From: Actinomycetaceae bacterium
GTDB taxonomy: Bacteria; Actinomycetota; Actinomycetes; Actinomycetales; Actinomycetaceae
NCBI GenBank assembly: GCA_030524055.1
Contig: JAUNHH010000006.1
Span: forward strand, 62,001-126,000
Reading direction: 5' to 3'
DNA: 64,000 nt
Part shown: piece by piece, positions 1-64,000 of the stretch
How the letters are laid out: every line of letters begins with the position of its first letter
How positions within the stretch are numbered: the first letter of the stretch is position 1
The notes under the pieces: model-generated
Seen by the model: only the letters and a program-made list of their open reading frames with translations
What the model was told of the DNA's origin: nothing
Database searches by the model: none
Made by a program: the position numbers and the translations under genes

Positions 1-2
1 CA

Positions 3-938
3 CCATGGGAAGCCATTGTCACTGCGGAAGGTGGTGGCCCTGTGCCGGGTGTATTCCGCTGTGCGGGCGCCTATAGTGATTACCTTGCTGCAAAAACGCG
101 GGCACGGGCCGAACACAGGCGGATTCACTCCGCACAGCAAGAGGAAAAACGTGAGCTCACAGCCCATCGGCGTCGCAGTGAGGAACTTGCCCGCGGTGGA
201 GTGCGTTTAGCAACTGCCCAAGGCATGGCCAAAAAGTTCTTTGCTGATCGGGCAGCAGCAACTGCGGTGAGGAGGACTCGACATGATGATCAGCGGCTTG
301 ACACTTTGGCTGCTCATGAGGTCCGTAAGCCGCGCAATTATGACCTCCGCCTGACGCTACCCACGAGTGCGGCCACTGCTGGCCTGGCTGTGAGTGCACG
401 CGGCGCGGCTATTCCTGGCAGGCTTGCGCGAATAACTTTTGACCTTGCGTTTGGTGAGCATCTTCTCGTCACCGGATCTAATGGTGCAGGGAAAAGCACG
501 CTATTGCAGTGGATTGCTGCTGGTCACCCGCCGCACGGCGCCCAGCAGGCTTCGGGCACGATCCACGCCATGGGGCGGATCGTTTGTGTTCCTCAGCAGC
601 TTCCCGCCATAGATGACCCGTTGATCACCCCTACTTTCTGGGAGGAGGGCATTGGTGATCTGGGCGCAGGCATTCTCCACCCGTCGCTGTGGCGGGTGCC
701 GATCGCTCAGCTTTCTGATGGGAATCAGCGTCGGGTTCAGATTGCGGTGGCGATTGCACAGACGCCGGACATTCTGGTCATTGACGAGCCAACCAATTAC
801 CTGGATCTGGCGACGATTGAGGAGCTGGAGCGGGCGTTGAGTGCCTGGAGTGGAACGCTGATTGTGGCCAGCCATGATCGGTGGTTGATTGATCATTGGC
901 AGGGAATGCGCCGGGAGCTTCAGCCAGCGCGCGCATAA
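3..938 (+). CDS. ABC-F family ATP-binding protein, C-terminal part (5' end outside window)
   Basis: The frame is open from the window edge, so the beginning of the gene lies upstream. What remains is an ABC-F style linker (a YSDYL segment followed by an Arg/Lys/Glu-rich helix) and one complete ATPase domain. That domain has Walker A GSNGAGKST, a signature read as LSDGNQRR, Walker B ILVIDEPTNYLD and the switch His in ASHDRW. No membrane segment is visible. ABC-F proteins act on the ribosome; some protect it from antibiotics and others are translation factors. The EPTNYLD form and the linker favour ABC-F over a transporter ATPase. Which subgroup it belongs to, and any drug specificity, cannot be told from this half. 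The gene ends in an A-rich stretch followed by repeat-like DNA. Confidence 0.8.
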   Translation, partial: PWEAIVTAEGGGPVPGVFRCAGAYSDYLAAKTRARAEHRRIHSAQQEEKRELTAHRRRSEELARGGVRLATAQGMAKKFFADRAAATAVRRTRHDDQRLDTLAAHEVRKPRNYDLRLTLPTSAATAGLAVSARGAAIPGRLARITFDLAFGEHLLVTGSNGAGKSTLLQWIAAGHPPHGAQQASGTIHAMGRIVCVPQQLPAIDDPLITPTFWEEGIGDLGAGILHPSLWRVPIAQLSDGNQRRVQIAVAIAQTPDILVIDEPTNYLDLATIEELERALSAWSGTLIVASHDRWLIDHWQGMRRELQPARA

Positions 939-1499
939 AAAAAGGAGAAATGGACCAAAGGTGGTCACGATGGATACAAGAGCCGGGGTGGGTGCATCTC
1001 TGGGTGCAGGTGGGTGCAAAGCCGGGCCTGGTGGGTGCGCCGCTAGGTGCGGACGGGTTCACATTTCGCACGAAAACGATTCAGAGGCGCAACGGACCGG
1101 ATGTCAAATTGGTGAGGTGTCATGAGAAATTGTGGAGTCGGCTTGCTGACTCCAAAGGAACTTATTTATGAGGTAGTAACTGACAACAAGTATGGAATCG
1201 CCGTGCGAGGTGTCCCTCGGGAGTCGTTTTTCCGGGCCTCCAGGTGCCATTTTTATCCAGAACACCCTTCGCAACACGAAAGTTTGTGCTGGAACACGTG
1301 CCTTGGGATCGGAGCACATCACCTCTCGTGAGGTTCGGGTGGATGCAACCAGTGGTTGCGGGAGATATGTGGTTGCTCTGTGGATCGCAACCGTTGGGTG
1401 GTGGATGTGCATCGTCCTCACTGGCACAGTGGATGATGAACCGCTACAGGGGAATCGGATGTCAGCCGTCTCTCCTACGGCCTGAGTGCAGGAGTTGCC
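939..1499. other. Intergenic stretch with TGGGTGC repeats
   Basis: No convincing gene is visible here. TGGGTGC recurs at 989, 1001, 1011 and 1032, in a G-rich patch just after the ABC-F gene. Around 1134-1153 GGAGTC and GACTCC can pair as a 6-bp hairpin followed by an A/T-rich stretch, a weak terminator candidate. Short open frames on both strands look random and match no family I recognise. Confidence 0.5.
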
Positions 1500-1620
1500 A
1501 TGTCCTTTCGTGAGAACCTTCAGTACCTGAGGTCCAGTCGTGGCCTCACCCAGGAGCGTTTGGCTGTCCTGCTCGGGGTGTCGCGTCAGGCGATCTCCAA
1601 GTGGGAGTCGGACCGCGCGG
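1500..1620 (+). pseudogene. XRE-type helix-turn-helix regulator, N-terminal fragment
   Basis: The first 40 codons read as a typical XRE/Cro helix-turn-helix: SFRENLQYLRSSRGLTQERL, then VLLGVSRQAISKWESDRA. In family members the WESDRA motif is followed by a conserved YPEMDKL-like segment. Here the family resemblance stops right after that motif, and the frame continues as Arg/Ser-rich nonsense. From about base 1621 the homology passes to a different gene in another frame. I infer a truncated regulator left by a deletion or recombination. Confidence 0.65.
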
Positions 1621-1731
1621 CGTGTGCACCACTGGGCTCGCCAGGCCGCCTCTCCAGTGCCCGTGCTCGCAGCAGCGGGTGCGCGCACCAAAAACATCGA
1701 GGTGGGCACCGGTGTGATTGATATGCGCTAG
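1621..1731 (+). pseudogene. Luciferase-like (LLM) flavin oxidoreductase, internal fragment
   Basis: About 36 codons in the frame beginning at 1621 read HHWARQAASPVPVLAAAGAR followed by TKNIEVGTGVIDMR and a stop. This is the recognisable early core of LLM-class flavin-dependent oxidoreductases, where SP-P-L-A-AAG-RT--I-VGTGVIDMRYE is expected. Neither the N-terminus nor the rest of the barrel is present. The piece abuts the broken XRE gene in a different frame, so the two fragments meet at a recombination scar. Confidence 0.55.
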
Positions 1732-1761
1732 CACATGTCTGGGTTGCAGCACTGGCTCTGA

Positions 1762-1800
1762 CGATGAAGAGCCCGGAGGCTGCCTCCGGGCTCTTCATCG
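1762..1800. terminator. Perfect long hairpin, probable bidirectional terminator
   Basis: Bases 1762-1780 and 1782-1800 are exact reverse complements (19 bp, starting CGATGAAGAGCCC). The hairpin lies 12 bases beyond the stop of the minus-strand efflux gene and 30 bases beyond the plus-strand gene fragments. It is therefore placed to end transcription from both sides. Confidence 0.75.
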
Positions 1801-1812
1801 TCGGGTGACGGG

Positions 1813-2463
1813 TCAGTCGTCCTCGTCTTCGAGGTCCTCTAGCACTTCGAACGGTGACTCGACGTCGCCGCGCCAGGCCTCCAGGCCCTCGCGCACCGCG
1901 AACACCGCCACGACCAGCGCCGCGACCGAGTCGGCCCACCACCAGCCGAACAGGCTGTTGAGGATGAGGCCGATGAACACTGCACCGGAGAGGTAGATGC
2001 ACAGGATGAGCTGCTTGGCGTCGGCCATCACGCTCTTGGAGCCCAGCCCTCGCCCGGTGTGGACCTCGATCCATGCCAGCAGAGGCATGACGACCAGGCT
2101 CAGCGCGGTGATGCCGAGGCCCAGCGGGCTACGGTCGGGGCCCTCCTGGCCGACCAGGGCCAGCACCGCGTCGATCGAGACGTAGGCCGCCAGCGCGAAG
2201 AACGCGATGCCGATGGCCTTGACGGTGACCGTCTCCCACCGCTCAGGGTCCTTGCGGGTGAACTGCCAGGCGATGGCCGCGGCCGAGAGTACCTCGACGA
2301 CCGAGTCGAGCCCGAAGCCGGTGAGCGCCGCGGACGATGCGAGGACGCCCGCCCAGACTGCGACGATCGCCTCGATCACGTTGTACGTGATCGTGAAGCC
2401 GACGATGAAGCGGACGCGCCGGTGCAGGGTCGCGCGGCGCGCGGTGGTCAGGGTCTCGCTCAT
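1813..2463 (-). CDS. Cation-efflux family transporter (CDF-like)
   Basis: The 216-residue membrane protein begins MSETLTTARRATLHRR and has five or six hydrophobic segments, including FIVGFTITYNVIEAIVAVWA and AVFIGLILNSLFGWWWADSV. The GFGLDS motif sits where CDF proteins carry their metal-binding Asp, and ADSVAALVV gives a second acidic site. The tail is very acidic (EDLEDEDD). The start overlaps the stop of the CmtR-like gene in an ATGA arrangement, so the two are cotranslated, and metal export under CmtR control is the natural reading. The substrate is probably Cd, Pb, Zn or Co, which is inference from the regulator. It is shorter than classical CDF exporters because the cytoplasmic C-terminal domain is absent. 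Confidence 0.75.
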   Translation of the reverse strand: MSETLTTARRATLHRRVRFIVGFTITYNVIEAIVAVWAGVLASSAALTGFGLDSVVEVLSAAAIAWQFTRKDPERWETVTVKAIGIAFFALAAYVSIDAVLALVGQEGPDRSPLGLGITALSLVVMPLLAWIEVHTGRGLGSKSVMADAKQLILCIYLSGAVFIGLILNSLFGWWWADSVAALVVAVFAVREGLEAWRGDVESPFEVLEDLEDEDD

Positions 2464-2819
2464 GCTCCCACCGCCGTTCCACAGCAGCCCGGCACCGAGC
2501 ATGCCGGGTCGATGCACGGCGCGTCCTCGTCCACCGCGAGCGTGACGTCGATCAGGGACGTCAGCGCCGCGGCGAGGTGCGGGTCGGCGATCTCGTAGCG
2601 CGTCTGGCGGCCCTCGGGCTCGGCGACGACAATCCCACAATCGCGCAGGCAGGTCAGGTGGTTGGACACGTTCGACCGGGTCAACTCCAGCTCGCGCGAG
2701 AGCACGGCCGGATAGCTTGGGCCGTCGAGCAGGGTCATGAGTATCTTGGAGCGCGTCGGGTCGGCCATGGCCCGGCCGAGCCGGTTCATGACGTCGAGGC
2801 GCGAAGCAATAGTCAGCAT
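2460..2819 (-). CDS. cmtR: CmtR-like ArsR/SmtB metal-sensing repressor
   Basis: This 119-residue winged-helix repressor closely resembles mycobacterial CmtR: LGRAMADPTRSKILMTLLDG, then LTRSNVSNHLTCLRDCGIVV and EGRQTRYEIADPHLA. CmtR binds Cd(II) or Pb(II) through two Cys in the recognition-helix region and one near the C-terminus. The LTCLRDCG pair and the C-terminal Cys-rich tail (DEDAPCIDPAC and GCCG) supply these, with extra Cys. I chose the ATG at 2819 (MLTIASRL) because a near-consensus promoter ends just before it, which makes the mRNA leaderless. It overlaps the efflux gene by four bases, so both should be derepressed together by metal. Confidence 0.85.
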   Translation of the reverse strand: MLTIASRLDVMNRLGRAMADPTRSKILMTLLDGPSYPAVLSRELELTRSNVSNHLTCLRDCGIVVAEPEGRQTRYEIADPHLAAALTSLIDVTLAVDEDAPCIDPACSVPGCCGTAVGA

Positions 2820-2855
2820 GCACTGAACTATACAGTGCACACTGACCAATGTCAA
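2812..2855 (-). promoter_or_regulatory. Promoter plus 35-bp palindromic operator of cmtR
   Basis: On the minus strand TTGACA (2855-2850) and TATAGT (2832-2827) are separated by 17 bases, a near-perfect housekeeping promoter. Transcription would begin about at the ATG (2819). A palindrome centred on 2829 covers the -10 box: TGCACTG at 2819-2825 pairs with CAGTGCA at 2833-2839, and GTCAG at 2812-2816 with CTGAC at 2842-2846. A repressor bound here would block the promoter and the start codon together, as expected for CmtR autoregulation. Confidence 0.75.
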
Positions 2856-2906
2856 GGTGTAAGGGCTGCCGCACGCGCTCCGCGCGCTTGCCTTCGGGAA
2901 CCGTGG

Positions 2907-3071
2907 TCACCGCTTGCGCCAGCTCGACCACTTCGGCATCCCGCGCCCGCTCCAGGTCTCCACCAGGCCGACGACCCAGCGGGCGGATGCGAGGAGGGCG
3001 TAGCCGGCCCCGGCGAGGCCCACGGCGACCACGAGCCAGCGCCCGACGCCGAGCCACACGCTCCCGTCCAC
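2907..3071 (-). CDS. Small predicted membrane protein, mobilization-module remnant
   Basis: The frame has a GTG start at 3071 and 54 codons: a Trp-rich N-terminus, one long hydrophobic segment (WLVVAVGLAGAGYALLASA) and a basic tail (MPKWSSWRKR). It begins 10 bases after the stop of the coiled-coil membrane protein gene, on the same strand. I recognise no family. The amphipathic, one-membrane-pass pattern and the tight spacing favour a real gene over chance, and it may work with its neighbour. Confidence 0.45.
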   Translation of the reverse strand: MDGSVWLGVGRWLVVAVGLAGAGYALLASARWVVGLVETWSGRGMPKWSSWRKR

Positions 3072-3080
3072 GTCCAGCGC

Positions 3081-3641
3081 TCACTGAGCGCCCGTGATGA
3101 GCCCGGCGATACCCATCCAGAGCCCGGCGACGACCACGACCACCGGCAGGAGAACGAGGCACATTGCCGCGGCCGCCGACCAGAGCTGACGCGCTTCCAG
3201 CTTCGCCGTCGCCGCGATGATTCGCTCGGCCCGTTCGTTCGAGGCGTCGAGGCTCGCGGTCATCGTGGCCGAAGCCTCCCCGGCGACCTGCTCGACAGCC
3301 TTCTCGACCCGTTCCTCGGTGCGCTTCTCGATCCGCTGAACCACCCCGCCGACCTGGCTCACGAGCTTCTGGTTCGCCGCGGCCTGCGCCTTCAGACCCT
3401 CAATCGCCGAGGCCGTAGCCGCGCGATTCTTCTGTGCCTCCACAACCAAGCTCCGCCACGCGGCATTCAAGCTCTCGCCGTTGAGACTCTGCGCGAACTC
3501 GCCGAGCGTGCTCGCGATCTCGTTCTGCCTGCTCTCGATACTCGCGATCCTCGCGGACACGTCGCTGGAGGGCGAGGAGGTCGACGCCGGGGCCGTGAGC
3601 CGCTCCAGCCGCCTCGTCCATGACCTGTCTAGAAGCAACAC
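3081..3641 (-). pseudogene. Mobilization-type coiled-coil membrane protein, 5' end removed by an IS
   Basis: The readable part has a long heptad-rich segment (DVSARIASIESRQNEIASTL, later VVQRIEKRTEERVEKAVEQV). This is followed by one C-terminal membrane helix (MCLVLLPVVVVVAGLWMGIA). Proteins of this layout lie beside relaxase genes on actinobacterial mobilizable plasmids, which is family knowledge from the pattern and not a firm match. The frame runs into the IS end near 3642 without a credible start, so the N-terminus was lost on insertion. No relaxase remains in the window. Confidence 0.5.
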
Positions 3642-5040
3642 ATATGAGACACCCCTACCAACACAGCAAACCAAACATCTAGCACAACAAACGAGACACC
3701 CAACCCCACCCACAACCACCACCCATCTACCCAAACATATGGGACAGTCGCCACACTATAAAAATGACTGACTCACACAACCCCAAAACCACCCGAAACA
3801 AAGCAATCATCACAGCCATAACAACCTGCGCAATGACACCCACACAAGCAGCAAAACACTTCCACCTCTCACGCTCACAAACCTACAAACTCCTACGCAA
3901 ATACAAACAACACGGCACCACCGCCCTCACCCCACAATCAACCCGCCCCACACATACCCAACCAAAACCCCAGACACAACCCTGCAACTCATCATCGCAA
4001 CCCACCACACACTCAAAAAACAAGGCCACTACGCAGGCGCAAGATCCATACGACAACACCTACAACAAGCAGGACGCCAACCACCACATGAATCCACAAT
4101 CCAACGCAAACTCAAACAGGAAGGACTAACAAAACAAGAACCCAAAAAACGCCCACGAACATCCTGGAACCGCTTTGAAGCTGACCTACCAAACGAACTA
4201 TGGCAGTCAGATTTCACACACCTACGCCTCGCAGATAACACCGACGTAGAAGTAATTGGATGGCTAGACGACCACTCCCGCTTCCTGCTCCATCTCTCAG
4301 CCCGCAAAAGAGTCCTCGGCGCAACAGTAACCGACACCTTCTGGGAATCCTGCACAAAACACGATCCACCCGCAGCAACACTCACAGATAACGGAGTCGT
4401 ATACACAACCCGCTTCGGAGGCGGAGGAAGATCTAGCCCTAACGCCTATGAAACATTGGGCATAGAACAATGCAACTCAAGACCAGGGCACCCCACCACC
4501 CAAGGCAAAGTCGAACGACTCTGGCAAACACTAAAACGATGGATAACAGCACAACCAAAAGCAACCGGTATAGCCGAACTCAATGAACAACTAGCCAGAT
4601 TCATGCGGATCTACAACGAAGAAAGATCACACAGCGCGTTAAACGGTAAAACCCCGCACTACATCTACACAACACAACCCAAACTAGGGTCAGTAGCGCT
4701 ATCGGAGTCAGCAATCCGATTTAGAACTGACAAGGTAGACCAAGAAGGCAAAATCACCATCCGGTACATGAACAAAATCAGACACCTAGGAATAGGAAGA
4801 GGGTACGCGGGCAAAAGAGTCTATGCGCTGATATCCGGAAAAGAAGTCACAGTGATGCTGATAGGCAGCGGAGAAATAATCGGGGAACACATCCTAGATC
4901 CCAACAAGAACTACCACGCAAGAAAGCAACAATAACTGTCTCATAAGTCTGGATAGATGCACCGGAAAAAGCACATGAAAGGGCGTCTCATTTCTCCGAC
5001 TAGATAAACGTGTGGCAAGACCTATGAACTGTCTCATATG
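3642..5040. mobile_element. IS481-like insertion sequence with doubled ends
   Basis: A frameshifted DDE transposase is flanked by inverted terminal words. The left side carries CATATGAGACA (3642) and ATGGGACAGT (3736). The right side carries ACTGTCTCAT (4936) and TGTCTCATATG (about 5030-5040). Inner and outer copies are about 94 bases apart on each side, so each end has two related sites. Codon use in the transposase is rich in ACA, CAC and CAA, unlike the neighbours, which indicates recent foreign origin. The element interrupts the mobilization gene on the left and stops about 16 bases from tRNA-Gly on the right. I could not identify a target duplication. Confidence 0.6.
3764..4935 (+). pseudogene. 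IS481-family transposase, frameshifted
   Basis: The first part (from 3764) gives the helix-turn-helix: MTPTQAAKHFHLSRSQTYKL then LRKYKQHGTTAL. Around 3950-3965 the homology moves to the -1 frame. From there, through ARSIRQHLQQAGR to the stop at 4935, the integrase core is uninterrupted. The catalytic triad is visible as D in WQSDFTH, D in LTDNG and E in GKVERLWQTLKRW. IS481 transposases are normally one frame, so this is most likely an inactivating single-base change. Programmed -1 slippage in the A/C-rich stretch at 3961-3971 is possible, but I see no classical heptamer in frame. Confidence 0.75.
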
Positions 5041-5049
5041 TCTTGCCAC
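5012..5049. terminator. Hairpin downstream of tRNA-Gly
   Basis: GTGGCAAGAC (5012-5021) and GTCTTGCCAC (5040-5049) are perfect reverse complements separated by 18 bases. The hairpin begins 8 bases past the tRNA 3' end in the direction of transcription, so it may terminate the tRNA transcript. The loop carries the outer IS terminal word, so the hairpin could instead be part of the IS end or its target. Confidence 0.45.
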
Positions 5050-5056
5050 ATCACAT

Positions 5057-5130
5057 TGGAGCGGGCGACGGGAATCGAACCCGCGCTGTCAGCTTGGGAA
5101 GCTGAAGTTCTACCATTGAACTACGCCCGC
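5057..5130 (-). tRNA. tRNA-Gly(CCC)
   Basis: Read on the minus strand, the acceptor stem GCGGGCG pairs with CGCCCGC. The D-arm is TAGTTCAATGGTAGAAC, and the anticodon loop TTCCCAA gives anticodon CCC, for glycine codon GGG. The T-arm contains the standard GGTTCGATTCC. The 3' CCA is encoded (5059-5057) after discriminator U. It borders the accessory region on its 3' side, the usual integration side for islands. Confidence 0.92.
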
Positions 5131-5158
5131 GTGCTGTCCCTTGTGGGGACGAGTGAAA

Positions 5159-5188
5159 ATCATAGCGCCACATCGCCGACTCGTCCAA
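5159..5188 (-). promoter_or_regulatory. Probable tRNA-Gly promoter
   Basis: On the minus strand TTGGAC (5188-5183) and TATGAT (5164-5159) are 18 bases apart. This puts the start about 20 bases before the mature tRNA. A small hairpin (GTCCC/GGGAC near 5136-5150) lies in the leader. Confidence 0.5.
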
Positions 5189-5308
5189 GTGAAACGCATG
5201 TGGATGGCGCCGCACGTGTCACGCTCTTTTTACGAGGGCGGGGCGAGAACTCACCCACCCTGAAAGTCGCCAGTTCCACCGCATGGCAACCTCGTAGACT
5301 TGAGCCCT

Positions 5309-5737
5309 ATGAGTCCTCGCCCTGTTGTGGCTGCAGCCATTGTTGATTCCCTGAGCGCCCCCACTCAGTTATTGTGCGCCGCTCGGGCCTATCCGCCTGA
5401 GCTTTATGGCCTTTTCGAGCTCCCCGGTGGGAAAGTTGAAGAGGGCGAAGAGCCTCTCCAGGCGCTTCACCGTGAAATCGACGAGGAACTATCCACCACG
5501 ATTAGCGCTGGCCCTCAGATTCTTGGCCCTCTCGATGGTTGGTGGCCGATTGCGAATGGGCGACGTTTAGGAGTTTGGTTGGCCACACTTACGCCAGATG
5601 CCCCGCCTATTCAGTGCGGCTTGGGCCATCTTGAGATGCGCTGGTGTCCCCTGACCGATCTGGATTCTTTGCCGTGGATACGACACGATTTCCCTATTGC
5701 TCAGGCGATTATTGACTATTGTGCGCGCCTCAAGTGA
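5309..5737 (+). CDS. Nudix hydrolase (MutT-like)
   Basis: The protein has 142 residues. The Nudix box occupies about residues 40-62 (GGKVEEGEEPLQALHREIDE followed by EL) and fits GX5EX7REUXEEXGU, with the paired Glu that bind Mg. The pattern of LCAARAYPPELYGLFELPGG before it and a C-terminal Trp-rich segment resembles actinobacterial MutT-type enzymes. Those enzymes hydrolyse oxidised or surplus nucleoside triphosphates such as 8-oxo-dGTP. The exact substrate cannot be read from sequence. I took the ATG at 5309. No ribosome site is visible, but TAGACT at 5294-5299 could be the -10 box of a leaderless transcript. Confidence 0.85.
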   Translation: MSPRPVVAAAIVDSLSAPTQLLCAARAYPPELYGLFELPGGKVEEGEEPLQALHREIDEELSTTISAGPQILGPLDGWWPIANGRRLGVWLATLTPDAPPIQCGLGHLEMRWCPLTDLDSLPWIRHDFPIAQAIIDYCARLK

Positions 5738-5862
5738 GGTCTGTGCCGGATCTGATGCGCGCCTACGTTACCCCTAGCGCCCTGTAAAAGGCTGCTGCCC
5801 CGCCCTCGTCCATATGCCACTTACTTTGGCGACACACTCACCTTTTCTGTCAGAATATCCCT

Positions 5863-6711
5863 ATGCCGAAAATTATCGGGGACACTCTCACGGACCATCG
5901 CGAACTCACTCGCCGCAAGCTTTTTGACGCTTTGGCTGATCTCATGGCTCTTCGGCCTTTTGACACCATCACTATGTCTGAGATCGCGAAAGTCGCGGGC
6001 GTGGGACGCACTGCCGTTTATAACCACTTTGCAGACAAAGAAGTACTGCTTCTGGCATTTATGGAGCAGGCTACACGTGAGTTCTCTGAACATGTCAATG
6101 CTGCTCTGGCTGGGCACGATGATCCTATCGACCAGCTCCGTATTTATTTGCGGGCCCATTTGGAAATGACAGATCGCTACCACCTGACTTCAGGAGTGAA
6201 TCTGCGGCACCATCTCTCCCAGCAGACCAGCGAACATTTACATGATCATGCGGGCACTGTGGGCGCACTACTTGGCACTATTTTGGTGCGCGCCATTGAG
6301 GCAGGGCGTATTCCTGCTCAGGATCCGCGCACATTGGTTGGCCTCATCCACGCGTCACTGGCTGGTCAGCGTCTGCCTGAACATCACGCACAACGCGAAG
6401 TGCGCATCGCCACCGCCACCGCTTTTGTCCTACGGGGCATTGGCGTTTCGGGTGATCTTGCGCCAATACCGATGCCGGGGCGTATTAACGAGGGCGGGGC
6501 CGGGCATATTTCTCACAGTGCTGATACTGGGCGCGGCGCCAGGCAGGACGGCCGCATCGCTGCAGGTGCAGGCGCCTATTCGACGACCGCTACAGGGACT
6601 AGCCAGCAGGAAAACGCCGAATTGGCAAGGGAAACTCGGACAGCTCCTCCCAGAGCTTCCCTCCCCCATTCTTCAGAAGACGCTTTTCTGCGCTGCCCAG
6701 TTCACCACTGA
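5863..6711 (+). CDS. TetR family transcriptional regulator
   Basis: The 282-residue protein has an N-terminal TetR helix-turn-helix: RRKLFDALADLMALRPFDTI, then MSEIAKVAGVGRTAVYNHFA and DKEVLL. It is followed by an all-helical ligand-binding region to about residue 200. The last 80 residues are low-complexity Gly/Ala/Arg/Ser sequence absent from the family. They begin where the dispersed 13-base word occurs (6488-6500, read as RINEGGAGH). The target is unknown. It stands alone between a Nudix gene and trxA, both on the same strand, with gaps of 125 and 307 bases. It may control itself or trxA. Confidence 0.8.
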   Translation: MPKIIGDTLTDHRELTRRKLFDALADLMALRPFDTITMSEIAKVAGVGRTAVYNHFADKEVLLLAFMEQATREFSEHVNAALAGHDDPIDQLRIYLRAHLEMTDRYHLTSGVNLRHHLSQQTSEHLHDHAGTVGALLGTILVRAIEAGRIPAQDPRTLVGLIHASLAGQRLPEHHAQREVRIATATAFVLRGIGVSGDLAPIPMPGRINEGGAGHISHSADTGRGARQDGRIAAGAGAYSTTATGTSQQENAELARETRTAPPRASLPHSSEDAFLRCPVHH

Positions 6712-7018
6712 ATATATGTATTCTGAGGTCCTTTCCAGGGATATTAGCGATTAGCCGTAGAAAAATGTGCCATGGGTAGCTCCTTTTATCCACAAATGGC
6801 GATTCCTTATCTCATTGACGCCGCCTCATTATGTGATCGGGAAATCCCCCTGTCCTTTTCCTTCGACTGATTGGCCTTATTCCTTCAATCTTATGGTGAC
6901 AAGGATCCTAAGATTCGCGGAATAGGATTCACTAAGGCATCGTTAATGTAAGAGTAACGACGAGGGCCACCCGGCCCAGCACTCGTCCAGCGAGTGTGAC
7001 CCCCTAAGAAGGACCCCT
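6712..7018. promoter_or_regulatory. trxA upstream region
   Basis: No gene is seen in this stretch. GATCCTA (about 6902-6908) and TAGGATT (6925-6931) form an interrupted inverted repeat that could bind a regulator. AAGAAGGA at 7009-7016 is the ribosome site of trxA. The stretch otherwise holds A/T-rich tracts fitting a promoter, but I cannot fix the boxes. Confidence 0.35.
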
Positions 7019-7381
7019 ATGACTACCGTTGACGTCACTGACGAAACCTTCGAGAAGACCGTCACTGAGAATCCGATTGTTCTGGTGGACTTTTGGGCAT
7101 CCTGGTGCGGACCCTGCCGTCAATTTGGCCCTGTCTTCGAGGAATCCTCGAATAAGCACGAGGATATTGTTTTCGCCAAGGTAGACACCGATGCTGAGCA
7201 GCAAATTGCTATGGCTGCACAGATTTCGTCAATCCCAACACTGATGGCTTTCCGTGATGGCATTGCCATTTTCCGTCAATCTGGTGCGATGCCCGGCCCC
7301 GCATTAGAAGACCTCATTCAGCAAATCCGCGACTTGGATATGGAGGAAGTCCATAAGCAAGTTGCCGCAGATAAAGGCTGA
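7019..7381 (+). CDS. trxA: Thioredoxin
   Basis: The 120-residue cytoplasmic disulfide reductase has the redox centre WCGPC at residues 29-33, inside the classic VLVDFWASWCGPCRQFGPVF. It also has the cis-Pro region SSIPTLMAFRDG. After thioredoxin reductase reduces it, it supplies electrons to ribonucleotide reductase, peroxiredoxins and methionine sulfoxide reductases. AAGAAGGA sits before the ATG. The C-terminal helix is longer than usual (DLDMEEVHKQVAADKG), so it belongs to the actinobacterial thioredoxins slightly longer than the usual 105-108 residues. The gene is monocistronic, with a strong terminator after it. Confidence 0.93.
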   Translation: MTTVDVTDETFEKTVTENPIVLVDFWASWCGPCRQFGPVFEESSNKHEDIVFAKVDTDAEQQIAMAAQISSIPTLMAFRDGIAIFRQSGAMPGPALEDLIQQIRDLDMEEVHKQVAADKG

Positions 7382-7409
7382 TTGCAGACTTTCGCCTAGC
7401 AAGGTGGAT

Positions 7410-7450
7410 AAAGGCGCCGACATCCGGTAAAAATCGGGGTCGGCGCCTTT
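7410..7450 (+). terminator. trxA intrinsic terminator
   Basis: AAAGGCGCCGAC (7410-7421) pairs perfectly with GTCGGCGCCTTT (7439-7450) across a 17-base loop. The hairpin lies 28 bases after the trxA stop. The stem runs into TTTATT, giving a short U-rich tail. Confidence 0.88.
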
Positions 7451-7548
7451 ATTGTGAGGTTGCCACCCTCGGGGAGTGGGGCAGGTGTTTATCGGGTTAA
7501 CAGCAGAATTGTGTGTTTTTGGTGGGGGTGTTGTGGGTGGGTTGGATG

Positions 7549-7620
7549 CACCAAACGGTCATAGGGCGACATTTTTGCCTGAAATCGGGCTTTTTTGTCG
7601 CCGTTTGCAGGTGTGGTGTC
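7549..7620. repeat. Hairpin repeat family A, copy 1
   Basis: AGGGCGACA (7563) faces TGTCGCC (7596) with a 33-base offset. An inner GCC/GGC stem is flanked by T5 on both sides, and CACC/GGTG lie at the outer edges. The same architecture recurs at 44870 and 59060. Confidence 0.8.
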
Positions 7621-7644
7621 GCGATTCTTGTAGCGGACTAGTGC

Positions 7645-8050
7645 CGCTGGAGCGTAAACCAGTGTGAGGACATGTTTTTCGCAGCCGATCTGCCTCTGGC
7701 CTGAGGTTGCTCTTCAGGACAAACCACCGCGAGGACGCGTTTTTAGCGGCACGATCTCATTGTGGACGCGGTTTATCAATCGGAGGCATTAGCCCACAAT
7801 TGGTGACCTGCACAAATAGGTGCAGACTTGAGGCCCAGGCGCCCATTCGCACCGGGCCAGACGGACAAACCGCCGCGAGGACGTGTTTTCAGGCCGCGAT
7901 TGTCATTGTGGTGGCGGGTTGTCAGTCGGGGCCTAGACACCAGAAAATTCCGACCTGCACAAATAGTGGCCCCGCCCTCGTAGAACAATACAAACCGCCA
8001 CCACGATGCATTTCCACGCGGCAAATGTCATCGTGGCGGCGGTTTGTCCC
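7645..8050. repeat. Repeat family C cluster (ACAAACCGCC units) between trxA and asd
   Basis: This spacer between converging genes has no gene but holds degenerate copies of a unit. The unit runs ACAAACCRCC, GCGAGGACG, a CATTGTGG stretch, TTGTCAATCGG and GACCTGCACAAATAG. Copies begin about 7649 (weak), 7714, 7864 and 7990. The same family reappears at 43371, 43497 and 43939. A minus-reading copy of the 13-base word lies at 7969-7981. The rest of 7382-8149 shows nothing else I can name. Confidence 0.7.
7990..8047. terminator. Long hairpin, candidate bidirectional terminator before asd end
   Basis: ACAAACCGCC plus ACCACGATG (7990-8008) pairs with 8029-8047 over 19 bp with one mismatch and a 20-base loop. 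It lies about 100 bases past the asd stop and faces trxA. There is no T-tract, so a terminator role is inference. It is one half-diverged repeat-C unit folded on itself. Confidence 0.5.
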
Positions 8051-8149
8051 ACAGGATTCCCCACAGCAGGGCACCTAGGCAGCTGGCCCTACCGAGGCCG
8101 TCGAATCCGCCCAGAAGATTGCCCCCAGCAGGGCACCCGACCAGCTGAC

Positions 8150-9280
<1,131 letters not shown>

Positions 9281-9306
9281 CTAGATGGCCACCCGCACCG
9301 CCCTAT

Positions 9307-9828
9307 TTAGCGCCCGGTCCCGCCATAAACAACAGCTTCAGATTCGGTGGCATCAAGGCCAAAAGCAGAGTGAACGGCCTGCACTGCGCGGTCCAAATCC
9401 TCCAATTTAGTCACCACAGAAATACGGATTTCTGAGGTGGAAATCAGGTCAATATTGATTCCTGCATCTGAGAGAGCACTAAAAAGACGGGCGGAAACAC
9501 CCGGGTTAGTACGCATTCCTGTACCCACTAAAGACAACTTGCCAATATTGGGGTTATAGCGCAGTTCTTGGAATCCAATTTCATCGCGGTGAGCTTCGAG
9601 CGCATCAAGAGTCTTCCGCGCATCCCCTTCAGGCAGGGTGAAAGAAATATTCGCCTTTGACTGGTCTTGAACCGGAACATTCTGCACAATCATGTCAATA
9701 TTGGCGCCCACTGAGGCAACAATAGAGAAAATACGAGCAGCCGCACCGGGAGTATTGTCAATATTAGTGACCGTGATTTTATCCTGTGAACGGTCATGAG
9801 CAATACCGGAAATAATAGGCTGTTCCAT
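9307..9828 (-). other. Internal translation start for aspartate kinase beta subunit
   Basis: ATG at 9828 (residue 266 of ask) begins MEQPIISGIAHDRSQDKITV, the beginning of the regulatory ACT region. AAGGAG ends six bases before it. In Corynebacterium the same gene makes alpha and beta subunits from nested starts (established), and the layout here is equivalent. Actual use of the start is inference. Confidence 0.55.
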
Positions 9829-10623
9829 CTCGGTCTCCTTGGGGTCTAGCAGTGCAGCGGCGGGCACAAGGCCCTTGAGGTCAGGGTGGGCGGGAGTATC
9901 AGAAATCCATGTCCCTTCCTTTTCAGAAAAGGAAGAACGCACGTGAAGAGGCACGCCATATCGACGGGCAAATTCCACAGCGCGAAGATGCAGAATCTTT
10001 GCGCCATGAGCAGCTAATTCCAAGGTGTCCTCTTGGCTAATAGTGCGCAGACGCTGAGCTTTAGGAACAATGCGCGGGTCAGCAGTAAAAAGCCCATCCA
10101 CATCGGTATAGATTTCGCAGACATCAGCGCCAAGTGCCGCCGCCAACGCCACCGCAGTAGTATCCGATCCACCACGCCCAAGGGTGGTCACATCTTCGTC
10201 ACTAGATACCCCTTGGAATCCAGCAACAATCGCGACCTGACCTTCTTGAATTGCGCGGGCAATACGTTCAGGCACCATACCAATAATCTGTGCACGCCCA
10301 TGTTGGCGGTCAGTACGGATACCCGCCTGCGCGCCAGTGTAGGCCGCAGCTGGCACACCTAAATCATTGACAGCCATAGACAGCAGCGCCATAGAAATAC
10401 GTTCTCCAGCGGAGAGGAGAATATCCATTTCACGTTCAGGAGCGTTATGCGTTAATTGCGCTGCTGTGTCAAGAAGTTCATCTGTTGTATCCCCCATTGC
10501 AGAAACCACAACAACCACCTTGTGGCCAGCAGCGTGAGTATCAACAACTCGCTGGGCAACACGTTTCATTGCAGCCACATCTGAAACCGATGAGCCGCCA
10601 TACTTCTGAACAATCAGCGCCAC
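9307..10623 (-). CDS. ask: Aspartate kinase
   Basis: The 438-residue enzyme makes aspartyl phosphate from aspartate and ATP, the first step of the Asp-family amino acids and of diaminopimelate. The kinase starts with VALIVQKYGGSSV and contains VVVSAMGDTTDELLD, GRGGSDTTAVALAA and ATP-site residues EIYTDVDG. Two ACT domains at the C-terminus sense end products (about residues 275-438). I chose the GTG at 10623 because GGAGGAAAATA precedes it. An internal ATG at 9828 with AAGGAG upstream matches the separate beta subunit known in corynebacteria. The next gene downstream is asd. Confidence 0.93.
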   Translation of the reverse strand: MALIVQKYGGSSVSDVAAMKRVAQRVVDTHAAGHKVVVVVSAMGDTTDELLDTAAQLTHNAPEREMDILLSAGERISMALLSMAVNDLGVPAAAYTGAQAGIRTDRQHGRAQIIGMVPERIARAIQEGQVAIVAGFQGVSSDEDVTTLGRGGSDTTAVALAAALGADVCEIYTDVDGLFTADPRIVPKAQRLRTISQEDTLELAAHGAKILHLRAVEFARRYGVPLHVRSSFSEKEGTWISDTPAHPDLKGLVPAAALLDPKETEMEQPIISGIAHDRSQDKITVTNIDNTPGAAARIFSIVASVGANIDMIVQNVPVQDQSKANISFTLPEGDARKTLDALEAHRDEIGFQELRYNPNIGKLSLVGTGMRTNPGVSARLFSALSDAGINIDLISTSEIRISVVTKLEDLDRAVQAVHSAFGLDATESEAVVYGGTGR

Positions 10624-10813
10624 TATTTTCCTCCTCGCCCATTGTGGGCCGTACATACGCCGCGCGAGGCAGCAAAGAACATCCGCAAATGCGGGTGGTA
10701 GCCACAATCAGCAGCCACCGCCAATCCTAAGAAATACGGGCGGCAAGGAAACTTATGCCCATGATGCGGTCATAATTTCGCGCTGGCCGTCCTTCAGGCA
10801 TGCCCCGGCCTCG

Positions 10814-12658
10814 TTAAGAATCAGAAGACACCTGCGGAAGACGAACGGTAAAGGTAGTGCCTGTTTCCCCTTCACCGTCCTCAGCGCTATGCGTATCCAT
10901 CTCAACGCGACCATTCAAAGCTTTAGCGATAGAGGACACGATGGCCAGGCCAAGACCTGACGAGCCTTTGCCATCACAGCGCGTCCGCGACACATCGCCG
11001 CGGACAAAACGGTCAAAAACGGTGGGGCGAAGATCAGCGGGAATACCGGGTCCGTTATCAGAAACATAGAGAGCAATAGTGTGGCGCGAGGCATCGTCAC
11101 TCATAGACGAGGGCGGGGTGGCAACTGTATCGGCAGCGGATTTAGTCGAAGCGGCGGCCATTTTGGCGGCCTGAGCCTTTGACGCAGCAGCAACCTTCCG
11201 CAATGCCCCGCCTTTAGGCGCGGATTCCTTCTCTATATCCGCATCCGCACCGTCTTGGACGCCCTGATTAGCACTATCTTTGGGCTCCCCTTCCAGACGC
11301 ACCCCGATTTTTACCTCAGTGCCCGAGGGCGTGTGGACACGCGCGTTATTCACCAAATTCGCTAATACCTGACGCAATGCAGGCTCATCCCCCAAAACCA
11401 CACACTTTTCCGCATCGATTCCATCAGGCACATCCAAAATCCACTTGTGGTCCGGACCCGCCGCATGGGCATCCATCACCGCATCAATCACCAGAGGAAT
11501 CACATCAACAGGTTCAAGGTCGAGTTCACGTCCAGCATCAAGGCGCGCAAGAAGAAGAAGGTCCTCAACCAGGCCCGACATTCTGGCCGATTCAGAAGAA
11601 ATACGCGCCAAAGCGGTAGGCGCATCAATAGAATCCCGCTGAAGCAGCTGCGTATAACCCTGAATAGAGGCCAAGGGAGTACGTAATTCGTGGGAGGCAT
11701 CAGCAACAAAACGACGTAATTTATTTTCTGACTCTGCGCGCGCAGTTAATGCCCCTTCGACATTATCAATCATGGCATTGAGCGCATGCCCCACATCGCC
11801 CACCTCTGTTCCAGGCTGGGCAGCTTCAGAGTCAATTCGCCCAAAGGGAGCAAGATTTTCACTGGTGAGATCACGGCGCCCAATATGGCGCGCAGTGGAG
11901 GCCACTGCGCCAAGTGGACGCATTTCCTGCACAACCCAGCGACGTCCAACAGCAGCAGCGACAGTAATAATGATGGCGCCGAAAATCAGCTCAACAAAAA
12001 GGAGGGTGGCAATAGTCCCATTCAGTTGAGACAGGGAATGTCCCGAGGCAATAAAAGAGCCATCTGGAGCGGTATCAGCAATCACTCGAAATTCGCCACG
12101 TTCACCAATGACAATAGTGCGAGGCTGGTCATCAGGCGGCAGCTCAAGAATGGGAGCTATTTCCTCTGGCTGTAATTGGACAGACTCGAATTGTTCAACA
12201 ACGCCAGCAGCCACAGCAGAATCATTGGCGTAAAGAAGAAGTTGACCTTCAGCGGCACCTGGGCCTTTAAGGGAAGGCGGGTCGCCTTTATCATCCCAAT
12301 CCTTTTCCGGCTCAGTCCCCTCAAAAATCTCGGTCTCCATACCGGATTCTTGGGCGTTATTCTGACCGTCAATAGGGAAGCCAAAAAGAGTGTCTCCCCC
12401 ATTGGGGTCACCCGATGATTGGGGAGGTTGACGCAAGAGAATACTGGCCGGTTCACTGCCTGATGCATACTTTTTCTCGAAGTGGTGCAGCGTTTCCCGG
12501 ACATTATTGTCGATTTCACCGCTCAACCAGGATCGCAAAACCACACCTGTTGCTGCGCCTAACGCGACAAGCGCTAAAGACACCAGGACGGCAATAAAAA
12601 TGCTAATCCTGGTGGCTAAAGATAAACGGGAGGTGACGCGAGGAGCAGGTGTAGTCAT
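10814..12658 (-). CDS. Sensor histidine kinase of a two-component system
   Basis: The 614-residue membrane kinase has a first membrane helix at about residues 17-42 (IFIAVLVSLALVALGAATGV), an acidic extracytoplasmic sensor region and a second helix near 215-235. A HAMP linker follows, then the H-box DASHELRTPLASIQG with phospho-accepting His323. The ATPase domain has N-box NLVNNARVHTP, G1 DNGPGIP and G2 GSSGLGLAIV. An Ala/Lys-rich insertion of about 70 residues lies between N-box and G1, where the family is compact, and contains a copy of the 13-base word (11107). It follows its response regulator by 9 bases. The signal is unknown. The layout resembles actinobacterial TrcS/MprB-type kinases. 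Confidence 0.88.
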   Translation of the reverse strand: MTTPAPRVTSRLSLATRISIFIAVLVSLALVALGAATGVVLRSWLSGEIDNNVRETLHHFEKKYASGSEPASILLRQPPQSSGDPNGGDTLFGFPIDGQNNAQESGMETEIFEGTEPEKDWDDKGDPPSLKGPGAAEGQLLLYANDSAVAAGVVEQFESVQLQPEEIAPILELPPDDQPRTIVIGERGEFRVIADTAPDGSFIASGHSLSQLNGTIATLLFVELIFGAIIITVAAAVGRRWVVQEMRPLGAVASTARHIGRRDLTSENLAPFGRIDSEAAQPGTEVGDVGHALNAMIDNVEGALTARAESENKLRRFVADASHELRTPLASIQGYTQLLQRDSIDAPTALARISSESARMSGLVEDLLLLARLDAGRELDLEPVDVIPLVIDAVMDAHAAGPDHKWILDVPDGIDAEKCVVLGDEPALRQVLANLVNNARVHTPSGTEVKIGVRLEGEPKDSANQGVQDGADADIEKESAPKGGALRKVAAASKAQAAKMAAASTKSAADTVATPPSSMSDDASRHTIALYVSDNGPGIPADLRPTVFDRFVRGDVSRTRCDGKGSSGLGLAIVSSIAKALNGRVEMDTHSAEDGEGETGTTFTVRLPQVSSDS

Positions 12659-12667
12659 TATGGATGA

Positions 12668-13402
12668 TTATGCCCCAGCGGCTGGCCGAATAATATATCC
12701 AGCACCTCGGACAGTATGGATCATCGGCTCTTGATCAACCTCAATCTTTTTCCGCAGATAGGAAATATAGAGCTCCACGACATTGGCTTGGCCGCCAAAA
12801 TCATAGGACCAGACTCGGTCGAGAATCTGCGACTTTGACAGCACCACATTCGGGTTTTCCATCAGGTAACGCAAGACCTCAAATTCAGTGTTAGTGAGGG
12901 AAATGGGGACCCCCGCCCTCGTGACGTCATGGGAATCTTCGTCGAGGACTAAGTCACCCACAACGAGGACGTGGCGCACTGTCTGACTGGCCATTCCAGC
13001 TCGACGCAAAAGAGCGTCAATACGGGCAGTCACTTCATCTAAGTCAAAAGGTTTGGTGACATAGTCGTCAGCTCCCGCCCGCAAGCCGGTGACGCGATCC
13101 GCTACAGCATCGCGGGCGGTAAGGAAAAGAACCGGCAGGTGAGGCTGCTTTTTCCGGAGCCTTTCCAGAGTTTCCAAACCATCCAATCCTGGCATTTGGA
13201 TATCAAGGACCACCACATCAGGGTCGAAATCCGGCGCAATATCGAGCGCTTCCCAGCCATTGGCTGCCGTGCGCGTTTCCCAACCGCGATGACGCAGGGC
13301 AGCGCCAAGAAGCTCGGCAAGAACGGCTTCATCGTCCACAACGAGGATTCTCGCCGGGGACCCATCTGCACGGACATACGTGGATTCTGGTGCTGTGCTC
13401 AC
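12668..13402 (-). CDS. OmpR/PhoB-family response regulator
   Basis: The 244-residue DNA-binding regulator has a receiver domain with acidic pocket D23/D24 (LVVDDEAV), phosphorylated D67 (VVVLDIQMPG), T95 and K117 (YVTKPFD). The winged-helix domain runs SLTNTEFEVLRYLMENPNVV and ends in a TVRGAGYIIRP element. I chose the GTG at 13402 (VSTAPEST) because GGGAG lies upstream; longer forms add an unlikely Arg-rich leader. The cognate kinase starts 9 bases after the stop. The 13-base word at 12910-12922 is read in frame as TRAGV, in a loop of the DNA-binding domain. The target genes are unknown. Confidence 0.9.
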   Translation of the reverse strand: MSTAPESTYVRADGSPARILVVDDEAVLAELLGAALRHRGWETRTAANGWEALDIAPDFDPDVVVLDIQMPGLDGLETLERLRKKQPHLPVLFLTARDAVADRVTGLRAGADDYVTKPFDLDEVTARIDALLRRAGMASQTVRHVLVVGDLVLDEDSHDVTRAGVPISLTNTEFEVLRYLMENPNVVLSKSQILDRVWSYDFGGQANVVELYISYLRKKIEVDQEPMIHTVRGAGYIIRPAAGA

Positions 13403-13549
13403 AGAAAAGATTCTCCCACGACGCCGCCTTGCCCTGGTGGTGAAGGGGCTGTGGGCAAGCTGTGAAGCCGCTCGTGAAGCAGTGCCAATAGCAGAGTTGC
13501 CCCCGCAATAAACGAGGGCGGGGCACCAATGAGACAAAAGGCGGTGCTT

Positions 13550-15130
13550 TTAGAGCTGGGCGCCCGTTTCATCGGCTTCTTTGGCGTCCTTGTGCATTAA
13601 ATCTGTCGCCTGCCCAATAGTGGACGGAATAAGTTTCCACGCGAGGATTGCCCCGGCCACAACCAGAACCAAAGCGAATCCAGCAGCAACCTGCATTCCA
13701 TAGGAGAAAGCCTCACGGGCAGCTTCAGCAGCGAGAACACCACTTGGAGTTGATGTATCCACCTGACTCAACCCCAAAGCCAGCGAATCCTTTAAAGCGT
13801 TGACAGTACCTTCAGGGAGTTCTTCAGGCAGGTGAAGGAAACGGCGGTAGGCCCAGGTTTGGATTGAGCCTAAAAGGGCAATACCTAGGGCAGCACCCAA
13901 CTTATAGGCGGTTTCAGAAATCGCCGCGGCTGCGCCTGAACGCTCAACGGGGGCGGAAGAAACCACAGCGTCAGTAGCCAGTGGGGAGGCCAGGCCACAG
14001 CCGAAACCAATCAGGGCCATGGATCCGAGAATCACCCACAGGCCCGGAACAGATTCGGAAAGGATAATGGCCATCAGGCCAAAGGAGAGGCATCCAAGTC
14101 CAAATCCAATGGCATGTCCGCGCCCCATTTTCAGCAAAATACGGTCAGAGAGTATTGAAGCGACAATGGCGGCACCGGCTGCTGGCATCAGCATCATTCC
14201 AGAAGCCAAAGGTGACATTCCTCGGACAAGTTGCAAATAGGGGGAGAAGAAGAAGAGGAGCCCAATCAGAGCGAAAATCGTAAAGGCAGTTGCTGATACT
14301 GCTCCAGCAAATGCGGGGGTCTTAAAGAGAGAAATATCGAGGAGAGGATGCTCATCGTGGCGCTGGCGGTAAATAAAGAAGATGCCAATCAGGCTGCCAA
14401 TAAGAATGAGCCCGACAGCAAATAGGTCCATACCATCATGAGCAATATGCTTAATAGCCACCACTATAGGAAAGAGGGAAGCCACAGACGCTAGGACAGA
14501 AATCCAGTCAGGATTCACCGCCTGCCCTTTAGATTCTCGCAAGACAGGAATGCCAATGAGAATAATAATCAGCATGACTGGCAAGTTAATGAGGAAAACC
14601 GCTCCCCACCAGAAATGCTCCAATAAAACGCCGCCAATAATTGGACCTAAGGCACCTCCACCAGTGGCCCCAACTGACCAGATCGCAATTGCACGAATCC
14701 GTTGAATAGGGTCGCGGAAGGCATCACGCAAAATAGATAATGTCGAGGGCATAATAGATGCCCCAAAAACACCCTGAAGAGCGCGCGCAAAAATCAGCCA
14801 TGCCGCTGACGGGGCGAAAGCCGCCAATGTTGAGGCCGCAGCAAAACCCGCCGACCCAATCAACAGCATTTTCTTTCGACCAATACGATCGGCAACATTC
14901 CCCATTGTCACAAGTAACGCGGCGATAACGAAAAGATAAATATCGCCAATCCACAGGATTTGTGTGGCGCTTGGCGATAGAGCGGCGACCATATGGGGAA
15001 CAGCCAATGCCAAAATACTGTCATCAATAGACAGAAGCATCATTGATGCTGTGGTGACGGCTAAAACCCCCCATTGCTGAAGAGTCATCCGTGATGATCC
15101 AGATTGGGAGGCGTCACTCGTCTTGGGCAT
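13550..15130 (-). CDS. DHA2-family (14-TM) drug:H+ antiporter, copy 1
   Basis: The 526-residue major-facilitator exporter begins with a short polar N-terminus and QWGVLAVTTASMMLLSIDDS, then LALAVPHM. It has the MFS signature MGNVADRIGRKKMLLIGSAG between TM2 and TM3, and the motif-C region in TM5 (GATGGGALGPIIGGVLLEHF). The hydrophobic pattern fits fourteen helices, as in QacA, SmvA and LfrA, which expel cationic dyes, quaternary ammonium compounds and some antibiotics. The Asp of SIDDS in TM1 is typical of this group. A close paralogue lies immediately upstream on the same strand, so the pair arose by tandem duplication. The substrate is not deducible. Confidence 0.85.
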   Translation of the reverse strand: MPKTSDASQSGSSRMTLQQWGVLAVTTASMMLLSIDDSILALAVPHMVAALSPSATQILWIGDIYLFVIAALLVTMGNVADRIGRKKMLLIGSAGFAAASTLAAFAPSAAWLIFARALQGVFGASIMPSTLSILRDAFRDPIQRIRAIAIWSVGATGGGALGPIIGGVLLEHFWWGAVFLINLPVMLIIILIGIPVLRESKGQAVNPDWISVLASVASLFPIVVAIKHIAHDGMDLFAVGLILIGSLIGIFFIYRQRHDEHPLLDISLFKTPAFAGAVSATAFTIFALIGLLFFFSPYLQLVRGMSPLASGMMLMPAAGAAIVASILSDRILLKMGRGHAIGFGLGCLSFGLMAIILSESVPGLWVILGSMALIGFGCGLASPLATDAVVSSAPVERSGAAAAISETAYKLGAALGIALLGSIQTWAYRRFLHLPEELPEGTVNALKDSLALGLSQVDTSTPSGVLAAEAAREAFSYGMQVAAGFALVLVVAGAILAWKLIPSTIGQATDLMHKDAKEADETGAQL

Positions 15131-15315
15131 AGGGCTATCGTAACCATCACGCCTTAGAGTGCTCTATCAGGGAAATGCCTAGATGTATTCTTCGGACATT
15201 AAGGGATCCCCCTTAGTCTCTTCTCCTCCACCCGGGTACCTTGCCGTTTTTCCGCGAGAATCCGGGGTGGGCGTTCCCCCTTTCTCGGGTGGTGCCCCGC
15301 CCTCGTCACACATGA

Positions 15316-16890
15316 TTAGTGGCCAGCTCCACTGGACACTTCCCGCGTGGAAGGAATCACGCGCCACGCTAAAATCCCCGAAGCAAACATGAGGATCACC
15401 GCCAAAATTCCTGCGACCTGCATTCCTTGGGTGAATGCGATACGGATCGCGTCAGCAATCATCCCGTTCTCCCCTACTCCGCCTTCCAGAGCGGCCAGAC
15501 CGCGCGCTAAAGACTCGCGAATACTGTGGGCAGTTTCAGCCGGCAGCGCCGACAAATCAGGGAGGAAAGCGCGATAGGCGGCAGTTTGGACTGACCCAAG
15601 CACAGCAATACCCATTGCCACGCCCATTTCATAGGAGGTTTCAGAAATCGCAGAGGCGGCGCCCGCCCGTTCAACGGGAGCGGCGGAAACCACAGCGTCC
15701 GTGGCCAGCGTGCTGGCCAAACCCACCCCGAATCCGACAACTGTCACGCTCAGCAAAAGCGGCCAGAGCGCCTGCACCTGCGCAACCAGCCCTAAGACCC
15801 CAATCCCCAGGCCAAGAAGGATCAACCCAGCGCCAATGGCGCGCCCACGCCCCATCCACATAAGGAAACGGGTGGCAAGCATAGTGGCGACAATAGAGCC
15901 CACAGTGGCAGGCAACTCCACCATTCCGGCTTGTAAAGGCGATAAGCCGCGCACGAGTTGCAGGTACTGAGAGAAGAAAAAGAGCAACCCAACCAGGGCA
16001 AAAATGGCCATACCCGTGCTGACAACCGCCCCAGCGAATGCGGGAATACGGAAAAGGCTAAGGTCAAGAAGCGGATGGTCAAGATGCATTTGACGGCGAA
16101 TAAACCAGATGCCCACAACTAAACCAATAAGGAGAGAAATTGCGGCAGCCACATCAAATCCCACATGGGCCACATGTTTCACCGCCCAGACAAGAGGAAT
16201 AATTGCCACAACAGAGCCAATAGCCGATAGCCAATCCACCGTGACATTTTCTCCGCGTGACTCGCGAAGAATCGGGATCCCCAGGCCAATAACGGCCAAC
16301 ATAATCGGCAGATTAATGAGGAAAACCGAACCCCAATGGAAATGCTCTAAAAGGAAGCCGCCCACAATTGGGCCTAATGCGGCTCCACCGGAAGCACCAA
16401 CAGACCAAATAGCAATAGCGCGGGTTCGCTGCAGCGGATGGCGGAAAGCATCGCGAATAATTGACAGAGTGGAGGGCATAATTGTTGCCCCAAAAACACC
16501 TAAAAGGGCGCGTGCCAAAATCAGCACTGTGGCGCTGGGAGCAAATGCCGCCAATGCAGAGGCAGCAGCAAAACCTACTGACCCAATGAGAAGAAGTTTT
16601 TTCCGGCCAATCCGATCGGCAAGATTACCCATGGTGACCAGCAGGCCCGCAAGAGCAAAAGAATAAATATCGCCAATCCATAAGATTTCATCTGAAGACG
16701 GGTTAAGATCGCGCGTTAAATGCGGTACCGCCAAGGACAATACTGTGCCGTCAATTGCCAAGAGCATGACAGCGACTGTGGCAACAGCAATCACCCCCCA
16801 TTGGCGTGGGGTCATACGGGGAATATCCCCTTCCGCGGGGGTTTCTTCTGATATTTCAGGCAGGGAGTGGTCGGAAGAGGAATGAGACAT
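15316..16890 (-). CDS. DHA2-family (14-TM) drug:H+ antiporter, copy 2
   Basis: The 524-residue exporter is strongly similar to the downstream copy throughout. TM1 is VMLLAIDGTVLSLAVPHLT, motif A is MGNLADRIGRKKLLLIGSVG, motif C is GASGGAALGPIVGGFLLEHF, and a shared internal segment reads LATDAVVSAAPVERAGAAS. Divergence is greatest at the N-terminal tail and the last helix. Both genes read away from recR, separated by 185 bases holding a minus-reading 13-base word (15294). Neither has an adjacent dedicated regulator, but the two-component genes lie downstream on the same strand. Confidence 0.85.
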   Translation of the reverse strand: MSHSSSDHSLPEISEETPAEGDIPRMTPRQWGVIAVATVAVMLLAIDGTVLSLAVPHLTRDLNPSSDEILWIGDIYSFALAGLLVTMGNLADRIGRKKLLLIGSVGFAAASALAAFAPSATVLILARALLGVFGATIMPSTLSIIRDAFRHPLQRTRAIAIWSVGASGGAALGPIVGGFLLEHFHWGSVFLINLPIMLAVIGLGIPILRESRGENVTVDWLSAIGSVVAIIPLVWAVKHVAHVGFDVAAAISLLIGLVVGIWFIRRQMHLDHPLLDLSLFRIPAFAGAVVSTGMAIFALVGLLFFFSQYLQLVRGLSPLQAGMVELPATVGSIVATMLATRFLMWMGRGRAIGAGLILLGLGIGVLGLVAQVQALWPLLLSVTVVGFGVGLASTLATDAVVSAAPVERAGAASAISETSYEMGVAMGIAVLGSVQTAAYRAFLPDLSALPAETAHSIRESLARGLAALEGGVGENGMIADAIRIAFTQGMQVAGILAVILMFASGILAWRVIPSTREVSSGAGH

Positions 16891-16902
16891 GGTGTGTATC
16901 TT

Positions 16903-17001
16903 ACGAGGGCGGGGCGCCAGGCGATAGCACGCCGCCCGGCTTTGAGGGCGAACTCTCGGGTGCGAATGCTCACCTTAGATAAAGAAATGCCCCGCCCTCG
17001 T
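16903..17001. repeat. Inverted pair of the 13-base word between recR and the MFS genes
   Basis: A perfect plus-reading copy (16903-16915) and a perfect minus-reading copy (16989-17001) are 73 bases apart. Transcribed together they form a 13-bp G/C-rich stem. The pair occupies most of the 119-base spacer. Confidence 0.7.
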
Positions 17002-17020
17002 GAATGGAATTATTCCATTC
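17002..17020 (-). terminator. Small hairpin across the recR stop codon
   Basis: GAATGGAA (17002-17009) and TTCCATTC (17013-17020) pair around a 3-base loop that contains the recR TAA. It is weak and A/U-rich. With the adjacent word pair it may reduce read-through into the transporter genes. Confidence 0.35.
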
Positions 17021-17606
17021 GACGACGGCCCTCTAAAGCGCGACCCAAGGTCACCGAATCCGCATATTCCAAATCTCCACCAACGGGCAGACCCATTGCT
17101 AAACGGGAGGTTGCCACCCCAATTGTCGATAAGGTCCGCGCTAAATAAGAAGCTGTTGCTTCGCCTTCAATATTTGGATTCGTCGCAATAATGACTTCTG
17201 TGACCTGACCATCACCAAGACGGGCCAGGAGCTGGCGAATCCGCAATTGATCGGGCCCTATTCCTCGAATGGGATCTATTGCCCCGCCAAGAACGTGATA
17301 GCGCCCAGAAAAAACCCGCGCAGCCTCAATAGCCTGAATATCTTTTGGCTCTTGGACGACGCAAATATGTGTCGGATCGCGGCGAGGATCACGGCAGATT
17401 CTGCACATATCATCCTCCGTGAGATTTCCGCATATTTCGCAGTGGCGTACGCGCGTGCGCACCGCATTAATGGCATCCGTGAGGCGAGCGACATCCTCTG
17501 GTTCGGCCTCTAAAAGGTGGAGGGCCATTCGCTGGGCTGACTTTGGGCCAACCCCGGGGAGTTGGCCAAGTTCGTCAATAAGGGACTGGATTGCGCCTTC
17601 GTACAC
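17010..17606 (-). CDS. recR: Recombination mediator protein RecR
   Basis: The 198-residue protein acts with RecF and RecO in loading RecA at gapped DNA. It has the N-terminal helix-hairpin-helix ([20 protein letters not shown]), the zinc finger [16 protein letters not shown] and the TOPRIM domain ([40 protein letters not shown]). The length equals the family norm. It starts 5 bases after the dnaX stop, so it is cotranscribed with dnaX, a very widespread pairing. In many actinobacteria ask and asd lie nearby. Here two efflux pumps and a two-component system sit between. Confidence 0.95.
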
Positions 17607-17611
17607 GGGTT

Positions 17612-20600
17612 TTAGCGTCCTGCCTGGTGGTCGGGAAGAGTGTCAATAATGGTGCCGCCAAGGATGTCGAGGACGGCAGCAACCCCCACCACTGTAGAGG
17701 TATCGACATCATCATCGTCGAGGCTAGCGGAATCATCATCTGCTGCGCGCACATGATCAGGTTCGGTGGCAGGCGGGGTTTGCTGACTGGAGGCACGTAA
17801 AGCTGCCAGACGGGAGGTGGGGCGGGGCTCTTCTGTGGAGGCTGCGGAAGGGGAGTTCACTCCGGAAGTGTCAGCGCCGCTGCTTGGGTGAGCACTGCGT
17901 GAGGCTGCGGGGCTCCACGGCTCGGCAAAAGGATCTGGGTCAAAAGAGGTACCGCCGCCGGGAATCGCTGCTGCCCAGGAGGTGGTGGGGGCAGGTTCTG
18001 GCTCGGCGAGGGCGGGGGCCGGGGTTGGTTCAGGGGCCGGTTCACGTGGGGCCGGGGCTGGTTCAGAGGCCGGGGCCGGTTCAAGGCCCGATTCCGATTC
18101 AGCGGCAGGGGCGACCTCAGATAGGCCAGAGTCTGCTTCCTTAATAGAGTCCGGTGAATAGTCCTCAGGGGTATCCATTTCCCAGGCAGAAGCATCCACT
18201 TCTTCAGGGACTGGAGGGTAGTCTGCAGGCGGAATATCCCCATCAATATCAGCAACTTCAGGCAGATCGTCTCTGGGGGAAGGCGCTGATTCAGGCGCCG
18301 ATGGGGCCACAGATTCGTCGATTTCCCCGGGCGCCTCTTCTGGCCTGGCAGGGGATGTATCAGGTTCGGTATCCGGGTGGCCTTTTACGGCCACTGGGGT
18401 CCATGAGGCCTGCGGATCTCCTGGGAGGTAATCCCTAAAAGAAGCGTCCCCAGGTGATGACTCTGTTGAGGCCTCGGCAGAATACTCCCCCGATTCTTTA
18501 GTCTGATCAGTGCTGCTGGTGATACTGCTAGTCGTGTCCTCCACCGGATCAGAAGTGGCTGATTCGCGCGGTGATTCAACGGCGGCGACACGTGGCCCAC
18601 TCTCGGTAGGAATATCCACATCATCGCTTGGCGCATCGTCAATGTGTGGATCATATGGAGGTTCCTCCAGGTCATAAGGAGGTTCCTCGACAGGAGGCAC
18701 ATCACCATCGCCGAAGTTTCCACCATGCGCAGGACGGATTTCCCGCTCGTGGACCTCATCGGCAGGAGCATCACATTGGTATTCACCAGTATCTTCCGTA
18801 GGAAGAGGGTCGCGTTGGGGACTGTCTTGGACAGGCGTGTCAGTATTCCACGACACTTGGCCGCTGGATGCACCGTCGATTTCAGGGGTGGGAGTGGGCT
18901 CCGTGCGGAAATTGGCAGGTGCTTCGTGAGGCTCATACGAGGGCGGATGTTCAGAAGGCACTTCTCGGCTAGAAGGTGCGTCATCTACTGCGCCCCGGCC
19001 TCGTCCACTTCCTGGCTCGGCCACTTCACCCCAGGAGGTAGACCCCGCCTGATTCTGCGGCGCGCTGCCCTGAGGTGTGTGTGGGCCCTGCCCACCGGAA
19101 TTTCCGCCGGGTCGGCCCTGAGCTGGGCCAGCGGGATATTCGCCCGAAGGGCCGCCACTACGAGGAGGCTCACCACCCGACGGCCCGCCAGCGGGCGCTC
19201 CCGGAGTGGTCACCGTGGGACCGCCGCTGGACTGGCCAAGTTCGGCGCGCACACTCAGGCGCAGACCTGTCGTTTCGTGGATAGCCTGCTCAACAACAGC
19301 CGCTTTCCCCGAGTTATTAAAGTTCGCGACATGTCCAGCAGTAGGTAGGACAATAATGGCGGTGGAGGCATCCACAGCCCCCAATTGCCCATTATGTTCA
19401 ACCATTTGCCAGACAACGCGGCTCAGGGTGGACAGACGCTCAACGACTTCACCCCACCGGCCACGCAAAAGATCCGCATCGCGGCCCACATGTCCCTGAG
19501 CTGCGGCAGGAGCCTGAGTAGCGGGCGTTTCCTGAGGCGGGCGGGATGGTTGGGGAGATTCATTGACGAGGCCAGGCCTCATATCGCGCGGACTGTGGCT
19601 TACAGGCCTCTGCTCGGCGCCAGGATGGCGATCAGCCTGGCCAGAATGCGCTGGTGGCGTTGACTCAACTCTGCTCGAAAGGGCGGAGGACTGCTCAGGC
19701 CGATGCTGTTCAGAGGGGGTCTGGTCAGCTGTCTTCTGGGCAGGAGACACACTCGCTGGCCCCGAGCCAGGTTGAGCTGTTGCCCACCCAGCACTATGCG
19801 TCGATGGAGAGGCCCCTGCCGAAGGATCACCGGCTTTTGTTGACGCCGGGGCTGTATCTGTTGCCGCAGGGGCTGTATCTCCTGCGTGAGAGAGCGCGCC
19901 ATCGCTGCCAACTGGCCGGGTTCCAACATCTCCGCCGCGGGAGGGAGGCGCTCCCGCCCCATCGGGTATGCCCGCCTGGGGGCCTTCAGTTGGCGCAGGT
20001 CGCGCATGAGATGGGGCGCCGGGTTGGCCAGCCGCCCCGCCCTCGTGAATTGGCGAAGTTACCTGCCCAGCGGACTTTTCTTCCCGAGCGCGAGCCAGGG
20101 CTTCACGTGCTTGACGAGCACCAAAGGAACGTTCACCTGAGGGGGGTGCATCTGCGCGTGGGGCTCCGCCGTGGGCCATGCCAACCATTCCGGGGACAGT
20201 ATCGGGCGCGCCATCGCTCACCCCGGCAACCGGGACAAGAATCCGACCTAACAGCAGCTCTAATTGCAGGCGCGGCGACGTTGCCCCCGTCATTGACCGC
20301 AATGCCTGATCCGTTAGATCTGCAACGCGCGACAGGTGTCCAGGGCCCCAATTCCTCGCCTGAACAAACATGCGTTCAAGCTGGTCAGCAGGGGTTCCCA
20401 CCAGAACTTCAGCTGCACCATCGCCCGCAACGGAAATAATCAGTAAATCCCGCAGGCGCTGCAGCAAGTCCTCAACAAAACGGCGCGGATCATGACCTGA
20501 TTCGACCATTTTCTCAATGACGCGATAGGCGGCGGCGCCATCTCCGCCAGCCAGGGCATCCACGCTTTGATCGAGCAGGGCTGCGTCGGTGTACCCCAAC

Positions 20601-21325
20601 AGTGCCACAGCCGTCGCATAAGACACGGCCCCATCCACTGCACCTGCCATGAGCTGGTCCAAAACTGACAGCGTATCGCGGACAGAACCGCCACCAGCTC
20701 GCATCACCAGCGGAATGACGCCGCTATCAATGGAAATATTTTCTTCGCCGCACAGTTGCGTCAAATACGGGCCCAAGGTATCCGGCGGCACCAAACGGAA
20801 AGGATAGTGGTGGGTCCGCGAGCGGATTGTCCCAATGACTTTATCTGGTTCGGTGGTAGCAAAAACAAATTTGACGTGCTCCGGGGGCTCTTCGACGAGT
20901 TTCAGCAGAGCATTAAAGCCAGCGGAGGACACCATATGGGCTTCGTCAATAATGAAGACCTTATAGCGGTCGCGGACCGGAGCAAAAGTGGCGCGTTCTC
21001 GCAGGTCACGAGCGTCATCAACGCCACCATGAGAGGCCGCGTCAATTTCGACAACATCGAGGGAGCCGGGGCCGCCGGTCGCCAATTCGCGGCAGGAATC
21101 GCAGGTGCCGCACGGGGTGTCTGTTGGGCCCTCAGCGCAATTCAGGCAGCGCGCCATAATCCGGGCGGAAGTGGTTTTGCCGCAGCCGCGAGGCCCTGAA
21201 AACAGGTAGGCATGCGTGACCTTATTGGCACGTAAAGCCGCACGAAGCGGCATAGTGACGTGGTCCTGCCCGATCACCTGAGCGAAGGTGTCGGGACGGT
21301 AGCGGCGATACAGGGCTGTGGTCAC
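17612..21325 (-). CDS. dnaX: DNA polymerase III subunits gamma/tau
   Basis: The 1237-residue clamp-loader ATPase has Walker [10 protein letters not shown] (residues 44-52) and a zinc module with Cys at about 60, 63, 72, 75 and 78. It also has Walker B IIDEAHM (125-131), sensor 1 FATTEPDK, and the [11 protein letters not shown] lid region. The conserved clamp-loader part ends near residue 365. A DNA polymerase-interacting segment lies near 610-690 ([20 protein letters not shown]). The remainder, more than 750 residues, is Pro/Ser/Glu-rich and apparently disordered. This makes it much longer than typical 600-800-residue proteins. It carries one exact and two variant copies of the 13-base word. 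Translation begins at ATG 21325, followed downstream by recR. Confidence 0.93.
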
Positions 21326-21671
21326 CCCTGAACTCTACGTTGCCGCACCCCCATTTGGCGCGTTACTCCATTTTCGTGGCGGAATTGACGAGGGCGGGGC
21401 GCGCTGAACATAGGGAGAGGTTTGTGACATATGTAGGCGTTGGGAAGATATGTCAGTGTTGGGAAGCGCCCCTGCGCCTACATATGTTCCCAACGCTGAC
21501 ATATCCTGCGGCAGGCGCACAGCATCGAGCCGCACACAGGAAAATTGTGGCGAGGGCGGAACTGTTCACTCCCGCCAGCGCTGTCAGCAAATGTCTGCGC
21601 CTCCCTTTAGGCTTAGTGGCGGCACGACTGTGGAGTTCTTCCACGGCAGCACCTACCCAATGGAGGAAAAT
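21326..21671. other. Spacer between divergent dnaX and RNB genes
   Basis: It holds the 13-base word at 21388, a variant at 21550, and repeat-B copy 1 (21424-21505). It must contain both promoters, but I cannot place the boxes. An open frame extends leftwards from the RNB gene across the repeat, but it has no family-like residues or ribosome site. Confidence 0.5.
21424..21505. repeat. Repeat family B, copy 1
   Basis: Four related units are arranged head-to-head. GACATATGTAGGCGTTGGGAA-like and GATATGTCAGTGTTGGGAA face TTCCCAACGCTGACATATC and CCTACATATGT. The inner arms pair over 19 bp with one mismatch. A second copy is at 59189-59269. Confidence 0.75.
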
Positions 21672-23603
21672 ATGGTCGATCGCGTTCTCCCTAGAGCTGG
21701 AGTCGCCGAGTCCGTCCTCGTTCCTGTCCTCGACCAGATTCGCTCCGAACTTCAGATCCCTGCCTCATTCCCACCCGAGGTTGTCGATCAAGCCCAGCGG
21801 GCAACCAGCGATTGGGCAACGTGGCTTCAGCGCCTACACGATGTCCGCAATACACAGGGCGGCGCGGCGCCCTCGTCAACACAAGACTCACCTTCCTATA
21901 AGGAACTCACCGTCTTCCCTGAACTTCCGCAGGTAGAGGCGGGGGATCTGTCTGGGCTCCACCACCCGGCACTGCCTGCCCTGGATGCCACCCATATTCC
22001 TTTTATTACGATCGATCCACAGGGGTCAAGGGATTTGGATCAGGCCCTGCATTTAGCGCGGATTCCACACGGCGAGGCGGGGGGTGCCACCGATGCGCCT
22101 GGTGGCAACACGGCAGAGCCCGCACATACCCCGACCTACCTGGTGTCCTATGCGATTGCGTCAGTGGCAACATTTGTCCCACCGGACTCGCCCTTAGATA
22201 GCGAAACTCGTGACCGTGGGCTGACCACCTATATGCCGGATTACGCTACTCCCCTACATCCCCGGGAACTTTCAGAAGGCGCGGCTTCACTTCTGCCCGA
22301 CCAGGTCAGCCCCGCCTGCGTCTGGCAGATCGTGCTGGGTGCGGACGGGCGGCGCCTGTCGTGGACGGTGCGGCGGGCCCTGGTGTGTTCCCGCGCTCAA
22401 CTGACCTACGAGCAGGTCCAGGCCTGGATCGATACCTACTCTGCGCAGCCAGAAGCAGATGCGGATGCGGCGGACCCGCTCCCTGAGGGGCTGCCTCCTA
22501 TGCCGGCCAGTGTGCCCGCTGATATGCCTCGCCTTCTGCAAGAGATTGGCGGATTGCGTCAAGAACGCGAAAGTGCGCGCGGCGGGGTGTCTGCGCGTGT
22601 GCCTGAGCAGGAAATTATGTCCACTACCGAGCCAGGAGGCCCCCGCTACCACCTTGTCTATCGCACGGCACTGGCAACTGAAGAGTGGAATGCGCAGATT
22701 TCTTTACTGACGGGTATGTGCGCGGCCTCGCTTATGCGAGATTTAGGGATGGGCGTATTGCGCACTGTGCCTCCGGCCTCGTCAGAATCATTAGACCGGA
22801 TGCGCCTGGTTGCCGATGTGCTCAAAGTGGACTGGCCACGCGAAATGTCCTACCCGGAGTTAGTGCGTTCACTGGACCCAGGGCGGTCGCGAAGTGCCGC
22901 ATTCCTCCTGGAGGCGACCAGCCTTTTCCGCGGCGCGGGTTACACCGTTTTTGGGGTGGGGCAGGCGCCAGATTTTCCCGAAAAGGGCGCGCCGCAGGCA
23001 CTCCATGCGCCGATTGCTGCTGAATATGCGCACACCACTGCCCCTTTGCGCCGATTAGTTGACCGTTGGTCGCTGGAATTGTGTATTGCGGCCTCTAATG
23101 GGCAACCGGTACCCGAGTGGGTCGTAGAGTCACTGGGCACTTTGCCGCAGCTCATGGGGTCAGCAACACAGCGGGTGTCAGCTGCTGGCCGCGAATCACT
23201 TGCAGCGATTGAGGCGCTTCTTCTTGAGGATCGCGTTGGTGAAATCTTCTCTGGGGCCATTGTGGATGTGGCAGGGTCGGTGCCGGTCAGCGGCTCCAAT
23301 GGTGGGTCGTCCACAAACGAGGGCGGGGCGCGCTCTGCCTCACGCGATTCTTTGACCTCTGCGGCTGGAGATTCTGGGAAACGTCATGGTGACAGCGCCA
23401 CCTCTCAAGGCCGTAATGGTGGAGGCCGCGGCGCTAAGGATCAGCGGTCATCGGGCACAGTTATGGTGCGAAGCCCAGCAATTATGGCGAAAGTGGTGGT
23501 TACTGACGAGCGCCATACCCTACCCTTTGGGTCGGTGGTCAAAGTACGTCTAGATCGGGCTGATATTCGCGAGCGGCGGATTGAATTCTCCTGGCCTGTC
23601 TAA
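21672..23603 (+). CDS. RNB-domain ribonuclease (RNase II/R family)
   Basis: The 643-residue 3'-5' exoribonuclease-like protein has the RNB catalytic motif at about residues 113-128, FITIDPQGSRDLDQALHL. The Asp cluster binds Mg. Further RNB blocks are YAIASVATFVPPDSPLD, ELSEGAASLLPDQ, and EYAHTTAPLRRLVDRW near the C-terminus. A short C-terminal beta domain ends in RRIEFSWPV. The cold-shock and S1 domains of RNase R are missing, as in short actinobacterial homologues. I chose ATG 21672 because GGAGG stands 5 bases before it; longer versions add repeat-derived residues. An unconserved Ser/Gly-rich insert holds a copy of the 13-base word (23317, read TNEGGAR). Confidence 0.85.
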   Translation: MVDRVLPRAGVAESVLVPVLDQIRSELQIPASFPPEVVDQAQRATSDWATWLQRLHDVRNTQGGAAPSSTQDSPSYKELTVFPELPQVEAGDLSGLHHPALPALDATHIPFITIDPQGSRDLDQALHLARIPHGEAGGATDAPGGNTAEPAHTPTYLVSYAIASVATFVPPDSPLDSETRDRGLTTYMPDYATPLHPRELSEGAASLLPDQVSPACVWQIVLGADGRRLSWTVRRALVCSRAQLTYEQVQAWIDTYSAQPEADADAADPLPEGLPPMPASVPADMPRLLQEIGGLRQERESARGGVSARVPEQEIMSTTEPGGPRYHLVYRTALATEEWNAQISLLTGMCAASLMRDLGMGVLRTVPPASSESLDRMRLVADVLKVDWPREMSYPELVRSLDPGRSRSAAFLLEATSLFRGAGYTVFGVGQAPDFPEKGAPQALHAPIAAEYAHTTAPLRRLVDRWSLELCIAASNGQPVPEWVVESLGTLPQLMGSATQRVSAAGRESLAAIEALLLEDRVGEIFSGAIVDVAGSVPVSGSNGGSSTNEGGARSASRDSLTSAAGDSGKRHGDSATSQGRNGGGRGAKDQRSSGTVMVRSPAIMAKVVVTDERHTLPFGSVVKVRLDRADIRERRIEFSWPV

Positions 23604-23662
23604 GGCACCCCTTGTGAGTATGCGCTGCGGCGCGTCAAAGTGGACCCAATCCGACACTTAAA

Positions 23663-23737
23663 GACAAACCCATACAGTTGAGGACAAAGCTATACGCATA
23701 AAAGAGGGGAGTTTAGTCCCTAAAGTATGGGTTTGTC
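23663..23737. terminator. Hairpin between converging RNB and modBC genes
   Basis: GACAAACCCATA (23663-23674) is the exact complement of TATGGGTTTGTC (23726-23737). Weaker GGAC/GTCC pairing continues inside. It lies 60 bases after the RNB stop and 46 bases from the modBC stop, in the right position to stop both transcripts. Confidence 0.6.
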
Positions 23738-23783
23738 CTTAACGTTGTGGTTACCCCCCGCTAGCGGGCGTGCCCCGGCCTCG

Positions 23784-25808
23784 TTATATCTCTGCTGGGG
23801 AAGCACCCTCCACGGGAAGATCAATGGCTCGGACTTGCGTGGCTTTCACCGCACACCACAACTCTTCCCCTGGGGCGGCGGCCAATTCCGCCCAGGCACT
23901 GGCCGTCACCCGCGCCCGAATACTCTGCTTTTCATCAATGCGCAGCGTGACTGTCACCAGATTTCCTGAGGCTTGGGCCGATTCCACCCTTGCTGGAAAT
24001 ATTCCGCGCGGCGACCCAGATGGTTGCTCCCGATACAGGGCGACGGCTTCAGGAGCAAAGAGGAAGGCCTGAGCGGCGGCGGCACCCTCGCCCAATGCCA
24101 TAAGGCGAGCGCCCCCTAAACGCATGACAACCATGCCTTCACCTGCGGATTCAACCTGCCCTTGCACGATATTGAGGCCGGCAAGGTTGGCTGTAAAGAC
24201 GCTGCTCGGCTGGCCAAAAAGCTCCGCGGGCGCACCGACCTCAGCAATGCGGCCGCCCTCCATAATGGCGACGCGCTGGGCCAGGGTTATCGCTTCGACC
24301 ATATCGTGGGTAATCAGCAGTGTTGTTGGGGCCGAGACCCGCAAGCGATCCCGCAAAATCCGCGACACCGAGGCGCTGGCTTCAACGTCAAGGGCTGCCG
24401 TGGGTTCGTCAAGAATAAGGACGCGCGGCTCGCAGGCAAGGGCGCGGGCGAGCGCAACTTTCGCGGCCTGACCGCCAGAAAGTTCATCCCCGCGCCGAGC
24501 GGCAAGGTCAGCCGAATCCACCTGGCGAAGTTCCTCCATTGCGCGCTCGGCGGCCTTGGCCTTAGAAAATCCTCGGCAACGCAGGGGGAAAGCGACGTTA
24601 TCAAGGACCGACATATGGGTGAAAATCCGCGGCTCCTGGCTGACAATGGTGACGCGACGCTGACGGGCAGGCAGGTAGATCCGCCCGTCATCCACGGTTT
24701 TCTCACCGATGTTCACCGTCCCTGAGTCCAACCGCAGCTGCCCAGCAAGGAGAAGCCCAAGGGTGGATTTTCCCGACCCATTTCTGCCCATCAGGGCGGT
24801 GACGCTCCCGGCGGGCAGGTCCAGGTCCACGCTCCACTCGCGGGCACTGATCTGGCCAGATATGGACACGTCACTTCCTTTGGGCAAGTCACGTGGGGTT
24901 TCCGTGGCGGCCTCGCCTGCCGGATTCGACGAGGACGGGGCGCTGGCTTCAGGGCTCCCAGTCCCAAACGCCTGACGCGAAGGGGGCGGTGAGGTTGAAC
25001 GCTGGCGTAATAATCGGGCAAGTGTGGGCATTTCAGTAAGTGCCACAACCACAGTGGCGACAATGAGGAGAAGTATTCCGAGTGCTAATGCTGAATCTAC
25101 TCCGTCTTCTCTGGCTAAATAGATTTCCAGGGGCATTGTCCGCGTGACCCCTTGTCGGGAGCCCGCAAATGTTAATGTCGCGCCGAATTCTCCGAGGCAT
25201 CGCGCTAATGATAAAGCTATAGCGCGCAATAATCCCGGGAAAACAGAGGGCAAAGTAATGTGGGTCAATATTCGCGTCGGGGATGCCCCAAGTGCCGCCG
25301 CTGTTTCTTCTAATCCCTGCGGTCTGGCACGTAATGCGGATTCTAATGTGACAACCAGAAAAGGCAGGGAAATAAAGACCTGCGCCATTATTACGGCAGT
25401 GGTTGTAAAGGTAATATTCCATCCCCATGCATCAATGAGTCCACCGAGTGGGCCGCGCCGCCCAAATGCTGAGAGCAAGGCAATTCCTGCCACTACTGGC
25501 GGCAGGGACAGAGGAATGGCAATGAGAATACGGATCAGGGCAACGCCAGGAAATCCTTTAGCAATCCACACCGCTAAGGGGACGCCAATCAGGAGATTAA
25601 TGAGAAGAGCAATCGCGCTGGTGTGAAGTGAGAGCCATAGTGCGCTTTGAGCGGCGTCTTGACTGAGGATCTGCGGGAGGTGCGCCCACGGGACGCGGGC
25701 AGTCATAATGATGAGGGGGAAAAGAATATAGGCCAGCGCAATGAGGGAAATGGCGTGCACCCATAGGGGTAAGGGTGAGGCATTGGGTGGGCGCTGAGTG
25801 GTTGACAT
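23784..25808 (-). CDS. Molybdate ABC transporter, fused permease and ATPase (ModB-ModC)
   Basis: The single 674-residue protein has ModB at about residues 1-265. It includes several membrane helices and the EAA loop ETAAALGASPTRILTHITLP that contacts the ATPase. A Ser/Pro linker (268-313) follows. ModC runs from about 314: Walker A GRNGSGKST (341-349), signature LSGGQAAKVALARAL, Walker B VLILDEPTAALD and switch THDMVEA. The C-terminus (about 560-674) is TOBE-like and should bind molybdate. modA overlaps its start (TAATG), so the pair forms a complete importer. ModB and ModC are normally separate polypeptides. The linker includes a variant of the 13-base word (24929). Confidence 0.88.
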   Translation of the reverse strand: MSTTQRPPNASPLPLWVHAISLIALAYILFPLIIMTARVPWAHLPQILSQDAAQSALWLSLHTSAIALLINLLIGVPLAVWIAKGFPGVALIRILIAIPLSLPPVVAGIALLSAFGRRGPLGGLIDAWGWNITFTTTAVIMAQVFISLPFLVVTLESALRARPQGLEETAAALGASPTRILTHITLPSVFPGLLRAIALSLARCLGEFGATLTFAGSRQGVTRTMPLEIYLAREDGVDSALALGILLLIVATVVVALTEMPTLARLLRQRSTSPPPSRQAFGTGSPEASAPSSSNPAGEAATETPRDLPKGSDVSISGQISAREWSVDLDLPAGSVTALMGRNGSGKSTLGLLLAGQLRLDSGTVNIGEKTVDDGRIYLPARQRRVTIVSQEPRIFTHMSVLDNVAFPLRCRGFSKAKAAERAMEELRQVDSADLAARRGDELSGGQAAKVALARALACEPRVLILDEPTAALDVEASASVSRILRDRLRVSAPTTLLITHDMVEAITLAQRVAIMEGGRIAEVGAPAELFGQPSSVFTANLAGLNIVQGQVESAGEGMVVMRLGGARLMALGEGAAAAQAFLFAPEAVALYREQPSGSPRGIFPARVESAQASGNLVTVTLRIDEKQSIRARVTASAWAELAAAPGEELWCAVKATQVRAIDLPVEGASPAEI

Positions 25809-26581
25809 TATTCTTCCCCGGCTGGACTAAATCCGTATTCGCGGAGAGTGTGTTGGCCGCGTTCAGAAAGGACATAGTCCACCCATTTCTGGGCCCACCC
25901 ATGCGAGGCAGAATTCTTGAGGACAGCAATGGGATAAATATTCTTGACTTTCTCACTTCCAGGAATAGCGATCTCCTCAACGCTATTTTTCTCTGCGAAA
26001 GCATCCGTGCGGTAGACAATTCCCGCATCGGCCTCACCGGAGGCAACTTTTCCGCGAACGTCAGTGACTTTTTGTTCTTCGGAGACAGGGTTGAGCGAAA
26101 TACCGAGTTCTTTGGCGAGGCGCTTGGTGGCATTTCCACAGGGAACTTCCGGGGCGCAGATGACGAGCTTTTTGCCCTCTAATGACGCATCCATTCCACT
26201 CACCCCTGCGGGATTTCCTTTGGGCACAATGATCGTGAGCGTATTTGCGGCGAAATTCTGCACCGCACCCACTAATCCGCCGGATTGGAGTTTATCCATC
26301 GTGTCACGGTTAGCTGTGGCCACGACATCTGCCTGCGCTCCTTCTTCGAGGGCGCTCACTAAATCTTGAGATCCTTGCAGGTCAAGAACAATATCGACCT
26401 GCGGATTGTCGCGTTCAAAATCGGTTTCCAGCGCCCCAAAGGAGTCTTTGAGTGAGGCGGCAGCAAAAATAGTGACCGTTGTGCGGGCGGATTCAGACTG
26501 AGTTCCAGCCGCAGGGCCAGCAGAGCAGGCACTGAGAAGACAGAGCAGTCCAGCACAGACGAGGGCGGGGCTTCGGCGCAT
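25808..26581 (-). CDS. modA: Molybdate-binding lipoprotein
   Basis: The 257-residue periplasmic-type binding protein has signal peptide MRRSPALVCAGLLCLLSAC, with lipobox LSAC and lipidated Cys19, so it is anchored outside the membrane. The mature part is typical of ModA: TIFAAASLKDSFGALETDFE, then GSQDLVSALEEGAQADVVAT and AGIVYRTDA. Ser and Thr near the AAASL motif bind the oxyanion. It hands molybdate to the ModBC fusion encoded immediately downstream with a one-base overlap. The 13-base word (26559-26571) lies within the signal-peptide codons and reads SPALVC. The nearest upstream gene, mog-like, reads the other way. Confidence 0.92.
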   Translation of the reverse strand: MRRSPALVCAGLLCLLSACSAGPAAGTQSESARTTVTIFAAASLKDSFGALETDFERDNPQVDIVLDLQGSQDLVSALEEGAQADVVATANRDTMDKLQSGGLVGAVQNFAANTLTIIVPKGNPAGVSGMDASLEGKKLVICAPEVPCGNATKRLAKELGISLNPVSEEQKVTDVRGKVASGEADAGIVYRTDAFAEKNSVEEIAIPGSEKVKNIYPIAVLKNSASHGWAQKWVDYVLSERGQHTLREYGFSPAGEE

Positions 26582-26733
26582 AGCAACCTCCTCCTAAGAT
26601 GGACCGCATTCCTGGACAAGATATCAGGGCAGCCTCCACTCCCCCTCCCATCGCCTGCATAAAAGGCTTATAGTGTGGCCACATCCTGCGTGGCGCCCAG
26701 CCGTAGCGTCACCGACAAAAAAGGAGCGCAGCC
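26582..26733. promoter_or_regulatory. Divergent promoter region of modA and the Mog-like gene
   Basis: TATAGT at 26669-26674 could be a plus-strand -10 box, and AAGGAG at 26721-26726 is the ribosome site of the Mog-like gene. A molybdate-responsive operator would be expected between genes like these, but I recognise no ModE-like site or cofactor riboswitch. Confidence 0.3.
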
Positions 26734-27267
26734 ATGGCGAAAAAACCAAAAGCTGACCTTGCCACACTCGCAGCGCACCTCATTGTCTTTTCTGACCGTG
26801 TTGCCGGAGGAACCAAAGAAGATCGCACGACAGGCCGCGCCACTGATCTGCTCCGCAGTGCAGGGATCACGCAGGTCCACGTGACGATCACCCCTGAGAA
26901 TCCTCAGGCACTCCGGCAGGCAATCGCCATTGCTCGTCGCTCCCATACGCCCCTGCCGACCCGGCTCATTATTGTTTTTGGCGGCACCGGATTCGCCCGC
27001 GGCAATGTCACCCCCGAGATTGTCCGCGAGCATATTGAGGTGGAAATCCCCGGCATTGCCGAGCAAATCCGCGCCTACGGCCTGAAAAATACTCCCCTGT
27101 CGGGGCTATCGCGCTCGGTTGTGGGTGTGACTTCGCGTGAGCCTGGCGCCGCTATAGTAGTGGCCTCACCTGGTTCTCCTGGGGGAGCTGAAGATACCCT
27201 TGCGGTGCTTCTTCCCCTTCTGCCAGCGATTATTGACCAACTCGATGAGGAGCGTTCCGGTGTCTAG
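26734..27267 (+). CDS. MoaB/Mog-family protein with altered active site
   Basis: The 177-residue member of the molybdopterin-binding fold contains VFSDRVAGG, FGGTGFARGNVTPE and SPGSPGGAEDTLAVLLPLL. The family adenylylates molybdopterin. In E. coli MogA, Asp49 and Asp82 matter for catalysis. The aligned positions here are Glu55 (TPEN) and Asn91 (RGNVTPE). A canonical paralogue lies at 59291-59830. This one may therefore be impaired, or act as a binding or regulatory protein. It is divergent from modA, and its end overlaps the start of a TetR gene, so it is part of the molybdate locus. Confidence 0.75.
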   Translation: MAKKPKADLATLAAHLIVFSDRVAGGTKEDRTTGRATDLLRSAGITQVHVTITPENPQALRQAIAIARRSHTPLPTRLIIVFGGTGFARGNVTPEIVREHIEVEIPGIAEQIRAYGLKNTPLSGLSRSVVGVTSREPGAAIVVASPGSPGGAEDTLAVLLPLLPAIIDQLDEERSGV

Positions 27268-28006
27268 CCGCTTTGAAACTCAGGACCGCCTGATTGCTGC
27301 GACCCGGCGCATTATTGTTGAAGACGGAATTGAAGCCACCAGCGTCGAACGTATTTGCAAAGTCGCTGGCTTTTCTCGGGGGGCTTTCTACTCGAATTTC
27401 TCGTCGAAGGATTCGCTTTTAGCGGCCCTTGCAGAAGATGAATATGCGGCATTAATTTCTCGCCTGCGTGCCACTGTTGAAGAATGGGCGGCGCGGCCCG
27501 AACTCACAGGTGAAGACGCATCCGATGTGCGCCCTGCGCTGCTCATGGAGAATCTTTTATCCGAAGCACTGGAAGCTATTCGCGTGAATCGTCACCTTTA
27601 TGTGCTGCATTCCGAATTGCTGATGCGTTCTATTCGTGACACACAATGGGGAGAGCGCCTTCTCGATATTAATGTCGAATTCGTCGAGGAACTCGGGAAA
27701 GTATTGGGCTGGATTTTAGACGCTGCGGGGCGGCGCCCTAATCGGCCGATGCGGGCAATTACTCACGCGGTTATTGGGATCGTCATGCGCGCATCCGGCG
27801 TGGTGGCGTGGCGTGAAACAACGAGGGCGAGGCTCGCTGAAACACGTACCGCCTGGGATTCTGTGCCCTCCCTGGCAGGGACAGCGCCCGCGAGCGCGGA
27901 GGAGACTTTAGCGCGGCATACCTCTGACCCGGCGGCTCAGGAAGTCTTAGAGACGATTCTGCTGGTCCTCCATGGAGGGTCTGAAGCAGTGGAGGGTAGC
28001 GCCTAG
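27260..28006 (+). CDS. TetR family transcriptional regulator
   Basis: The 248-residue regulator has the DNA-binding domain at residues 1-60: RFETQDRLIAATRRIIVEDG, then VERICKVAGFSRGAFYSNFS and SKDSLLAAL. The FYSNFSSK motif marks the recognition helix. The C-terminal domain is helical and hydrophobic, with an unknown ligand. I chose GTG 27260 because GAGGAG stands seven bases upstream. It overlaps the Mog-like gene by 8 bases, so the two are translationally coupled. A role in controlling the molybdate genes is possible but rests only on position. A variant of the 13-base word (27821) lies inside the coding region. Confidence 0.83.
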   Translation: MSSRFETQDRLIAATRRIIVEDGIEATSVERICKVAGFSRGAFYSNFSSKDSLLAALAEDEYAALISRLRATVEEWAARPELTGEDASDVRPALLMENLLSEALEAIRVNRHLYVLHSELLMRSIRDTQWGERLLDINVEFVEELGKVLGWILDAAGRRPNRPMRAITHAVIGIVMRASGVVAWRETTRARLAETRTAWDSVPSLAGTAPASAEETLARHTSDPAAQEVLETILLVLHGGSEAVEGSA

Positions 28007-28306
28007 GCGCTAAATGGACGAGGGCGGGGCCCGATGCGTGAATAGCGGGGAGCAATAACCGCTGCGCACATATGTATGAGAGGCGACGTGGCATTGTGGC
28101 GGCGCTTTGTGCTGTGAAGCCGATGCTCAAGGCAGAGTTTGGGCCCCGCCCTCGTCAATGGCGAAGCGCCTAGCCCACGCTCGCGCACCACCGCGGGACC
28201 CGCCCACCCACCCAACACTCCCAGAAGGCGACTTTTCCGCGGGATCTCAGTCCTCATACAGTGGTGTATTTGAGCTTGCGAGCCCGCCCAGGTTGGATAG
28301 AGGACG
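28007..28306. other. Spacer with inverted 13-base words upstream of birA
   Basis: A plus-reading copy (28018-28030) and a minus-reading copy (28143-28155) face each other 112 bases apart. One unit of repeat family D (TCAAGGCAGAGTT, 28127) lies between them. The right half should contain the birA promoter. No gene is seen. Confidence 0.6.
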
Positions 28307-29182
28307 ATGAGCCGAATCCACGCCACCCCACAGATCACCCACCTGGACACGGTGGACTCCGTGCTGACGGTGCTGGCCTCACAGGTCGCCGAGCAGGACT
28401 CCCCCACCCCTTTGACAACCCTGACCGCTCGCCATCAAGAACACGGCCGCGGCCGGGCTGGGCGGACATGGAGCGATGACGGCTCCCGATCACTGCTGAT
28501 GGCCACCCTTGTGCGTGTGCGCGATGAGGACTTGGAATGGGTGACTCTGGTTGCTGGAATCGCAATGGCCCGCACCCTGCGCCACCTCGGCCATAACGTC
28601 ACCTTGAAGTGGCCGAATGACCTCATTCTTGACGGCGGAAAAGTCGGCGGCATTCTCTGTGAGCATCTGCGCGTGGAGGACTCACAGGTATCGCGCACGC
28701 ATTGGGTAGCTATTGGTCTTGGCCTCAACCTTGGGCCCATTCCTGCCGACGCGGGCCCGCAAGCGACCACCCTTGGCCTTATTCACGAGAACGAGGGCGG
28801 GGCTACCAGCGCCCCCACCACCCCCGACCCAGAAACCACTTTCCTTGCTCTTCGCGACGAGATTCTCAGCGCCTTCCTCACACACCTGGGAACCCTTATT
28901 GATGAGGGCACACGTGAGGAATGGCACCATGAGTGCATAACTCTTCTTGCTCATCTTGGCCACACCTCTACTGTGCACCTCCCCGATGGCACTATCCGCG
29001 ACGTTACTCCTCTTGGCCTGTCTCCCCACGGCGCTTTGCTGTGCCGGGCCGATGAGGAGTTGATTTCTATTGAGGTGGGCGATATCCACCTGCCCACATC
29101 CCACACGCTGCCAGGCGACCCTGCTGCTTCTTCCACCCCTGCACCCCCTACTCCCAACACCCCCCAAGGAGAGTCTCGATGA
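28307..29182 (+). CDS. birA: Biotin--[acetyl-CoA-carboxylase] ligase
   Basis: The 291-residue enzyme activates biotin with ATP and attaches it to the Lys of the carboxyl carrier. Motifs are GRGRAGRTW (biotinyl-AMP loop), LKWPNDLILDGGKVGGILCE, and WVAIGLGLNLG. The C-terminal SH3-like domain follows (HTSTVHLPDGTIRDVTPLGL). No N-terminal DNA-binding domain is present, so it is a ligase only and not a repressor. The 13-base word (28791) is read as NEGGAT in a surface insertion between conserved blocks. The stop overlaps the carboxylase start (ATGA), coupling the ligase directly to its substrate. Confidence 0.92.
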   Translation: MSRIHATPQITHLDTVDSVLTVLASQVAEQDSPTPLTTLTARHQEHGRGRAGRTWSDDGSRSLLMATLVRVRDEDLEWVTLVAGIAMARTLRHLGHNVTLKWPNDLILDGGKVGGILCEHLRVEDSQVSRTHWVAIGLGLNLGPIPADAGPQATTLGLIHENEGGATSAPTTPDPETTFLALRDEILSAFLTHLGTLIDEGTREEWHHECITLLAHLGHTSTVHLPDGTIRDVTPLGLSPHGALLCRADEELISIEVGDIHLPTSHTLPGDPAASSTPAPPTPNTPQGESR

Positions 29183-31083
29183 GCACAGTTGCTCCCCAGG
29201 TCCGCCGCCTCCTCGTTGCCAACCGGGGCGAGGTCGCGGTGCGCGTTATCCGTACAGCCCACGAGCTGGGGATAAGCGCGATTGCTGTGTATTCCGACCA
29301 GGATATGAACTCCCTGGCTTGTGACCTGGCGGATGAAGCCTACTCACTTGGCTCGTCAATCCCTGCCCAGACCTACCTGAATCCGCAGGCCATTATTGAT
29401 GCGGCCACCCGCTCTGGCGCGGATTCCATCCACCCGGGGTATGGTTTCCTTTCTGAAGACGCCGATTTTGCTCAGGCCGTTGTTGATGCGGGGTTGACGT
29501 GGCTGGGCCCTTCTTCTCAAGCGATCCGCGCATTGGGTGACAAGATTAGCGCCCGCACTATTGCCGCGACCTGCTCTGTTCCCACTGTGCCGGGCGGGGA
29601 AATTGAGGGCGACCCGACTGAATTCCTTACCTCTTTTGCTGCCCAGGTTGGCTACCCGATTCTGGTCAAGCGCGCTGACGCGGGGGGTGGGCGCGGTATT
29701 ACTCGTATTGATAGTGACGAGGACGCGGCGCGTTTTATTGCTGACCTTGCTGGCCCTGATGCCCTGCGCGGCTGCTTTGTGGAAAAACTTGTCACCCATG
29801 CGCGGCATGTGGAAACCCAGTGTGTCCGTGATTCTCTGGGGAATTTCATGGTGGTGACCACCCGCGATTGTTCGGTGCAGCGCCGTAATCAGAAAGTAGT
29901 GGAGGAAGCGCCTGCCCCGCATCTTCCTGCCCGGGTGGAGGCGAATCTGCGGACCTGGTCGCGTGCCCTTTTTGCTGCTGTGGACTATATCGGTGTGGGC
30001 ACCTGCGAGTTCCTTGTCACCGACGAGGATGTGTTCTTCCTGGAGGTGAACCCGCGTCTGCAGGTGGAGCACACGGTGTCTGAAGAGGTCGCCGGTATTG
30101 ATTTGGTGCGTGAACAGATCCGGATTGCGCGCGGCCAGGAACTCTCTGACCCGGCTCCCCTGCGCGGCCATTCTTTTGAGGTCCGTATTACCTCGGAGAA
30201 TCCTGCTGATGATCTGATGCCTGCCACGGGCACGATTTCGTCGATTACGTGGCCGGGCGGCCCGGGTGTGCGCGTTGACTCTTTTATTCGTGACGGTGAC
30301 ACGATTGGCGCCGATTTTGACTCTCTCATTGCGAAGTTGATTGTCACTGCTCCGACTCGCAGCGAGGCTTTGGCGCGTCTGCTTCGCGCGTTGAACGAGT
30401 TCACCGTTGATGGTTTGCCCACGTCAACCCCACTGTTGACGCATATTCTTACCCATCCGGATTTTTGTGGCCCGGATTCACCGTGGGCTCAGGCCTCCGA
30501 TGAGGATGTGGCGGCAGCCCCGTCCTCGTGCCCGGTATGGCCACGCGGCACCCGGCCTTTCTCGGTCCACACGAAGTGGATGGAAAATGAGGGCCTGCTG
30601 GATGCGGTGAAGGAAACCCTGGCTGCGCAGGCTCCCGCCGCGCCCGCTTCTCAGACTCCGGCTGCAGCCCCTGCCCCCGCAATGGAGTCTTTCGTTATTG
30701 AGTTGGGCGGGCAGCGCCTGACTTTGAAACTGCCGGAAACAATGCTTGCCCGTCCCGCAGCTGCGCCGGTGGCTGGCGATATTCCGGCGCGTCGTCAGAC
30801 GTTACGAGGGCGGGGCCGCGCCCGTTCCGCGGACGCTGCGGCTATTGACGGCCCATCCCTGGTGGCTCCTATTCAAGCCACTGTGGTGCGCGTTGCTGCT
30901 GAGGTGGGCACCCAGGTTACTGAAGGGGACCTCGTCCTCGTCCTGGAATCAATGAAAATGGAAAAGCCGATTTTTGCGGGCGCTTCCGGCACGATTGAGG
31001 CCATTCATGTGGGTGCCGGCGACACTGTGAAAGCTGGAGACCTCCTAGTGACCATTACCCCCACCGACGCTGAGGAGAAGTGA
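29179..31083 (+). CDS. Acetyl/propionyl-CoA carboxylase alpha subunit (biotin carboxylase + BCCP)
   Basis: The 634-residue bifunctional subunit has biotin carboxylase at about residues 7-450: LLVANRGEVAVRVIRTAHEL, HPGYGFLSE, ATP-grasp VKRADAGGGRGI and EVNPRLQVEHTVSE. A variable linker follows, then a C-terminal biotinyl domain with the attachment site VLESMKMEKP (biotin on Lys593). It carboxylates biotin with bicarbonate and ATP for the beta subunit encoded next. The linker carries a copy of the 13-base word (30804, read LRGRGR), and an A/P-rich stretch contains variant 30517. It is directly coupled to birA and to the beta subunit. Acetyl- rather than propionyl-CoA use is inferred from the adjacent FAS-I. 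Confidence 0.92.
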   Translation: MSTVAPQVRRLLVANRGEVAVRVIRTAHELGISAIAVYSDQDMNSLACDLADEAYSLGSSIPAQTYLNPQAIIDAATRSGADSIHPGYGFLSEDADFAQAVVDAGLTWLGPSSQAIRALGDKISARTIAATCSVPTVPGGEIEGDPTEFLTSFAAQVGYPILVKRADAGGGRGITRIDSDEDAARFIADLAGPDALRGCFVEKLVTHARHVETQCVRDSLGNFMVVTTRDCSVQRRNQKVVEEAPAPHLPARVEANLRTWSRALFAAVDYIGVGTCEFLVTDEDVFFLEVNPRLQVEHTVSEEVAGIDLVREQIRIARGQELSDPAPLRGHSFEVRITSENPADDLMPATGTISSITWPGGPGVRVDSFIRDGDTIGADFDSLIAKLIVTAPTRSEALARLLRALNEFTVDGLPTSTPLLTHILTHPDFCGPDSPWAQASDEDVAAAPSSCPVWPRGTRPFSVHTKWMENEGLLDAVKETLAAQAPAAPASQTPAAAPAPAMESFVIELGGQRLTLKLPETMLARPAAAPVAGDIPARRQTLRGRGRARSADAAAIDGPSLVAPIQATVVRVAAEVGTQVTEGDLVLVLESMKMEKPIFAGASGTIEAIHVGAGDTVKAGDLLVTITPTDAEEK

Positions 31084-32657
31084 TGAGCCCCGATTCCCTT
31101 GAGGATATTGAGGTTGTTTCTCGCGACAACTTCGCCGCGAAAAACAGAGAAATCCTGGATGCCGCTGAAGAAAAAGCGCGAGGCCGCCAGCACCCGAATG
31201 GCCGGAAAACGGCCCGCGAACGTATTGCTGGCCTGCTCGATGAGAATTCTTTTACTGAGTTGAACCGTTTTGCGGGAGGCGATATTTCTCAGGGGAATAT
31301 TGGCTCAGCGGTGATTACGGGTATTGGCACTATTGATGGCCGCCCGGTGGCTGTCTATTCTCAGGATTTCTCTATTCAAGGTGGCACGCTAGGCCATATT
31401 GAAGGCGAAAAGATCCTGCAGATTATGGATAAGGCCCTCTCTTTGCGGATTCCGATTGTCGCCATGTTGGATTCGGGTGGGGCGCGTATTCAAGAAGGCG
31501 TAATGGCCCTATCCCAATATGGGCGGATCTTTAAGAAGGCCACGGAATGTTCTGGGGTAATCCCTCAGATTTCCTTGATTCTTGGCCCCTGTGCGGGTGG
31601 CGCTGTGTACGGCCCGGCCCTGACGGACTTTATTATTATGGCCAAGGATTCCTCCTATATGTTTGTCACCGGCCCGTCGGTGGTGAAGGCAGCCACCGGT
31701 GAAGAAATCTCTTTAGAGGACCTGGGCGGCGGCGACCTACATAACTCTATTTCCGGAGTGGCCCACTTTTTAGCTGATGATGAAGATGAGGCGCTGGACT
31801 ATGCGCGGACTCTTTTATCCTATTTGCCTTCCAGCTGTGAAGAACCGGCCCCGGTTTTTGCTTTTAATCCGGCCACTGACACACCCAGTCACCCGGAGAA
31901 TGTGGGTGCCCTCGTGCCGGAATCTCCGAAGCAGGCCTATGACATGGTTGATGTTATTGAGGCTATTGCTGACAATGAGGAATTCCTGGAGGTGCAGCCA
32001 CTCTTTGCTCCCTCAGTGCTGATTGGTTTTGCCTCATTTGAAGGCCGTCCCGCCGGTATTGTTGCCTCCCAGCCGCTGAATGACGCCGGGACCCTGGATG
32101 TGGATGCCTCAGAAAAAGCCGCCCGTTTCGTCCAATTCTGTGACGCTTTCGGGATTCCTGTGGTGACCCTGGTGGATGTGCCCGGCTACCGGCCCGGCTC
32201 AGAGCAGGAACGCTCTGGCATTATTCGCCGCGGCGCAAAACTCATTACCGCCTATGCAACGGCCTCAGTCCCACTGGTCACCGTCATTATCCGTAAGGCT
32301 TTTGGCGGCGCCTACATTGTGATGGGCTCGAAGTCTCTGGGAGCGGATGTCAACTTCTCCTGGCCGGGCTCACAAATCGCGGTGATGGGCTCTGAAGGCG
32401 CCGTTGAAATCGTGTTCCGCCGCCAGCTGGCCCAGGCCAGTAAAGAAGGTAAAGACGTGGCCGAGCAGCGCGCCCACTACCAGGCCCTTTACGAGAAACA
32501 GTCGGTGAACCCGAATCTTTCCCTCCAGTCCGGCCAACTCGACGCCTTAATTGAACCTGGCCAGACCCGCGAAGTGATCTGCCGTTCCCTGGTGGCCCTG
32601 GCTCGTAAAGACCGCAATATCCACTCACCTCGTATCCACGACAACGCTCCTATGTGA
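31083..32657 (+). CDS. Acyl-CoA carboxylase beta subunit (carboxyltransferase)
   Basis: The 524-residue carboxyltransferase moves CO2 from biotin to acetyl- or propionyl-CoA. Crotonase-fold blocks include GRKTARERIAGLLDENSFTE, the oxyanion-hole region DSGGARIQEGV, and GPCAGGAVYGPALTDFIIM. The C-terminal half has VDVPGYRPGSEQE and FGGAYIVMGSKSLGAD. I chose ATG 31083, which overlaps the alpha-subunit stop (TGATG) and follows GAGGAG. It lies 49 bases before the FAS-I start, so malonyl-CoA synthesis and use are encoded side by side. Its length is normal for AccD/PccB proteins. Confidence 0.93.
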   Translation: MSPDSLEDIEVVSRDNFAAKNREILDAAEEKARGRQHPNGRKTARERIAGLLDENSFTELNRFAGGDISQGNIGSAVITGIGTIDGRPVAVYSQDFSIQGGTLGHIEGEKILQIMDKALSLRIPIVAMLDSGGARIQEGVMALSQYGRIFKKATECSGVIPQISLILGPCAGGAVYGPALTDFIIMAKDSSYMFVTGPSVVKAATGEEISLEDLGGGDLHNSISGVAHFLADDEDEALDYARTLLSYLPSSCEEPAPVFAFNPATDTPSHPENVGALVPESPKQAYDMVDVIEAIADNEEFLEVQPLFAPSVLIGFASFEGRPAGIVASQPLNDAGTLDVDASEKAARFVQFCDAFGIPVVTLVDVPGYRPGSEQERSGIIRRGAKLITAYATASVPLVTVIIRKAFGGAYIVMGSKSLGADVNFSWPGSQIAVMGSEGAVEIVFRRQLAQASKEGKDVAEQRAHYQALYEKQSVNPNLSLQSGQLDALIEPGQTREVICRSLVALARKDRNIHSPRIHDNAPM

Positions 32658-32706
32658 GCATCCCACACACGTTTTGACTGACCTGTCCCCCACGAATGGA
32701 ACCCCA

Positions 32707-35700
32707 ATGAGTACTTTCCTTAACGATCTGAAAGCCGACTTCGCCCTCGTCTTTGGCGGACAAGGCAGCGCCTGGAGGTCAGCTCTAGACGCGAGCCTTG
32801 CCCTTCCCCAGCAGGGCGCGCGCCTTCGTGAGGCTCTCGCTAAAGCCCGCGAGTTCCTCGCACCCGTTGCTTTAGAGCTCCTCACCCACGCCCCTGGCGC
32901 TTCAGATCGTCTTGATGCCATCCTCGCGGGTGATTCCGTTGATGACGACGCCGATACGGCTCCTGCCGTGTCCGGTCCAGCCATTACCTTGGCCCAGTAC
33001 GGGGCGCTCCTTGATCTTGAGGGGACAGGTCTTGATCTGCGCGCCACCCCGCCCTCGTCGATTCTTGGGCACTCCCAAGGAGTCCTCGGTGCGGCCCTCG
33101 CGCAGGCTTTCATTGATGGCGACGAGGACGGGGTTGTTGAAATCCTGGCCCTGTCCATCCTGATTGGCTCTGCCGCCCAGCATGAAACCCGCCGCCTTGG
33201 GGCCAATACCCGCGCTGGCGTCACCCCCATGATGTCCGTGCGCGGGGTCCCTGCCTCAATGCTGGCTGACACGGGCGCGACCATTGCCGTGACTAATGGC
33301 CCCACCGCTTTTGTCCTGTCCGGTAAGCCCACCGATTTGGAGTCTGCTCGCGGCCTCATTGAATCCCGCGTCGCCGCCCACAATGCGGCAGTGGAATCCC
33401 ACGAACATGGTGGCTCCCCCATTGATGCCCGTTTTGACGTGCTCCCCATTGGCGCCCCCTTCCACTCCTCCCTTCTTGATGGGGCTTTGGATCTTGTAGG
33501 CGTGTGGGCCACTCGCCTCGCTGAAGAAGGCCGCCAATTTAATGCGCGCCGCGCCCACTCCCTGTCCTGCGCCATCCTCATTAACCCCACCGATTGGGCC
33601 GCGCAGATCCGCACCGCCCGCGAAGCTGGCGTGAAGTGGTTCCTTGACCTCGGCCCCACCCCAATGGTGGGTCGCCTCACCGCCCCGCTGCTGGCCGGCA
33701 CCGGTTCAGGCGTTGTCGATGCTTCTACTCGTAGTGCGCGCACTTCCCTTGACGTTCCCGGAACAGAAGTCGAAGAACCCGTCGATTGGTCGGTTTTCGC
33801 GCCGCGTCTGGTGCGTCTACCCGATGGGCGCACCGTCGTAGACACCGCCTTTACACGCCTGACCGGTAAGTCCCCCGTGGCTCTGCCCGGCATGACCCCC
33901 ACCACCGTGTGGCCCGAAATCGTTGCCGCAGCAGCCAACGCCGGTAACTGGGCGGAAATGGCAGGCGGCGGCCAATACTCCGAAGAGGTCTTCACCGAAA
34001 ACCGTCAAGGCCTGCAAGAACTCTTAGAGCCAGGGCGGACCGCCGGCTTTAACACCATGTTCTTCGACCGCTTTATGTGGAACCTCCAATTCGGTGTCAA
34101 CCGGATTGTCCCCAAAGCCCGCCGTGCTGGCGCCCCCATTGACGCTGTCACCATTGCCGCTGGCGTCCCAGAACTCGACGAAGCCCGCGAACTCATTGAA
34201 CAGCTCCGCGCTGATGGCTTCTCCTTTATTTGCCTCAAGCCCGGCACCATTGACCAAATCAACCAGTGCCTCGATATTGCTGACGCGCACCCGGACTTCC
34301 CGCTCATCCTCCAGGTCGAAGACGGCCACTCCGGTGGACACCACTCCTGGGAAGACCTCGACGATCTTCTCCTGGCCACCTACGCCCGGATCCGCGCCAC
34401 CCCAGGTGTTGTTCTCGCTGTTGGCGGCGGTATCGGCACCCCTGCTGACGCTGCCCGCTATATCACCGGCACCTGGGCCCTAGACCACGGCCGCCCCCTC
34501 ATGCCAGTGGACGCCGTCCTCGTAGGAACTGCCGCAATGGCCACCCTTGAGGCCCGCACCTCCCCACAGGTCAAGAAACTCCTGAAGGAAACCCCCGGTG
34601 TTGGCGGAGACGGCTGGGTAGCACGCGGCACCTCCAAAGGTGGCATGACCTCCGGATTGTCACACCTCAGTGCGGATATGCACGAAATCGACAACTCGTC
34701 CTCACGCGCGTCACGCCTCATCCACGAACTCGGCGGCGACGTTGACACTATCCGCGAGCGCCGCGAAGAACTCATTGCAGCTCTAGGCCGCACCGCGAAA
34801 CCCTACTTCGGTGACGTCGAAACGATGACCTATGCCGAATGGGCCACCCGCGTGGTTGAACTGTCCTACCCCTGGGCTGACTGGACCTGGGCAGACCGCG
34901 TCCTCGACCTCTTCCACCGTATTGAAGGCCGCCTCTCCGAAGCTGACCACGGCGACGTCGTCACCCTTTTCGCTGACCGCGACGCCATTGACGATGGCCC
35001 TGCCGCGCTGGCCACTCTCCTGGAGGCCTACCCCTCGGCTGCCCACACTAAGGTGGCTCCCTCAGATGCGGCCTGGTTCCCCGAATTGTGCCGCAAGCAC
35101 CACAAGCCCATGCCTTTCGTGCCTGTCCTCGACTCCGAATTGGCGCGCTGGTGGGGCACCGACACCCTGTGGCAAGCACATGACGCCCGCTTTGATGCTG
35201 ACTCTGTGCGCATTATTCCCGGACCGCGTTCTGTGGCCGGTATTGACCGTATTGACGAGCCCGTCGGCGAACTTTTCGCCCGCTTTGAAGCCGCCATTGT
35301 CGATGCCGTGCGCGAAGGTGGCGCAGAAGAAACCCCCGTCTACTCGCGTTTCGCCAACGCGCCCGACGTGCAGACCTACCTGCGTACAGTGCCCACCATC
35401 CAGTGGGCCGGCAATCTCGTGGCCAACCCGGCCTACTCCATGCCACAATCCACCTCCATCGTTGTTGACGAGGGCGGGGTCGGCATCCTTGTCCACTGCG
35501 AAACCCCCTGGGATGGGCTCGGCGACAACGCGCCCCACGCGGTGCGGGAAATCCTCATCCCGCTGACACTGCCTTCCTCAGTGGCCACCGGCGGCTTCCC
35601 CATTGTGGATATGTCCCGCCTCTCTGTGTCCTGCTACGACCTCCTCGCAGGAGCCGCCGGCGTAGGCACCACCACCGTCAATGGTGACCGCATTGAACGT

Positions 35701-38700
35701 ATGCCATCCATTACGCCAGACGACGGTTTCGGCACGGTCCACGACCACTTCACCCTGTCAGCAGAACTGGGCCGCGCCCACGGGGCTGTCACCGGTGGCG
35801 CCCTGAATGCTGAACTCACTGAGATCGTTCCTGACGCCCTCGTTGGCCCCTGCTGGCCCGCGATCTACACCGCGCTGGGTAGCGCCATCTACAATGACGT
35901 GCCCGTTATTGAAGGCCTCGTCAACGCCGTCCACCTGGACCACACGGTCATCTTGGACCAGGCGCTGCCTGCCACAGGGTCCCGCGTTGACGTCACCTCA
36001 CGCTGTGCGGAACTCTCCGAATCCAGCGCCGGTCGCGTGGTGCGCGTCGAATTGGAACTCTTCCACGAGGGCACGCGCTTTGCGCGCCTGACTGAACGTT
36101 TCGCTATTCGTGGCCGCGTTGGCTCCACCCAGCCGCCACAGGGCGCCCCCGACTTCGCGCCCGGCGTCGAATTCACTGACACGCCGCGCTCATTCGTGCG
36201 CCGCGCCCGCGTCATTGCCCCCGCCGATATGACGGCCTTCGCCAATGTCTCCGGCGACTTCAACCCCATCCACACGTCAGCAGCCGCTGCTGGCCTGTCG
36301 GGCCTGACCGCGCCACTGGTGCACGGCATGTGGCTGTCCGCAACCGCCCAGCACGTCATTGAAGCAGCTGGTATTTCCGGGCTGGACGCTGACCCGGCTC
36401 TGGGTGTTATCCGCGGTACCCGTACCCCCGCCCTGCATATCCACGGCTGGTCCTACCAAATGCACGGCATGGTGGATCTGCGCGACGAAGTGGAAATCAC
36501 CGTTGAGCGGGTTGGCCGCGCCGGTGGCCAGCTCTCCCTAGAAGCCACCTGCCGGGTGGGTGGAGAAGTGGTCTCTATTGGCCGCGCCCTCGTTGGCTCC
36601 CCCTCTACTGCCTACGTCTTCCCTGGCCAGGGCATCCAACGCCAACGAATGGGCATGGATGACATGACCCCCACCGTGCGTGAAGTGTGGAAGCGTGCCG
36701 ATACGCATACGCGCGACGCCCTTGGCTTCTCAATTGAAGCCATTGTCCGCGACAACCCCACAGAGTTGCGTATTGGTGACGAAATCCTGCGCCACCCTGA
36801 CGGCGTCCTTAACCTCACCCAATTCACCCAGGTTGCCCTGGCTACCTTGGCCTACGCGCAAATGGCTGATCTGCGGGCCCGTGGCGCCTTCGTCGAAGGA
36901 GCCGTCTACGCCGGTCACTCCCTTGGTGAATACAATGCGCTGTCCACCTGCGCAGGAATCCTCACCTTCGAGCAGGTCCTCGACATTGTGCACCAGCGTG
37001 GCTCCGCTATGCACCACCTGGTGGCCCGTGACGAAAAGGGCCAGTCCAACTTCCGGATGGGCGCCCTACGACCCAACCAATTCGGTGTGGACGACTCAGG
37101 CGTGCGCGACTACGTCGCTGGGGTTGCTGAAGCAACAGGCGAGTTCCTCCAGATTGTCAACTTCAACCTGGCAGACACCCAATACGCTGTGGCGGGCACC
37201 GTTGCTGGGTTGGAGGCGCTCGCGGCTGACGCGCAAAAGCGGGCTGATGAGTTCGGTGGGCGTCGTCCCTTTATGCTCATCCCCGGGATTGATGTGCCTT
37301 TCCACTCCTCACGTCTGCATGATGGGGTTGGGCCTTTCCGCGAGAAACTCGAAGCGATTATTCCGCACGAGTTCGACACCAAAACCCTTGAAGGGCGCTA
37401 TGTCCCCAACCTCGTGGCCCGCACTTTCGAGCTGACCCGAGAGTTCGCGCAATCCATCCTTGACGTTGTTCCCTCCCAGCCCGTGCAGGCTCTGGTGGAT
37501 GACTGGGATCGCGCCGAGTCCGACCGTGTGGGCACCGCCCGTACCCTCCTCATTGAGTTGCTGGCGTGGCAATTCGCCTCCCCCGTGCGGTGGATCGAAA
37601 CCCAGGACCTGCTTTTCTCCACTAACGAGGGCGGACTTGGAGTCGAACGACTCATTGAAGTGGGTCTAGGCACTGCCCCCACCTTGGCGAATCTCGCGGA
37701 AAAGACTCTGGCTATGCCGCGTCACCGTCACCGCGTCGTTGAGGTCCTCAACGTTGAGCGTGACGCTGCGCGTGTCCTCGCTCAGGATGCGACCAGCGCC
37801 CCCGTTGATGACGTTGCTCCAGCCGCCACTGAGCCCACACCTCAATCCGCCCCTGCGGAAAGTGCACCAGCTCCGGCTGCGCCTGCTCCTGCGCCAGCTG
37901 CGGCCCCGGCCTCGTCAACACCATCGGCAGGCGCGAAGTCTGGCGCCGAAGTGGCGGACCTGCCGCTGAGTGCCTCCCAGGCTGTGCGGATCCTGTTGGC
38001 TAACGCCAATAAGATCACCGCTGAGCAGGTTGAAGACGCTGACACTGTGGAGACTCTGACCAATGGTGTGTCTTCAAAGCGCAACCAGCTGCTGATGGAT
38101 ATGGCTGCGGAGCTGTCCGTACCCACTATTGAGGGCGCTGCGGAAGCCACCATTGGTGCGCTCATGCCCACCATTGACGGGGCCGCTGGCAACTACAAGC
38201 CTTTCGGTTCGGTTCTGGGCGATGCGATTACTGCTCGCCTGCGTAAGCTCCTGGGCGGCGCGGGCCTGGCTCCCACCCATGTGGCCTCCCGCGTCACTGG
38301 CACCTGGGGCTTGGGCCAGGGTTGGGCTGACCATGTAGCTGCAGAAATCCTGCTGGGCACCCGCGATGGTGATTCTGTGCGCGGTGGTTCGCTGACCACC
38401 CTGCCCACCTCGGTGGCCTCCTCAGCTGATGCTGACGCCCTTGTTGATACGGCGGTTCAAGCTGTGGCCAGCCGCAATGGTGTGAATGTGGCTCTGCCCG
38501 GTGCTGGCGGAGCTGATGGTGGCGGCGTTGTGGATTCGGCGGCGCTGACCTCACTCACTGAGGAAATCCTTGGTGAAAATGGCATTCTTGCCAGCCAGGC
38601 GAAGGAACTCCTAGCACGCCTGGGTGTGGATCTGCGACCCACCCCCAGTGTCCACGAAGATCTGTCCGCTCTGGCTGAAGCCGTAGAGACAGAACTTGGC

Positions 38701-41700
38701 CCGAATTGGGCGGATTCTGTCAAGCCTGCCTTTACGCCGGCCCGTGCGGTTCTCCTGGATGACCGGTGGGCGAGCGCCCGGGAAGACCTGGCTCGTATTG
38801 CCTCCGGTCAGTTGGCCCTGGCCGATGTTGATGCGGCCGCTTTCCGTGGTTTGGGCTCTTCCCTGGCAGATTTGGCCTCCTGGTATGCCGATCGCACCAC
38901 CGGCGAACGCGAGCGTTTCTTCCGCGCGGTTGTTGACGCCGCCGGCCAGAGCGCCGCGACCGATTTCCAAGGGGACGTCGCCCTCGTTACAGGTGCCGCA
39001 CCGAAGTCTATTGCTGCTTCTGTGGTGGCCCGCCTTCTTGCTGGCGGCGCAACCGTGGTCATGACCTCCTCCCGCGTGGATGATGCACGTCTGGCCTTTG
39101 CGAAGGATCTGTATCGTCGCCACGCCACTGCGGATGCCGCCCTATGGCTGGTACCTGCGAATATGGCAAGCCTGCGCGATATTGACGCCCTCATTACGTG
39201 GATTGGCACCGAGCAAACAGAAACAGCTGGCGCCACCACAAAGGTGGTCAAGCCTGCTCTTCTGCCGACGCTCTTCCTGCCTTTCGCGGCTCCCCCGGTG
39301 TCTGGCACTGTCGGTTCTGACCCGCACCAGGCCATTGCTCAAGAGCGTCTGCTGCTGTGGTCCGTTGAGCGCGCCATCCACCAACTGACATCGCTGGATG
39401 TGTCCACAGCTGTGGGCCACCGCGTCCACGTCATCCTGCCGGGCTCGCCCAACCGCGGTATTTTCGGTGGGGATGGCGCCTACGCCCAAGCCAAAGCCTC
39501 TTTCGACACCATTGTCAATAAGTGGGGCACTGAACGTGGCTGGCCAGAGCGTATTACCTTGGCGCACCCGCGGATTGGCTGGGTCAAGGGCACCTCGCTG
39601 ATGGGTGGCAATGACATTCTTGTTCCCGCTGCTGAGGCAGCAGGCGTGCATGTCTACACACCAGAGGAAATCACCGAAGGCCTGATTGCTCTGGCCACCC
39701 GTGAGGCCCGCGCGAAAGCTGCCGAGGCCCCACTGGATTCTGACCTGACTGGTGGCCTGGGTGATGCTGGCCTGGATCTGCCTGCTCTGGCTGCGCAGGA
39801 GCGCGCCCGCGCTGCGTCCTCTGACGCGCCCGCTGAAGCCGCCAGCCCCGCCACTGTTCCGGCACTGCCGAATCTGGTGCGCACAGGGCTTGCTGACCAG
39901 CTCGAATGGGGCGAGGTCTCTACTGCCCTTGAAGACCAGGTGGTTATTGTTGGCCTGGGCGAGGTGTCCGCATGGGGTTCGGGCCGTACCCGTCACGAAG
40001 CCGAAAATGCTGACTCCACTGTGGATCTCACCGCTGCTGGCGTCCTCGAATTGGCGTGGATGACCGGACTGGTTCACTGGGCTGAGTCACCCTCTGCTGG
40101 CTGGTATGACGCATCCGGCAACCCCGTGGCAGAAGCCGACATTTATGGCCGTTTCCGTGATGAAGTCATTGCCCGCGCCGGTATCCGACCCCTGGTCAAT
40201 GACGGGGCCCTCATTGAGGGTGGTTCGGATGACGTGGCCACGGTGTACCTGACCTCGGATCAGGAATTCACTGTCGATAGTGAAGCTGACGCCCAGGCCT
40301 ATGTGGCAGCTGACCCGGCCCGCACGGAAATCTGGTTCGACCGGACCAGTGGCGCCTGGAATGTCCGGAAGAAGGCCGGTTCGGCGGTGCGCGTGCCTCG
40401 CCGCGCCACACTGACCCGTTCTGTGGCGGGCCAGATGCCTGACGATTTCGACCCGTCCAAGTGGGGTATTCCCGCTTCCATGCTTGAAGCCCTCGACCCG
40501 ATTGCCGTGTGGAATCTGGTCACCGCCGTGGATGCCTTTATTTCTTCGGGCTTTACCCCGGCAGAACTACTGCGCACCGTCCACCCTGCTGATGTGTCCT
40601 CTACTCAGGGCACCGGTATTGGCGGTATGGAGTCCCTGCGGAAAGTCTTCCTTGATCGTTTCCTTGGGGAAGATCGCCCGCAGGATATCCTCCAGGAAGC
40701 CCTACCCAATGTGGTGGCTGCACACACAATGCAGGCCTATGTCGGTGGCTACGGTCAGATGATCCACCCGGTGGGCGCGTGCGCAACTGCGGCAATCTCT
40801 GTGGAAGAAGGCGTCGATAAGATCCTTTTGGGCAAGTCGGACTTTGTTGTGGCCGGCGGTATTGACGACATTTCCGTTGAATCCCTCACGGGCTTTGGCG
40901 ATATGAATGCCACCGCTGAATCCGCAGCCCTCTACGAGCGCGGCATTACCCCACGCCACTTCTCTCGTGCGGGCGACCGCCGTCGTGCGGGCTTCCTCGA
41001 AGCAGAAGGTGGCGGCACCGTCCTGTTGGCCCGTGGTTCTGTGGCCGCTGACCTGGGGCTGCCCGTCCTCGGCGTGGTTGCCTATGTGCGGTCCTTCGCT
41101 GATGGTGCACATACGTCGATTCCGGCTCCCGGCATTGGTGCGATGGCTGCTGCCCGCGGTGGCCGCGATTCGCAGTTGTCCCGTTCGCTGGCTGCCCTTG
41201 GCCTGAGCGCTGACGATATTGCGGTGGTCTCCAAGCACGACACCTCCACCTTGGCCAATGACCCGAATGAAGCCGAACTTCATGCGACCCTGTCGCAGGC
41301 ATTGGGCCGGACCCCAGGTAACCCGCTGCACGTGGTCAGCCAGAAGACGGTCACGGGTCACGCAAAGGGTGGTGCGGCTCTATTCCAGACTGCTGGCCTG
41401 ACGGAAATCTTCCGCACTCAGGAAATCCCCGGCAACCGCGCTCTGGATTGTTTGGATCCGGCAATGAAGGCCTTTATGCCGCTGTTGTGGCTGCGTCGTC
41501 CACTCGATGTGTCAGCAACTCCGGTGCGGGCGGGCGTTTTGACGTCGCTGGGCTTTGGGCACGTGGCGGCGTTGGTTGTCTTGGCTCACCCGGGCGCCTT
41601 TGAGACTCGTCTTGCTGCCCAGCGTGGCGACGAGGCAGCCCGCGCATGGCGTCACCGCGCTGAAGAGCGTCTTGCCGCTGGTCGGGTGCGTTTCGAGCGG

Positions 41701-41892
41701 GCCATGATTGGGCGCGACAGCCTGTATGAGCCCATTGATGGCCGCCGTCTGCCAAAGAAGGGCGCTCACGACGCTGAGGCCGCCATGCTGCTGGATGCTG
41801 ATACTCGCCTTGGTGAGTCCGGCACCTACCCGGCAGCTGGCAAGGCTGGAGCGGCTGGTGTGGCTGGCAAGGCCCCTGAGGCTCAGGCGTGA
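32707..41892 (+). CDS. fas: Type I fatty acid synthase (FAS-I)
   Basis: The 3061-residue multi-enzyme has the mycobacterial domain order. The acetyltransferase has LGHSQG with Ser about 123. Enoyl reductase spans about 480-600 (QVEDGHSGGHH, VGGGIGTPADAARY). The hot-dog dehydratase has NPIHTSAAAA near 1187. Malonyl/palmitoyl transferase has GHSLGEYNALS near 1403. An Ala/Pro linker (about 1697-1748) precedes the ACP, with the phosphopantetheine Ser in GVSSKRNQLL near 1789. Ketoreductase has LVTGAAPKSIAAS near 2094. Ketosynthase has catalytic Cys about 2692 in VGACATAA, plus SKHDTST and TVTGHAKGGAA. It makes long-chain acyl-CoA from malonyl-CoA and NADPH. No internal PPT domain is seen; acpS follows. 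Confidence 0.96.
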   Translation: MSTFLNDLKADFALVFGGQGSAWRSALDASLALPQQGARLREALAKAREFLAPVALELLTHAPGASDRLDAILAGDSVDDDADTAPAVSGPAITLAQYGALLDLEGTGLDLRATPPSSILGHSQGVLGAALAQAFIDGDEDGVVEILALSILIGSAAQHETRRLGANTRAGVTPMMSVRGVPASMLADTGATIAVTNGPTAFVLSGKPTDLESARGLIESRVAAHNAAVESHEHGGSPIDARFDVLPIGAPFHSSLLDGALDLVGVWATRLAEEGRQFNARRAHSLSCAILINPTDWAAQIRTAREAGVKWFLDLGPTPMVGRLTAPLLAGTGSGVVDASTRSARTSLDVPGTEVEEPVDWSVFAPRLVRLPDGRTVVDTAFTRLTGKSPVALPGMTPTTVWPEIVAAAANAGNWAEMAGGGQYSEEVFTENRQGLQELLEPGRTAGFNTMFFDRFMWNLQFGVNRIVPKARRAGAPIDAVTIAAGVPELDEARELIEQLRADGFSFICLKPGTIDQINQCLDIADAHPDFPLILQVEDGHSGGHHSWEDLDDLLLATYARIRATPGVVLAVGGGIGTPADAARYITGTWALDHGRPLMPVDAVLVGTAAMATLEARTSPQVKKLLKETPGVGGDGWVARGTSKGGMTSGLSHLSADMHEIDNSSSRASRLIHELGGDVDTIRERREELIAALGRTAKPYFGDVETMTYAEWATRVVELSYPWADWTWADRVLDLFHRIEGRLSEADHGDVVTLFADRDAIDDGPAALATLLEAYPSAAHTKVAPSDAAWFPELCRKHHKPMPFVPVLDSELARWWGTDTLWQAHDARFDADSVRIIPGPRSVAGIDRIDEPVGELFARFEAAIVDAVREGGAEETPVYSRFANAPDVQTYLRTVPTIQWAGNLVANPAYSMPQSTSIVVDEGGVGILVHCETPWDGLGDNAPHAVREILIPLTLPSSVATGGFPIVDMSRLSVSCYDLLAGAAGVGTTTVNGDRIERMPSITPDDGFGTVHDHFTLSAELGRAHGAVTGGALNAELTEIVPDALVGPCWPAIYTALGSAIYNDVPVIEGLVNAVHLDHTVILDQALPATGSRVDVTSRCAELSESSAGRVVRVELELFHEGTRFARLTERFAIRGRVGSTQPPQGAPDFAPGVEFTDTPRSFVRRARVIAPADMTAFANVSGDFNPIHTSAAAAGLSGLTAPLVHGMWLSATAQHVIEAAGISGLDADPALGVIRGTRTPALHIHGWSYQMHGMVDLRDEVEITVERVGRAGGQLSLEATCRVGGEVVSIGRALVGSPSTAYVFPGQGIQRQRMGMDDMTPTVREVWKRADTHTRDALGFSIEAIVRDNPTELRIGDEILRHPDGVLNLTQFTQVALATLAYAQMADLRARGAFVEGAVYAGHSLGEYNALSTCAGILTFEQVLDIVHQRGSAMHHLVARDEKGQSNFRMGALRPNQFGVDDSGVRDYVAGVAEATGEFLQIVNFNLADTQYAVAGTVAGLEALAADAQKRADEFGGRRPFMLIPGIDVPFHSSRLHDGVGPFREKLEAIIPHEFDTKTLEGRYVPNLVARTFELTREFAQSILDVVPSQPVQALVDDWDRAESDRVGTARTLLIELLAWQFASPVRWIETQDLLFSTNEGGLGVERLIEVGLGTAPTLANLAEKTLAMPRHRHRVVEVLNVERDAARVLAQDATSAPVDDVAPAATEPTPQSAPAESAPAPAAPAPAPAAAPASSTPSAGAKSGAEVADLPLSASQAVRILLANANKITAEQVEDADTVETLTNGVSSKRNQLLMDMAAELSVPTIEGAAEATIGALMPTIDGAAGNYKPFGSVLGDAITARLRKLLGGAGLAPTHVASRVTGTWGLGQGWADHVAAEILLGTRDGDSVRGGSLTTLPTSVASSADADALVDTAVQAVASRNGVNVALPGAGGADGGGVVDSAALTSLTEEILGENGILASQAKELLARLGVDLRPTPSVHEDLSALAEAVETELGPNWADSVKPAFTPARAVLLDDRWASAREDLARIASGQLALADVDAAAFRGLGSSLADLASWYADRTTGERERFFRAVVDAAGQSAATDFQGDVALVTGAAPKSIAASVVARLLAGGATVVMTSSRVDDARLAFAKDLYRRHATADAALWLVPANMASLRDIDALITWIGTEQTETAGATTKVVKPALLPTLFLPFAAPPVSGTVGSDPHQAIAQERLLLWSVERAIHQLTSLDVSTAVGHRVHVILPGSPNRGIFGGDGAYAQAKASFDTIVNKWGTERGWPERITLAHPRIGWVKGTSLMGGNDILVPAAEAAGVHVYTPEEITEGLIALATREARAKAAEAPLDSDLTGGLGDAGLDLPALAAQERARAASSDAPAEAASPATVPALPNLVRTGLADQLEWGEVSTALEDQVVIVGLGEVSAWGSGRTRHEAENADSTVDLTAAGVLELAWMTGLVHWAESPSAGWYDASGNPVAEADIYGRFRDEVIARAGIRPLVNDGALIEGGSDDVATVYLTSDQEFTVDSEADAQAYVAADPARTEIWFDRTSGAWNVRKKAGSAVRVPRRATLTRSVAGQMPDDFDPSKWGIPASMLEALDPIAVWNLVTAVDAFISSGFTPAELLRTVHPADVSSTQGTGIGGMESLRKVFLDRFLGEDRPQDILQEALPNVVAAHTMQAYVGGYGQMIHPVGACATAAISVEEGVDKILLGKSDFVVAGGIDDISVESLTGFGDMNATAESAALYERGITPRHFSRAGDRRRAGFLEAEGGGTVLLARGSVAADLGLPVLGVVAYVRSFADGAHTSIPAPGIGAMAAARGGRDSQLSRSLAALGLSADDIAVVSKHDTSTLANDPNEAELHATLSQALGRTPGNPLHVVSQKTVTGHAKGGAALFQTAGLTEIFRTQEIPGNRALDCLDPAMKAFMPLLWLRRPLDVSATPVRAGVLTSLGFGHVAALVVLAHPGAFETRLAAQRGDEAARAWRHRAEERLAAGRVRFERAMIGRDSLYEPIDGRRLPKKGAHDAEAAMLLDADTRLGESGTYPAAGKAGAAGVAGKAPEAQA

Positions 41893-42530
41893 GTCACGCT
41901 GTTGTGGCGCAGGCAGTGGGCGTGGACCTGGTTCACGTCCCCTCCTTCGCCGCTCAGCTTGCCGAGCCTGGCTCGGTCTTCTCCCGCGTTTTTACTGATA
42001 GGGAATGGTCTTATTGCGCGTCGCTTCCGTCTGGAATAGACGAGGGCGAGGCGCGCCCTTCCCGCACGGAGGCTTCTTTAGCGGCCCGGTGGGCCGCTAA
42101 AGAAGCCGTCATTAAAGCCTGGTCTGGATTGCTCTACGGGCGCCCGCCGCAGGTGGCACCTGAAGAGGTGGACTGGGCACATATTGAAGTTACTCCCGAT
42201 CGGTGGGGCCGACCTGGCGTGACTTTCCACGGGCGGATTCGCGCCGCACTGGAAGAACTCAGGGCTGATTTAGGTGCCAACGTGCATCTGGACTGGTCAC
42301 TGTCACTGAGCCACGACCATGACCAGGCCATTGCCTTTGTGACAGTCACGGCGCTGAAAACTCTGGAGCCTGCGGCCCTTGACCCAGATTCCGCGCCAGG
42401 GCAGAGCGCCCGGCCTGATCCGACGGAGCTCTCCCCATCGCTTCGGGCTTCTCAGGAGGGCCCTCCAATTTCCTCTCGCAATCCTGCGTCCTCCCAGGGT
42501 GCCAACAGTCTTTCCACTTGGCCCACCTGA
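41889..42530 (+). CDS. acpS: Holo-ACP synthase (4'-phosphopantetheinyl transferase) with C-terminal tail
   Basis: The 213-residue protein matches AcpS over about residues 8-155: AVGVDLVHVPSF (metal-binding Asp), RVFTDREWSYC, SLAARWAAKEAVIKAW (catalytic Glu/Lys) and LSLSHDHDQAIAFV. It transfers phosphopantetheine from CoA to the ACP Ser of the FAS-I encoded just before. FAS-I of this type lacks its own transferase (established). The GTG start overlaps the FAS-I stop (GTGA). The last 55 residues are Pro/Ser-rich and not family-like. A variant 13-base word (42040) lies in a loop. Confidence 0.9.
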   Translation: MSHAVVAQAVGVDLVHVPSFAAQLAEPGSVFSRVFTDREWSYCASLPSGIDEGEARPSRTEASLAARWAAKEAVIKAWSGLLYGRPPQVAPEEVDWAHIEVTPDRWGRPGVTFHGRIRAALEELRADLGANVHLDWSLSLSHDHDQAIAFVTVTALKTLEPAALDPDSAPGQSARPDPTELSPSLRASQEGPPISSRNPASSQGANSLSTWPT

Positions 42531-42608
42531 GCTGCCCGCGCCCCGCCCTCGTCAAGACGGGCCCTGCCCTTGCTCCTCTCACAAATCCCGCTACGAAAGG
42601 ACACCGCA

Positions 42609-43220
42609 ATGTCCACTCTTCCTCTTTCTCCCACTCGGGTCCTTGCTGACCATTTCGTTGGCCACGCATCGTTGGTGCGCGATATTGTTCTGGTTGCGGG
42701 TGGTGCCTGCTCTGTGGGGCTGCTCGCTCAGGTGAGTATCCCGATGTGGCCGGTGCCGATTACTGGCTCCACCCTGGGCGTCATGCTGGTGGGAGCCATG
42801 CTGGGGGCGCGCCGCGGAGCTGCCTCGCTGACAACCTACGCTGTTGGTGGCCTGGCTGGGATCCCCTGGTTTTCTGATGCAGCGGGTGGGATGGCGGCTC
42901 TGGCCAAGCCCTCCTTCGGTTTTATTCTCGCTTTTATTCCCACTGCTTTCCTCATCGGTTGGCTTTCTGAGCGCCGCTGGGATCGTCGGCCGGCGACCTC
43001 GCTGGCAGCTTTTGCTGCTGCGTCGCTGCTGCCCTTCCTCATTGGTGTGCCGTGGATGTGGGCGAATCTGCAGATTCTGACGGGCAAGACCCTGGGTCTG
43101 TGGGAGACTCTGGATGCCGGCTTTATCCGCTTTATTCCGGGAGGAATCGTGAAATGGCTGTTGGCCAGCGCGATTTTGCTGGGAGCCTGGAAGGTTGTGG
43201 GAGAGCGCAGCGAAAGCTGA
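42609..43220 (+). CDS. bioY: Biotin transporter substrate-binding component BioY
   Basis: The 203-residue integral membrane protein has six hydrophobic segments. It is the S component of an energy-coupling-factor transporter that captures biotin. Typical blocks are AQVSIPMWPVPITGSTLGVM, GARRGAASLTTYAVGGLAGI, FGFILAFIPTAFLIGWLSER, and GVPWMWANLQILTGKT. I chose ATG 42609 because GAAAGGA precedes it by 8 bases. No ECF ATPase or EcfT gene is adjacent, so it may use shared modules or act alone, as BioY proteins sometimes do. Its place after birA-carboxylase-FAS-acpS ties biotin import to the enzymes that need it. Confidence 0.92.
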   Translation: MSTLPLSPTRVLADHFVGHASLVRDIVLVAGGACSVGLLAQVSIPMWPVPITGSTLGVMLVGAMLGARRGAASLTTYAVGGLAGIPWFSDAAGGMAALAKPSFGFILAFIPTAFLIGWLSERRWDRRPATSLAAFAAASLLPFLIGVPWMWANLQILTGKTLGLWETLDAGFIRFIPGGIVKWLLASAILLGAWKVVGERSES

Positions 43221-43242
43221 GTTTCTTCTCGCGTCTTGTGCG

Positions 43243-43295
43243 GCCCCGTCCTCGTTTCGTCATTGTGGCGACGAGGGCGGGGTTGCTCTTTATTC
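43243..43295 (+). terminator. bioY terminator built from two 13-base words
   Basis: A minus-reading variant (43243-43255, GCCCCGTCCTCGT) and a plus-reading copy (43271-43283) face each other 15 bases apart. They give a G/C-rich stem of 12-13 bp just 22 bases after the bioY stop, followed by TTGCTCTTTATT. This is the clearest case in which the word serves as an intrinsic terminator. Confidence 0.65.
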
Positions 43296-43572
43296 GGGGG
43301 TCCGGGCCTGCGGGGGCTGCTTTGTTGGGAACTGGCCTGGGGAAATAGGCGCGCCTCATCCGCTGAGGCGGACAAACCGCCACCAGGACGCAGTCCCCAA
43401 AGCCGCAACCCCATCGCGGACGCGGACTATCAATACGGACCGGCAACCTGCAATTGGCGACCTGGGCAAATAGGCGTGGCCCATCCGCCCGACAGAACAA
43501 ACCGCCGCCAGGACACACATCCCAAAGCCGGAGGCCCATCTTCGGCACGAATTGTCAATGACCAGCACGCAC

Positions 43573-43705
43573 TCAAGGCAGAGCTGTTATCTCAAGGCAC
43601 CGTTTCATGCTCAAGGCAGAGTTCCGATCTCAAGGCAGCGTTAAATGGCGAATTAACGATGCCCTGAGCACAGAACTATGCCTTGAGCGCCAAAGTATGC
43701 CTTGA
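43573..43705. repeat. Family D palindromic array, copy 1 (19-base phasing)
   Basis: TCAAGGCA begins at 43573, 43592, 43611 and 43630. Its complement TGCCYTGA begins at 43660, 43679 and 43698. Every step is exactly 19 bases, and GTT follows the unit at a fixed position. The two halves pair around GTTAAATGGCGAATTAAC to give one long imperfect hairpin. Confidence 0.85.
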
Positions 43706-43769
43706 AGATAGAAGACACCATAACTCCTGAAAGACTCGCAGCATCGTCATGACCAGCTTATATCCGACC

Positions 43770-43838
43770 CAACCCGCAGTTTTGGACGATTTCAACCCGC
43801 AGTTTTCGATGTTTTCAACCCGCAGTTTTGGATGAGGG
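43770..43838. repeat. Three 23-base tandem repeats
   Basis: AACCCGCAGTTTT begins at 43771, 43794 and 43817. The third unit runs directly into a variant of the 13-base word (ATGAGGGCGGGGT, 43832-43844). Confidence 0.8.
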
Positions 43839-44014
43839 CGGGGTTGCTCTTTATTTGAGGGGAGTTCCAGGCTGCCTGCCCGACCCTTTGGAGGGAACCG
43901 ACCTGGACGCACGGTCGCGACTTATTCACCTAAGCGGACAAACCACCACCAGGACGCAGTTTCCAAAGGCGGAACCCCATCCTCGACGCGGATTGTCAAT
44001 GACCAGTTACGTGT

Positions 44015-44109
44015 TCAAGGCAGAGTTCCACTCTCAAGGCACCGTTAAATAGCGAATTAACGATGCCCTGAGCACAGAACTATGCCCTGAGCGCCAAAGT
44101 ATGCCTTGA
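44015..44109. repeat. Family D palindromic array, copy 2 (19-base phasing)
   Basis: TCAAGGCA begins at 44015 and 44034. TGCCCTGA or TGCCTTGA begins at 44064, 44083 and 44102. The step is again 19 bases. The core CACCGTTAAATAGCGAATTA is nearly the same as in copy 1, so these are two members of one element with different unit numbers. Confidence 0.85.
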
Positions 44110-44127
44110 ACACGCGCCCCGCCCTCG

Positions 44128-44790
44128 TCAATGGGAATGCCACCACTGCAAATCTTCTGGAGAGTCAATGTCCCGACATGCCTCCTCACTGGCCGGAACC
44201 CGAATCAATGACAAAGTTCGCAGAGCCCGCCGCACTCCAATACTGTGCAGGTGCTGCCCAAATCCTGCCTCCACCCCAGCCACCTGGGCCAATGCTTGGC
44301 AAAGTGCGCCAAAACGATACACTCCTAGCAGATACTGATCAAAAGGCTCCCCAGCACCACCATAAGCAATCGCCCCATCGACATCTCCAGCCTCACGCGC
44401 CGCTTGCACAAGATCCCACACAATCGCGCCAATCCCAGGCAGATCCACTGACGAGATGACAACAAGGTCATCCGAGGCCACCTTTACTTCTTGCGCAAGA
44501 AAATCAACGCCCGCACCGATCCCAGCCAATGGCCCACCGCCGGGAGGTTCTTCCATTGTCCGACTCACCTGCATATTCCCAACGCAGGGCCTCACCTCCA
44601 CAGTGTCAGGAGCAACCACAACGATGTGCCCGCGACCGAGTCCAGCAATCGCCTCCAGCACTCGATCCAGTAGGCGCCCGCCAAGATCAAGATCTGCTTT
44701 GGACACTCCCCCAAGCCGCACTCCCTGCCCACCAGCGACAATAATCCCGTGGATGGGGTGGGCGGTAGACGAAGTAGAGCGGTAATCCAT
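44128..44790 (-). CDS. mobA: Molybdenum cofactor guanylyltransferase
   Basis: The 220-residue nucleotidyltransferase attaches GMP to molybdopterin to form the bis-MGD cofactor required by nitrate reductase. The N-terminal signature reads GIIVAGGQGVRLGGVSKADL, the GTP-binding loop with its Lys, and PGGGPLAGIGAGVD and ISSVDLPGIG follow. The last carries the metal-binding Asp. I chose ATG 44790 with GGGGAAG upstream; a slightly longer ATG start two codons past that site is possible. The stop codon overlaps the base before a minus-reading 13-base word, so the gene ends in TGACGAGGGCGGGGC. It is divergent from moaA and supplies narG. Confidence 0.85.
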   Translation of the reverse strand: MDYRSTSSTAHPIHGIIVAGGQGVRLGGVSKADLDLGGRLLDRVLEAIAGLGRGHIVVVAPDTVEVRPCVGNMQVSRTMEEPPGGGPLAGIGAGVDFLAQEVKVASDDLVVISSVDLPGIGAIVWDLVQAAREAGDVDGAIAYGGAGEPFDQYLLGVYRFGALCQALAQVAGVEAGFGQHLHSIGVRRALRTLSLIRVPASEEACRDIDSPEDLQWWHSH

Positions 44791-45221
44791 AGCGTCATTC
44801 TTCCCCATAACGAGGGCGGGGCGCGGAATGGCGAGCGCCTGCAACGAGGGGCATGGCTGCCCTACGCCTTGACACCAAACATGCAGAGGGCGACAAAAAG
44901 CCGCGTTTTCGGCAGAAAATGTCGCCCTTTGACCGTCCGGTGTCAATCCACCGAGCAGCGCTCACTGTAAACAGCATCCCCTTCAGTACAGACCCGCAGC
45001 TATAGATGTACTTTCATACAGACTCTAGCTAACTAGTGACATAAGGACATACTCGAGAAGTATCGAATGAACTCAGATGGCCACTTCCACCCCTACACAC
45101 CGCGACACACCCTTCAGCAAGACCCCCATCCCACCCTCCGGAAGGCACCGTCCATATCTGCAAGAGCGCTCTCACTTAATTAAGAGGGATAAACCCATGA
45201 AAGTTCCGCTAGGGTGTCTGC
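44791..45221. other. Divergent spacer mobA/moaA with repeat A copy 2
   Basis: It holds the 13-base word (44810) and repeat-A copy 2 (44870-44945). An A/T-richer stretch (44990-45210) should carry the moaA promoter. TAGGGT (45210-45215) lies 6 bases before the moaA ATG and could be the -10 box of a leaderless transcript. GTACAGAC and GTACTTTCATACAGAC (near 44995 and 45007) form a loose direct repeat of unknown meaning. Confidence 0.4.
44870..44945. repeat. Hairpin repeat family A, copy 2
   Basis: AGGGCGACA (44887) and TGTCGCCCT (44920) are perfect complements with the same 33-base offset as the other copies. The inner stem is GCCG/CGGC, with A-runs beside it. GACACC and GGTGTC lie at the outer edges (44871, 44939). 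Confidence 0.85.
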
Positions 45222-46451
45222 ATGGCAAGTGAGTTTCGGTCATCCACACATGAGGCATCCGCAGCGCAGACACCTTCCCAAAACACCCTCACGCCCCTAG
45301 GAATGCCGATTCTTGCGCAGCATTTAGCACTTTCAGACAGGCCCGCTACACCCATTACAGCCGCGACCACCACCCAGACTTCCGCCCAGAGCCACGCACC
45401 ACTAACGGCATCCCCAAGTCCCACCCCACAGCTAGAAAACACCCCCGACCTGCTCATTGACCGCTTCGGCAGAGTTGCCCGCGACCTGCGCGTTTCCCTG
45501 ACCGACCGCTGCAATCTCCGCTGTTCTTATTGCATGCCAGCTGAAGGTTTGGAATGGCTGCCCACAGAAGAAACTCTGACCGATGATGAAGTCATTCGCC
45601 TATGCCGCATTGGCGTTGAAGTACTCGGCATTGAGCACATTCGTTTTACGGGCGGCGAACCGCTTTTACGCGCAGGGCTGGAAAAAATTATTGCCGCCTG
45701 CAGCGCATTTCGCACCGCCGAAGGAAATACCCCAGACCTCGCACTGACAACAAATGCCTTAGGCCTCGATCGCCGCATAAACGGCCTAAAAGACGCCGGT
45801 TTGCAGCGGGTCAACATTTCACTGGACACCCTTGATCCGGCCCATTTTGCCGCTATTACCCGCCGCGATCGCCTCCATGATGCACTCAAAGGATTACATG
45901 CGGCAATCGGCGCCGGACTCTCCCCCATTAAAGTCAATGCCGTTCTTCTTCGCGGTATTAATGAGGGCGACGCTGCCGATCTTCTCGATTTCTGTCTAGA
46001 CAATAACGTCGAATTGCGCATTATCGAGCAAATGCCTATTGGCCCGCCCCAATCATGGTCACGGGAAACTCTGGTCACCTATGACGAGATTATTCACGCA
46101 CTATCAACACGCCACACCCTGACCCCACTTCCTCGCGACGATCGGCATTCTCCCGCCCAAACCTGGGTGGTCGATGGAAATACACAACACCGGATTGGCA
46201 TTATTGCCTCCGTTTCGGCCCCATTTTGCGACGCCTGCGACCGAACTCGCCTCACATCTGATGGGCAGATTCGCTCCTGCCTTTTCTCGACTCGGGAGAC
46301 AGATTTACGGACACTTTTGCGTTGCGACGCCTCAGATCGAGACATTGCAGACACCTGGAAAAACGCCATGTGGAGCAAACCCGCAGCTCACGGCCTCGAC
46401 ACCAGCGACTTCGCTACTCCATCGCGCACTATGAGCCGAATTGGCGGCTAA
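45222..46451 (+). CDS. moaA: GTP 3',8-cyclase MoaA
   Basis: The 409-residue radical-SAM enzyme converts GTP to the cyclic precursor of molybdopterin, together with MoaC. The N-terminal cluster motif CNLRCSYC carries Cys97, Cys101 and Cys104, followed by RFTGGEPLLR. The C-terminal [4Fe-4S] cluster uses APFCDACDRTRLTSDGQIRS plus the following Cys. The terminal Gly-Gly (SRIGG) needed for activity is present. The first 75 residues are Thr/Ser/Pro-rich and foreign to the family. No ribosome site precedes ATG 45222, so either the message is leaderless or the true start is internal (for example near the Met at 45303). It lies next to narK and mobA. Confidence 0.92.
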   Translation: MASEFRSSTHEASAAQTPSQNTLTPLGMPILAQHLALSDRPATPITAATTTQTSAQSHAPLTASPSPTPQLENTPDLLIDRFGRVARDLRVSLTDRCNLRCSYCMPAEGLEWLPTEETLTDDEVIRLCRIGVEVLGIEHIRFTGGEPLLRAGLEKIIAACSAFRTAEGNTPDLALTTNALGLDRRINGLKDAGLQRVNISLDTLDPAHFAAITRRDRLHDALKGLHAAIGAGLSPIKVNAVLLRGINEGDAADLLDFCLDNNVELRIIEQMPIGPPQSWSRETLVTYDEIIHALSTRHTLTPLPRDDRHSPAQTWVVDGNTQHRIGIIASVSAPFCDACDRTRLTSDGQIRSCLFSTRETDLRTLLRCDASDRDIADTWKNAMWSKPAAHGLDTSDFATPSRTMSRIGG

Positions 46452-46665
46452 CACCACCGTCCCAAACCCGCATTAATCCGCCGTATTCTGCCCATTGCAC
46501 GCAGCCGCGACAGGCCCCAGCCCCACCTCCCACCAACCCCCGCCCCGCCCTCGTCAGGCCACCACGCACACCCCGCACACCCCATTTCTCCCCCCATTTC
46601 CACCTGCCCCCTGATTTTTTCCTGATACGATCCCTCCAAAACATTGGCCCAGACAGGAGCACCCC

Positions 46666-48012
46666 ATGAGCAGTGCCGCCACCTCGGGGAAAGTCCTCGC
46701 GGACTGGAACACCGAAGACCCCGCCCACTGGGATTCCAAAGTCGCCTGGACGACCTTGGTCATCACCACTTTCTCTCTTTTCTTGGGCTTTGCTGTCTGG
46801 TTCCTTCCCAATGCAATCGCGCCAAAACTCACCGAAATTGGCTTTAACTTCGGTGATGCCGCACAAACCAAAAACGCCCTGTACTGGCTGACCTCAATGC
46901 CAGGCCTATCCTGTGCGGCCCTACGCCTGGTCTATATGTTCCTGCCTGCCACTATTGGCACACGGAAAATGATCTTTGCCTCCTCGCTGCTCTATATCCT
47001 GCCAATGCTCGGCTGGTTCTTTGCCGTCCAGAACCCCACCACCCCCTATTGGGTTCTTCTTTCCCTGGCCTTTGCCTGCGGTATTGGCGCCGCTACCTTC
47101 TCCGGCTATATGCCCTCCACTGGCTTCTTCTTCCCCAAACGCCTCCAGGGAACTGCCCTGGGAATCCAAGGGGGTCTGGGCAACCTGGGGATGTCCGCTA
47201 TCCAGCTGGGCGCCCCCTTCCTGATGTCCATTAGCCTCTTCGGAGTGACCTGGCTGGCCCCAGCTGCCGCCGACACCACTCCGCGCGTCGTTAATGCGGT
47301 CGTCTTCCTGATCCCCTGGGCGCTGCTGGCCACAATCTTGGCTTTCACTATGCTCAAAGACGTCCCAGTGAAGGCCAATATTAAGGAGCAATTCGATATC
47401 TTCTCGAATGCCAACACCTGGTATATGACGGTCCTCTACATTATGACCTTCGGCCTTTTCTCTGGATTCGGCGCACAAACAGCCCTCATTATTAATGCGA
47501 ATTTCGGCAACCTCTCTCCATTAGCCGAATCTTTCGACCCAAAGACGCTGCCTGTTGGTTTGTCTTATGCCTTCCTTGGCACATTAATTGGCGCTGTTTT
47601 GCGTTTCGTGTGGGGGCCGCTCTGCGACCGTTTTGGTGGCGCCATTTGGACCTTTGTTGCTGCCATTGGCATGGGAGTTTCCCTGGCGTTTTGCGGATGG
47701 ACCCTGGCCACAACAGATGATCCTGGCGATTTCCTTCCTTTCCTTATTGGCATGCTGGTCATGTTCTTCTTTGCAGGTATTGGTAATGCCTCTACCTTCA
47801 AGCAAATGCCCATGATTATGCCTCAGCGTCAAGCCGGTGGGGCCCAAGGATTTACTGGCGCAGTTGCCGCCCTTGGCCCATTCTTTGTGGGCGTTGCCCT
47901 CACCCTTATTCCTGCCCATATTTTCTATTTCCTTGCCGCCGCCTATTGCGCGATCTGCGCAGTCATTGCGTGGTGGCGTTATGCCCGACCTTCTGCTCCA
48001 TTCCCGGGATAA
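46666..48012 (+). CDS. narK: Nitrate/nitrite transporter (major facilitator)
   Basis: The 448-residue protein has about twelve membrane helices. The nitrate-porter signature lies in TM5 (FSGYMPSTGFFFPKRLQGTA, then GIQGGLGNLG). A second glycine-rich signature follows toward the C-terminus (QAGGAQGFTGAVAALGPFF). TM1-2 have WFLPNAIAPKL and ALRLVYMFLP, with the substrate-binding Arg. It imports nitrate or exchanges nitrite for it, to serve NarG on the inner face. AGGAG lies 7 bases before the ATG. It is upstream of narGHJI, the common actinobacterial order, separated by a nested hairpin that may tune read-through. Confidence 0.92.
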   Translation: MSSAATSGKVLADWNTEDPAHWDSKVAWTTLVITTFSLFLGFAVWFLPNAIAPKLTEIGFNFGDAAQTKNALYWLTSMPGLSCAALRLVYMFLPATIGTRKMIFASSLLYILPMLGWFFAVQNPTTPYWVLLSLAFACGIGAATFSGYMPSTGFFFPKRLQGTALGIQGGLGNLGMSAIQLGAPFLMSISLFGVTWLAPAAADTTPRVVNAVVFLIPWALLATILAFTMLKDVPVKANIKEQFDIFSNANTWYMTVLYIMTFGLFSGFGAQTALIINANFGNLSPLAESFDPKTLPVGLSYAFLGTLIGAVLRFVWGPLCDRFGGAIWTFVAAIGMGVSLAFCGWTLATTDDPGDFLPFLIGMLVMFFFAGIGNASTFKQMPMIMPQRQAGGAQGFTGAVAALGPFFVGVALTLIPAHIFYFLAAAYCAICAVIAWWRYARPSAPFPG

Positions 48013-48090
48013 ACGAGGGCGGAGTGCGGCTGGCCTCAACATAAACCCCGGCCGCACTCCCACCCCCATTCATCCTGGCCCCGCCCTCGT
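48013..48090 (+). terminator. Nested hairpins between narK and narG
   Basis: GGAGTGCGGC (48021-48030) pairs perfectly with GCCGCACTCC (48051-48060). Outside it, ACGAGGGC (48013-48020, from a variant 13-base word) can pair with GCCCTCGT (48083-48090, end of an exact minus-reading word). It could end narK transcripts or partly uncouple narK from narGHJI. Confidence 0.6.
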
Positions 48091-48135
48091 ACCTGACCGG
48101 ACTTGGACGTCCCCAACCCCACTACGGGAGAAAAA

Positions 48136-51100
48136 ATGACCACCGAGAACTCTTCGGCCACAGCTCAACCGGCCTCAGCTGCCTCCCCGATTTTCCGCAT
48201 GGGATCGTGGTTGCGCCGTGGCCGCGCCAGCGCCGACTCGCACCAGATTTTTCTTGAGGGCGGCCGCGACGCCGATATTTTCTACCGCCAGCGCTACCAA
48301 TATGACAAAGTAGTGCGCTCCACCCACGGGGTGAATTGCACGGGTTCCTGCTCGTGGAAGATCTACGTCAAGGACGGCATTATTACCTGGGAGTCCCAGG
48401 CCACGGACTACCCCACAACCGGCCCGGACATGCCTGAATACGAACCGCGCGGATGCCCCCGTGGTGCGGCCTTCTCCTGGTACGAATACTCCCCCACCCG
48501 CATTAAATACCCCTATATTCGCGCGGTCCTGCTCGACATGTTCCGCGAAGCGAAATCGCGCCTCGTGGACCCGGTATTGGCGTGGGGCGATATTGTCTCC
48601 GATCCTGAGCGGTCACAGGCCTATAAATCGCAACGAGGACGGGGCGGCTTGGTCCGCACCACCTGGGAACAGGCCATGGAAATCCTTGCCGCGGCCTATA
48701 CCTACACGTTAAAGACCTGGGGTCCGGACCGCTGTGCTGGCTTTACCGTTATTCCTGCCATGTCAATGGTGTCCTACGGGGCTGGCGCACGTTTCCACCA
48801 GCTCATTGGCGCCCCCATGCTCTCCTTCTATGACTGGTATGCGGATCTCCCTCCCGCATCCCCGCAGGTTTTCGGCGACCAAACTGACGTGTCCGAAGCG
48901 GGCGACTGGTACAACAGCCAGTACCTGGTGATGTGGGGAACGAATCTGCCCATTACCCGCACCCCCGACGCCCACTTTATGACCGAGGCTCGCTACCACG
49001 GCCAAAAAGTTGTTGTCGTCTCGCCAGACTTCGCCGAAAACACAAAATTCTGCGATGAGTGGTTGCGCGTCCACCCGGGCACCGACGCCGCCCTCGCTGA
49101 AGGCATGGCCCACGTCATCTTCACCGAGTTCTACGTGCGACGCAGCGAGCCCATGTTCCGCGATTACGTCCTGAAATACTCCGATTGCCCCTTCATTGTC
49201 CGTCTTGACGAGGTCGGGGCTGAATCCCTCAATGGAGTTGTCGGAGCTGAAGACGTGGAACAGGCATGGCGTCCCGGCAAGTACCTGACGGCCTCAATGA
49301 TGCCGGAAGGCACCACTGAGCGCACGGAAAATAACCACGCCCGTCCCCTGGTCATGGAAGCTAATGGCCAAGTGAAAGACCCGGGCGGCACCCTGGCTGA
49401 TCACTACGGTGATGAGGGGATGGGCAAGTGGAATCTTGCCATGGACGGCGTTGACCCCATTTTGTCAATGATGGAATCTGACGACTGGGAGCCCGTTGAG
49501 GTACTGCTGAACCGCTTTGATTTGCCCTCCTCTCAGGGGACAACGTCAGTGGGCGCGGGTGTGATGCGCCGCGGCGTCCCGGCCCGCCGTATTAATGGCT
49601 ACTTGGTGACCACGGTCTATGACCTCATGTTGGCCCAGCACGGTGTGGCCCGCGAGGGGCTGCCAGGACTGTGGCCAAGCGGCTATGACGACCCGACCTA
49701 CCCGGCCACCCCCGCCTGGCAGGAAACCATTACCGGTATTCCAGCTGCGGCCTGCGAAAAGATTGGCCGCGAATTTGCACTCAATGCTATTGAGTCGGGT
49801 GGCCGGTCGATGATTTTGATGGGCGCGGGCACTAACCACTATTTCCACTCCGATCTCATGTATCGCGGTTTCCTCACCCTGACCACGATTTGCGCCTGTG
49901 AAGGCAAGAATGGTGGCGGCTGGGCCCACTACGTCGGCCAAGAAAAGGTCCGTCCTATTACTGGCTGGCAGCAATACACCCTGGCTTTGGACTGGCAACG
50001 TCCGCCGCGCCAAATGATTTCTACCGGCTGGTATTACATGACGACCAGCCAGTGGCGTTATGACGGGGCGCGCGCTGACGCTATGGCTAATCCTTTGGGG
50101 GCTGGGACCCTGGAAGGCAAGATGGTGGCCGATACCCTGGTGGAATCAGCCCAGCGCGGGTGGATGCCCTCATTCCCCACCTTTAACCGTTCCGCTTTGG
50201 AACTGGGCCGCCAGGCTAAAGAAGCAGGAATGTCCGCGCCAGATTATGTGGCTCAGGAGTTGACCGAAGGGCGCCTCAAGTTTGCGGTGACTGATCCCGA
50301 TCATCCAGATAACCACCCGCGTATTTTGGCGAATTGGCGGACGAATTTGCTGGGGTCTTCTGCTAAAGGCACCGAGTTCTTTATGCGCCACATGCTGGGC
50401 ACCGTTAACCACGTCAATGCAGAAGAATTGCCTGAAGGGCACCGCCCCTCGTCAATTACATGGCGCGATCCTATTAACGGCAAACTCGACCTCATGTGGG
50501 TAGCGGATTTCCGTAATACCTCCACCACTTTGCATTCCGATATTGTCCTGCCTGCCGCCACCTGGTACGAAAAGCATGACCTGTCGTCGACAGATATGCA
50601 CCCCTTTATCCACTCCTTCAATGTGGCCGTGAATCCGCCGTGGGAAGCACGCAGTGACTTTGAGGTCTTTAGGACGCTGGCGCATTTGGTGTCTGAATTT
50701 GCTGTGGAGCATTTAGGGACACAAACAGATGTGTTTGCGGCTCCTCTTTTCCATGACAGCCCTGATGAATACACCTTGCATAATGGTGTTGTCCCGCCGC
50801 GCGATGGCTGGCATCCGGGTGTGGATATGCCAAAGATTATTCCCATTGAACGTGATTACACGATGATTGGGACGAAATTTGAGCGTCTCGGGCCGCTGTC
50901 CGAAAAGCTGGGTCTGCCTCAAAAAGGCTTTATGTTTGACCCGACTGTGGAAGTGGAATATTTAGGTCGCCGCAATGGCCGTGCCCCCATGGATGGTAAG
51001 CCCGGCGAGGGCCGTCCCCTTTTGGATACGGCGATTAAAGCTGCCGATATGGTGCTGGCATTTTCTGGCACAACGAATGGGCGCCTGGCCTATACCGGAT

Positions 51101-51906
51101 TTAAGACTCTGGAAAAGCGCACAGGCACCGAATTGGCGCACCTGGCTGAAGGCGATGAAGAAAAGCGCATTACCTTTGATGACACGGTAATTCAGCCGCG
51201 TTCTGTGGTGACTTCACCAGAGTGGACAGGCTCTGAAAAGGGTGGCCGCCGCTATTCGGCCTTCTGCCAGAATGTCGAACAATTGCGTCCCTGGCACACG
51301 TTGACAGGCCGCCCGCAATTCTATTTGGATCACGATTGGATTCGTGACCTGGGTGAATCGCTGCCTGTTTTCCGGCCGCCTTTGGATTTGGCCCATATGT
51401 ATGGGGAAAATCCTGTGGGCCATGTGGGCACCAGTGAAGAAGGATCATTGGAAGTATCCGTGCGCTATTTGACGGTGCACAATAAGTGGGCTATTCACTC
51501 CCAGTACTTTGATAATCCGCATATGCTCACCCTTGGTCGTGGTGGCCAGGTGATCTGGATGAGCCCAGCGGACGCCGAAAAGATTGGCGTGCGCGATAAC
51601 GACTGGATTGAGGCCTATAACCGCAATGGCATTGTGAGTGCCCGCGCAGTGGTGTCGCACCGTATGCCTGAAGGCACCGTCTTTATGCATCACGCCAGTG
51701 AACGCATGGTGGGCACTCCACTGACTGAACGCACTGGTAAACGCGGCGGTATTCACAACTCACTTACTCGTATTGCCATTAAGCCCACTCACGTTGCTGG
51801 TGGCTATGGCCAGATTTCCTTCGCATTCAATTACTACGGCCCCACCGGAAACCAGCGTGACGAGGTCACGACAATCCGCCGCCGTTCCCAGGAGGTGCAA
51901 TTCTGA
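48136..51906 (+). CDS. narG: Respiratory nitrate reductase alpha subunit
   Basis: The 1256-residue catalytic subunit reduces nitrate to nitrite on bis-MGD molybdenum. The FS0 cluster uses His64, Cys68, Cys72 and Cys107 (STHGVNCTGSCSWKIYVKDG). The molybdenum-ligand Asp is in FYDWYADLPPASPQ, matching Asp222 of E. coli NarG. Other blocks are GTNLPITRTPDAHF and HGVVSH-type molybdopterin contacts near the C-terminus. GGGAG precedes ATG 48136. It has no twin-arginine leader and so is membrane-associated at the cytoplasmic face through NarI. It overlaps narH (TGATG), and variant 13-base words occur at 48633 and 49208. Its length is typical of NarG. Confidence 0.96.
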   Translation: MTTENSSATAQPASAASPIFRMGSWLRRGRASADSHQIFLEGGRDADIFYRQRYQYDKVVRSTHGVNCTGSCSWKIYVKDGIITWESQATDYPTTGPDMPEYEPRGCPRGAAFSWYEYSPTRIKYPYIRAVLLDMFREAKSRLVDPVLAWGDIVSDPERSQAYKSQRGRGGLVRTTWEQAMEILAAAYTYTLKTWGPDRCAGFTVIPAMSMVSYGAGARFHQLIGAPMLSFYDWYADLPPASPQVFGDQTDVSEAGDWYNSQYLVMWGTNLPITRTPDAHFMTEARYHGQKVVVVSPDFAENTKFCDEWLRVHPGTDAALAEGMAHVIFTEFYVRRSEPMFRDYVLKYSDCPFIVRLDEVGAESLNGVVGAEDVEQAWRPGKYLTASMMPEGTTERTENNHARPLVMEANGQVKDPGGTLADHYGDEGMGKWNLAMDGVDPILSMMESDDWEPVEVLLNRFDLPSSQGTTSVGAGVMRRGVPARRINGYLVTTVYDLMLAQHGVAREGLPGLWPSGYDDPTYPATPAWQETITGIPAAACEKIGREFALNAIESGGRSMILMGAGTNHYFHSDLMYRGFLTLTTICACEGKNGGGWAHYVGQEKVRPITGWQQYTLALDWQRPPRQMISTGWYYMTTSQWRYDGARADAMANPLGAGTLEGKMVADTLVESAQRGWMPSFPTFNRSALELGRQAKEAGMSAPDYVAQELTEGRLKFAVTDPDHPDNHPRILANWRTNLLGSSAKGTEFFMRHMLGTVNHVNAEELPEGHRPSSITWRDPINGKLDLMWVADFRNTSTTLHSDIVLPAATWYEKHDLSSTDMHPFIHSFNVAVNPPWEARSDFEVFRTLAHLVSEFAVEHLGTQTDVFAAPLFHDSPDEYTLHNGVVPPRDGWHPGVDMPKIIPIERDYTMIGTKFERLGPLSEKLGLPQKGFMFDPTVEVEYLGRRNGRAPMDGKPGEGRPLLDTAIKAADMVLAFSGTTNGRLAYTGFKTLEKRTGTELAHLAEGDEEKRITFDDTVIQPRSVVTSPEWTGSEKGGRRYSAFCQNVEQLRPWHTLTGRPQFYLDHDWIRDLGESLPVFRPPLDLAHMYGENPVGHVGTSEEGSLEVSVRYLTVHNKWAIHSQYFDNPHMLTLGRGGQVIWMSPADAEKIGVRDNDWIEAYNRNGIVSARAVVSHRMPEGTVFMHHASERMVGTPLTERTGKRGGIHNSLTRIAIKPTHVAGGYGQISFAFNYYGPTGNQRDEVTTIRRRSQEVQF

Positions 51907-53450
51907 TGAAGGTGATGGCGCAAATCGCGATGGTAATGAACCTCGATAAATGCATCGGGTGTCATACCTGTTCGGTCACCTGTAAGCAGGCATGGACAAA
52001 CCGTGATGGCACGGAATACATCTGGTTTAACAATGTGGAAACCCGACCGGGTGTGGGTTATCCGCGCGGCTGGTCTGACCAGGGCAAGTGGCGCGGAGGG
52101 TGGCGTCGGACCCGCTCAGGTCGCCTTGTTTTAGCTCATGGCGGGCGTCTGGCTACCTTGGCAAAACTCTTCCACAACCCAGTTATGCCTACCCAGGATG
52201 ACTATTACGAGCCCTGGACTTACGAATACGACAAGCTCTTACAAACCCCGGCTGGGCAGAACTCCATGCCCTCAGCCCGCCCTATTTCGCAGATTACTGG
52301 CGATCCTATTGACACGATTTCCTGGGGCCCGAACTGGGATGATGACCTGGGTGGCTCAATGGAAACGCTGGACACTGACCCGGTTCTGCACCAGATGAAT
52401 CTGCAGGTGTCGAAGACTATTGAAGACGCCTATATGTTTTATCTGCCCCGTATTTGTGAGCACTGCCTGAACCCGGCGTGCGTATCAGCCTGCCCTTCTG
52501 GCGCCATGTATAAGCGCACGGAGGACGGCATTGTCCTGGTGGATCAGGATGCCTGCCGCGGGTGGCGTATGTGCGTATCGGCCTGCCCCTATAAGAAGGT
52601 CTATTTCAACCACAATACGGGCAAGGCAGAAAAGTGCACCCTGTGTTATCCGCGCGTTGAGGCTGGCCAGCCCACGATTTGTTCGGAAACCTGCGTGGGG
52701 CGCCTGCGCTATATGGGTGTTCTCCTCTATGACGCTGACCGCGTTGCTGAAGCGGCATCGGTGGAGGATGAGAAAGACCTCTACCGCGCACAGCGCGATA
52801 TTCTGCTGGATCCTTTTGATGCCGATGTCATTGAGGCAGCCCGCGCTAATGGCGTTCCCCATTCGTGGATTATTGCCGCCCAGAACTCCCCCATTTGGAA
52901 ACTCATTACCACCTATCAGGTGGCATTGCCTCTGCATCCAGAGTTCCGCACACTGCCTATGGTCTGGTACGTTCCGCCACTGTCACCTGTGGTGGACCAG
53001 GTAACCGCCACTGGAAATGACGGAGAAGACCATAAGGTTCTTCTTTCGGCTATTTCCCAAATGCGTATTCCTATGGAATATCTGGCCGGCCTTTTTACTG
53101 CCGGCGATACGCGCCCTGTTGAACTGGCCTTGCGCCGCCTTGCGGCAATGCGTTCCTATATGCGCGATATTTTCAATGGGAATGCGGGCAATGAAGAAAT
53201 TGCCGCCTCTGTCGGGCTCGATGGAAATACCATCGAGGAAATGTATCGGCTTATGGCTATTGCTAAATACGATGACCGTTACGTTATTCCCACAGCCTCC
53301 CCAGAAATGCCCCGCGGCATTAAAGAACTCGAAGGCTGCCCGGTGTCCTATGACGTTGAGGCTTTCCATGGCATGGGCGGCGCCCCGTCCTCGTCAATGA
53401 CAGCCCAACCTGAGGGACGACGCATGCTCCCCTTGGAGGTGCGCCGGTGA
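51906..53450 (+). CDS. narH: Respiratory nitrate reductase beta subunit
   Basis: The 514-residue iron-sulfur subunit carries electrons from the NarI hemes to NarG. Four cluster groups are visible: DKCIGCHTCSVTCKQAW (Cys16, 19, 22, 26), ICEHCLNPACVSACPSG, CRGWRMCVSACPYKKVYF, and CTLCYPRVEAGQPTICSETC. The Trp in CRGWRMC marks the [3Fe-4S] cluster, as in E. coli NarH. It starts inside the narG stop and ends inside the narJ start, so the operon is tightly coupled. The C-terminal tail contains variant word 53382, read as GAPSSS. Confidence 0.96.
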   Translation: MKVMAQIAMVMNLDKCIGCHTCSVTCKQAWTNRDGTEYIWFNNVETRPGVGYPRGWSDQGKWRGGWRRTRSGRLVLAHGGRLATLAKLFHNPVMPTQDDYYEPWTYEYDKLLQTPAGQNSMPSARPISQITGDPIDTISWGPNWDDDLGGSMETLDTDPVLHQMNLQVSKTIEDAYMFYLPRICEHCLNPACVSACPSGAMYKRTEDGIVLVDQDACRGWRMCVSACPYKKVYFNHNTGKAEKCTLCYPRVEAGQPTICSETCVGRLRYMGVLLYDADRVAEAASVEDEKDLYRAQRDILLDPFDADVIEAARANGVPHSWIIAAQNSPIWKLITTYQVALPLHPEFRTLPMVWYVPPLSPVVDQVTATGNDGEDHKVLLSAISQMRIPMEYLAGLFTAGDTRPVELALRRLAAMRSYMRDIFNGNAGNEEIAASVGLDGNTIEEMYRLMAIAKYDDRYVIPTASPEMPRGIKELEGCPVSYDVEAFHGMGGAPSSSMTAQPEGRRMLPLEVRR

Positions 53451-54127
53451 GTACCTTCGTTGGGGTTCCTCGCATGCCTGCGCCGCCCGCGCAGGAAGCG
53501 AGTGATGCCCAAAAGAAGGTGGTGCGGATGGCGTGTTCGCTACTGCTGGATTATCCGATGGATGACCTGGGGGAAAAAATCAGTGCTATTCGCGCAGAAT
53601 TGCCTGGTCTTCCTACTGATGTGGCGGCTCACCTTGGCGCATTTTGTGACGAGGCCGACGCCATTGGTCTTCGTGACCTGCAGATTCTCTATGTGGAGAC
53701 CTTCGATCAGAAGCGCCGCTGCGCCCTGGGGCTGACCTATTACAGCCATGGGGATACGCGCTCGCGTGGGCAAGCCATTATTGGCTTTAAAGAGCTGTTG
53801 CGCCGGGCCGGCTGGGAAAATGAGCGGGAAGAATTGCCTGACCACCTGCCTCTCATTCTGGAATTTGCTGCCCTGGACGAAACGGGCTCTGCTGAACATC
53901 TTCTCCAAGTAAATCGGCAGGGTATTGAAGTGGTCCGCTCTGCCCTGCGGGCCACCTCCTCGCCCTGGGCCCACCTTCTTGAAGCCCTTGTCCTGACTCT
54001 TCCTGAGCCTTCCGATGAGGTCATTGCGGCCTATCAGAAGCTCGTCTCCCAAGGCCCTCCCACGGAACTCGTGGGCGTTGGCAATCTTGATCTAACCCCC
54101 TCCCCGATTTCCTCCGAGGAAAGGTGA
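53447..54127 (+). CDS. narJ: Nitrate reductase assembly chaperone
   Basis: The 226-residue cytoplasmic chaperone binds immature NarG and allows cofactor insertion before membrane attachment; it is not part of the final enzyme. Family blocks are CSLLLDYPMDD, LQILYVETFDQKRRCALGLT, YYSHGDTRSRGQAIIGFKEL, and LPDHLPLILEFAAL. The GTG start overlaps the narH stop, and the stop overlaps an alternative narI start. The last 30 residues are variable. Its length matches the family. Confidence 0.93.
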   Translation: MSTFVGVPRMPAPPAQEASDAQKKVVRMACSLLLDYPMDDLGEKISAIRAELPGLPTDVAAHLGAFCDEADAIGLRDLQILYVETFDQKRRCALGLTYYSHGDTRSRGQAIIGFKELLRRAGWENEREELPDHLPLILEFAALDETGSAEHLLQVNRQGIEVVRSALRATSSPWAHLLEALVLTLPEPSDEVIAAYQKLVSQGPPTELVGVGNLDLTPSPISSEER

Positions 54128-54132
54128 GAAGA

Positions 54133-54915
54133 ATGTTTCCTCATGCGGCGTTACTGACGATGGATAGTCACGGGGCCATTTCCCCTTCGCGGGAACTCAC
54201 CTTCGTTGACACCCTCCTATGGGTAGTCCTGCCCTATGCGGCCGTCCTCATGATGATTATTGGCCTTGTCTGGCGTTTTAAAACCGACCAATATGGGTGG
54301 ACTTCACGTTCCTCCGAATGGAATGAATCCGCTATTTTGCGGTGGTCCTCTCCCCTATTCCACTTCGGCATTTTAGGAGTGGCTGTGGGGCACGTCGTCG
54401 GGTTGCTGGTGCCTAAATCGGTCACCGAATTTATGGGCATTAGCCAGCATGTATACCACTTAGGGGCAGTGATTGGCGGCAGTATTGCTGGGCTGGCCAC
54501 GATTATTGGCCTATGCGGGTTGATTTACCGGCGCCTGGTGGTCAAATCCGTGCGTTTAGCGACGACCCGGATGGATATTGTCACCTATATTCTGCTGGCA
54601 ATTCCGATTTTCTTGGGTGCCGCGGCCACCGTGATTCACCAGATTTTTGGTGGGGAACATGGCTATGACTATCGGGATACGATTTCCGTGTGGTTCCGGT
54701 CGATTTTCCTGCTCCAGCCGCGCCCAGAAATCATGATTGATGTGCCCGCGGCATTCCAGCTCCACATTATTGCTGGCCTGCTCCTGTTCTGTGTGTGGCC
54801 TTTCACCCGTCTTGTCCATGCGGTCTCCGCTCCGGTGGGTTATTTGACCCGGCCTCAGGTGGTGTATCGTTCGCGCGATCAGAAGAAACCGGTGCCCCGC
54901 CCTCGTGGATGGTGA
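54133..54915 (+). CDS. narI: Respiratory nitrate reductase gamma subunit
   Basis: The 260-residue membrane cytochrome b takes electrons from menaquinol and passes them to NarH. Five helices are visible. His pairs for the two hemes lie in SPLFHFGILGVAVGHVVGLL and in QLHIIAGLLLFCVWPFTRLV plus HAVSAP. I chose ATG 54133, with GAGGAAAGG eight bases upstream; a GTG at 54124 overlapping narJ is the alternative. The C-terminal residues PRPRGW come from a minus-reading 13-base word (54894), which also overlaps the next start. It completes narGHJI. Confidence 0.93.
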   Translation: MFPHAALLTMDSHGAISPSRELTFVDTLLWVVLPYAAVLMMIIGLVWRFKTDQYGWTSRSSEWNESAILRWSSPLFHFGILGVAVGHVVGLLVPKSVTEFMGISQHVYHLGAVIGGSIAGLATIIGLCGLIYRRLVVKSVRLATTRMDIVTYILLAIPIFLGAAATVIHQIFGGEHGYDYRDTISVWFRSIFLLQPRPEIMIDVPAAFQLHIIAGLLLFCVWPFTRLVHAVSAPVGYLTRPQVVYRSRDQKKPVPRPRGW

Positions 54916-55948
54916 AACTCAAACTGGAATTTCAGCCGACGTGGTTGATAATGAGGATATGACTAACCCGCCATCGGCGATGCTGGACCTGGGTGAGGCC
55001 CTTCGCCGCATGGCTGGCCTCACCTCCGCACAACATGCCCTTTTATCGCGAATTGCCTCACGTTCGATCCCTGTGACAGTCACCGAATTGGCTGATGAAG
55101 CGGGCCTGCATGTGTCTTCCGTGCGGGAAACCTTGGATGCGTTGGTCGCTGAGGGCCTTGTGGTGAGCCGCCCTCTTCCGGCTGCTGGGCGGGGGCGCCC
55201 TTCGCTGGGCTACGCCACCTACGTACCCACAGACCCCAGTTTTCCTGCGCAAATGCTGACGCAATGCGCTTCAGCTGTGGTGCAGTGGTTGCGTTCTTCT
55301 GCGGCGGAACCGGCTATTTCTGCGCGGGAAATTGGGGCGTTATGGGCGAAAACGGCGCTGAGCGCTTTTGGAGTTCCGGACCATTCGCAGCATCGGATTG
55401 CGAGTCCAGAGTTTTCTTTGCCCAACCATATGGAGAAAATCCGTCTTTTTTTGACGGCTTTGGGGATGGCAGCTCAACCAGTTGCCGCAGCTCCCACCTC
55501 TTTTCTTCTGACCGCCTGTCCTTTTACTGACCCAGATAATCCCGATCCTCTTGCGCTGGAAATGCGGCGCGGATTAGTGGAAGGGATTCTCACTTTAACT
55601 TCCGCTGGCACAGCGGATATCCATTTTATTCCAGACCCTGATTCCCCTTTACGGACACAGGTAGACCTTATTCCACGCCCTATTCACGGATGGAAACCGA
55701 TGACTATATCTATTCATTTCTTTGGTGGCGCTGCTGAGGCTGCTGGCAGCGACGTTATTACTCTTGAGCCTGGCGATTCGCCCACGACCGTGGGCGCTCT
55801 GGCTGATTCTTTGGCACAATCTCATCCTGCTTTAGGCCCTGTTTTAGGTGTGTCTAGTTTCCTGGTGAATAGTGCCAGCGCTGACCGGGATACACATATT
55901 CCTGCAGGGGCCCGTATTGATGTTCTTCCCCCATTTGCTGGTGGGTGA
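54905..55948 (+). CDS. Fusion of helix-turn-helix regulator and MoaD sulfur carrier
   Basis: One uninterrupted 347-residue frame. Residues about 25-95 form a winged helix (RIASRSIPVTVTELADEAGL, HVSSVRETLDALVAEGLVVS). Residues 100-255 form an effector-like domain containing LLTACPFTDPDNPDP. The last 82 residues are MoaD: MTISIHFFGGAAEAAGSDVI through to ARIDVLPPFAGG, ending in the Gly-Gly that MoeB adenylates. MoaD normally stands alone at about 80 residues. The GTG start overlaps narI by 11 bases; ATG 54959 is an alternative. An in-frame ATG (55700) begins exactly at the MoaD part, so a free carrier may also be made. A role in nar regulation comparable to ArnR of corynebacteria is inferred from position only. 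Confidence 0.75.
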   Translation: MDGETQTGISADVVDNEDMTNPPSAMLDLGEALRRMAGLTSAQHALLSRIASRSIPVTVTELADEAGLHVSSVRETLDALVAEGLVVSRPLPAAGRGRPSLGYATYVPTDPSFPAQMLTQCASAVVQWLRSSAAEPAISAREIGALWAKTALSAFGVPDHSQHRIASPEFSLPNHMEKIRLFLTALGMAAQPVAAAPTSFLLTACPFTDPDNPDPLALEMRRGLVEGILTLTSAGTADIHFIPDPDSPLRTQVDLIPRPIHGWKPMTISIHFFGGAAEAAGSDVITLEPGDSPTTVGALADSLAQSHPALGPVLGVSSFLVNSASADRDTHIPAGARIDVLPPFAGG

Positions 55949-55960
55949 AAGAAGGTGACT

Positions 55961-56383
55961 GTGAGTTCACATATCCATACGGCAATATCATCGAGTCCTT
56001 TAGATTCGGCGCACATTATTGCGGCTGCCCACGATCCCCGATGTGGGGCTGTGGCCAGTTTTATTGGCGCTGTACGCAATCACGACAATGGCCTTGACGT
56101 TACGGGTATTGATTATTCTGCCCACCCCAATGCGGATGCGATTTTGCGCGATATTGCGGAGCATTTTATTTCTCGGCCTGGTGTGCACTCTATTGAAGTG
56201 TGGCACCGGACGGGTTCCCTTCAGGTGGGTGATTTAGCAATGGTGGTTGCTGTTGGGGCCGAGCATCGCGCGCAAGCTTTTGGGGCAACCGAGGCTATTG
56301 TTGAAGAGATTAAGGCGCGTCTGCCGATATGGAAAAAGCAGATTCTTGCCGATGGTTCGCATATGTGGTCAGGATTGCCGTAA
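55961..56383 (+). CDS. moaE: Molybdopterin synthase catalytic subunit
   Basis: The 140-residue protein converts cyclic precursor to molybdopterin using sulfur from thiocarboxylated MoaD. Conserved blocks are CGAVASFIGAVRNHDNG, IDYSAHPNADAIL, WHRTGSLQVGDLAMVVAVGA, and the active-site Lys region LPIWKKQILADGSHMW. I chose GTG 55961 since AAAGAAGG stands 5 bases upstream; a GTG six bases earlier is also in frame. It lies right after the MoaD-containing fusion, so the two subunits of the synthase are made together. Its stop overlaps the moeB ATG (TAATG). Confidence 0.93.
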   Translation: MSSHIHTAISSSPLDSAHIIAAAHDPRCGAVASFIGAVRNHDNGLDVTGIDYSAHPNADAILRDIAEHFISRPGVHSIEVWHRTGSLQVGDLAMVVAVGAEHRAQAFGATEAIVEEIKARLPIWKKQILADGSHMWSGLP

Positions 56384-57258
56384 TGAATAGTGACGAGGGC
56401 GGGGCGCGTAGCGGAAAAAGCGGCGCGCGCATTGGCAGTCGCGGAGTGCGTATTCCTTTACTTCACGCTCCAGAAGAAATGACCGAGGATCACCCTTCTG
56501 CCGAGCGCTATCGGCGGAATTGGTTGGTGTCGGGAATTGGATTAGAAGGCCAATCGCGTTTGCGGGCTGCGCGGGTTTTAGTTGTGGGCGCGGGCGGCTT
56601 AGGTTCGCCGGTTTTGCTCTATTTAACGGCGGCAGGAATTGGCACTATTGGGGTGTGCGATTCTGACCATGTCGATGTCTCTAATCTGGCCCGCCAACTT
56701 CTCCATAGCGAAAAGGATGTAGATTGCCCAAAACCGGATTCTGCCGAACGCCATTTAGGGGCGCTCAATTCGGAAGTCCGTATTGAGAAATACCCTCATG
56801 TGACGCGGGAGTTTCTTGAGGCTCATGGGCGTCAGTGGGATCTCATTATCGACTGCACAGATACTTTTGCCGCGAAATATCTAGTGGCGGATTGGTGTGC
56901 AGATTCCGGAGTTCCTTTCGTCTGGGGAACTGTTGTGGCAATGGGATATCAGGTCAGTGTTTTCTGGTCGAATCCGCCCACAGGTGTGCCCGCCACACAT
57001 TTACGAATGCTGCATCCCACTATTCCTCCTGATGGGTCTACTCCACGCTCCACGGAAGTGGGGGTTCTTGGACCTGTTGTTGGCCAAACGGGGACATTAA
57101 TGGCTACGGAGGCTGTGAAGATTATTGCGGGATTTGGTGAGCCGCTCATTGGCCGCGTCGCTATTGGGGATGCATTGCGCGGACGAGTCGATATCCTCAC
57201 TTTTGCTTCTTTTGACGAGGGCGGGGCCGAATCTTTCAGTGCCACGCCCCGCGCATAA
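56383..57258 (+). CDS. moeB: MoaD-adenylating E1-like enzyme
   Basis: The 291-residue ThiF-fold enzyme activates the MoaD C-terminus with ATP. The nucleotide site is VLVVGAGGLGSPVLLYLTAA; then DSDHVDVSNLARQLLHSEKD, and IIDCTDTFAAKYLVADWC with the catalytic Asp. No rhodanese domain follows, so sulfur must come from another protein. The zinc tetracysteine of E. coli MoeB is not visible. Both ends carry the 13-base word: MNSDEGGARS at the start (56393) and FDEGGAES near the end (57215). The first 30 residues are low-complexity, so a start at the later Met of MTEDHPSAERY is possible. Confidence 0.9.
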   Translation: MNSDEGGARSGKSGARIGSRGVRIPLLHAPEEMTEDHPSAERYRRNWLVSGIGLEGQSRLRAARVLVVGAGGLGSPVLLYLTAAGIGTIGVCDSDHVDVSNLARQLLHSEKDVDCPKPDSAERHLGALNSEVRIEKYPHVTREFLEAHGRQWDLIIDCTDTFAAKYLVADWCADSGVPFVWGTVVAMGYQVSVFWSNPPTGVPATHLRMLHPTIPPDGSTPRSTEVGVLGPVVGQTGTLMATEAVKIIAGFGEPLIGRVAIGDALRGRVDILTFASFDEGGAESFSATPRA

Positions 57259-57276
57259 CAGGCGGAAAGTCAGCAC

Positions 57277-58509
57277 ATGACGGCACTATCTATTGAGCAG
57301 CATCGGGAGAAGATTCGCGCTATTCTCAACTCCCCTGCGCCGCACATTTTTCCTTTATCAGCGGCCCGCGGTCTATATACAGCTGAGTCTATTCCTGCTC
57401 TTTTGCCAGTGCCGCCTTTTACGAATTCAGCAATGGATGGTTTTGCCATTCGCCATAGCGATATTTTGGCGCTGCCCGCCTCCTTGCCAGTAGGTGGAGA
57501 TATTCCTGCTGGCAGCGCCTCCTCCCGCGCACTTGGCGCTGGCGAAGCACTGCGGATTATGACAGGCGCACCGCTGCCAGTCGGCGCCGATACTGTGGTC
57601 AAAGTTGAAGATACTGACCATAGTGGCCGCGGAGCGGCCCCCGCCCTCGTCACTATTTACGCCATCCCCGAAAAGGGTGCGAATATTCGCCACGAGGGCG
57701 AAGCTTTGCCTGTAGGCGCTGAGGTGCTTCCCGCTAGGCAGCGCCTCACTCCTGCTGCGCTGTCGGCATTAGTGGCCACTGGCCATTCGGAGGTGGCGGC
57801 GTATCGGCGTCCGCGCGTGGCTGTGTTGAGCACTGGCGAGGAACTCGTGTCCGGGGCGGAACTTTCACCGGGGCAGATTCCTGATTCCAATTCAATTCTT
57901 CTGGCTGGTCTTCTTGAGCAAGCCGGGGCTGAGGTTGCTGCCGTGCAGCGCAGCTCTGATAGCGTCGAAGCATTCCGGCAGGCAGTGGAAACTCTTGCCG
58001 ATGCGGACTGCGATCTTGTCCTGACCAGTGGCGGCATTTCAGCGGGTGCTTTTGAGGTGGTTCGCCAGGCCTTGGCGCCGTCAGTCGAGTTCTACCATGT
58101 GGCTCAGCAGCCGGGCGGGCCGCAAGGGGTGGGTACCGTGCGCGCAGGCGGCCGCGAGATTCCCGCGATCTGTTTGCCAGGAAATCCTGTCTCTGTTTTT
58201 GTCTCTTTCCACCTTTATGTGGCACCTGCTGTACAGGTGATCGCCGGGGCGCCCGAGTATCTTTTTCCGCCGACTCAGTCAGCGCGATCGTTATCGCAGT
58301 GGAATAGCCCGAAAGGGAAAACTCAATTCGTCCCCATGGGGATTTCTGCTGATTCTTCTCACCCCCTCACTGTGGAATGCGTTCACCCTTTAGGTGCCCG
58401 CTCTCATCTTGTCACCTCTTTACCTTTTGCGCAGGCTTTAGCGGTTATTCCGCCTGAGGTCACGCATATTTCTGCCGGGGATTCGGTAGATATTATTACG
58501 CTTCCCTAA
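57277..58509 (+). CDS. moeA: Molybdopterin molybdotransferase
   Basis: The 410-residue enzyme inserts molybdate into adenylylated molybdopterin produced by Mog. Recognised blocks are PPFTNSAMDGFAIRHSDI, GGDIPAGSAS, RIMTGAPLPVGADTVVKVED, and the molybdopterin-binding domain VAVLSTGEELVSGAELSPGQ with TSGGISAGAFEVV. The C-terminal PGNPVSVFVSFHLYVAP also matches. A 13-base-word core (57638) sits in a variable loop, read APALVT. The gene starts 18 bases after moeB, with GGCGGAAAG upstream. Its length is normal. Confidence 0.94.
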   Translation: MTALSIEQHREKIRAILNSPAPHIFPLSAARGLYTAESIPALLPVPPFTNSAMDGFAIRHSDILALPASLPVGGDIPAGSASSRALGAGEALRIMTGAPLPVGADTVVKVEDTDHSGRGAAPALVTIYAIPEKGANIRHEGEALPVGAEVLPARQRLTPAALSALVATGHSEVAAYRRPRVAVLSTGEELVSGAELSPGQIPDSNSILLAGLLEQAGAEVAAVQRSSDSVEAFRQAVETLADADCDLVLTSGGISAGAFEVVRQALAPSVEFYHVAQQPGGPQGVGTVRAGGREIPAICLPGNPVSVFVSFHLYVAPAVQVIAGAPEYLFPPTQSARSLSQWNSPKGKTQFVPMGISADSSHPLTVECVHPLGARSHLVTSLPFAQALAVIPPEVTHISAGDSVDIITLP

Positions 58510-58542
58510 AATCGCTTACCCCGCCTCGTTAATGGAGAGAAT

Positions 58543-59022
58543 ATGACTGATCGACTTACGCATCTGCGCGGTGATGGCACTGCCTATATGGTTGATGTCA
58601 CCGAGAAAACTCCAACTGTGCGCTCTGCAACGGCCACCTGCGAAGTGGCATGTTCCCCGGAAATTCTTGCTGCATTACGCGAGGGCACTATTCCTAAAGG
58701 CGATGTTTTAGCGGTGGCCCGTATTGCCGGTATTCACGGCGCAAAACGCACAGCGGAACTGATTCCTTTAGCGCATATTATTGGCGTACACGGCGCAGAA
58801 ATTGATCTGTCTTTAGAAGATGATTATGTGGCGATTAGCGCCACTGTGCGCACTGCGGATCGCACTGGAGTGGAAATGGAAGCACTAACTGCAGTGACGA
58901 TTTCTGCCCTCACCATTATCGATATGGTCAAAGGCGTGGATCGCTCGGCCTATATTCGCGAAGCAAAAATCGTGGCAAAATCGGGGGGCCGTAGCGGCGA
59001 TTGGCGTCGCGAGGGTGCCTAA
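58543..59022 (+). CDS. moaC: Cyclic pyranopterin monophosphate synthase
   Basis: The 159-residue protein finishes the rearrangement begun by MoaA to give the cyclic precursor. Conserved blocks are YMVDVTEKTPTVRSATA, GAKRTAELIPLAHIIGVHGA, TGVEMEALTAVTISALTIID and MVKGVDRSAYI. GGAGA lies before the ATG. It ends the plus-strand cofactor run. A one-base variant of the 13-base word (59029) starts seven bases after the stop, and a converging mog gene lies beyond two repeat elements. Confidence 0.94.
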   Translation: MTDRLTHLRGDGTAYMVDVTEKTPTVRSATATCEVACSPEILAALREGTIPKGDVLAVARIAGIHGAKRTAELIPLAHIIGVHGAEIDLSLEDDYVAISATVRTADRTGVEMEALTAVTISALTIIDMVKGVDRSAYIREAKIVAKSGGRSGDWRREGA

Positions 59023-59059
59023 TCATTGACGAGGCCGGGGCGCAGCGTGCCACCAACCT

Positions 59060-59134
59060 TGACACCAAACGTGCATAGGGCGACAAAAAAGCCGATTTCC
59101 AGGCAAAAATGTCGCCCTTTGCCCGTCCGGTGCA
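59060..59134. repeat. Hairpin repeat family A, copy 3
   Basis: AGGGCGACA (59077) and TGTCGCCCT (59110) are exact complements at the standard 33-base offset. The inner stem is GCC/GGC between A5 runs, with CACC/GGTG outside. It lies between converging moaC and mog. Confidence 0.85.
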
Positions 59135-59188
59135 CGCCTCAAGAACCAACTGCCCACCTTTGAGGACACCTGTGCCCAAAGGGCTGCC

Positions 59189-59269
59189 AACATAAGTAAG
59201 AGTTGGGAACATAAGTCAGCGCCGGGAAGGCCCCCAACGCTGACATATGTTCCCAACGCCTACATATCT
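59189..59269. repeat. Repeat family B, copy 2
   Basis: GTTGGGAACATAAGTCAGCG faces CGCTGACATATGTTCCCAAC, with further GCCTACATAT units outside. The left arm has drifted (ACATAAGT for ACATATGT), while the right arm is nearly identical to copy 1 at 21481-21505 in unit content. Confidence 0.75.
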
Positions 59270-59290
59270 TCAATCGGGCCCGCGCAGCCT

Positions 59291-59830
59291 TTAGCGCGGA
59301 TGGTCTCCACCTGCGAGTTGGTCATTAATATGAGCCAGCAGCGGGCCAATCACACTCACTGCGTCGCGCACTCCTCCAGGGGATCCCGGGGCATTCACCA
59401 CCAGCATGGCCTCTGGCCCGCGCCCGACCAGGCCCACTAATCCGCGTGAGAGCAGCGCATAGGGGGATTTTTCTTGTCCCAATCGGCGAATTGCCTCCGC
59501 GATCCCATCCAAGCGCGCACTCAATAGCGGCTCGGTGGATTCAGGGGTGACATCGCGGGGAGAAATCCCTGTACCGCCGGTGGTCAGTAGCAGTCGCACG
59601 CCCTCATTGCGCGCGCGCTCAATCGCCGTGCGAATATCTTCCACCTGGTCGGGAATCACGACAATCTGATCGACCGTTACCCCGTAGGCCCCCAGTTCGC
59701 CAGCGGCCAGTGGCCCGGAGGTGTCAGTGGCTTCCCCGCGCGAACAGCGGTCAGAAATAGTGACAACTCGCCCGAAGATTGGCGCGCGGCTGCGACGATC
59801 TGCGGGCGAGTGTGTGGGCGTTGATCCCAT
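59291..59830 (-). CDS. mog: Molybdopterin adenylyltransferase (Mog family)
   Basis: The 179-residue enzyme adenylylates molybdopterin before MoeA inserts molybdenum. Motifs are RVVTISDRCSRGEATDTSG, VVIPDQ and LLTTGGTGISPRDVTPESTE. The two Asp equivalent to MogA Asp49 and Asp82 are both kept, unlike in the paralogue at 26734. The C-terminal VVNAPGSPGGVRDAVSVI is typical. I chose ATG 59830, two bases after the stop of the upstream minus-strand gene. A GTG at 59878, overlapping that gene, is possible. It converges on moaC and completes the cofactor set. Confidence 0.88.
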   Translation of the reverse strand: MGSTPTHSPADRRSRAPIFGRVVTISDRCSRGEATDTSGPLAAGELGAYGVTVDQIVVIPDQVEDIRTAIERARNEGVRLLLTTGGTGISPRDVTPESTEPLLSARLDGIAEAIRRLGQEKSPYALLSRGLVGLVGRGPEAMLVVNAPGSPGGVRDAVSVIGPLLAHINDQLAGGDHPR

Positions 59831-59832
59831 TG

Positions 59833-62800
59833 TCAGTGTTTTGGCGTCGGCTTTTGGCGTCCGCGGCGGGTCAGCCACTTCGGCAACTTCTTAAAGGCCT
59901 CTTCCGTGTCATCCTCGGGTTCTTCACCGGGGATTTCCGCGGGTAGCTCAGGAGCTGCCTCAGGGGGGTTGAGTCCTTCCGGAGAAATCCCGGCATCCGC
60001 TGGGAGTCCAACGCCAGGAAGCACGCCGGTATCTGCAAGGCCCGTTTCTGCTGCGGGGATGCCTGCGCCTTCAATGGAACCTGGTACCTCGGTGGGCACG
60101 CTCAGCGCTTCTTCTGGGGGTGGAATAGATCCCGCCAGTTTCGCGGCCTTAGCGAAGACTCCCATCATGGGACCAGACCTCGCCGATTGCGGTGGCCGCT
60201 GAGGCGATTCCGATCGTAAAGGCGGCATGGGTCGTCCCGGCGTATCGGGTGAAGCCGCGTCAGGGTACGAGGTCGGAGCCCCACTTCGCACAGAGTCAGG
60301 CGCGGGAGCCTGCCCGAAGGGGCCATTTCCTCGTGGGTCAACCGGGGTTACGGGATTCCGTGTCTCGCCGGGTTGCCCAGGCCCTGCTGCGCGCGCAGAG
60401 TCGTGCGGAATAGGCGCCGCTGAGCCAGGAGGTACGTGACCAGCAGGCACTACTGGCGCCCCTTGAGGTGGAGGAAGCGGAGCACCGTGGACTGGCGTAT
60501 GTCCCGCAGGTGATGGTGCTTGCGCCGATGGCACACCCTCAACTGGAGGTACTGGTACGGGCCCACTCCCTAATGGCACACCACCTGGCGGATTTGGCGC
60601 AGACTCAGGAGCCACTGGCGGCGGAGGTGGTGTCACCGCGACCGGTGGTGTGGCTGGCGGTGGCGGCGAGGGCACCACCGGTGTATTCACTGGTGGCATA
60701 CCCTGCACTGGAGAGTGCTGTTCAGGAACGGCAAATCCAGCAGAGGTTTCTACTGGCGTGCCCTGGGGCGGAGTAGATACGCCAACGGGTGGGAACAGGG
60801 GCCGGCGACCCCGGATGACGCGGGTTTCTGTGAGGTCTTCCTGGGGATTGTCAGGCGCATGAGAGACATTGGTGGCAACGCCTGGCGCCTCACCGTCAAG
60901 TGACGGGCCTTCCGCAGTAGGACGTGCGTCTCCACTCGGGCCGCTGTCAAAACCCCCAGCCCGCCCGATTCCTGTTGAGCCAAGAGCATCAATAGCTTCC
61001 GCAGGATTTGGAGTGTGTGGCGTCCCCTTCTGCTCAGAACCCACAGGCATATCCGCACCGTCACCAGAGGCAAGCGCCCCTGTAGTAGTGACAGATGGAA
61101 TTGGGCCGGTCGTTCCCGCTGGTTTGACCGCATCAAAAATACCTGTCCGGGGTCCTCGCGACGCAATTGGGGTGCGGATAATTCCGGCAGGAGTATCACT
61201 CGCAGCAGTGTCGGCGCTCTGCCTATCCACCACATGTTCAGGCAGATCAGGAGGCGTCATCTCAGCGGGCCCGGAGGTCTCAGCAGCCTCAGCACCTCCG
61301 GTGGATGTTTCGGCCCCCGCCCCGCCCTCGTCCTCACCAAGAGAAAGGAAGGTGGTCCGCTTTAAGCCAGCCTGTGCGAGTGCCGCGCGCAAAACGGAAC
61401 GTCGGGAGGGAATTGGGGTGGGTGCTGAGTCAGCTTCCGCTTGTGCTTCTTCCCCGGCGCCGCCGTGGTTGGTATCAACGGGCGCATCAAAGTCAGGATT
61501 GGCCTCATCGTCGCCCACGCCCCCCTGAAGCTTCAGGAAATGCAGCTGGGTATCGCTGAGTTCACGTGTTCCCTCCTCGCCTGAGGCCAGTGCCGCCTCA
61601 TGCGCAGTAATCGCATCAACAACGGGCCGCAGATCAATGGTGTCTGACGTGTCGGGCTCGTCACCCTCACTATCATGCGTGGCCTGCGCATTTACGCGCC
61701 GAGAGACATATCCGCCCAACCCTGTCACCGGAGTATCCAAGGCGCCCGTGCCGAAAGTATCAGGCTGGTGGTCCGTGGCGTGGTCGGCCGGTTCAGGGGA
61801 TTCGGTGCGCTGCTCGTCAGGCAGAATCGGCGTGACATTGTTGTCTTCAGGGCGGGTTTCAGCGCCCTGGGTGGTCACTTCTTCCTCAGTCGCTTCTTCC
61901 TCATGTGACGAGGGCGGGGGCGAATCTACGGCACGTAGGCGCCCATAAGCTCCACGATTGTCCACTGTGGAGCGCACTCCGTGAATATCTGCCCGTTTGG
62001 GGAAGTCCTCCGGGTTCAACCCAGTGGTGGTGAGGTGAGCGCGATGAACACGGCGGGTTGGAGCCGTCGTCGGACCGTGAGAATCGTGGTTCTCTGCTGT
62101 TTCCTGTGGTTCTTCCTCTGACTCGGAGGCGTCCACGTGAAGCGCAGAGTCCTCCTGGTACAGCTCGGCCTCATGGGCGGCTTCACCCTCTGAGATCTGC
62201 TCCATGTCAGCGCTATCACCCGGTTCGATAGACACTTCCGGGGGAATCGACACCGCGGATTCGCCCCGTGTCTCGCCTTCGACAGAAGCTGGTGAGTCAT
62301 AGTGATTCGCTGTTTCGCGGCCCACTGCCACGTTCGACGGATCTTCTCTTTCTGAGTGCGCCTCAGAAAGAGTGGTCTCTTCGACGTCCCAGTGTTCTTC
62401 CGCTGAGGGTCCGCCAGGAAGGGCCTCCTCAAAGGCTTCGTCCTCAGGATGTTCCTCGATATTTGGCTCAACAGGGGCCTGGTCAGAGTCTTCTGCGAGC
62501 TGTTGGGGCTCCTCGCCACTATCAGCACCTATGGTGTCGTCACCATCTGCGCCTGGCGCGTCGAAGTCAGCAGCGAAGTGGTGTTCATCAGCAGTAGCAG
62601 CGAATTCCCGCGCGGCAGAAATAAAGGATTCTGCATCTTTATCTTCGTCTACGTCGATGGCATTTCCTTCAAGGACAGGCGCCTCTGCGGGAATGTCATC
62701 AATAATCCGCGTGGAATTGACCTCTTCAGCAATGATTTCGATACCCGATTTATCGGGGTTATCGTCACTATTCACAGCAGCGGGGTAAGGGATCTTGGGC

Positions 62801-64000
62801 AGCGGAGGAGTCCATACTGACGCAGATGAAGATGCGTCCTCGTGCGCACCATCAGTAGTCAGGTCCTCGCCAACTGATCCTTCTGTGTCTCCAGCGGGGC
62901 CTTGAGGTTCTTCGGCAGAGTCTGCCGCATCTGCGGTGTCCGCATCCGCCGAGTTCACCTCAGATAGCTGCTCTATGTCGTCTTCTTCGGAAGTGTCATG
63001 TGCTTGCGCAGGGGTTTTCAGCCATCCGAATTCGGCAGGGGCCTCAGCGACGTGTTCCTCTTCATGGAGCACGCTCTGATCAGCACTATCATCAGATAGC
63101 GCAGAATCACTGCCAGTGCTACCAGGACCATCGCCGGCCATCGCGACGTACTCAGTGTCGTCTTCTGTGGTTTCAGGGACGCTCACTGGCGCGTCAGGCA
63201 TGAGCCAAGCAGCGGCTGCTGGCGAAGGAGAAAACTCTGCGGCTTCCTCGACGGGGACCTCGGAAGCGGGGACCTCAGAAGTGGGCTCACCGCCGTGCGC
63301 CCCTTCTAATTGGGGTTCTTCAGCTTCGCTGTCACCCTCAACAATTCCGGCCTCGGCCTCGTCTGACACATCCTGTGTCTCAGCTTCGGCGGCCCCTGTC
63401 GCATCCTCTAGAGGACTCTCGAAGGCCGTTTCATCAGCACTGTTGGTGTCGCCGCTCTCAACGTCACCGTGGTGATCGCTGTCAATGTCAAGCCCGTTGG
63501 TGTCATCAAGGCGCGCCTCATCACCAGAGGCATCCTCTTCCTCAGGAGCAGCCACAGTGGCCGAAATTTCGGCATCTGTCACAGTACTGGTGCGCGGCAG
63601 AGCAAAGTTCTCCACTGGGTCATCTTCAATAATGACCCCATCGACCTCGGGGGGAAGTTCCACAGAACCCTCAGGGGCAAGTTCGGCTGGCCCCTCCGGA
63701 GATTCTGCTTCACCTGGCGCCTTGGTAGGTTCATCTGCAACCTCAGCAGGTTCATCTGGCACCCCGGTAGGTTCATCTGGAACCTCGGCAGACCCGTTGG
63801 ATTCAGCCAACTCTTCCTGCCGAGCCTTCTCAGCTGCCGCAGCTGCAGCGCGAGCAATCGCCAACGCATGATGCGGGTCTGATGGTGGAGCTGGAGGCGG
63901 CGGGGAGGCAGCTAAACGCACAGGCGGCGCATTGTGGTGGTGGATGGCATGGTCCTCGGATTGCTCCTGGGATGCCGCTTGCTCCTCACGTACCGTCTGC
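59833..64000 (-). CDS. Very long acidic, Pro/Glu-rich protein (5' end outside window)
   Basis: The frame stays open to the right edge, so at least 1388 residues are present and the start is not seen. The N-terminal visible part is His- and Gln-rich, then Ala-rich. Next come imperfect repeats such as VPDEPTGVPDEPAEVADEP, a long Asp/Glu/Ser-rich section (about 700 residues), and a Pro/Gly-rich section (GSGPVPVPPVEGVPSAQAPS). A short basic end reads FKKLPKWLTRRGRQKPTPKH. I see no domain, signal peptide or membrane segment. It carries two copies of the 13-base-word core (61319 read DEGGAG, 61908 read PPPSS). Function is unknown. Sequence bias fits a disordered scaffold or cytoplasmic tail. Confidence 0.6.
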   Translation of the reverse strand, partial: QTVREEQAASQEQSEDHAIHHHNAPPVRLAASPPPPAPPSDPHHALAIARAAAAAAEKARQEELAESNGSAEVPDEPTGVPDEPAEVADEPTKAPGEAESPEGPAELAPEGSVELPPEVDGVIIEDDPVENFALPRTSTVTDAEISATVAAPEEEDASGDEARLDDTNGLDIDSDHHGDVESGDTNSADETAFESPLEDATGAAEAETQDVSDEAEAGIVEGDSEAEEPQLEGAHGGEPTSEVPASEVPVEEAAEFSPSPAAAAWLMPDAPVSVPETTEDDTEYVAMAGDGPGSTGSDSALSDDSADQSVLHEEEHVAEAPAEFGWLKTPAQAHDTSEEDDIEQLSEVNSADADTADAADSAEEPQGPAGDTEGSVGEDLTTDGAHEDASSSASVWTPPLPKIPYPAAVNSDDNPDKSGIEIIAEEVNSTRIIDDIPAEAPVLEGNAIDVDEDKDAESFISAAREFAATADEHHFAADFDAPGADGDDTIGADSGEEPQQLAEDSDQAPVEPNIEEHPEDEAFEEALPGGPSAEEHWDVEETTLSEAHSEREDPSNVAVGRETANHYDSPASVEGETRGESAVSIPPEVSIEPGDSADMEQISEGEAAHEAELYQEDSALHVDASESEEEPQETAENHDSHGPTTAPTRRVHRAHLTTTGLNPEDFPKRADIHGVRSTVDNRGAYGRLRAVDSPPPSSHEEEATEEEVTTQGAETRPEDNNVTPILPDEQRTESPEPADHATDHQPDTFGTGALDTPVTGLGGYVSRRVNAQATHDSEGDEPDTSDTIDLRPVVDAITAHEAALASGEEGTRELSDTQLHFLKLQGGVGDDEANPDFDAPVDTNHGGAGEEAQAEADSAPTPIPSRRSVLRAALAQAGLKRTTFLSLGEDEGGAGAETSTGGAEAAETSGPAEMTPPDLPEHVVDRQSADTAASDTPAGIIRTPIASRGPRTGIFDAVKPAGTTGPIPSVTTTGALASGDGADMPVGSEQKGTPHTPNPAEAIDALGSTGIGRAGGFDSGPSGDARPTAEGPSLDGEAPGVATNVSHAPDNPQEDLTETRVIRGRRPLFPPVGVSTPPQGTPVETSAGFAVPEQHSPVQGMPPVNTPVVPSPPPPATPPVAVTPPPPPVAPESAPNPPGGVPLGSGPVPVPPVEGVPSAQAPSPAGHTPVHGAPLPPPQGAPVVPAGHVPPGSAAPIPHDSARAAGPGQPGETRNPVTPVDPRGNGPFGQAPAPDSVRSGAPTSYPDAASPDTPGRPMPPLRSESPQRPPQSARSGPMMGVFAKAAKLAGSIPPPEEALSVPTEVPGSIEGAGIPAAETGLADTGVLPGVGLPADAGISPEGLNPPEAAPELPAEIPGEEPEDDTEEAFKKLPKWLTRRGRQKPTPKH

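Follow-up and report, generated by a model that had tools for sequence, protein, structure and literature searches.

A repeated 13-base word of an Actinomycetaceae genome as a candidate DNA uptake-sequence-like signal

Why should a stretch of DNA from a member of the Actinomycetaceae carry one and the same 13-base word, ACGAGGGCGGGGC, 25 times over? A preliminary description of this stretch (64 kb, referred to as the window) had counted 25 exact copies (13 on the plus strand, 12 on the minus strand), together with 32 copies of a 12-base core and about 20 near copies, where the core was expected well under once, and had likened the word to the uptake sequences of Neisseria (DUS) and Pasteurellaceae (USS). 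Our recount gave the same 25 exact copies with the same strand split, 32 copies of the core ACGAGGGCGGGG (the 25 exact ones, four with T13 and three with G13) and 21 one-mismatch copies, which brings the total with one mismatch or none to 46 (Table 1); dinucleotide shuffles of the window predict 0.01 and 0.28 copies for the exact and the one-mismatch search, respectively. The word is indeed genome-wide and goes far beyond base composition: in the 3.03-Mb genome it occurs 727 times without mismatch, 363 times on the forward strand and 364 times on the reverse strand, where 0.22 copies are expected for a 13-mer, and the reversed word does not occur at all. The density given earlier applies to the window, which is richer than the rest (25 exact copies vs. 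15.3 at the genome average, Poisson p = 0.014), so that the true genome rate is one exact copy per ~4.2 kb.

Tolerance of substitution is concentrated at a few positions. Across 378.5 kb there are 95 exact copies and 89 copies with one change, and 72 of these 89 are changed at position 7, 11, or 13. Position 7, already described as tolerant with G preferred, is occupied by G in 95, A in 14, C in 12 and T in 2 copies; the substitutions are T (19), G (9) and A (2) at position 13 and A (8), T (4) and C (2) at position 11, and each of the remaining single changes occurs in 0–4 copies. The exact copies outnumber the one-change copies just slightly, an observation that counts against an uptake reading. 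The word is preceded by ATTG and followed by a T-rich patch at +18 to +20, and unpaired intergenic sites have the same two flanks. Outside about -14 to +24 the only notable flank positions are isolated and weak (-38, +27, and +33).

Table 1. Exact and one-mismatch copies of the 13-mer in the window (variants named by the substituted base and its position in the word).
Copy	Position	Strand	Context
exact 13-mer	5232..5244	+	
exact 13-mer	5797..5809	-	
exact 13-mer	6488..6500	+	
exact 13-mer	7969..7981	-	
variant C7	10802..10814	-	
variant T13	11107..11119	+	
variant G13	12910..12922	-	
exact 13-mer	13512..13524	+	
exact 13-mer	15294..15306	-	9 bases past stop codon of ORF 15316-16890(-)
exact 13-mer	16903..16915	+	inverted pair with 16989
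exact 13-mer	16989..17001	-	inverted pair with 16903
variant C7	18992..19004	-	within dnaX ORF
exact 13-mer	20034..20046	-	within dnaX ORF 17612-21325(-)
exact 13-mer	21388..21400	+	
exact 13-mer	23317..23329	+	
variant C7	23772..23784	-	
variant A7	24929..24941	+	
exact 13-mer	26559..26571	+	
variant A10	27821..27833	+	
exact 13-mer	28018..28030	+	inverted pair with 28143
exact 13-mer	28143..28155	-	inverted pair with 28018
exact 13-mer	28791..28803	+	
variant A7	30517..30529	-	
exact 13-mer	30804..30816	+	
variant T13	33046..33058	-	
variant T13	35468..35480	+	
variant C10	36581..36593	-	
variant C7	37903..37915	-	
variant A10	42040..42052	+	
exact 13-mer	42540..42552	-	
variant A7	43243..43255	-	inverted-pair arm with 43271..43283, 15-base loop
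variant T13	43271..43283	+	inverted-pair arm with 43243..43255, then T-rich stretch
exact 13-mer	44116..44128	-	
exact 13-mer	44810..44822	+	
exact 13-mer	46542..46554	-	
exact 13-mer	48078..48090	-	
variant A7	48633..48645	+	
variant T7	49208..49220	+	
variant A7	53382..53394	-	
exact 13-mer	54894..54906	-	
exact 13-mer	56393..56405	+	
exact 13-mer	57215..57227	+	
variant G13	57638..57650	-	
variant C7	59029..59041	+	
exact 13-mer	61319..61331	-	
variant G13	61908..61920	+	

Related genomes share an ACGAGG core and differ in the tail. In tallies counted by hand, ACGAGGNCGNGGC reaches at least 100 copies in 21 out of 35 genomes of the genus and in 1 out of 178 other family members (Fisher p = 9e-19). 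It exceeds its control at least fivefold in 32 of the 35. One of the three exceptions, G003, has a tail of its own (GACGAGGGYGAC, 157 copies vs. 2). When genus genomes with at least 100 kb sampled were compared, intergenic GACGAGG was at least 2.4 times the expectation in 13 out of 14, the host genome (G000) included, and the reversed word at most 1.9 times. The core is preceded by ATTG in G003 and by TCG in the G011 group, neither of which was imposed by the search. Against an uptake reading, intergenic copies make up just 7 of 39 in G004, 8 of 51 in G005, and 7 of 48 in G007. The core enrichment also extends in part beyond the genus, since about 32 of the 178 genomes from elsewhere in the family (hand count) exceed the reversed control at least fivefold, mostly with low counts. 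Among four outgroup samples the core is enriched at most twofold, with GACGAGG at 1.8–2.0 times the expectation in the spacers of two, and some outgroup genomes hold many copies of GACGAGGGYGAC (up to 96 vs. 10, in G052) or ACGAGGACGAS (up to 298 vs. 100, also in G052). Two further words were dropped as dialects: TTCCGAGGCCG, found in 60–73 copies in G016, G018, G024, and G026 and in no more than 14 in any other genome searched for it, and TTGMCGAGGC of G030. Both lie mostly in two frame positions and almost solely within genes (24/25 and 23/25 sampled copies, respectively), so codon bias may explain them. Congeners thus appear to carry dialects around a shared core, and several of the words may be codon bias.

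In the host genome the word prefers spacers: 67 out of 123 sites are intergenic, a class that makes up 15% of the sequence (p = 4e-24). Seventy intergenic or gene-edge sites lie between called genes, 27 of them convergent, 36 co-directional and 7 divergent, against a spacer background of 24, 55, and 20.5%, respectively; convergent spacers are therefore over-represented, though not the majority. Neighboring sites less than 120 bases apart are inverted in 19 out of 19 pairs, and 12 of these pairs are intergenic, with 13-base stems and loops of 12–18 bases. Sites are spaced more evenly than in random placements matched by class, in all three stretches analyzed (p = 0.003, 0.012, and 0.002). The two largest gaps free of the word in contig C3 (254 kb) hold a surface-polysaccharide locus and ordinary core genes; contigs C7–C9, at ~1.5 kb, are too short to inform.

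Even spacing, near-equal strand use, the preference for spacers and tails that vary around a common core would all fit a site for a chromosome-organizing or nucleoid protein, where evenly placed sites fold or anchor the chromosome and the joint drift of protein and site produces dialects. We regard this as rather unlikely. The consensus is probably longer and stricter than a general structural site should need, the intergenic inverted pairs and the ATTG and T-rich flanks recall DUS and USS, and a change of tail between species would require hundreds of sites to alter together, which is directly explained by uptake-biased recombination.

Chi and KOPS are strand-polarized signals. The 13-mer resembles them in being short, over-represented and dispersed, and contig C3 as a whole has an excess of plus-strand sites (54 plus and 35 minus, p = 0.056, borderline), as might be expected of a Chi-type recombination signal or a KOPS-type replication-linked sorting signal. 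When strands are assigned by local GC skew, however, 45 sites of this contig fall on the locally G-rich strand and 44 on the C-rich strand, and the samples of G011 give 18 and 19; the plus and minus counts of the window (13 and 12) are as balanced. Strong replication polarity is not seen in this one 254-kb contig and the samples of six congeners, and the earlier argument against KOPS and Chi holds to that extent, with the borderline excess in C3 as a qualification. The inverted pairs and the excess in convergent spacers do not fit such a signal either, which makes it improbable. Strand runs in the congener G013, identified as Actinomyces culturomici (8000/8000 identical stretch), resembled replication polarity and were rejected as an artifact of a forward-first order of the sites listed, the totals of the contig being 190/211.

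The over-representation in convergent spacers and the 12 stem-loop pairs could instead point to a transcription terminator stem or another RNA-level element. Most sites are unpaired, however, with 56 out of 84 intergenic and 65 out of 73 genic sites lacking a partner within 130 bases, and 41–47% of the sites are within genes on either strand; there is little probability that a role in RNA accounts for the word. A scan of other genomes for inverted pairs returned 36 stretches with one pair each, mostly from actinobacteria; A. culturomici and Schaalia vaccimaxillae contributed a single stretch each. These look like chance or terminator matches, and as near relatives are possibly absent from the set, the scan speaks neither for nor against spread.

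How the genic copies arose was assessed from homologs, which span 29 out of 82 coding sites (53 have no spanning homolog). At 22 of the 29 no gap is present in at least half of the homologs, and 7 have gaps, several of these comparisons being of low identity. The genic copies thus mostly align without gaps and look substituted rather than inserted. For the spacers, the stretches of relatives that can be aligned to the host are ~65–78% identical and nearly all genic. A mobile miniature repeat of the REP or MITE kind would account for the many copies, the spacer preference, the inverted pairs, and the seven gapped sites, and is nevertheless very improbable given the gap-free majority, the position-specific tolerance of substitution and the weak, isolated flank positions; neither conserved flanks nor a palindrome of an inserted element was found. 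Restriction or methylation sites are usually avoided, not enriched, and a target of this kind, to which a short fixed word with one tolerant position would correspond, leaves the ATTG and T-rich flanks unexplained and is hardly credible.

The 13-mer is most likely, in our judgment, an uptake-sequence-like signal, and it appears to be the first of its kind in Actinomycetota. Uptake sequences, the tags that let some Gram-negative bacteria recognize and import their own kind of DNA, are known only from Neisseriaceae and Pasteurellaceae according to a 2025 paper, and literature searches for Actinobacteria, Actinomyces, Schaalia, or Bifidobacterium listed no paper of apparent relevance, in keeping with the preliminary description. 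The available text of PMC3630211 describes the DUS of Neisseriaceae as a 10–12-base word in very many copies, with permissive positions, inverted terminator pairs, and dialects that share a core and are distributed by phylogeny. Judged by that text, the 13-mer is alike in its abundance, permissive positions, inverted pairs and dialects around a shared core. It is unlike DUS in its copy number (727 compared to about 900–6000), its unrelated sequence, its actinobacterial host and the intergenic location of about half of its copies. The GCCGTCTGAA-type word of DUS has a CTG core in the same excerpt, and the 13-mer lacks CTG on either strand; it is thus not a member of the Neisseriaceae DUS and similar in behavior only. 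The DUS receptor is the ComP-type T4a minor pilin, and a profile search (E <= 0.1), which was the only test for it, found no N_methyl pilin in G000 or 23 other congeners.

The USS of Pasteurellaceae, in the portions of PMC1626085 and PMC7811141 available, has subclade-specific versions, and the former describes a strict core with flanking A+T-rich repeats and an origin by substitution, not insertion. In these terms a strict core, flanking elements, subclade versions, and apparent origin by substitution are shared. The 13-mer differs in its G+C-rich core, the ATTG block upstream and a single weaker T-rich patch downstream; its core matches neither of the USS cores given in that part of PMC1626085, AAGTGCGGT or ACAAGCGGT, which places it outside USS, and the USS hosts belong to another phylum with another cell envelope. 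The likeness to DUS and USS proposed earlier is real in the spacers, inverted pairs, even spacing, apparent substitution and congener variants, and stops short of uptake function itself. The pattern as a whole appears to match the signature of DUS and USS with dialects.

Competence and pilus genes are present in the host genome, namely comEA-comEC, with scores below the NCBI full-length cut-offs, and two Tad/Flp-type clusters. These are not diagnostic: ComEC is nearly universal (55/58 relatives and 10/14 control genomes including E. coli), and its presence therefore does not diagnose an uptake signal. G001 and G032 have little or no word, yet both are comEC-positive. ACGAGGNCGNGGC occurs in 1–64 copies in the 6 genomes without a tadBC pair (two neighboring T2SSF matches) vs. 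10–1033 (median 175) in the 29 with one (Mann-Whitney p = 0.001), in a weak comparison: the words were chosen after seeing the data, a word common to G016, G018, G024, and G026 may reflect membership of a single clade, and G021 is 70% complete. G030, G003, and G001 have the pair and low counts. Micrococcus luteus is naturally transformable and has comEA, comEC, and Flp/Tad pili (PMC6370729, in part); the same kinds of genes are found in the present genome, and the available part of that paper mentions no self-tag. For the present genus, the papers listed by literature searches include no report of natural transformation or uptake.

As an uptake-sequence-like signal, the word would be a genome-wide self-tag, and the natural-transformation machine would recognize it through a DNA receptor at the cell surface. 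A pilus of the Tad/Flp type, or another surface protein, might bind double-stranded DNA that contains the ATTG-ACGAGG-tail arrangement; the bound DNA would then be brought into the cell by ComEA and ComEC, and resident alleles would be replaced there via homologous recombination. Since fragments bearing a good word would enter more often, uptake and recombination would favor such copies and spread them through the genome (molecular drive). The tolerance of genes would limit this spread, so that copies would accumulate in spacers, and more than average in those between convergent genes, with inverted pairs able to serve as terminators as well. Divergence of the receptor between species would give rise to dialects with the core still shared. 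A broader proposal, which we advance tentatively and at somewhat less than an even chance, is that the genus has its own uptake code of ACGAGG dialects, for which the reader would be a Tad/Flp pilus or a different Gram-positive surface receptor, with transformation channeled within dialects and a possible barrier effect between them.

If this explanation is true, self-tagged DNA uptake would have been invented a third time, independently and outside Proteobacteria. Such uptake would then have evolved repeatedly, without the need for a Gram-negative outer membrane or a ComP-type pilin. The genus would be predicted to be naturally competent, adding the tag to DNA would serve as a genetic tool, and a fresh set of dialects would be available for receptor discovery by co-variation.

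The 13-base word ACGAGGGCGGGGC occurs 25 times without mismatch in the window, 13 times on the plus and 12 on the minus strand, the same count as in the preliminary description (shuffles 0.01); allowing up to one mismatch gives 46 copies (shuffles 0.28). The signal proposed there is indeed genome-wide: the genome holding the window (G000; 3,034,260 bases in 47 contigs, window at C17:62001-126000) carries 727 exact copies (363 forward, 364 reverse) when base composition predicts 0.22, and 0 copies of the reversed word used as control. This averages out at roughly one perfect match every 4.2 kb, and the window lies above the genome mean with 25 vs. 15.3 exact copies. In a variant survey of 378.5 kb (contig C3, C17:1-60000 and the window) we counted 95 exact copies; a further 89 sites differ by a single base, in 72 of these at positions 7, 11, or 13. 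Position 7, previously noted as tolerant, is replaced by A (14), C (12), or T (2), but positions 13 (T 19, G 9, A 2) and 11 (A 8, T 4, C 2) are also variable; each remaining substitution occurs in 0-4 copies.

We examined placement with a simple purpose-written codon-usage gene finder, counting sites with position 7 free. Of the 123 sites, 67 fall between genes, 51 inside them and 5 at their edges, whereas 15% of random positions are intergenic (p = 4e-24), in agreement with the spacer enrichment first described. The 70 intergenic or edge sites between two called genes comprise 36 co-directional (expected share 55.2%), 27 convergent (24.3%; excess p = 0.008), and 7 divergent spacers (20.5%; deficit p = 0.026). 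The inverted pairs recur as well: among 179 sites, all 19 pairs of neighbors less than 120 bases apart are oppositely oriented, and 12 of these lie between genes with 12-18-base loops, the same arrangement as the inverted pairs of the DNA uptake sequence (DUS) of Neisseriaceae at terminators, as described in the part of PMC3630211 cited here. Sites are more evenly spaced (CV 0.73, 0.62, and 0.62) than under random placement preserving the intergenic/genic mix (about 0.96; p = 0.003, 0.012, and 0.002). Upstream, T at -9 and A-T-T-G at -4 to -1 carry information, and a T-rich patch lies at +18 to +20 (first A = 0), i.e., 6-8 bases past the 13-mer; isolated weak positions over threshold are -38, -14, +27, and +33. 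T reaches 38, 45, and 45% at 56 unpaired intergenic sites, and 39 and 43% and then 26% at 23 antisense genic sites; the patch is absent from 42 sense genic sites (21, 24, and 19%). Since it is seen at unpaired intergenic and antisense genic sites, the patch is more than a terminator tail, and codon constraint goes with a weaker patch. When 82 sites within genes, with C or T allowed at position 13, were compared with homologues in sampled relatives, a homologue spanning the word was found for 29, some at low identity (29-36%); 22 of the 29 are gap-free at the word in at least half of the homologues and 7 are not. This suggests that the word is not an insertion, an argument also made for the uptake signal sequence (USS) of Pasteurellaceae, with gaps in 24% of alignments, in the portion of PMC1626085 cited here.

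The even genome total says nothing about replication polarity because contig orientation is arbitrary. On the 254-kb contig C3, sites divide 45 and 44 relative to local GC skew, and in sampled relatives 18/19 (G011), 4/6 (G015), 6/8 (G007), 8/10 (G013), 4/3 (G028), and 4/2 (G025). The earlier view that replication polarity is lacking thus holds for strong polarity, none being seen on C3 or in the samples of these six relatives, but C3 overall has 54 plus and 35 minus sites (p = 0.056) and a weak strand bias may persist. Genic sites in G000 show a sense excess (53 vs. 31, p = 0.02).

Exact copies in 34 congeners peak at 162, 104, 80, 71, and 69, with 0-8 in 25 of them. By hand counts, the looser ACGAGGNCGNGGC reaches at least 100 copies in 21 of 35 genus genomes (G000 included) vs. 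1 of 178 from other genera of the family (Fisher p = 9e-19), the exception being G170 of genus g37 (142 vs. 2 control). It is at least fivefold over the reversed control in 32 of 35 (maxima 773 in G013 and 576 in G011), G001, G003, and G032 falling below. By a hand tally, roughly 32 of the 178 genomes from other genera likewise reach fivefold, mostly with fewer than 80 copies, so that some excess extends past the genus, from either a fainter signal or an effect of composition. In most genomes the two strands carry nearly equal numbers of copies. G013, grouped within the genus by the genome search, is identical over 8000 bases (C18:224001-232000) to NZ_LS991317.1 of Actinomyces culturomici, family Actinomycetaceae.

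Genomes of the genus share an ACGAGG core with differing tails, or dialects. When 10-mers from samples no shorter than 100 kb were ranked in an unbiased way against the expectation of a fourth-order Markov model, an ACGAGG-core word came first in G000, G004, G005, G007, G015, and G030. Such a word came second in G003 and G011, whose top word overlaps the same element; the best one is 6th-8th in G016, G018, G024, and G031, 49th in G001 and not found in G032. In the four outgroup samples, of which two represent a different genus of the family and two represent other families, the top five contain no ACGAGG-core word. Under a second-order model, intergenic GACGAGG (observed/expected) gives 54/7.5 in G000, 35/4.6 in G011, 22/4.5 in G005, 18/4.1 in G015, 17/3.2 in G004, 17/4.4 in G031, 15/3.0 in G003, 13/5.3 in G007, 12/2.2 in G018, 7/1.7 in G016, 7/2.7 in G030, 6/2.1 in G032, 5/1.2 in G024, and 4/2.9 in G001, vs. 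6/3.4, 15/7.6, 4/3.3, and 4/4.7 in the outgroups. The reversed word ranges from 0/1.5 to 5/2.7 in these 14 genus genomes (7/7.2 in G000) and is sometimes raised in smaller samples (G014 6/2.1, G013 3/0.9). A-T-T-G precedes the core at 69, 53, 56, and 69% of 32 sites in G003, and T-C-G at 44, 49, and 79% of 70 sites in the G011 group, flanks that the search pattern did not impose. A tree built from four genes and 21 genomes, with three of the genes not represented in every genome, fully supports the G011 group as one clade and G003, G014, and G033 as another; support is weak (41-58) at several other nodes. TTCCGAGGCCG lies in genes in 24 of 25 cases and TTGMCGAGGC in 23 of 25, mostly at two frame positions, and copies in G004, G005, and G007 are largely genic; all of these may owe much to codon use.

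Tails, repeats, word-free stretches and competence-related genes
Feature	Location	Details
Tail GCGGGGC	G000	among best supported
Tail CCG[G/T]GGC	clade G011, G012, G022, G023, G031, plus G025, G028	among best supported
Tail G[C/T]GAC	G003, G014, G017, G029	157, 241, 197, 152 vs. controls 2-6 (whole-genome counts), among best supported; other genera up to 96 vs. 10 control
Tail ACGA[G/C]	G005	547 vs. 6 control, among best supported; other genera up to 298 vs. 100 control
GTGACCTTTAC, TCTTCGTGGT, AAGTCTATCAG	G005 (L093, L094, L121, L147-L151)	repeated, in addition to ACGAGGACGA; AAGTCTATCAG assembled from overlapping 7-mers
TTTGGGCGTCCCT, CGCGAGGGACGCC	G004 (L116, L142-L146)	repeated; may form a hairpin family; assembled from overlapping 10-mers
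Words around GAGCGGACTTCGA	G014 (L109, L110, L128)	frequent, intergenic; some 30 counts over roughly 8 kb of spacer
GGTGGCGGGATTGCATGATCAC	G036, another family (L212, L214-L216)	intergenic, singly or in short arrays; strong over-representation in a 100-kb sample; looks like an array-forming interspersed element, unlike ACGAGGGCGGGGC
Stretch without exact ACGAGGGCGGGGC	window 30817-42539	11.7 kb, largely one open frame
Open frame	window 32674-41892 (+)	3072 codons; variants of ACGAGGGCGGGGC only
Largest word-free gap of C3	L035-L036 (G000:C3:98101-110978)	surface-polysaccharide locus; galactofuranosyltransferase-like and SGNH acyltransferase genes
comEA	L131:7586-8479 (G000)	SLBB + helix-hairpin-helix
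comEC	L131:8467-10065 (G000)	directly after comEA, then DNA polymerase III delta gene; 532 residues (short); Pfam Competence domain
Tad-type cluster 1	C44 (G000)	TadA-like ATPase 267 vs. 373 TadA-family cut-off (below), two T2SSF proteins, TadE and Tad matches
Tad-type cluster 2	C19 (G000)	ATPase 419 (over TadA-family cut-off), one T2SSF protein, DUF4244

The suggested search for com and pil genes yielded comEA, comEC, and two Tad-type clusters in G000, but no match to the N_methyl (type IV pilin) profile in G000 or 23 other congeners searched. ComEA (69 vs. 152 bits) and ComEC/Rec2 (71 vs. 190) score below the NCBI full-length cut-offs; the ComEC N-terminal domain model passes (59.5 vs. 36.5), and Pfam finds no metallo-beta-lactamase domain in this ComEC. 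ComEC presence says little, since it turned up in 55 of 58 relatives as well as in 10 of 14 control genomes. Micrococcus luteus, described as a naturally competent actinobacterium in the part of PMC6370729 cited here, likewise has comEA, comEC, and Flp/Tad pili.

By sequence, and by receptor as far as the profile search reaches, the word is no member of the DUS or USS families, so our claim would concern working like them, not family membership. The cited part of PMC12616744 states that Neisseriaceae and Pasteurellaceae are the only families known to do so, and our searches of an open-licence literature library showed no actinobacterial case. Each rival explanation accounts for only part of the word's features. 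The likeness to DUS and USS drawn in the preliminary description stands for copy number, spacers, and inverted pairs, and the dialects add to it; the uptake function itself is inferred. Taken together, its many strict copies, its preference for spacers and inverted pairs, their even spacing, the mostly gap-free alignment of copies inside genes, the A+T-rich flanks, and the dialects fit the picture of uptake sequences and suggest that the word is, more probably than not, an uptake-sequence-like signal.
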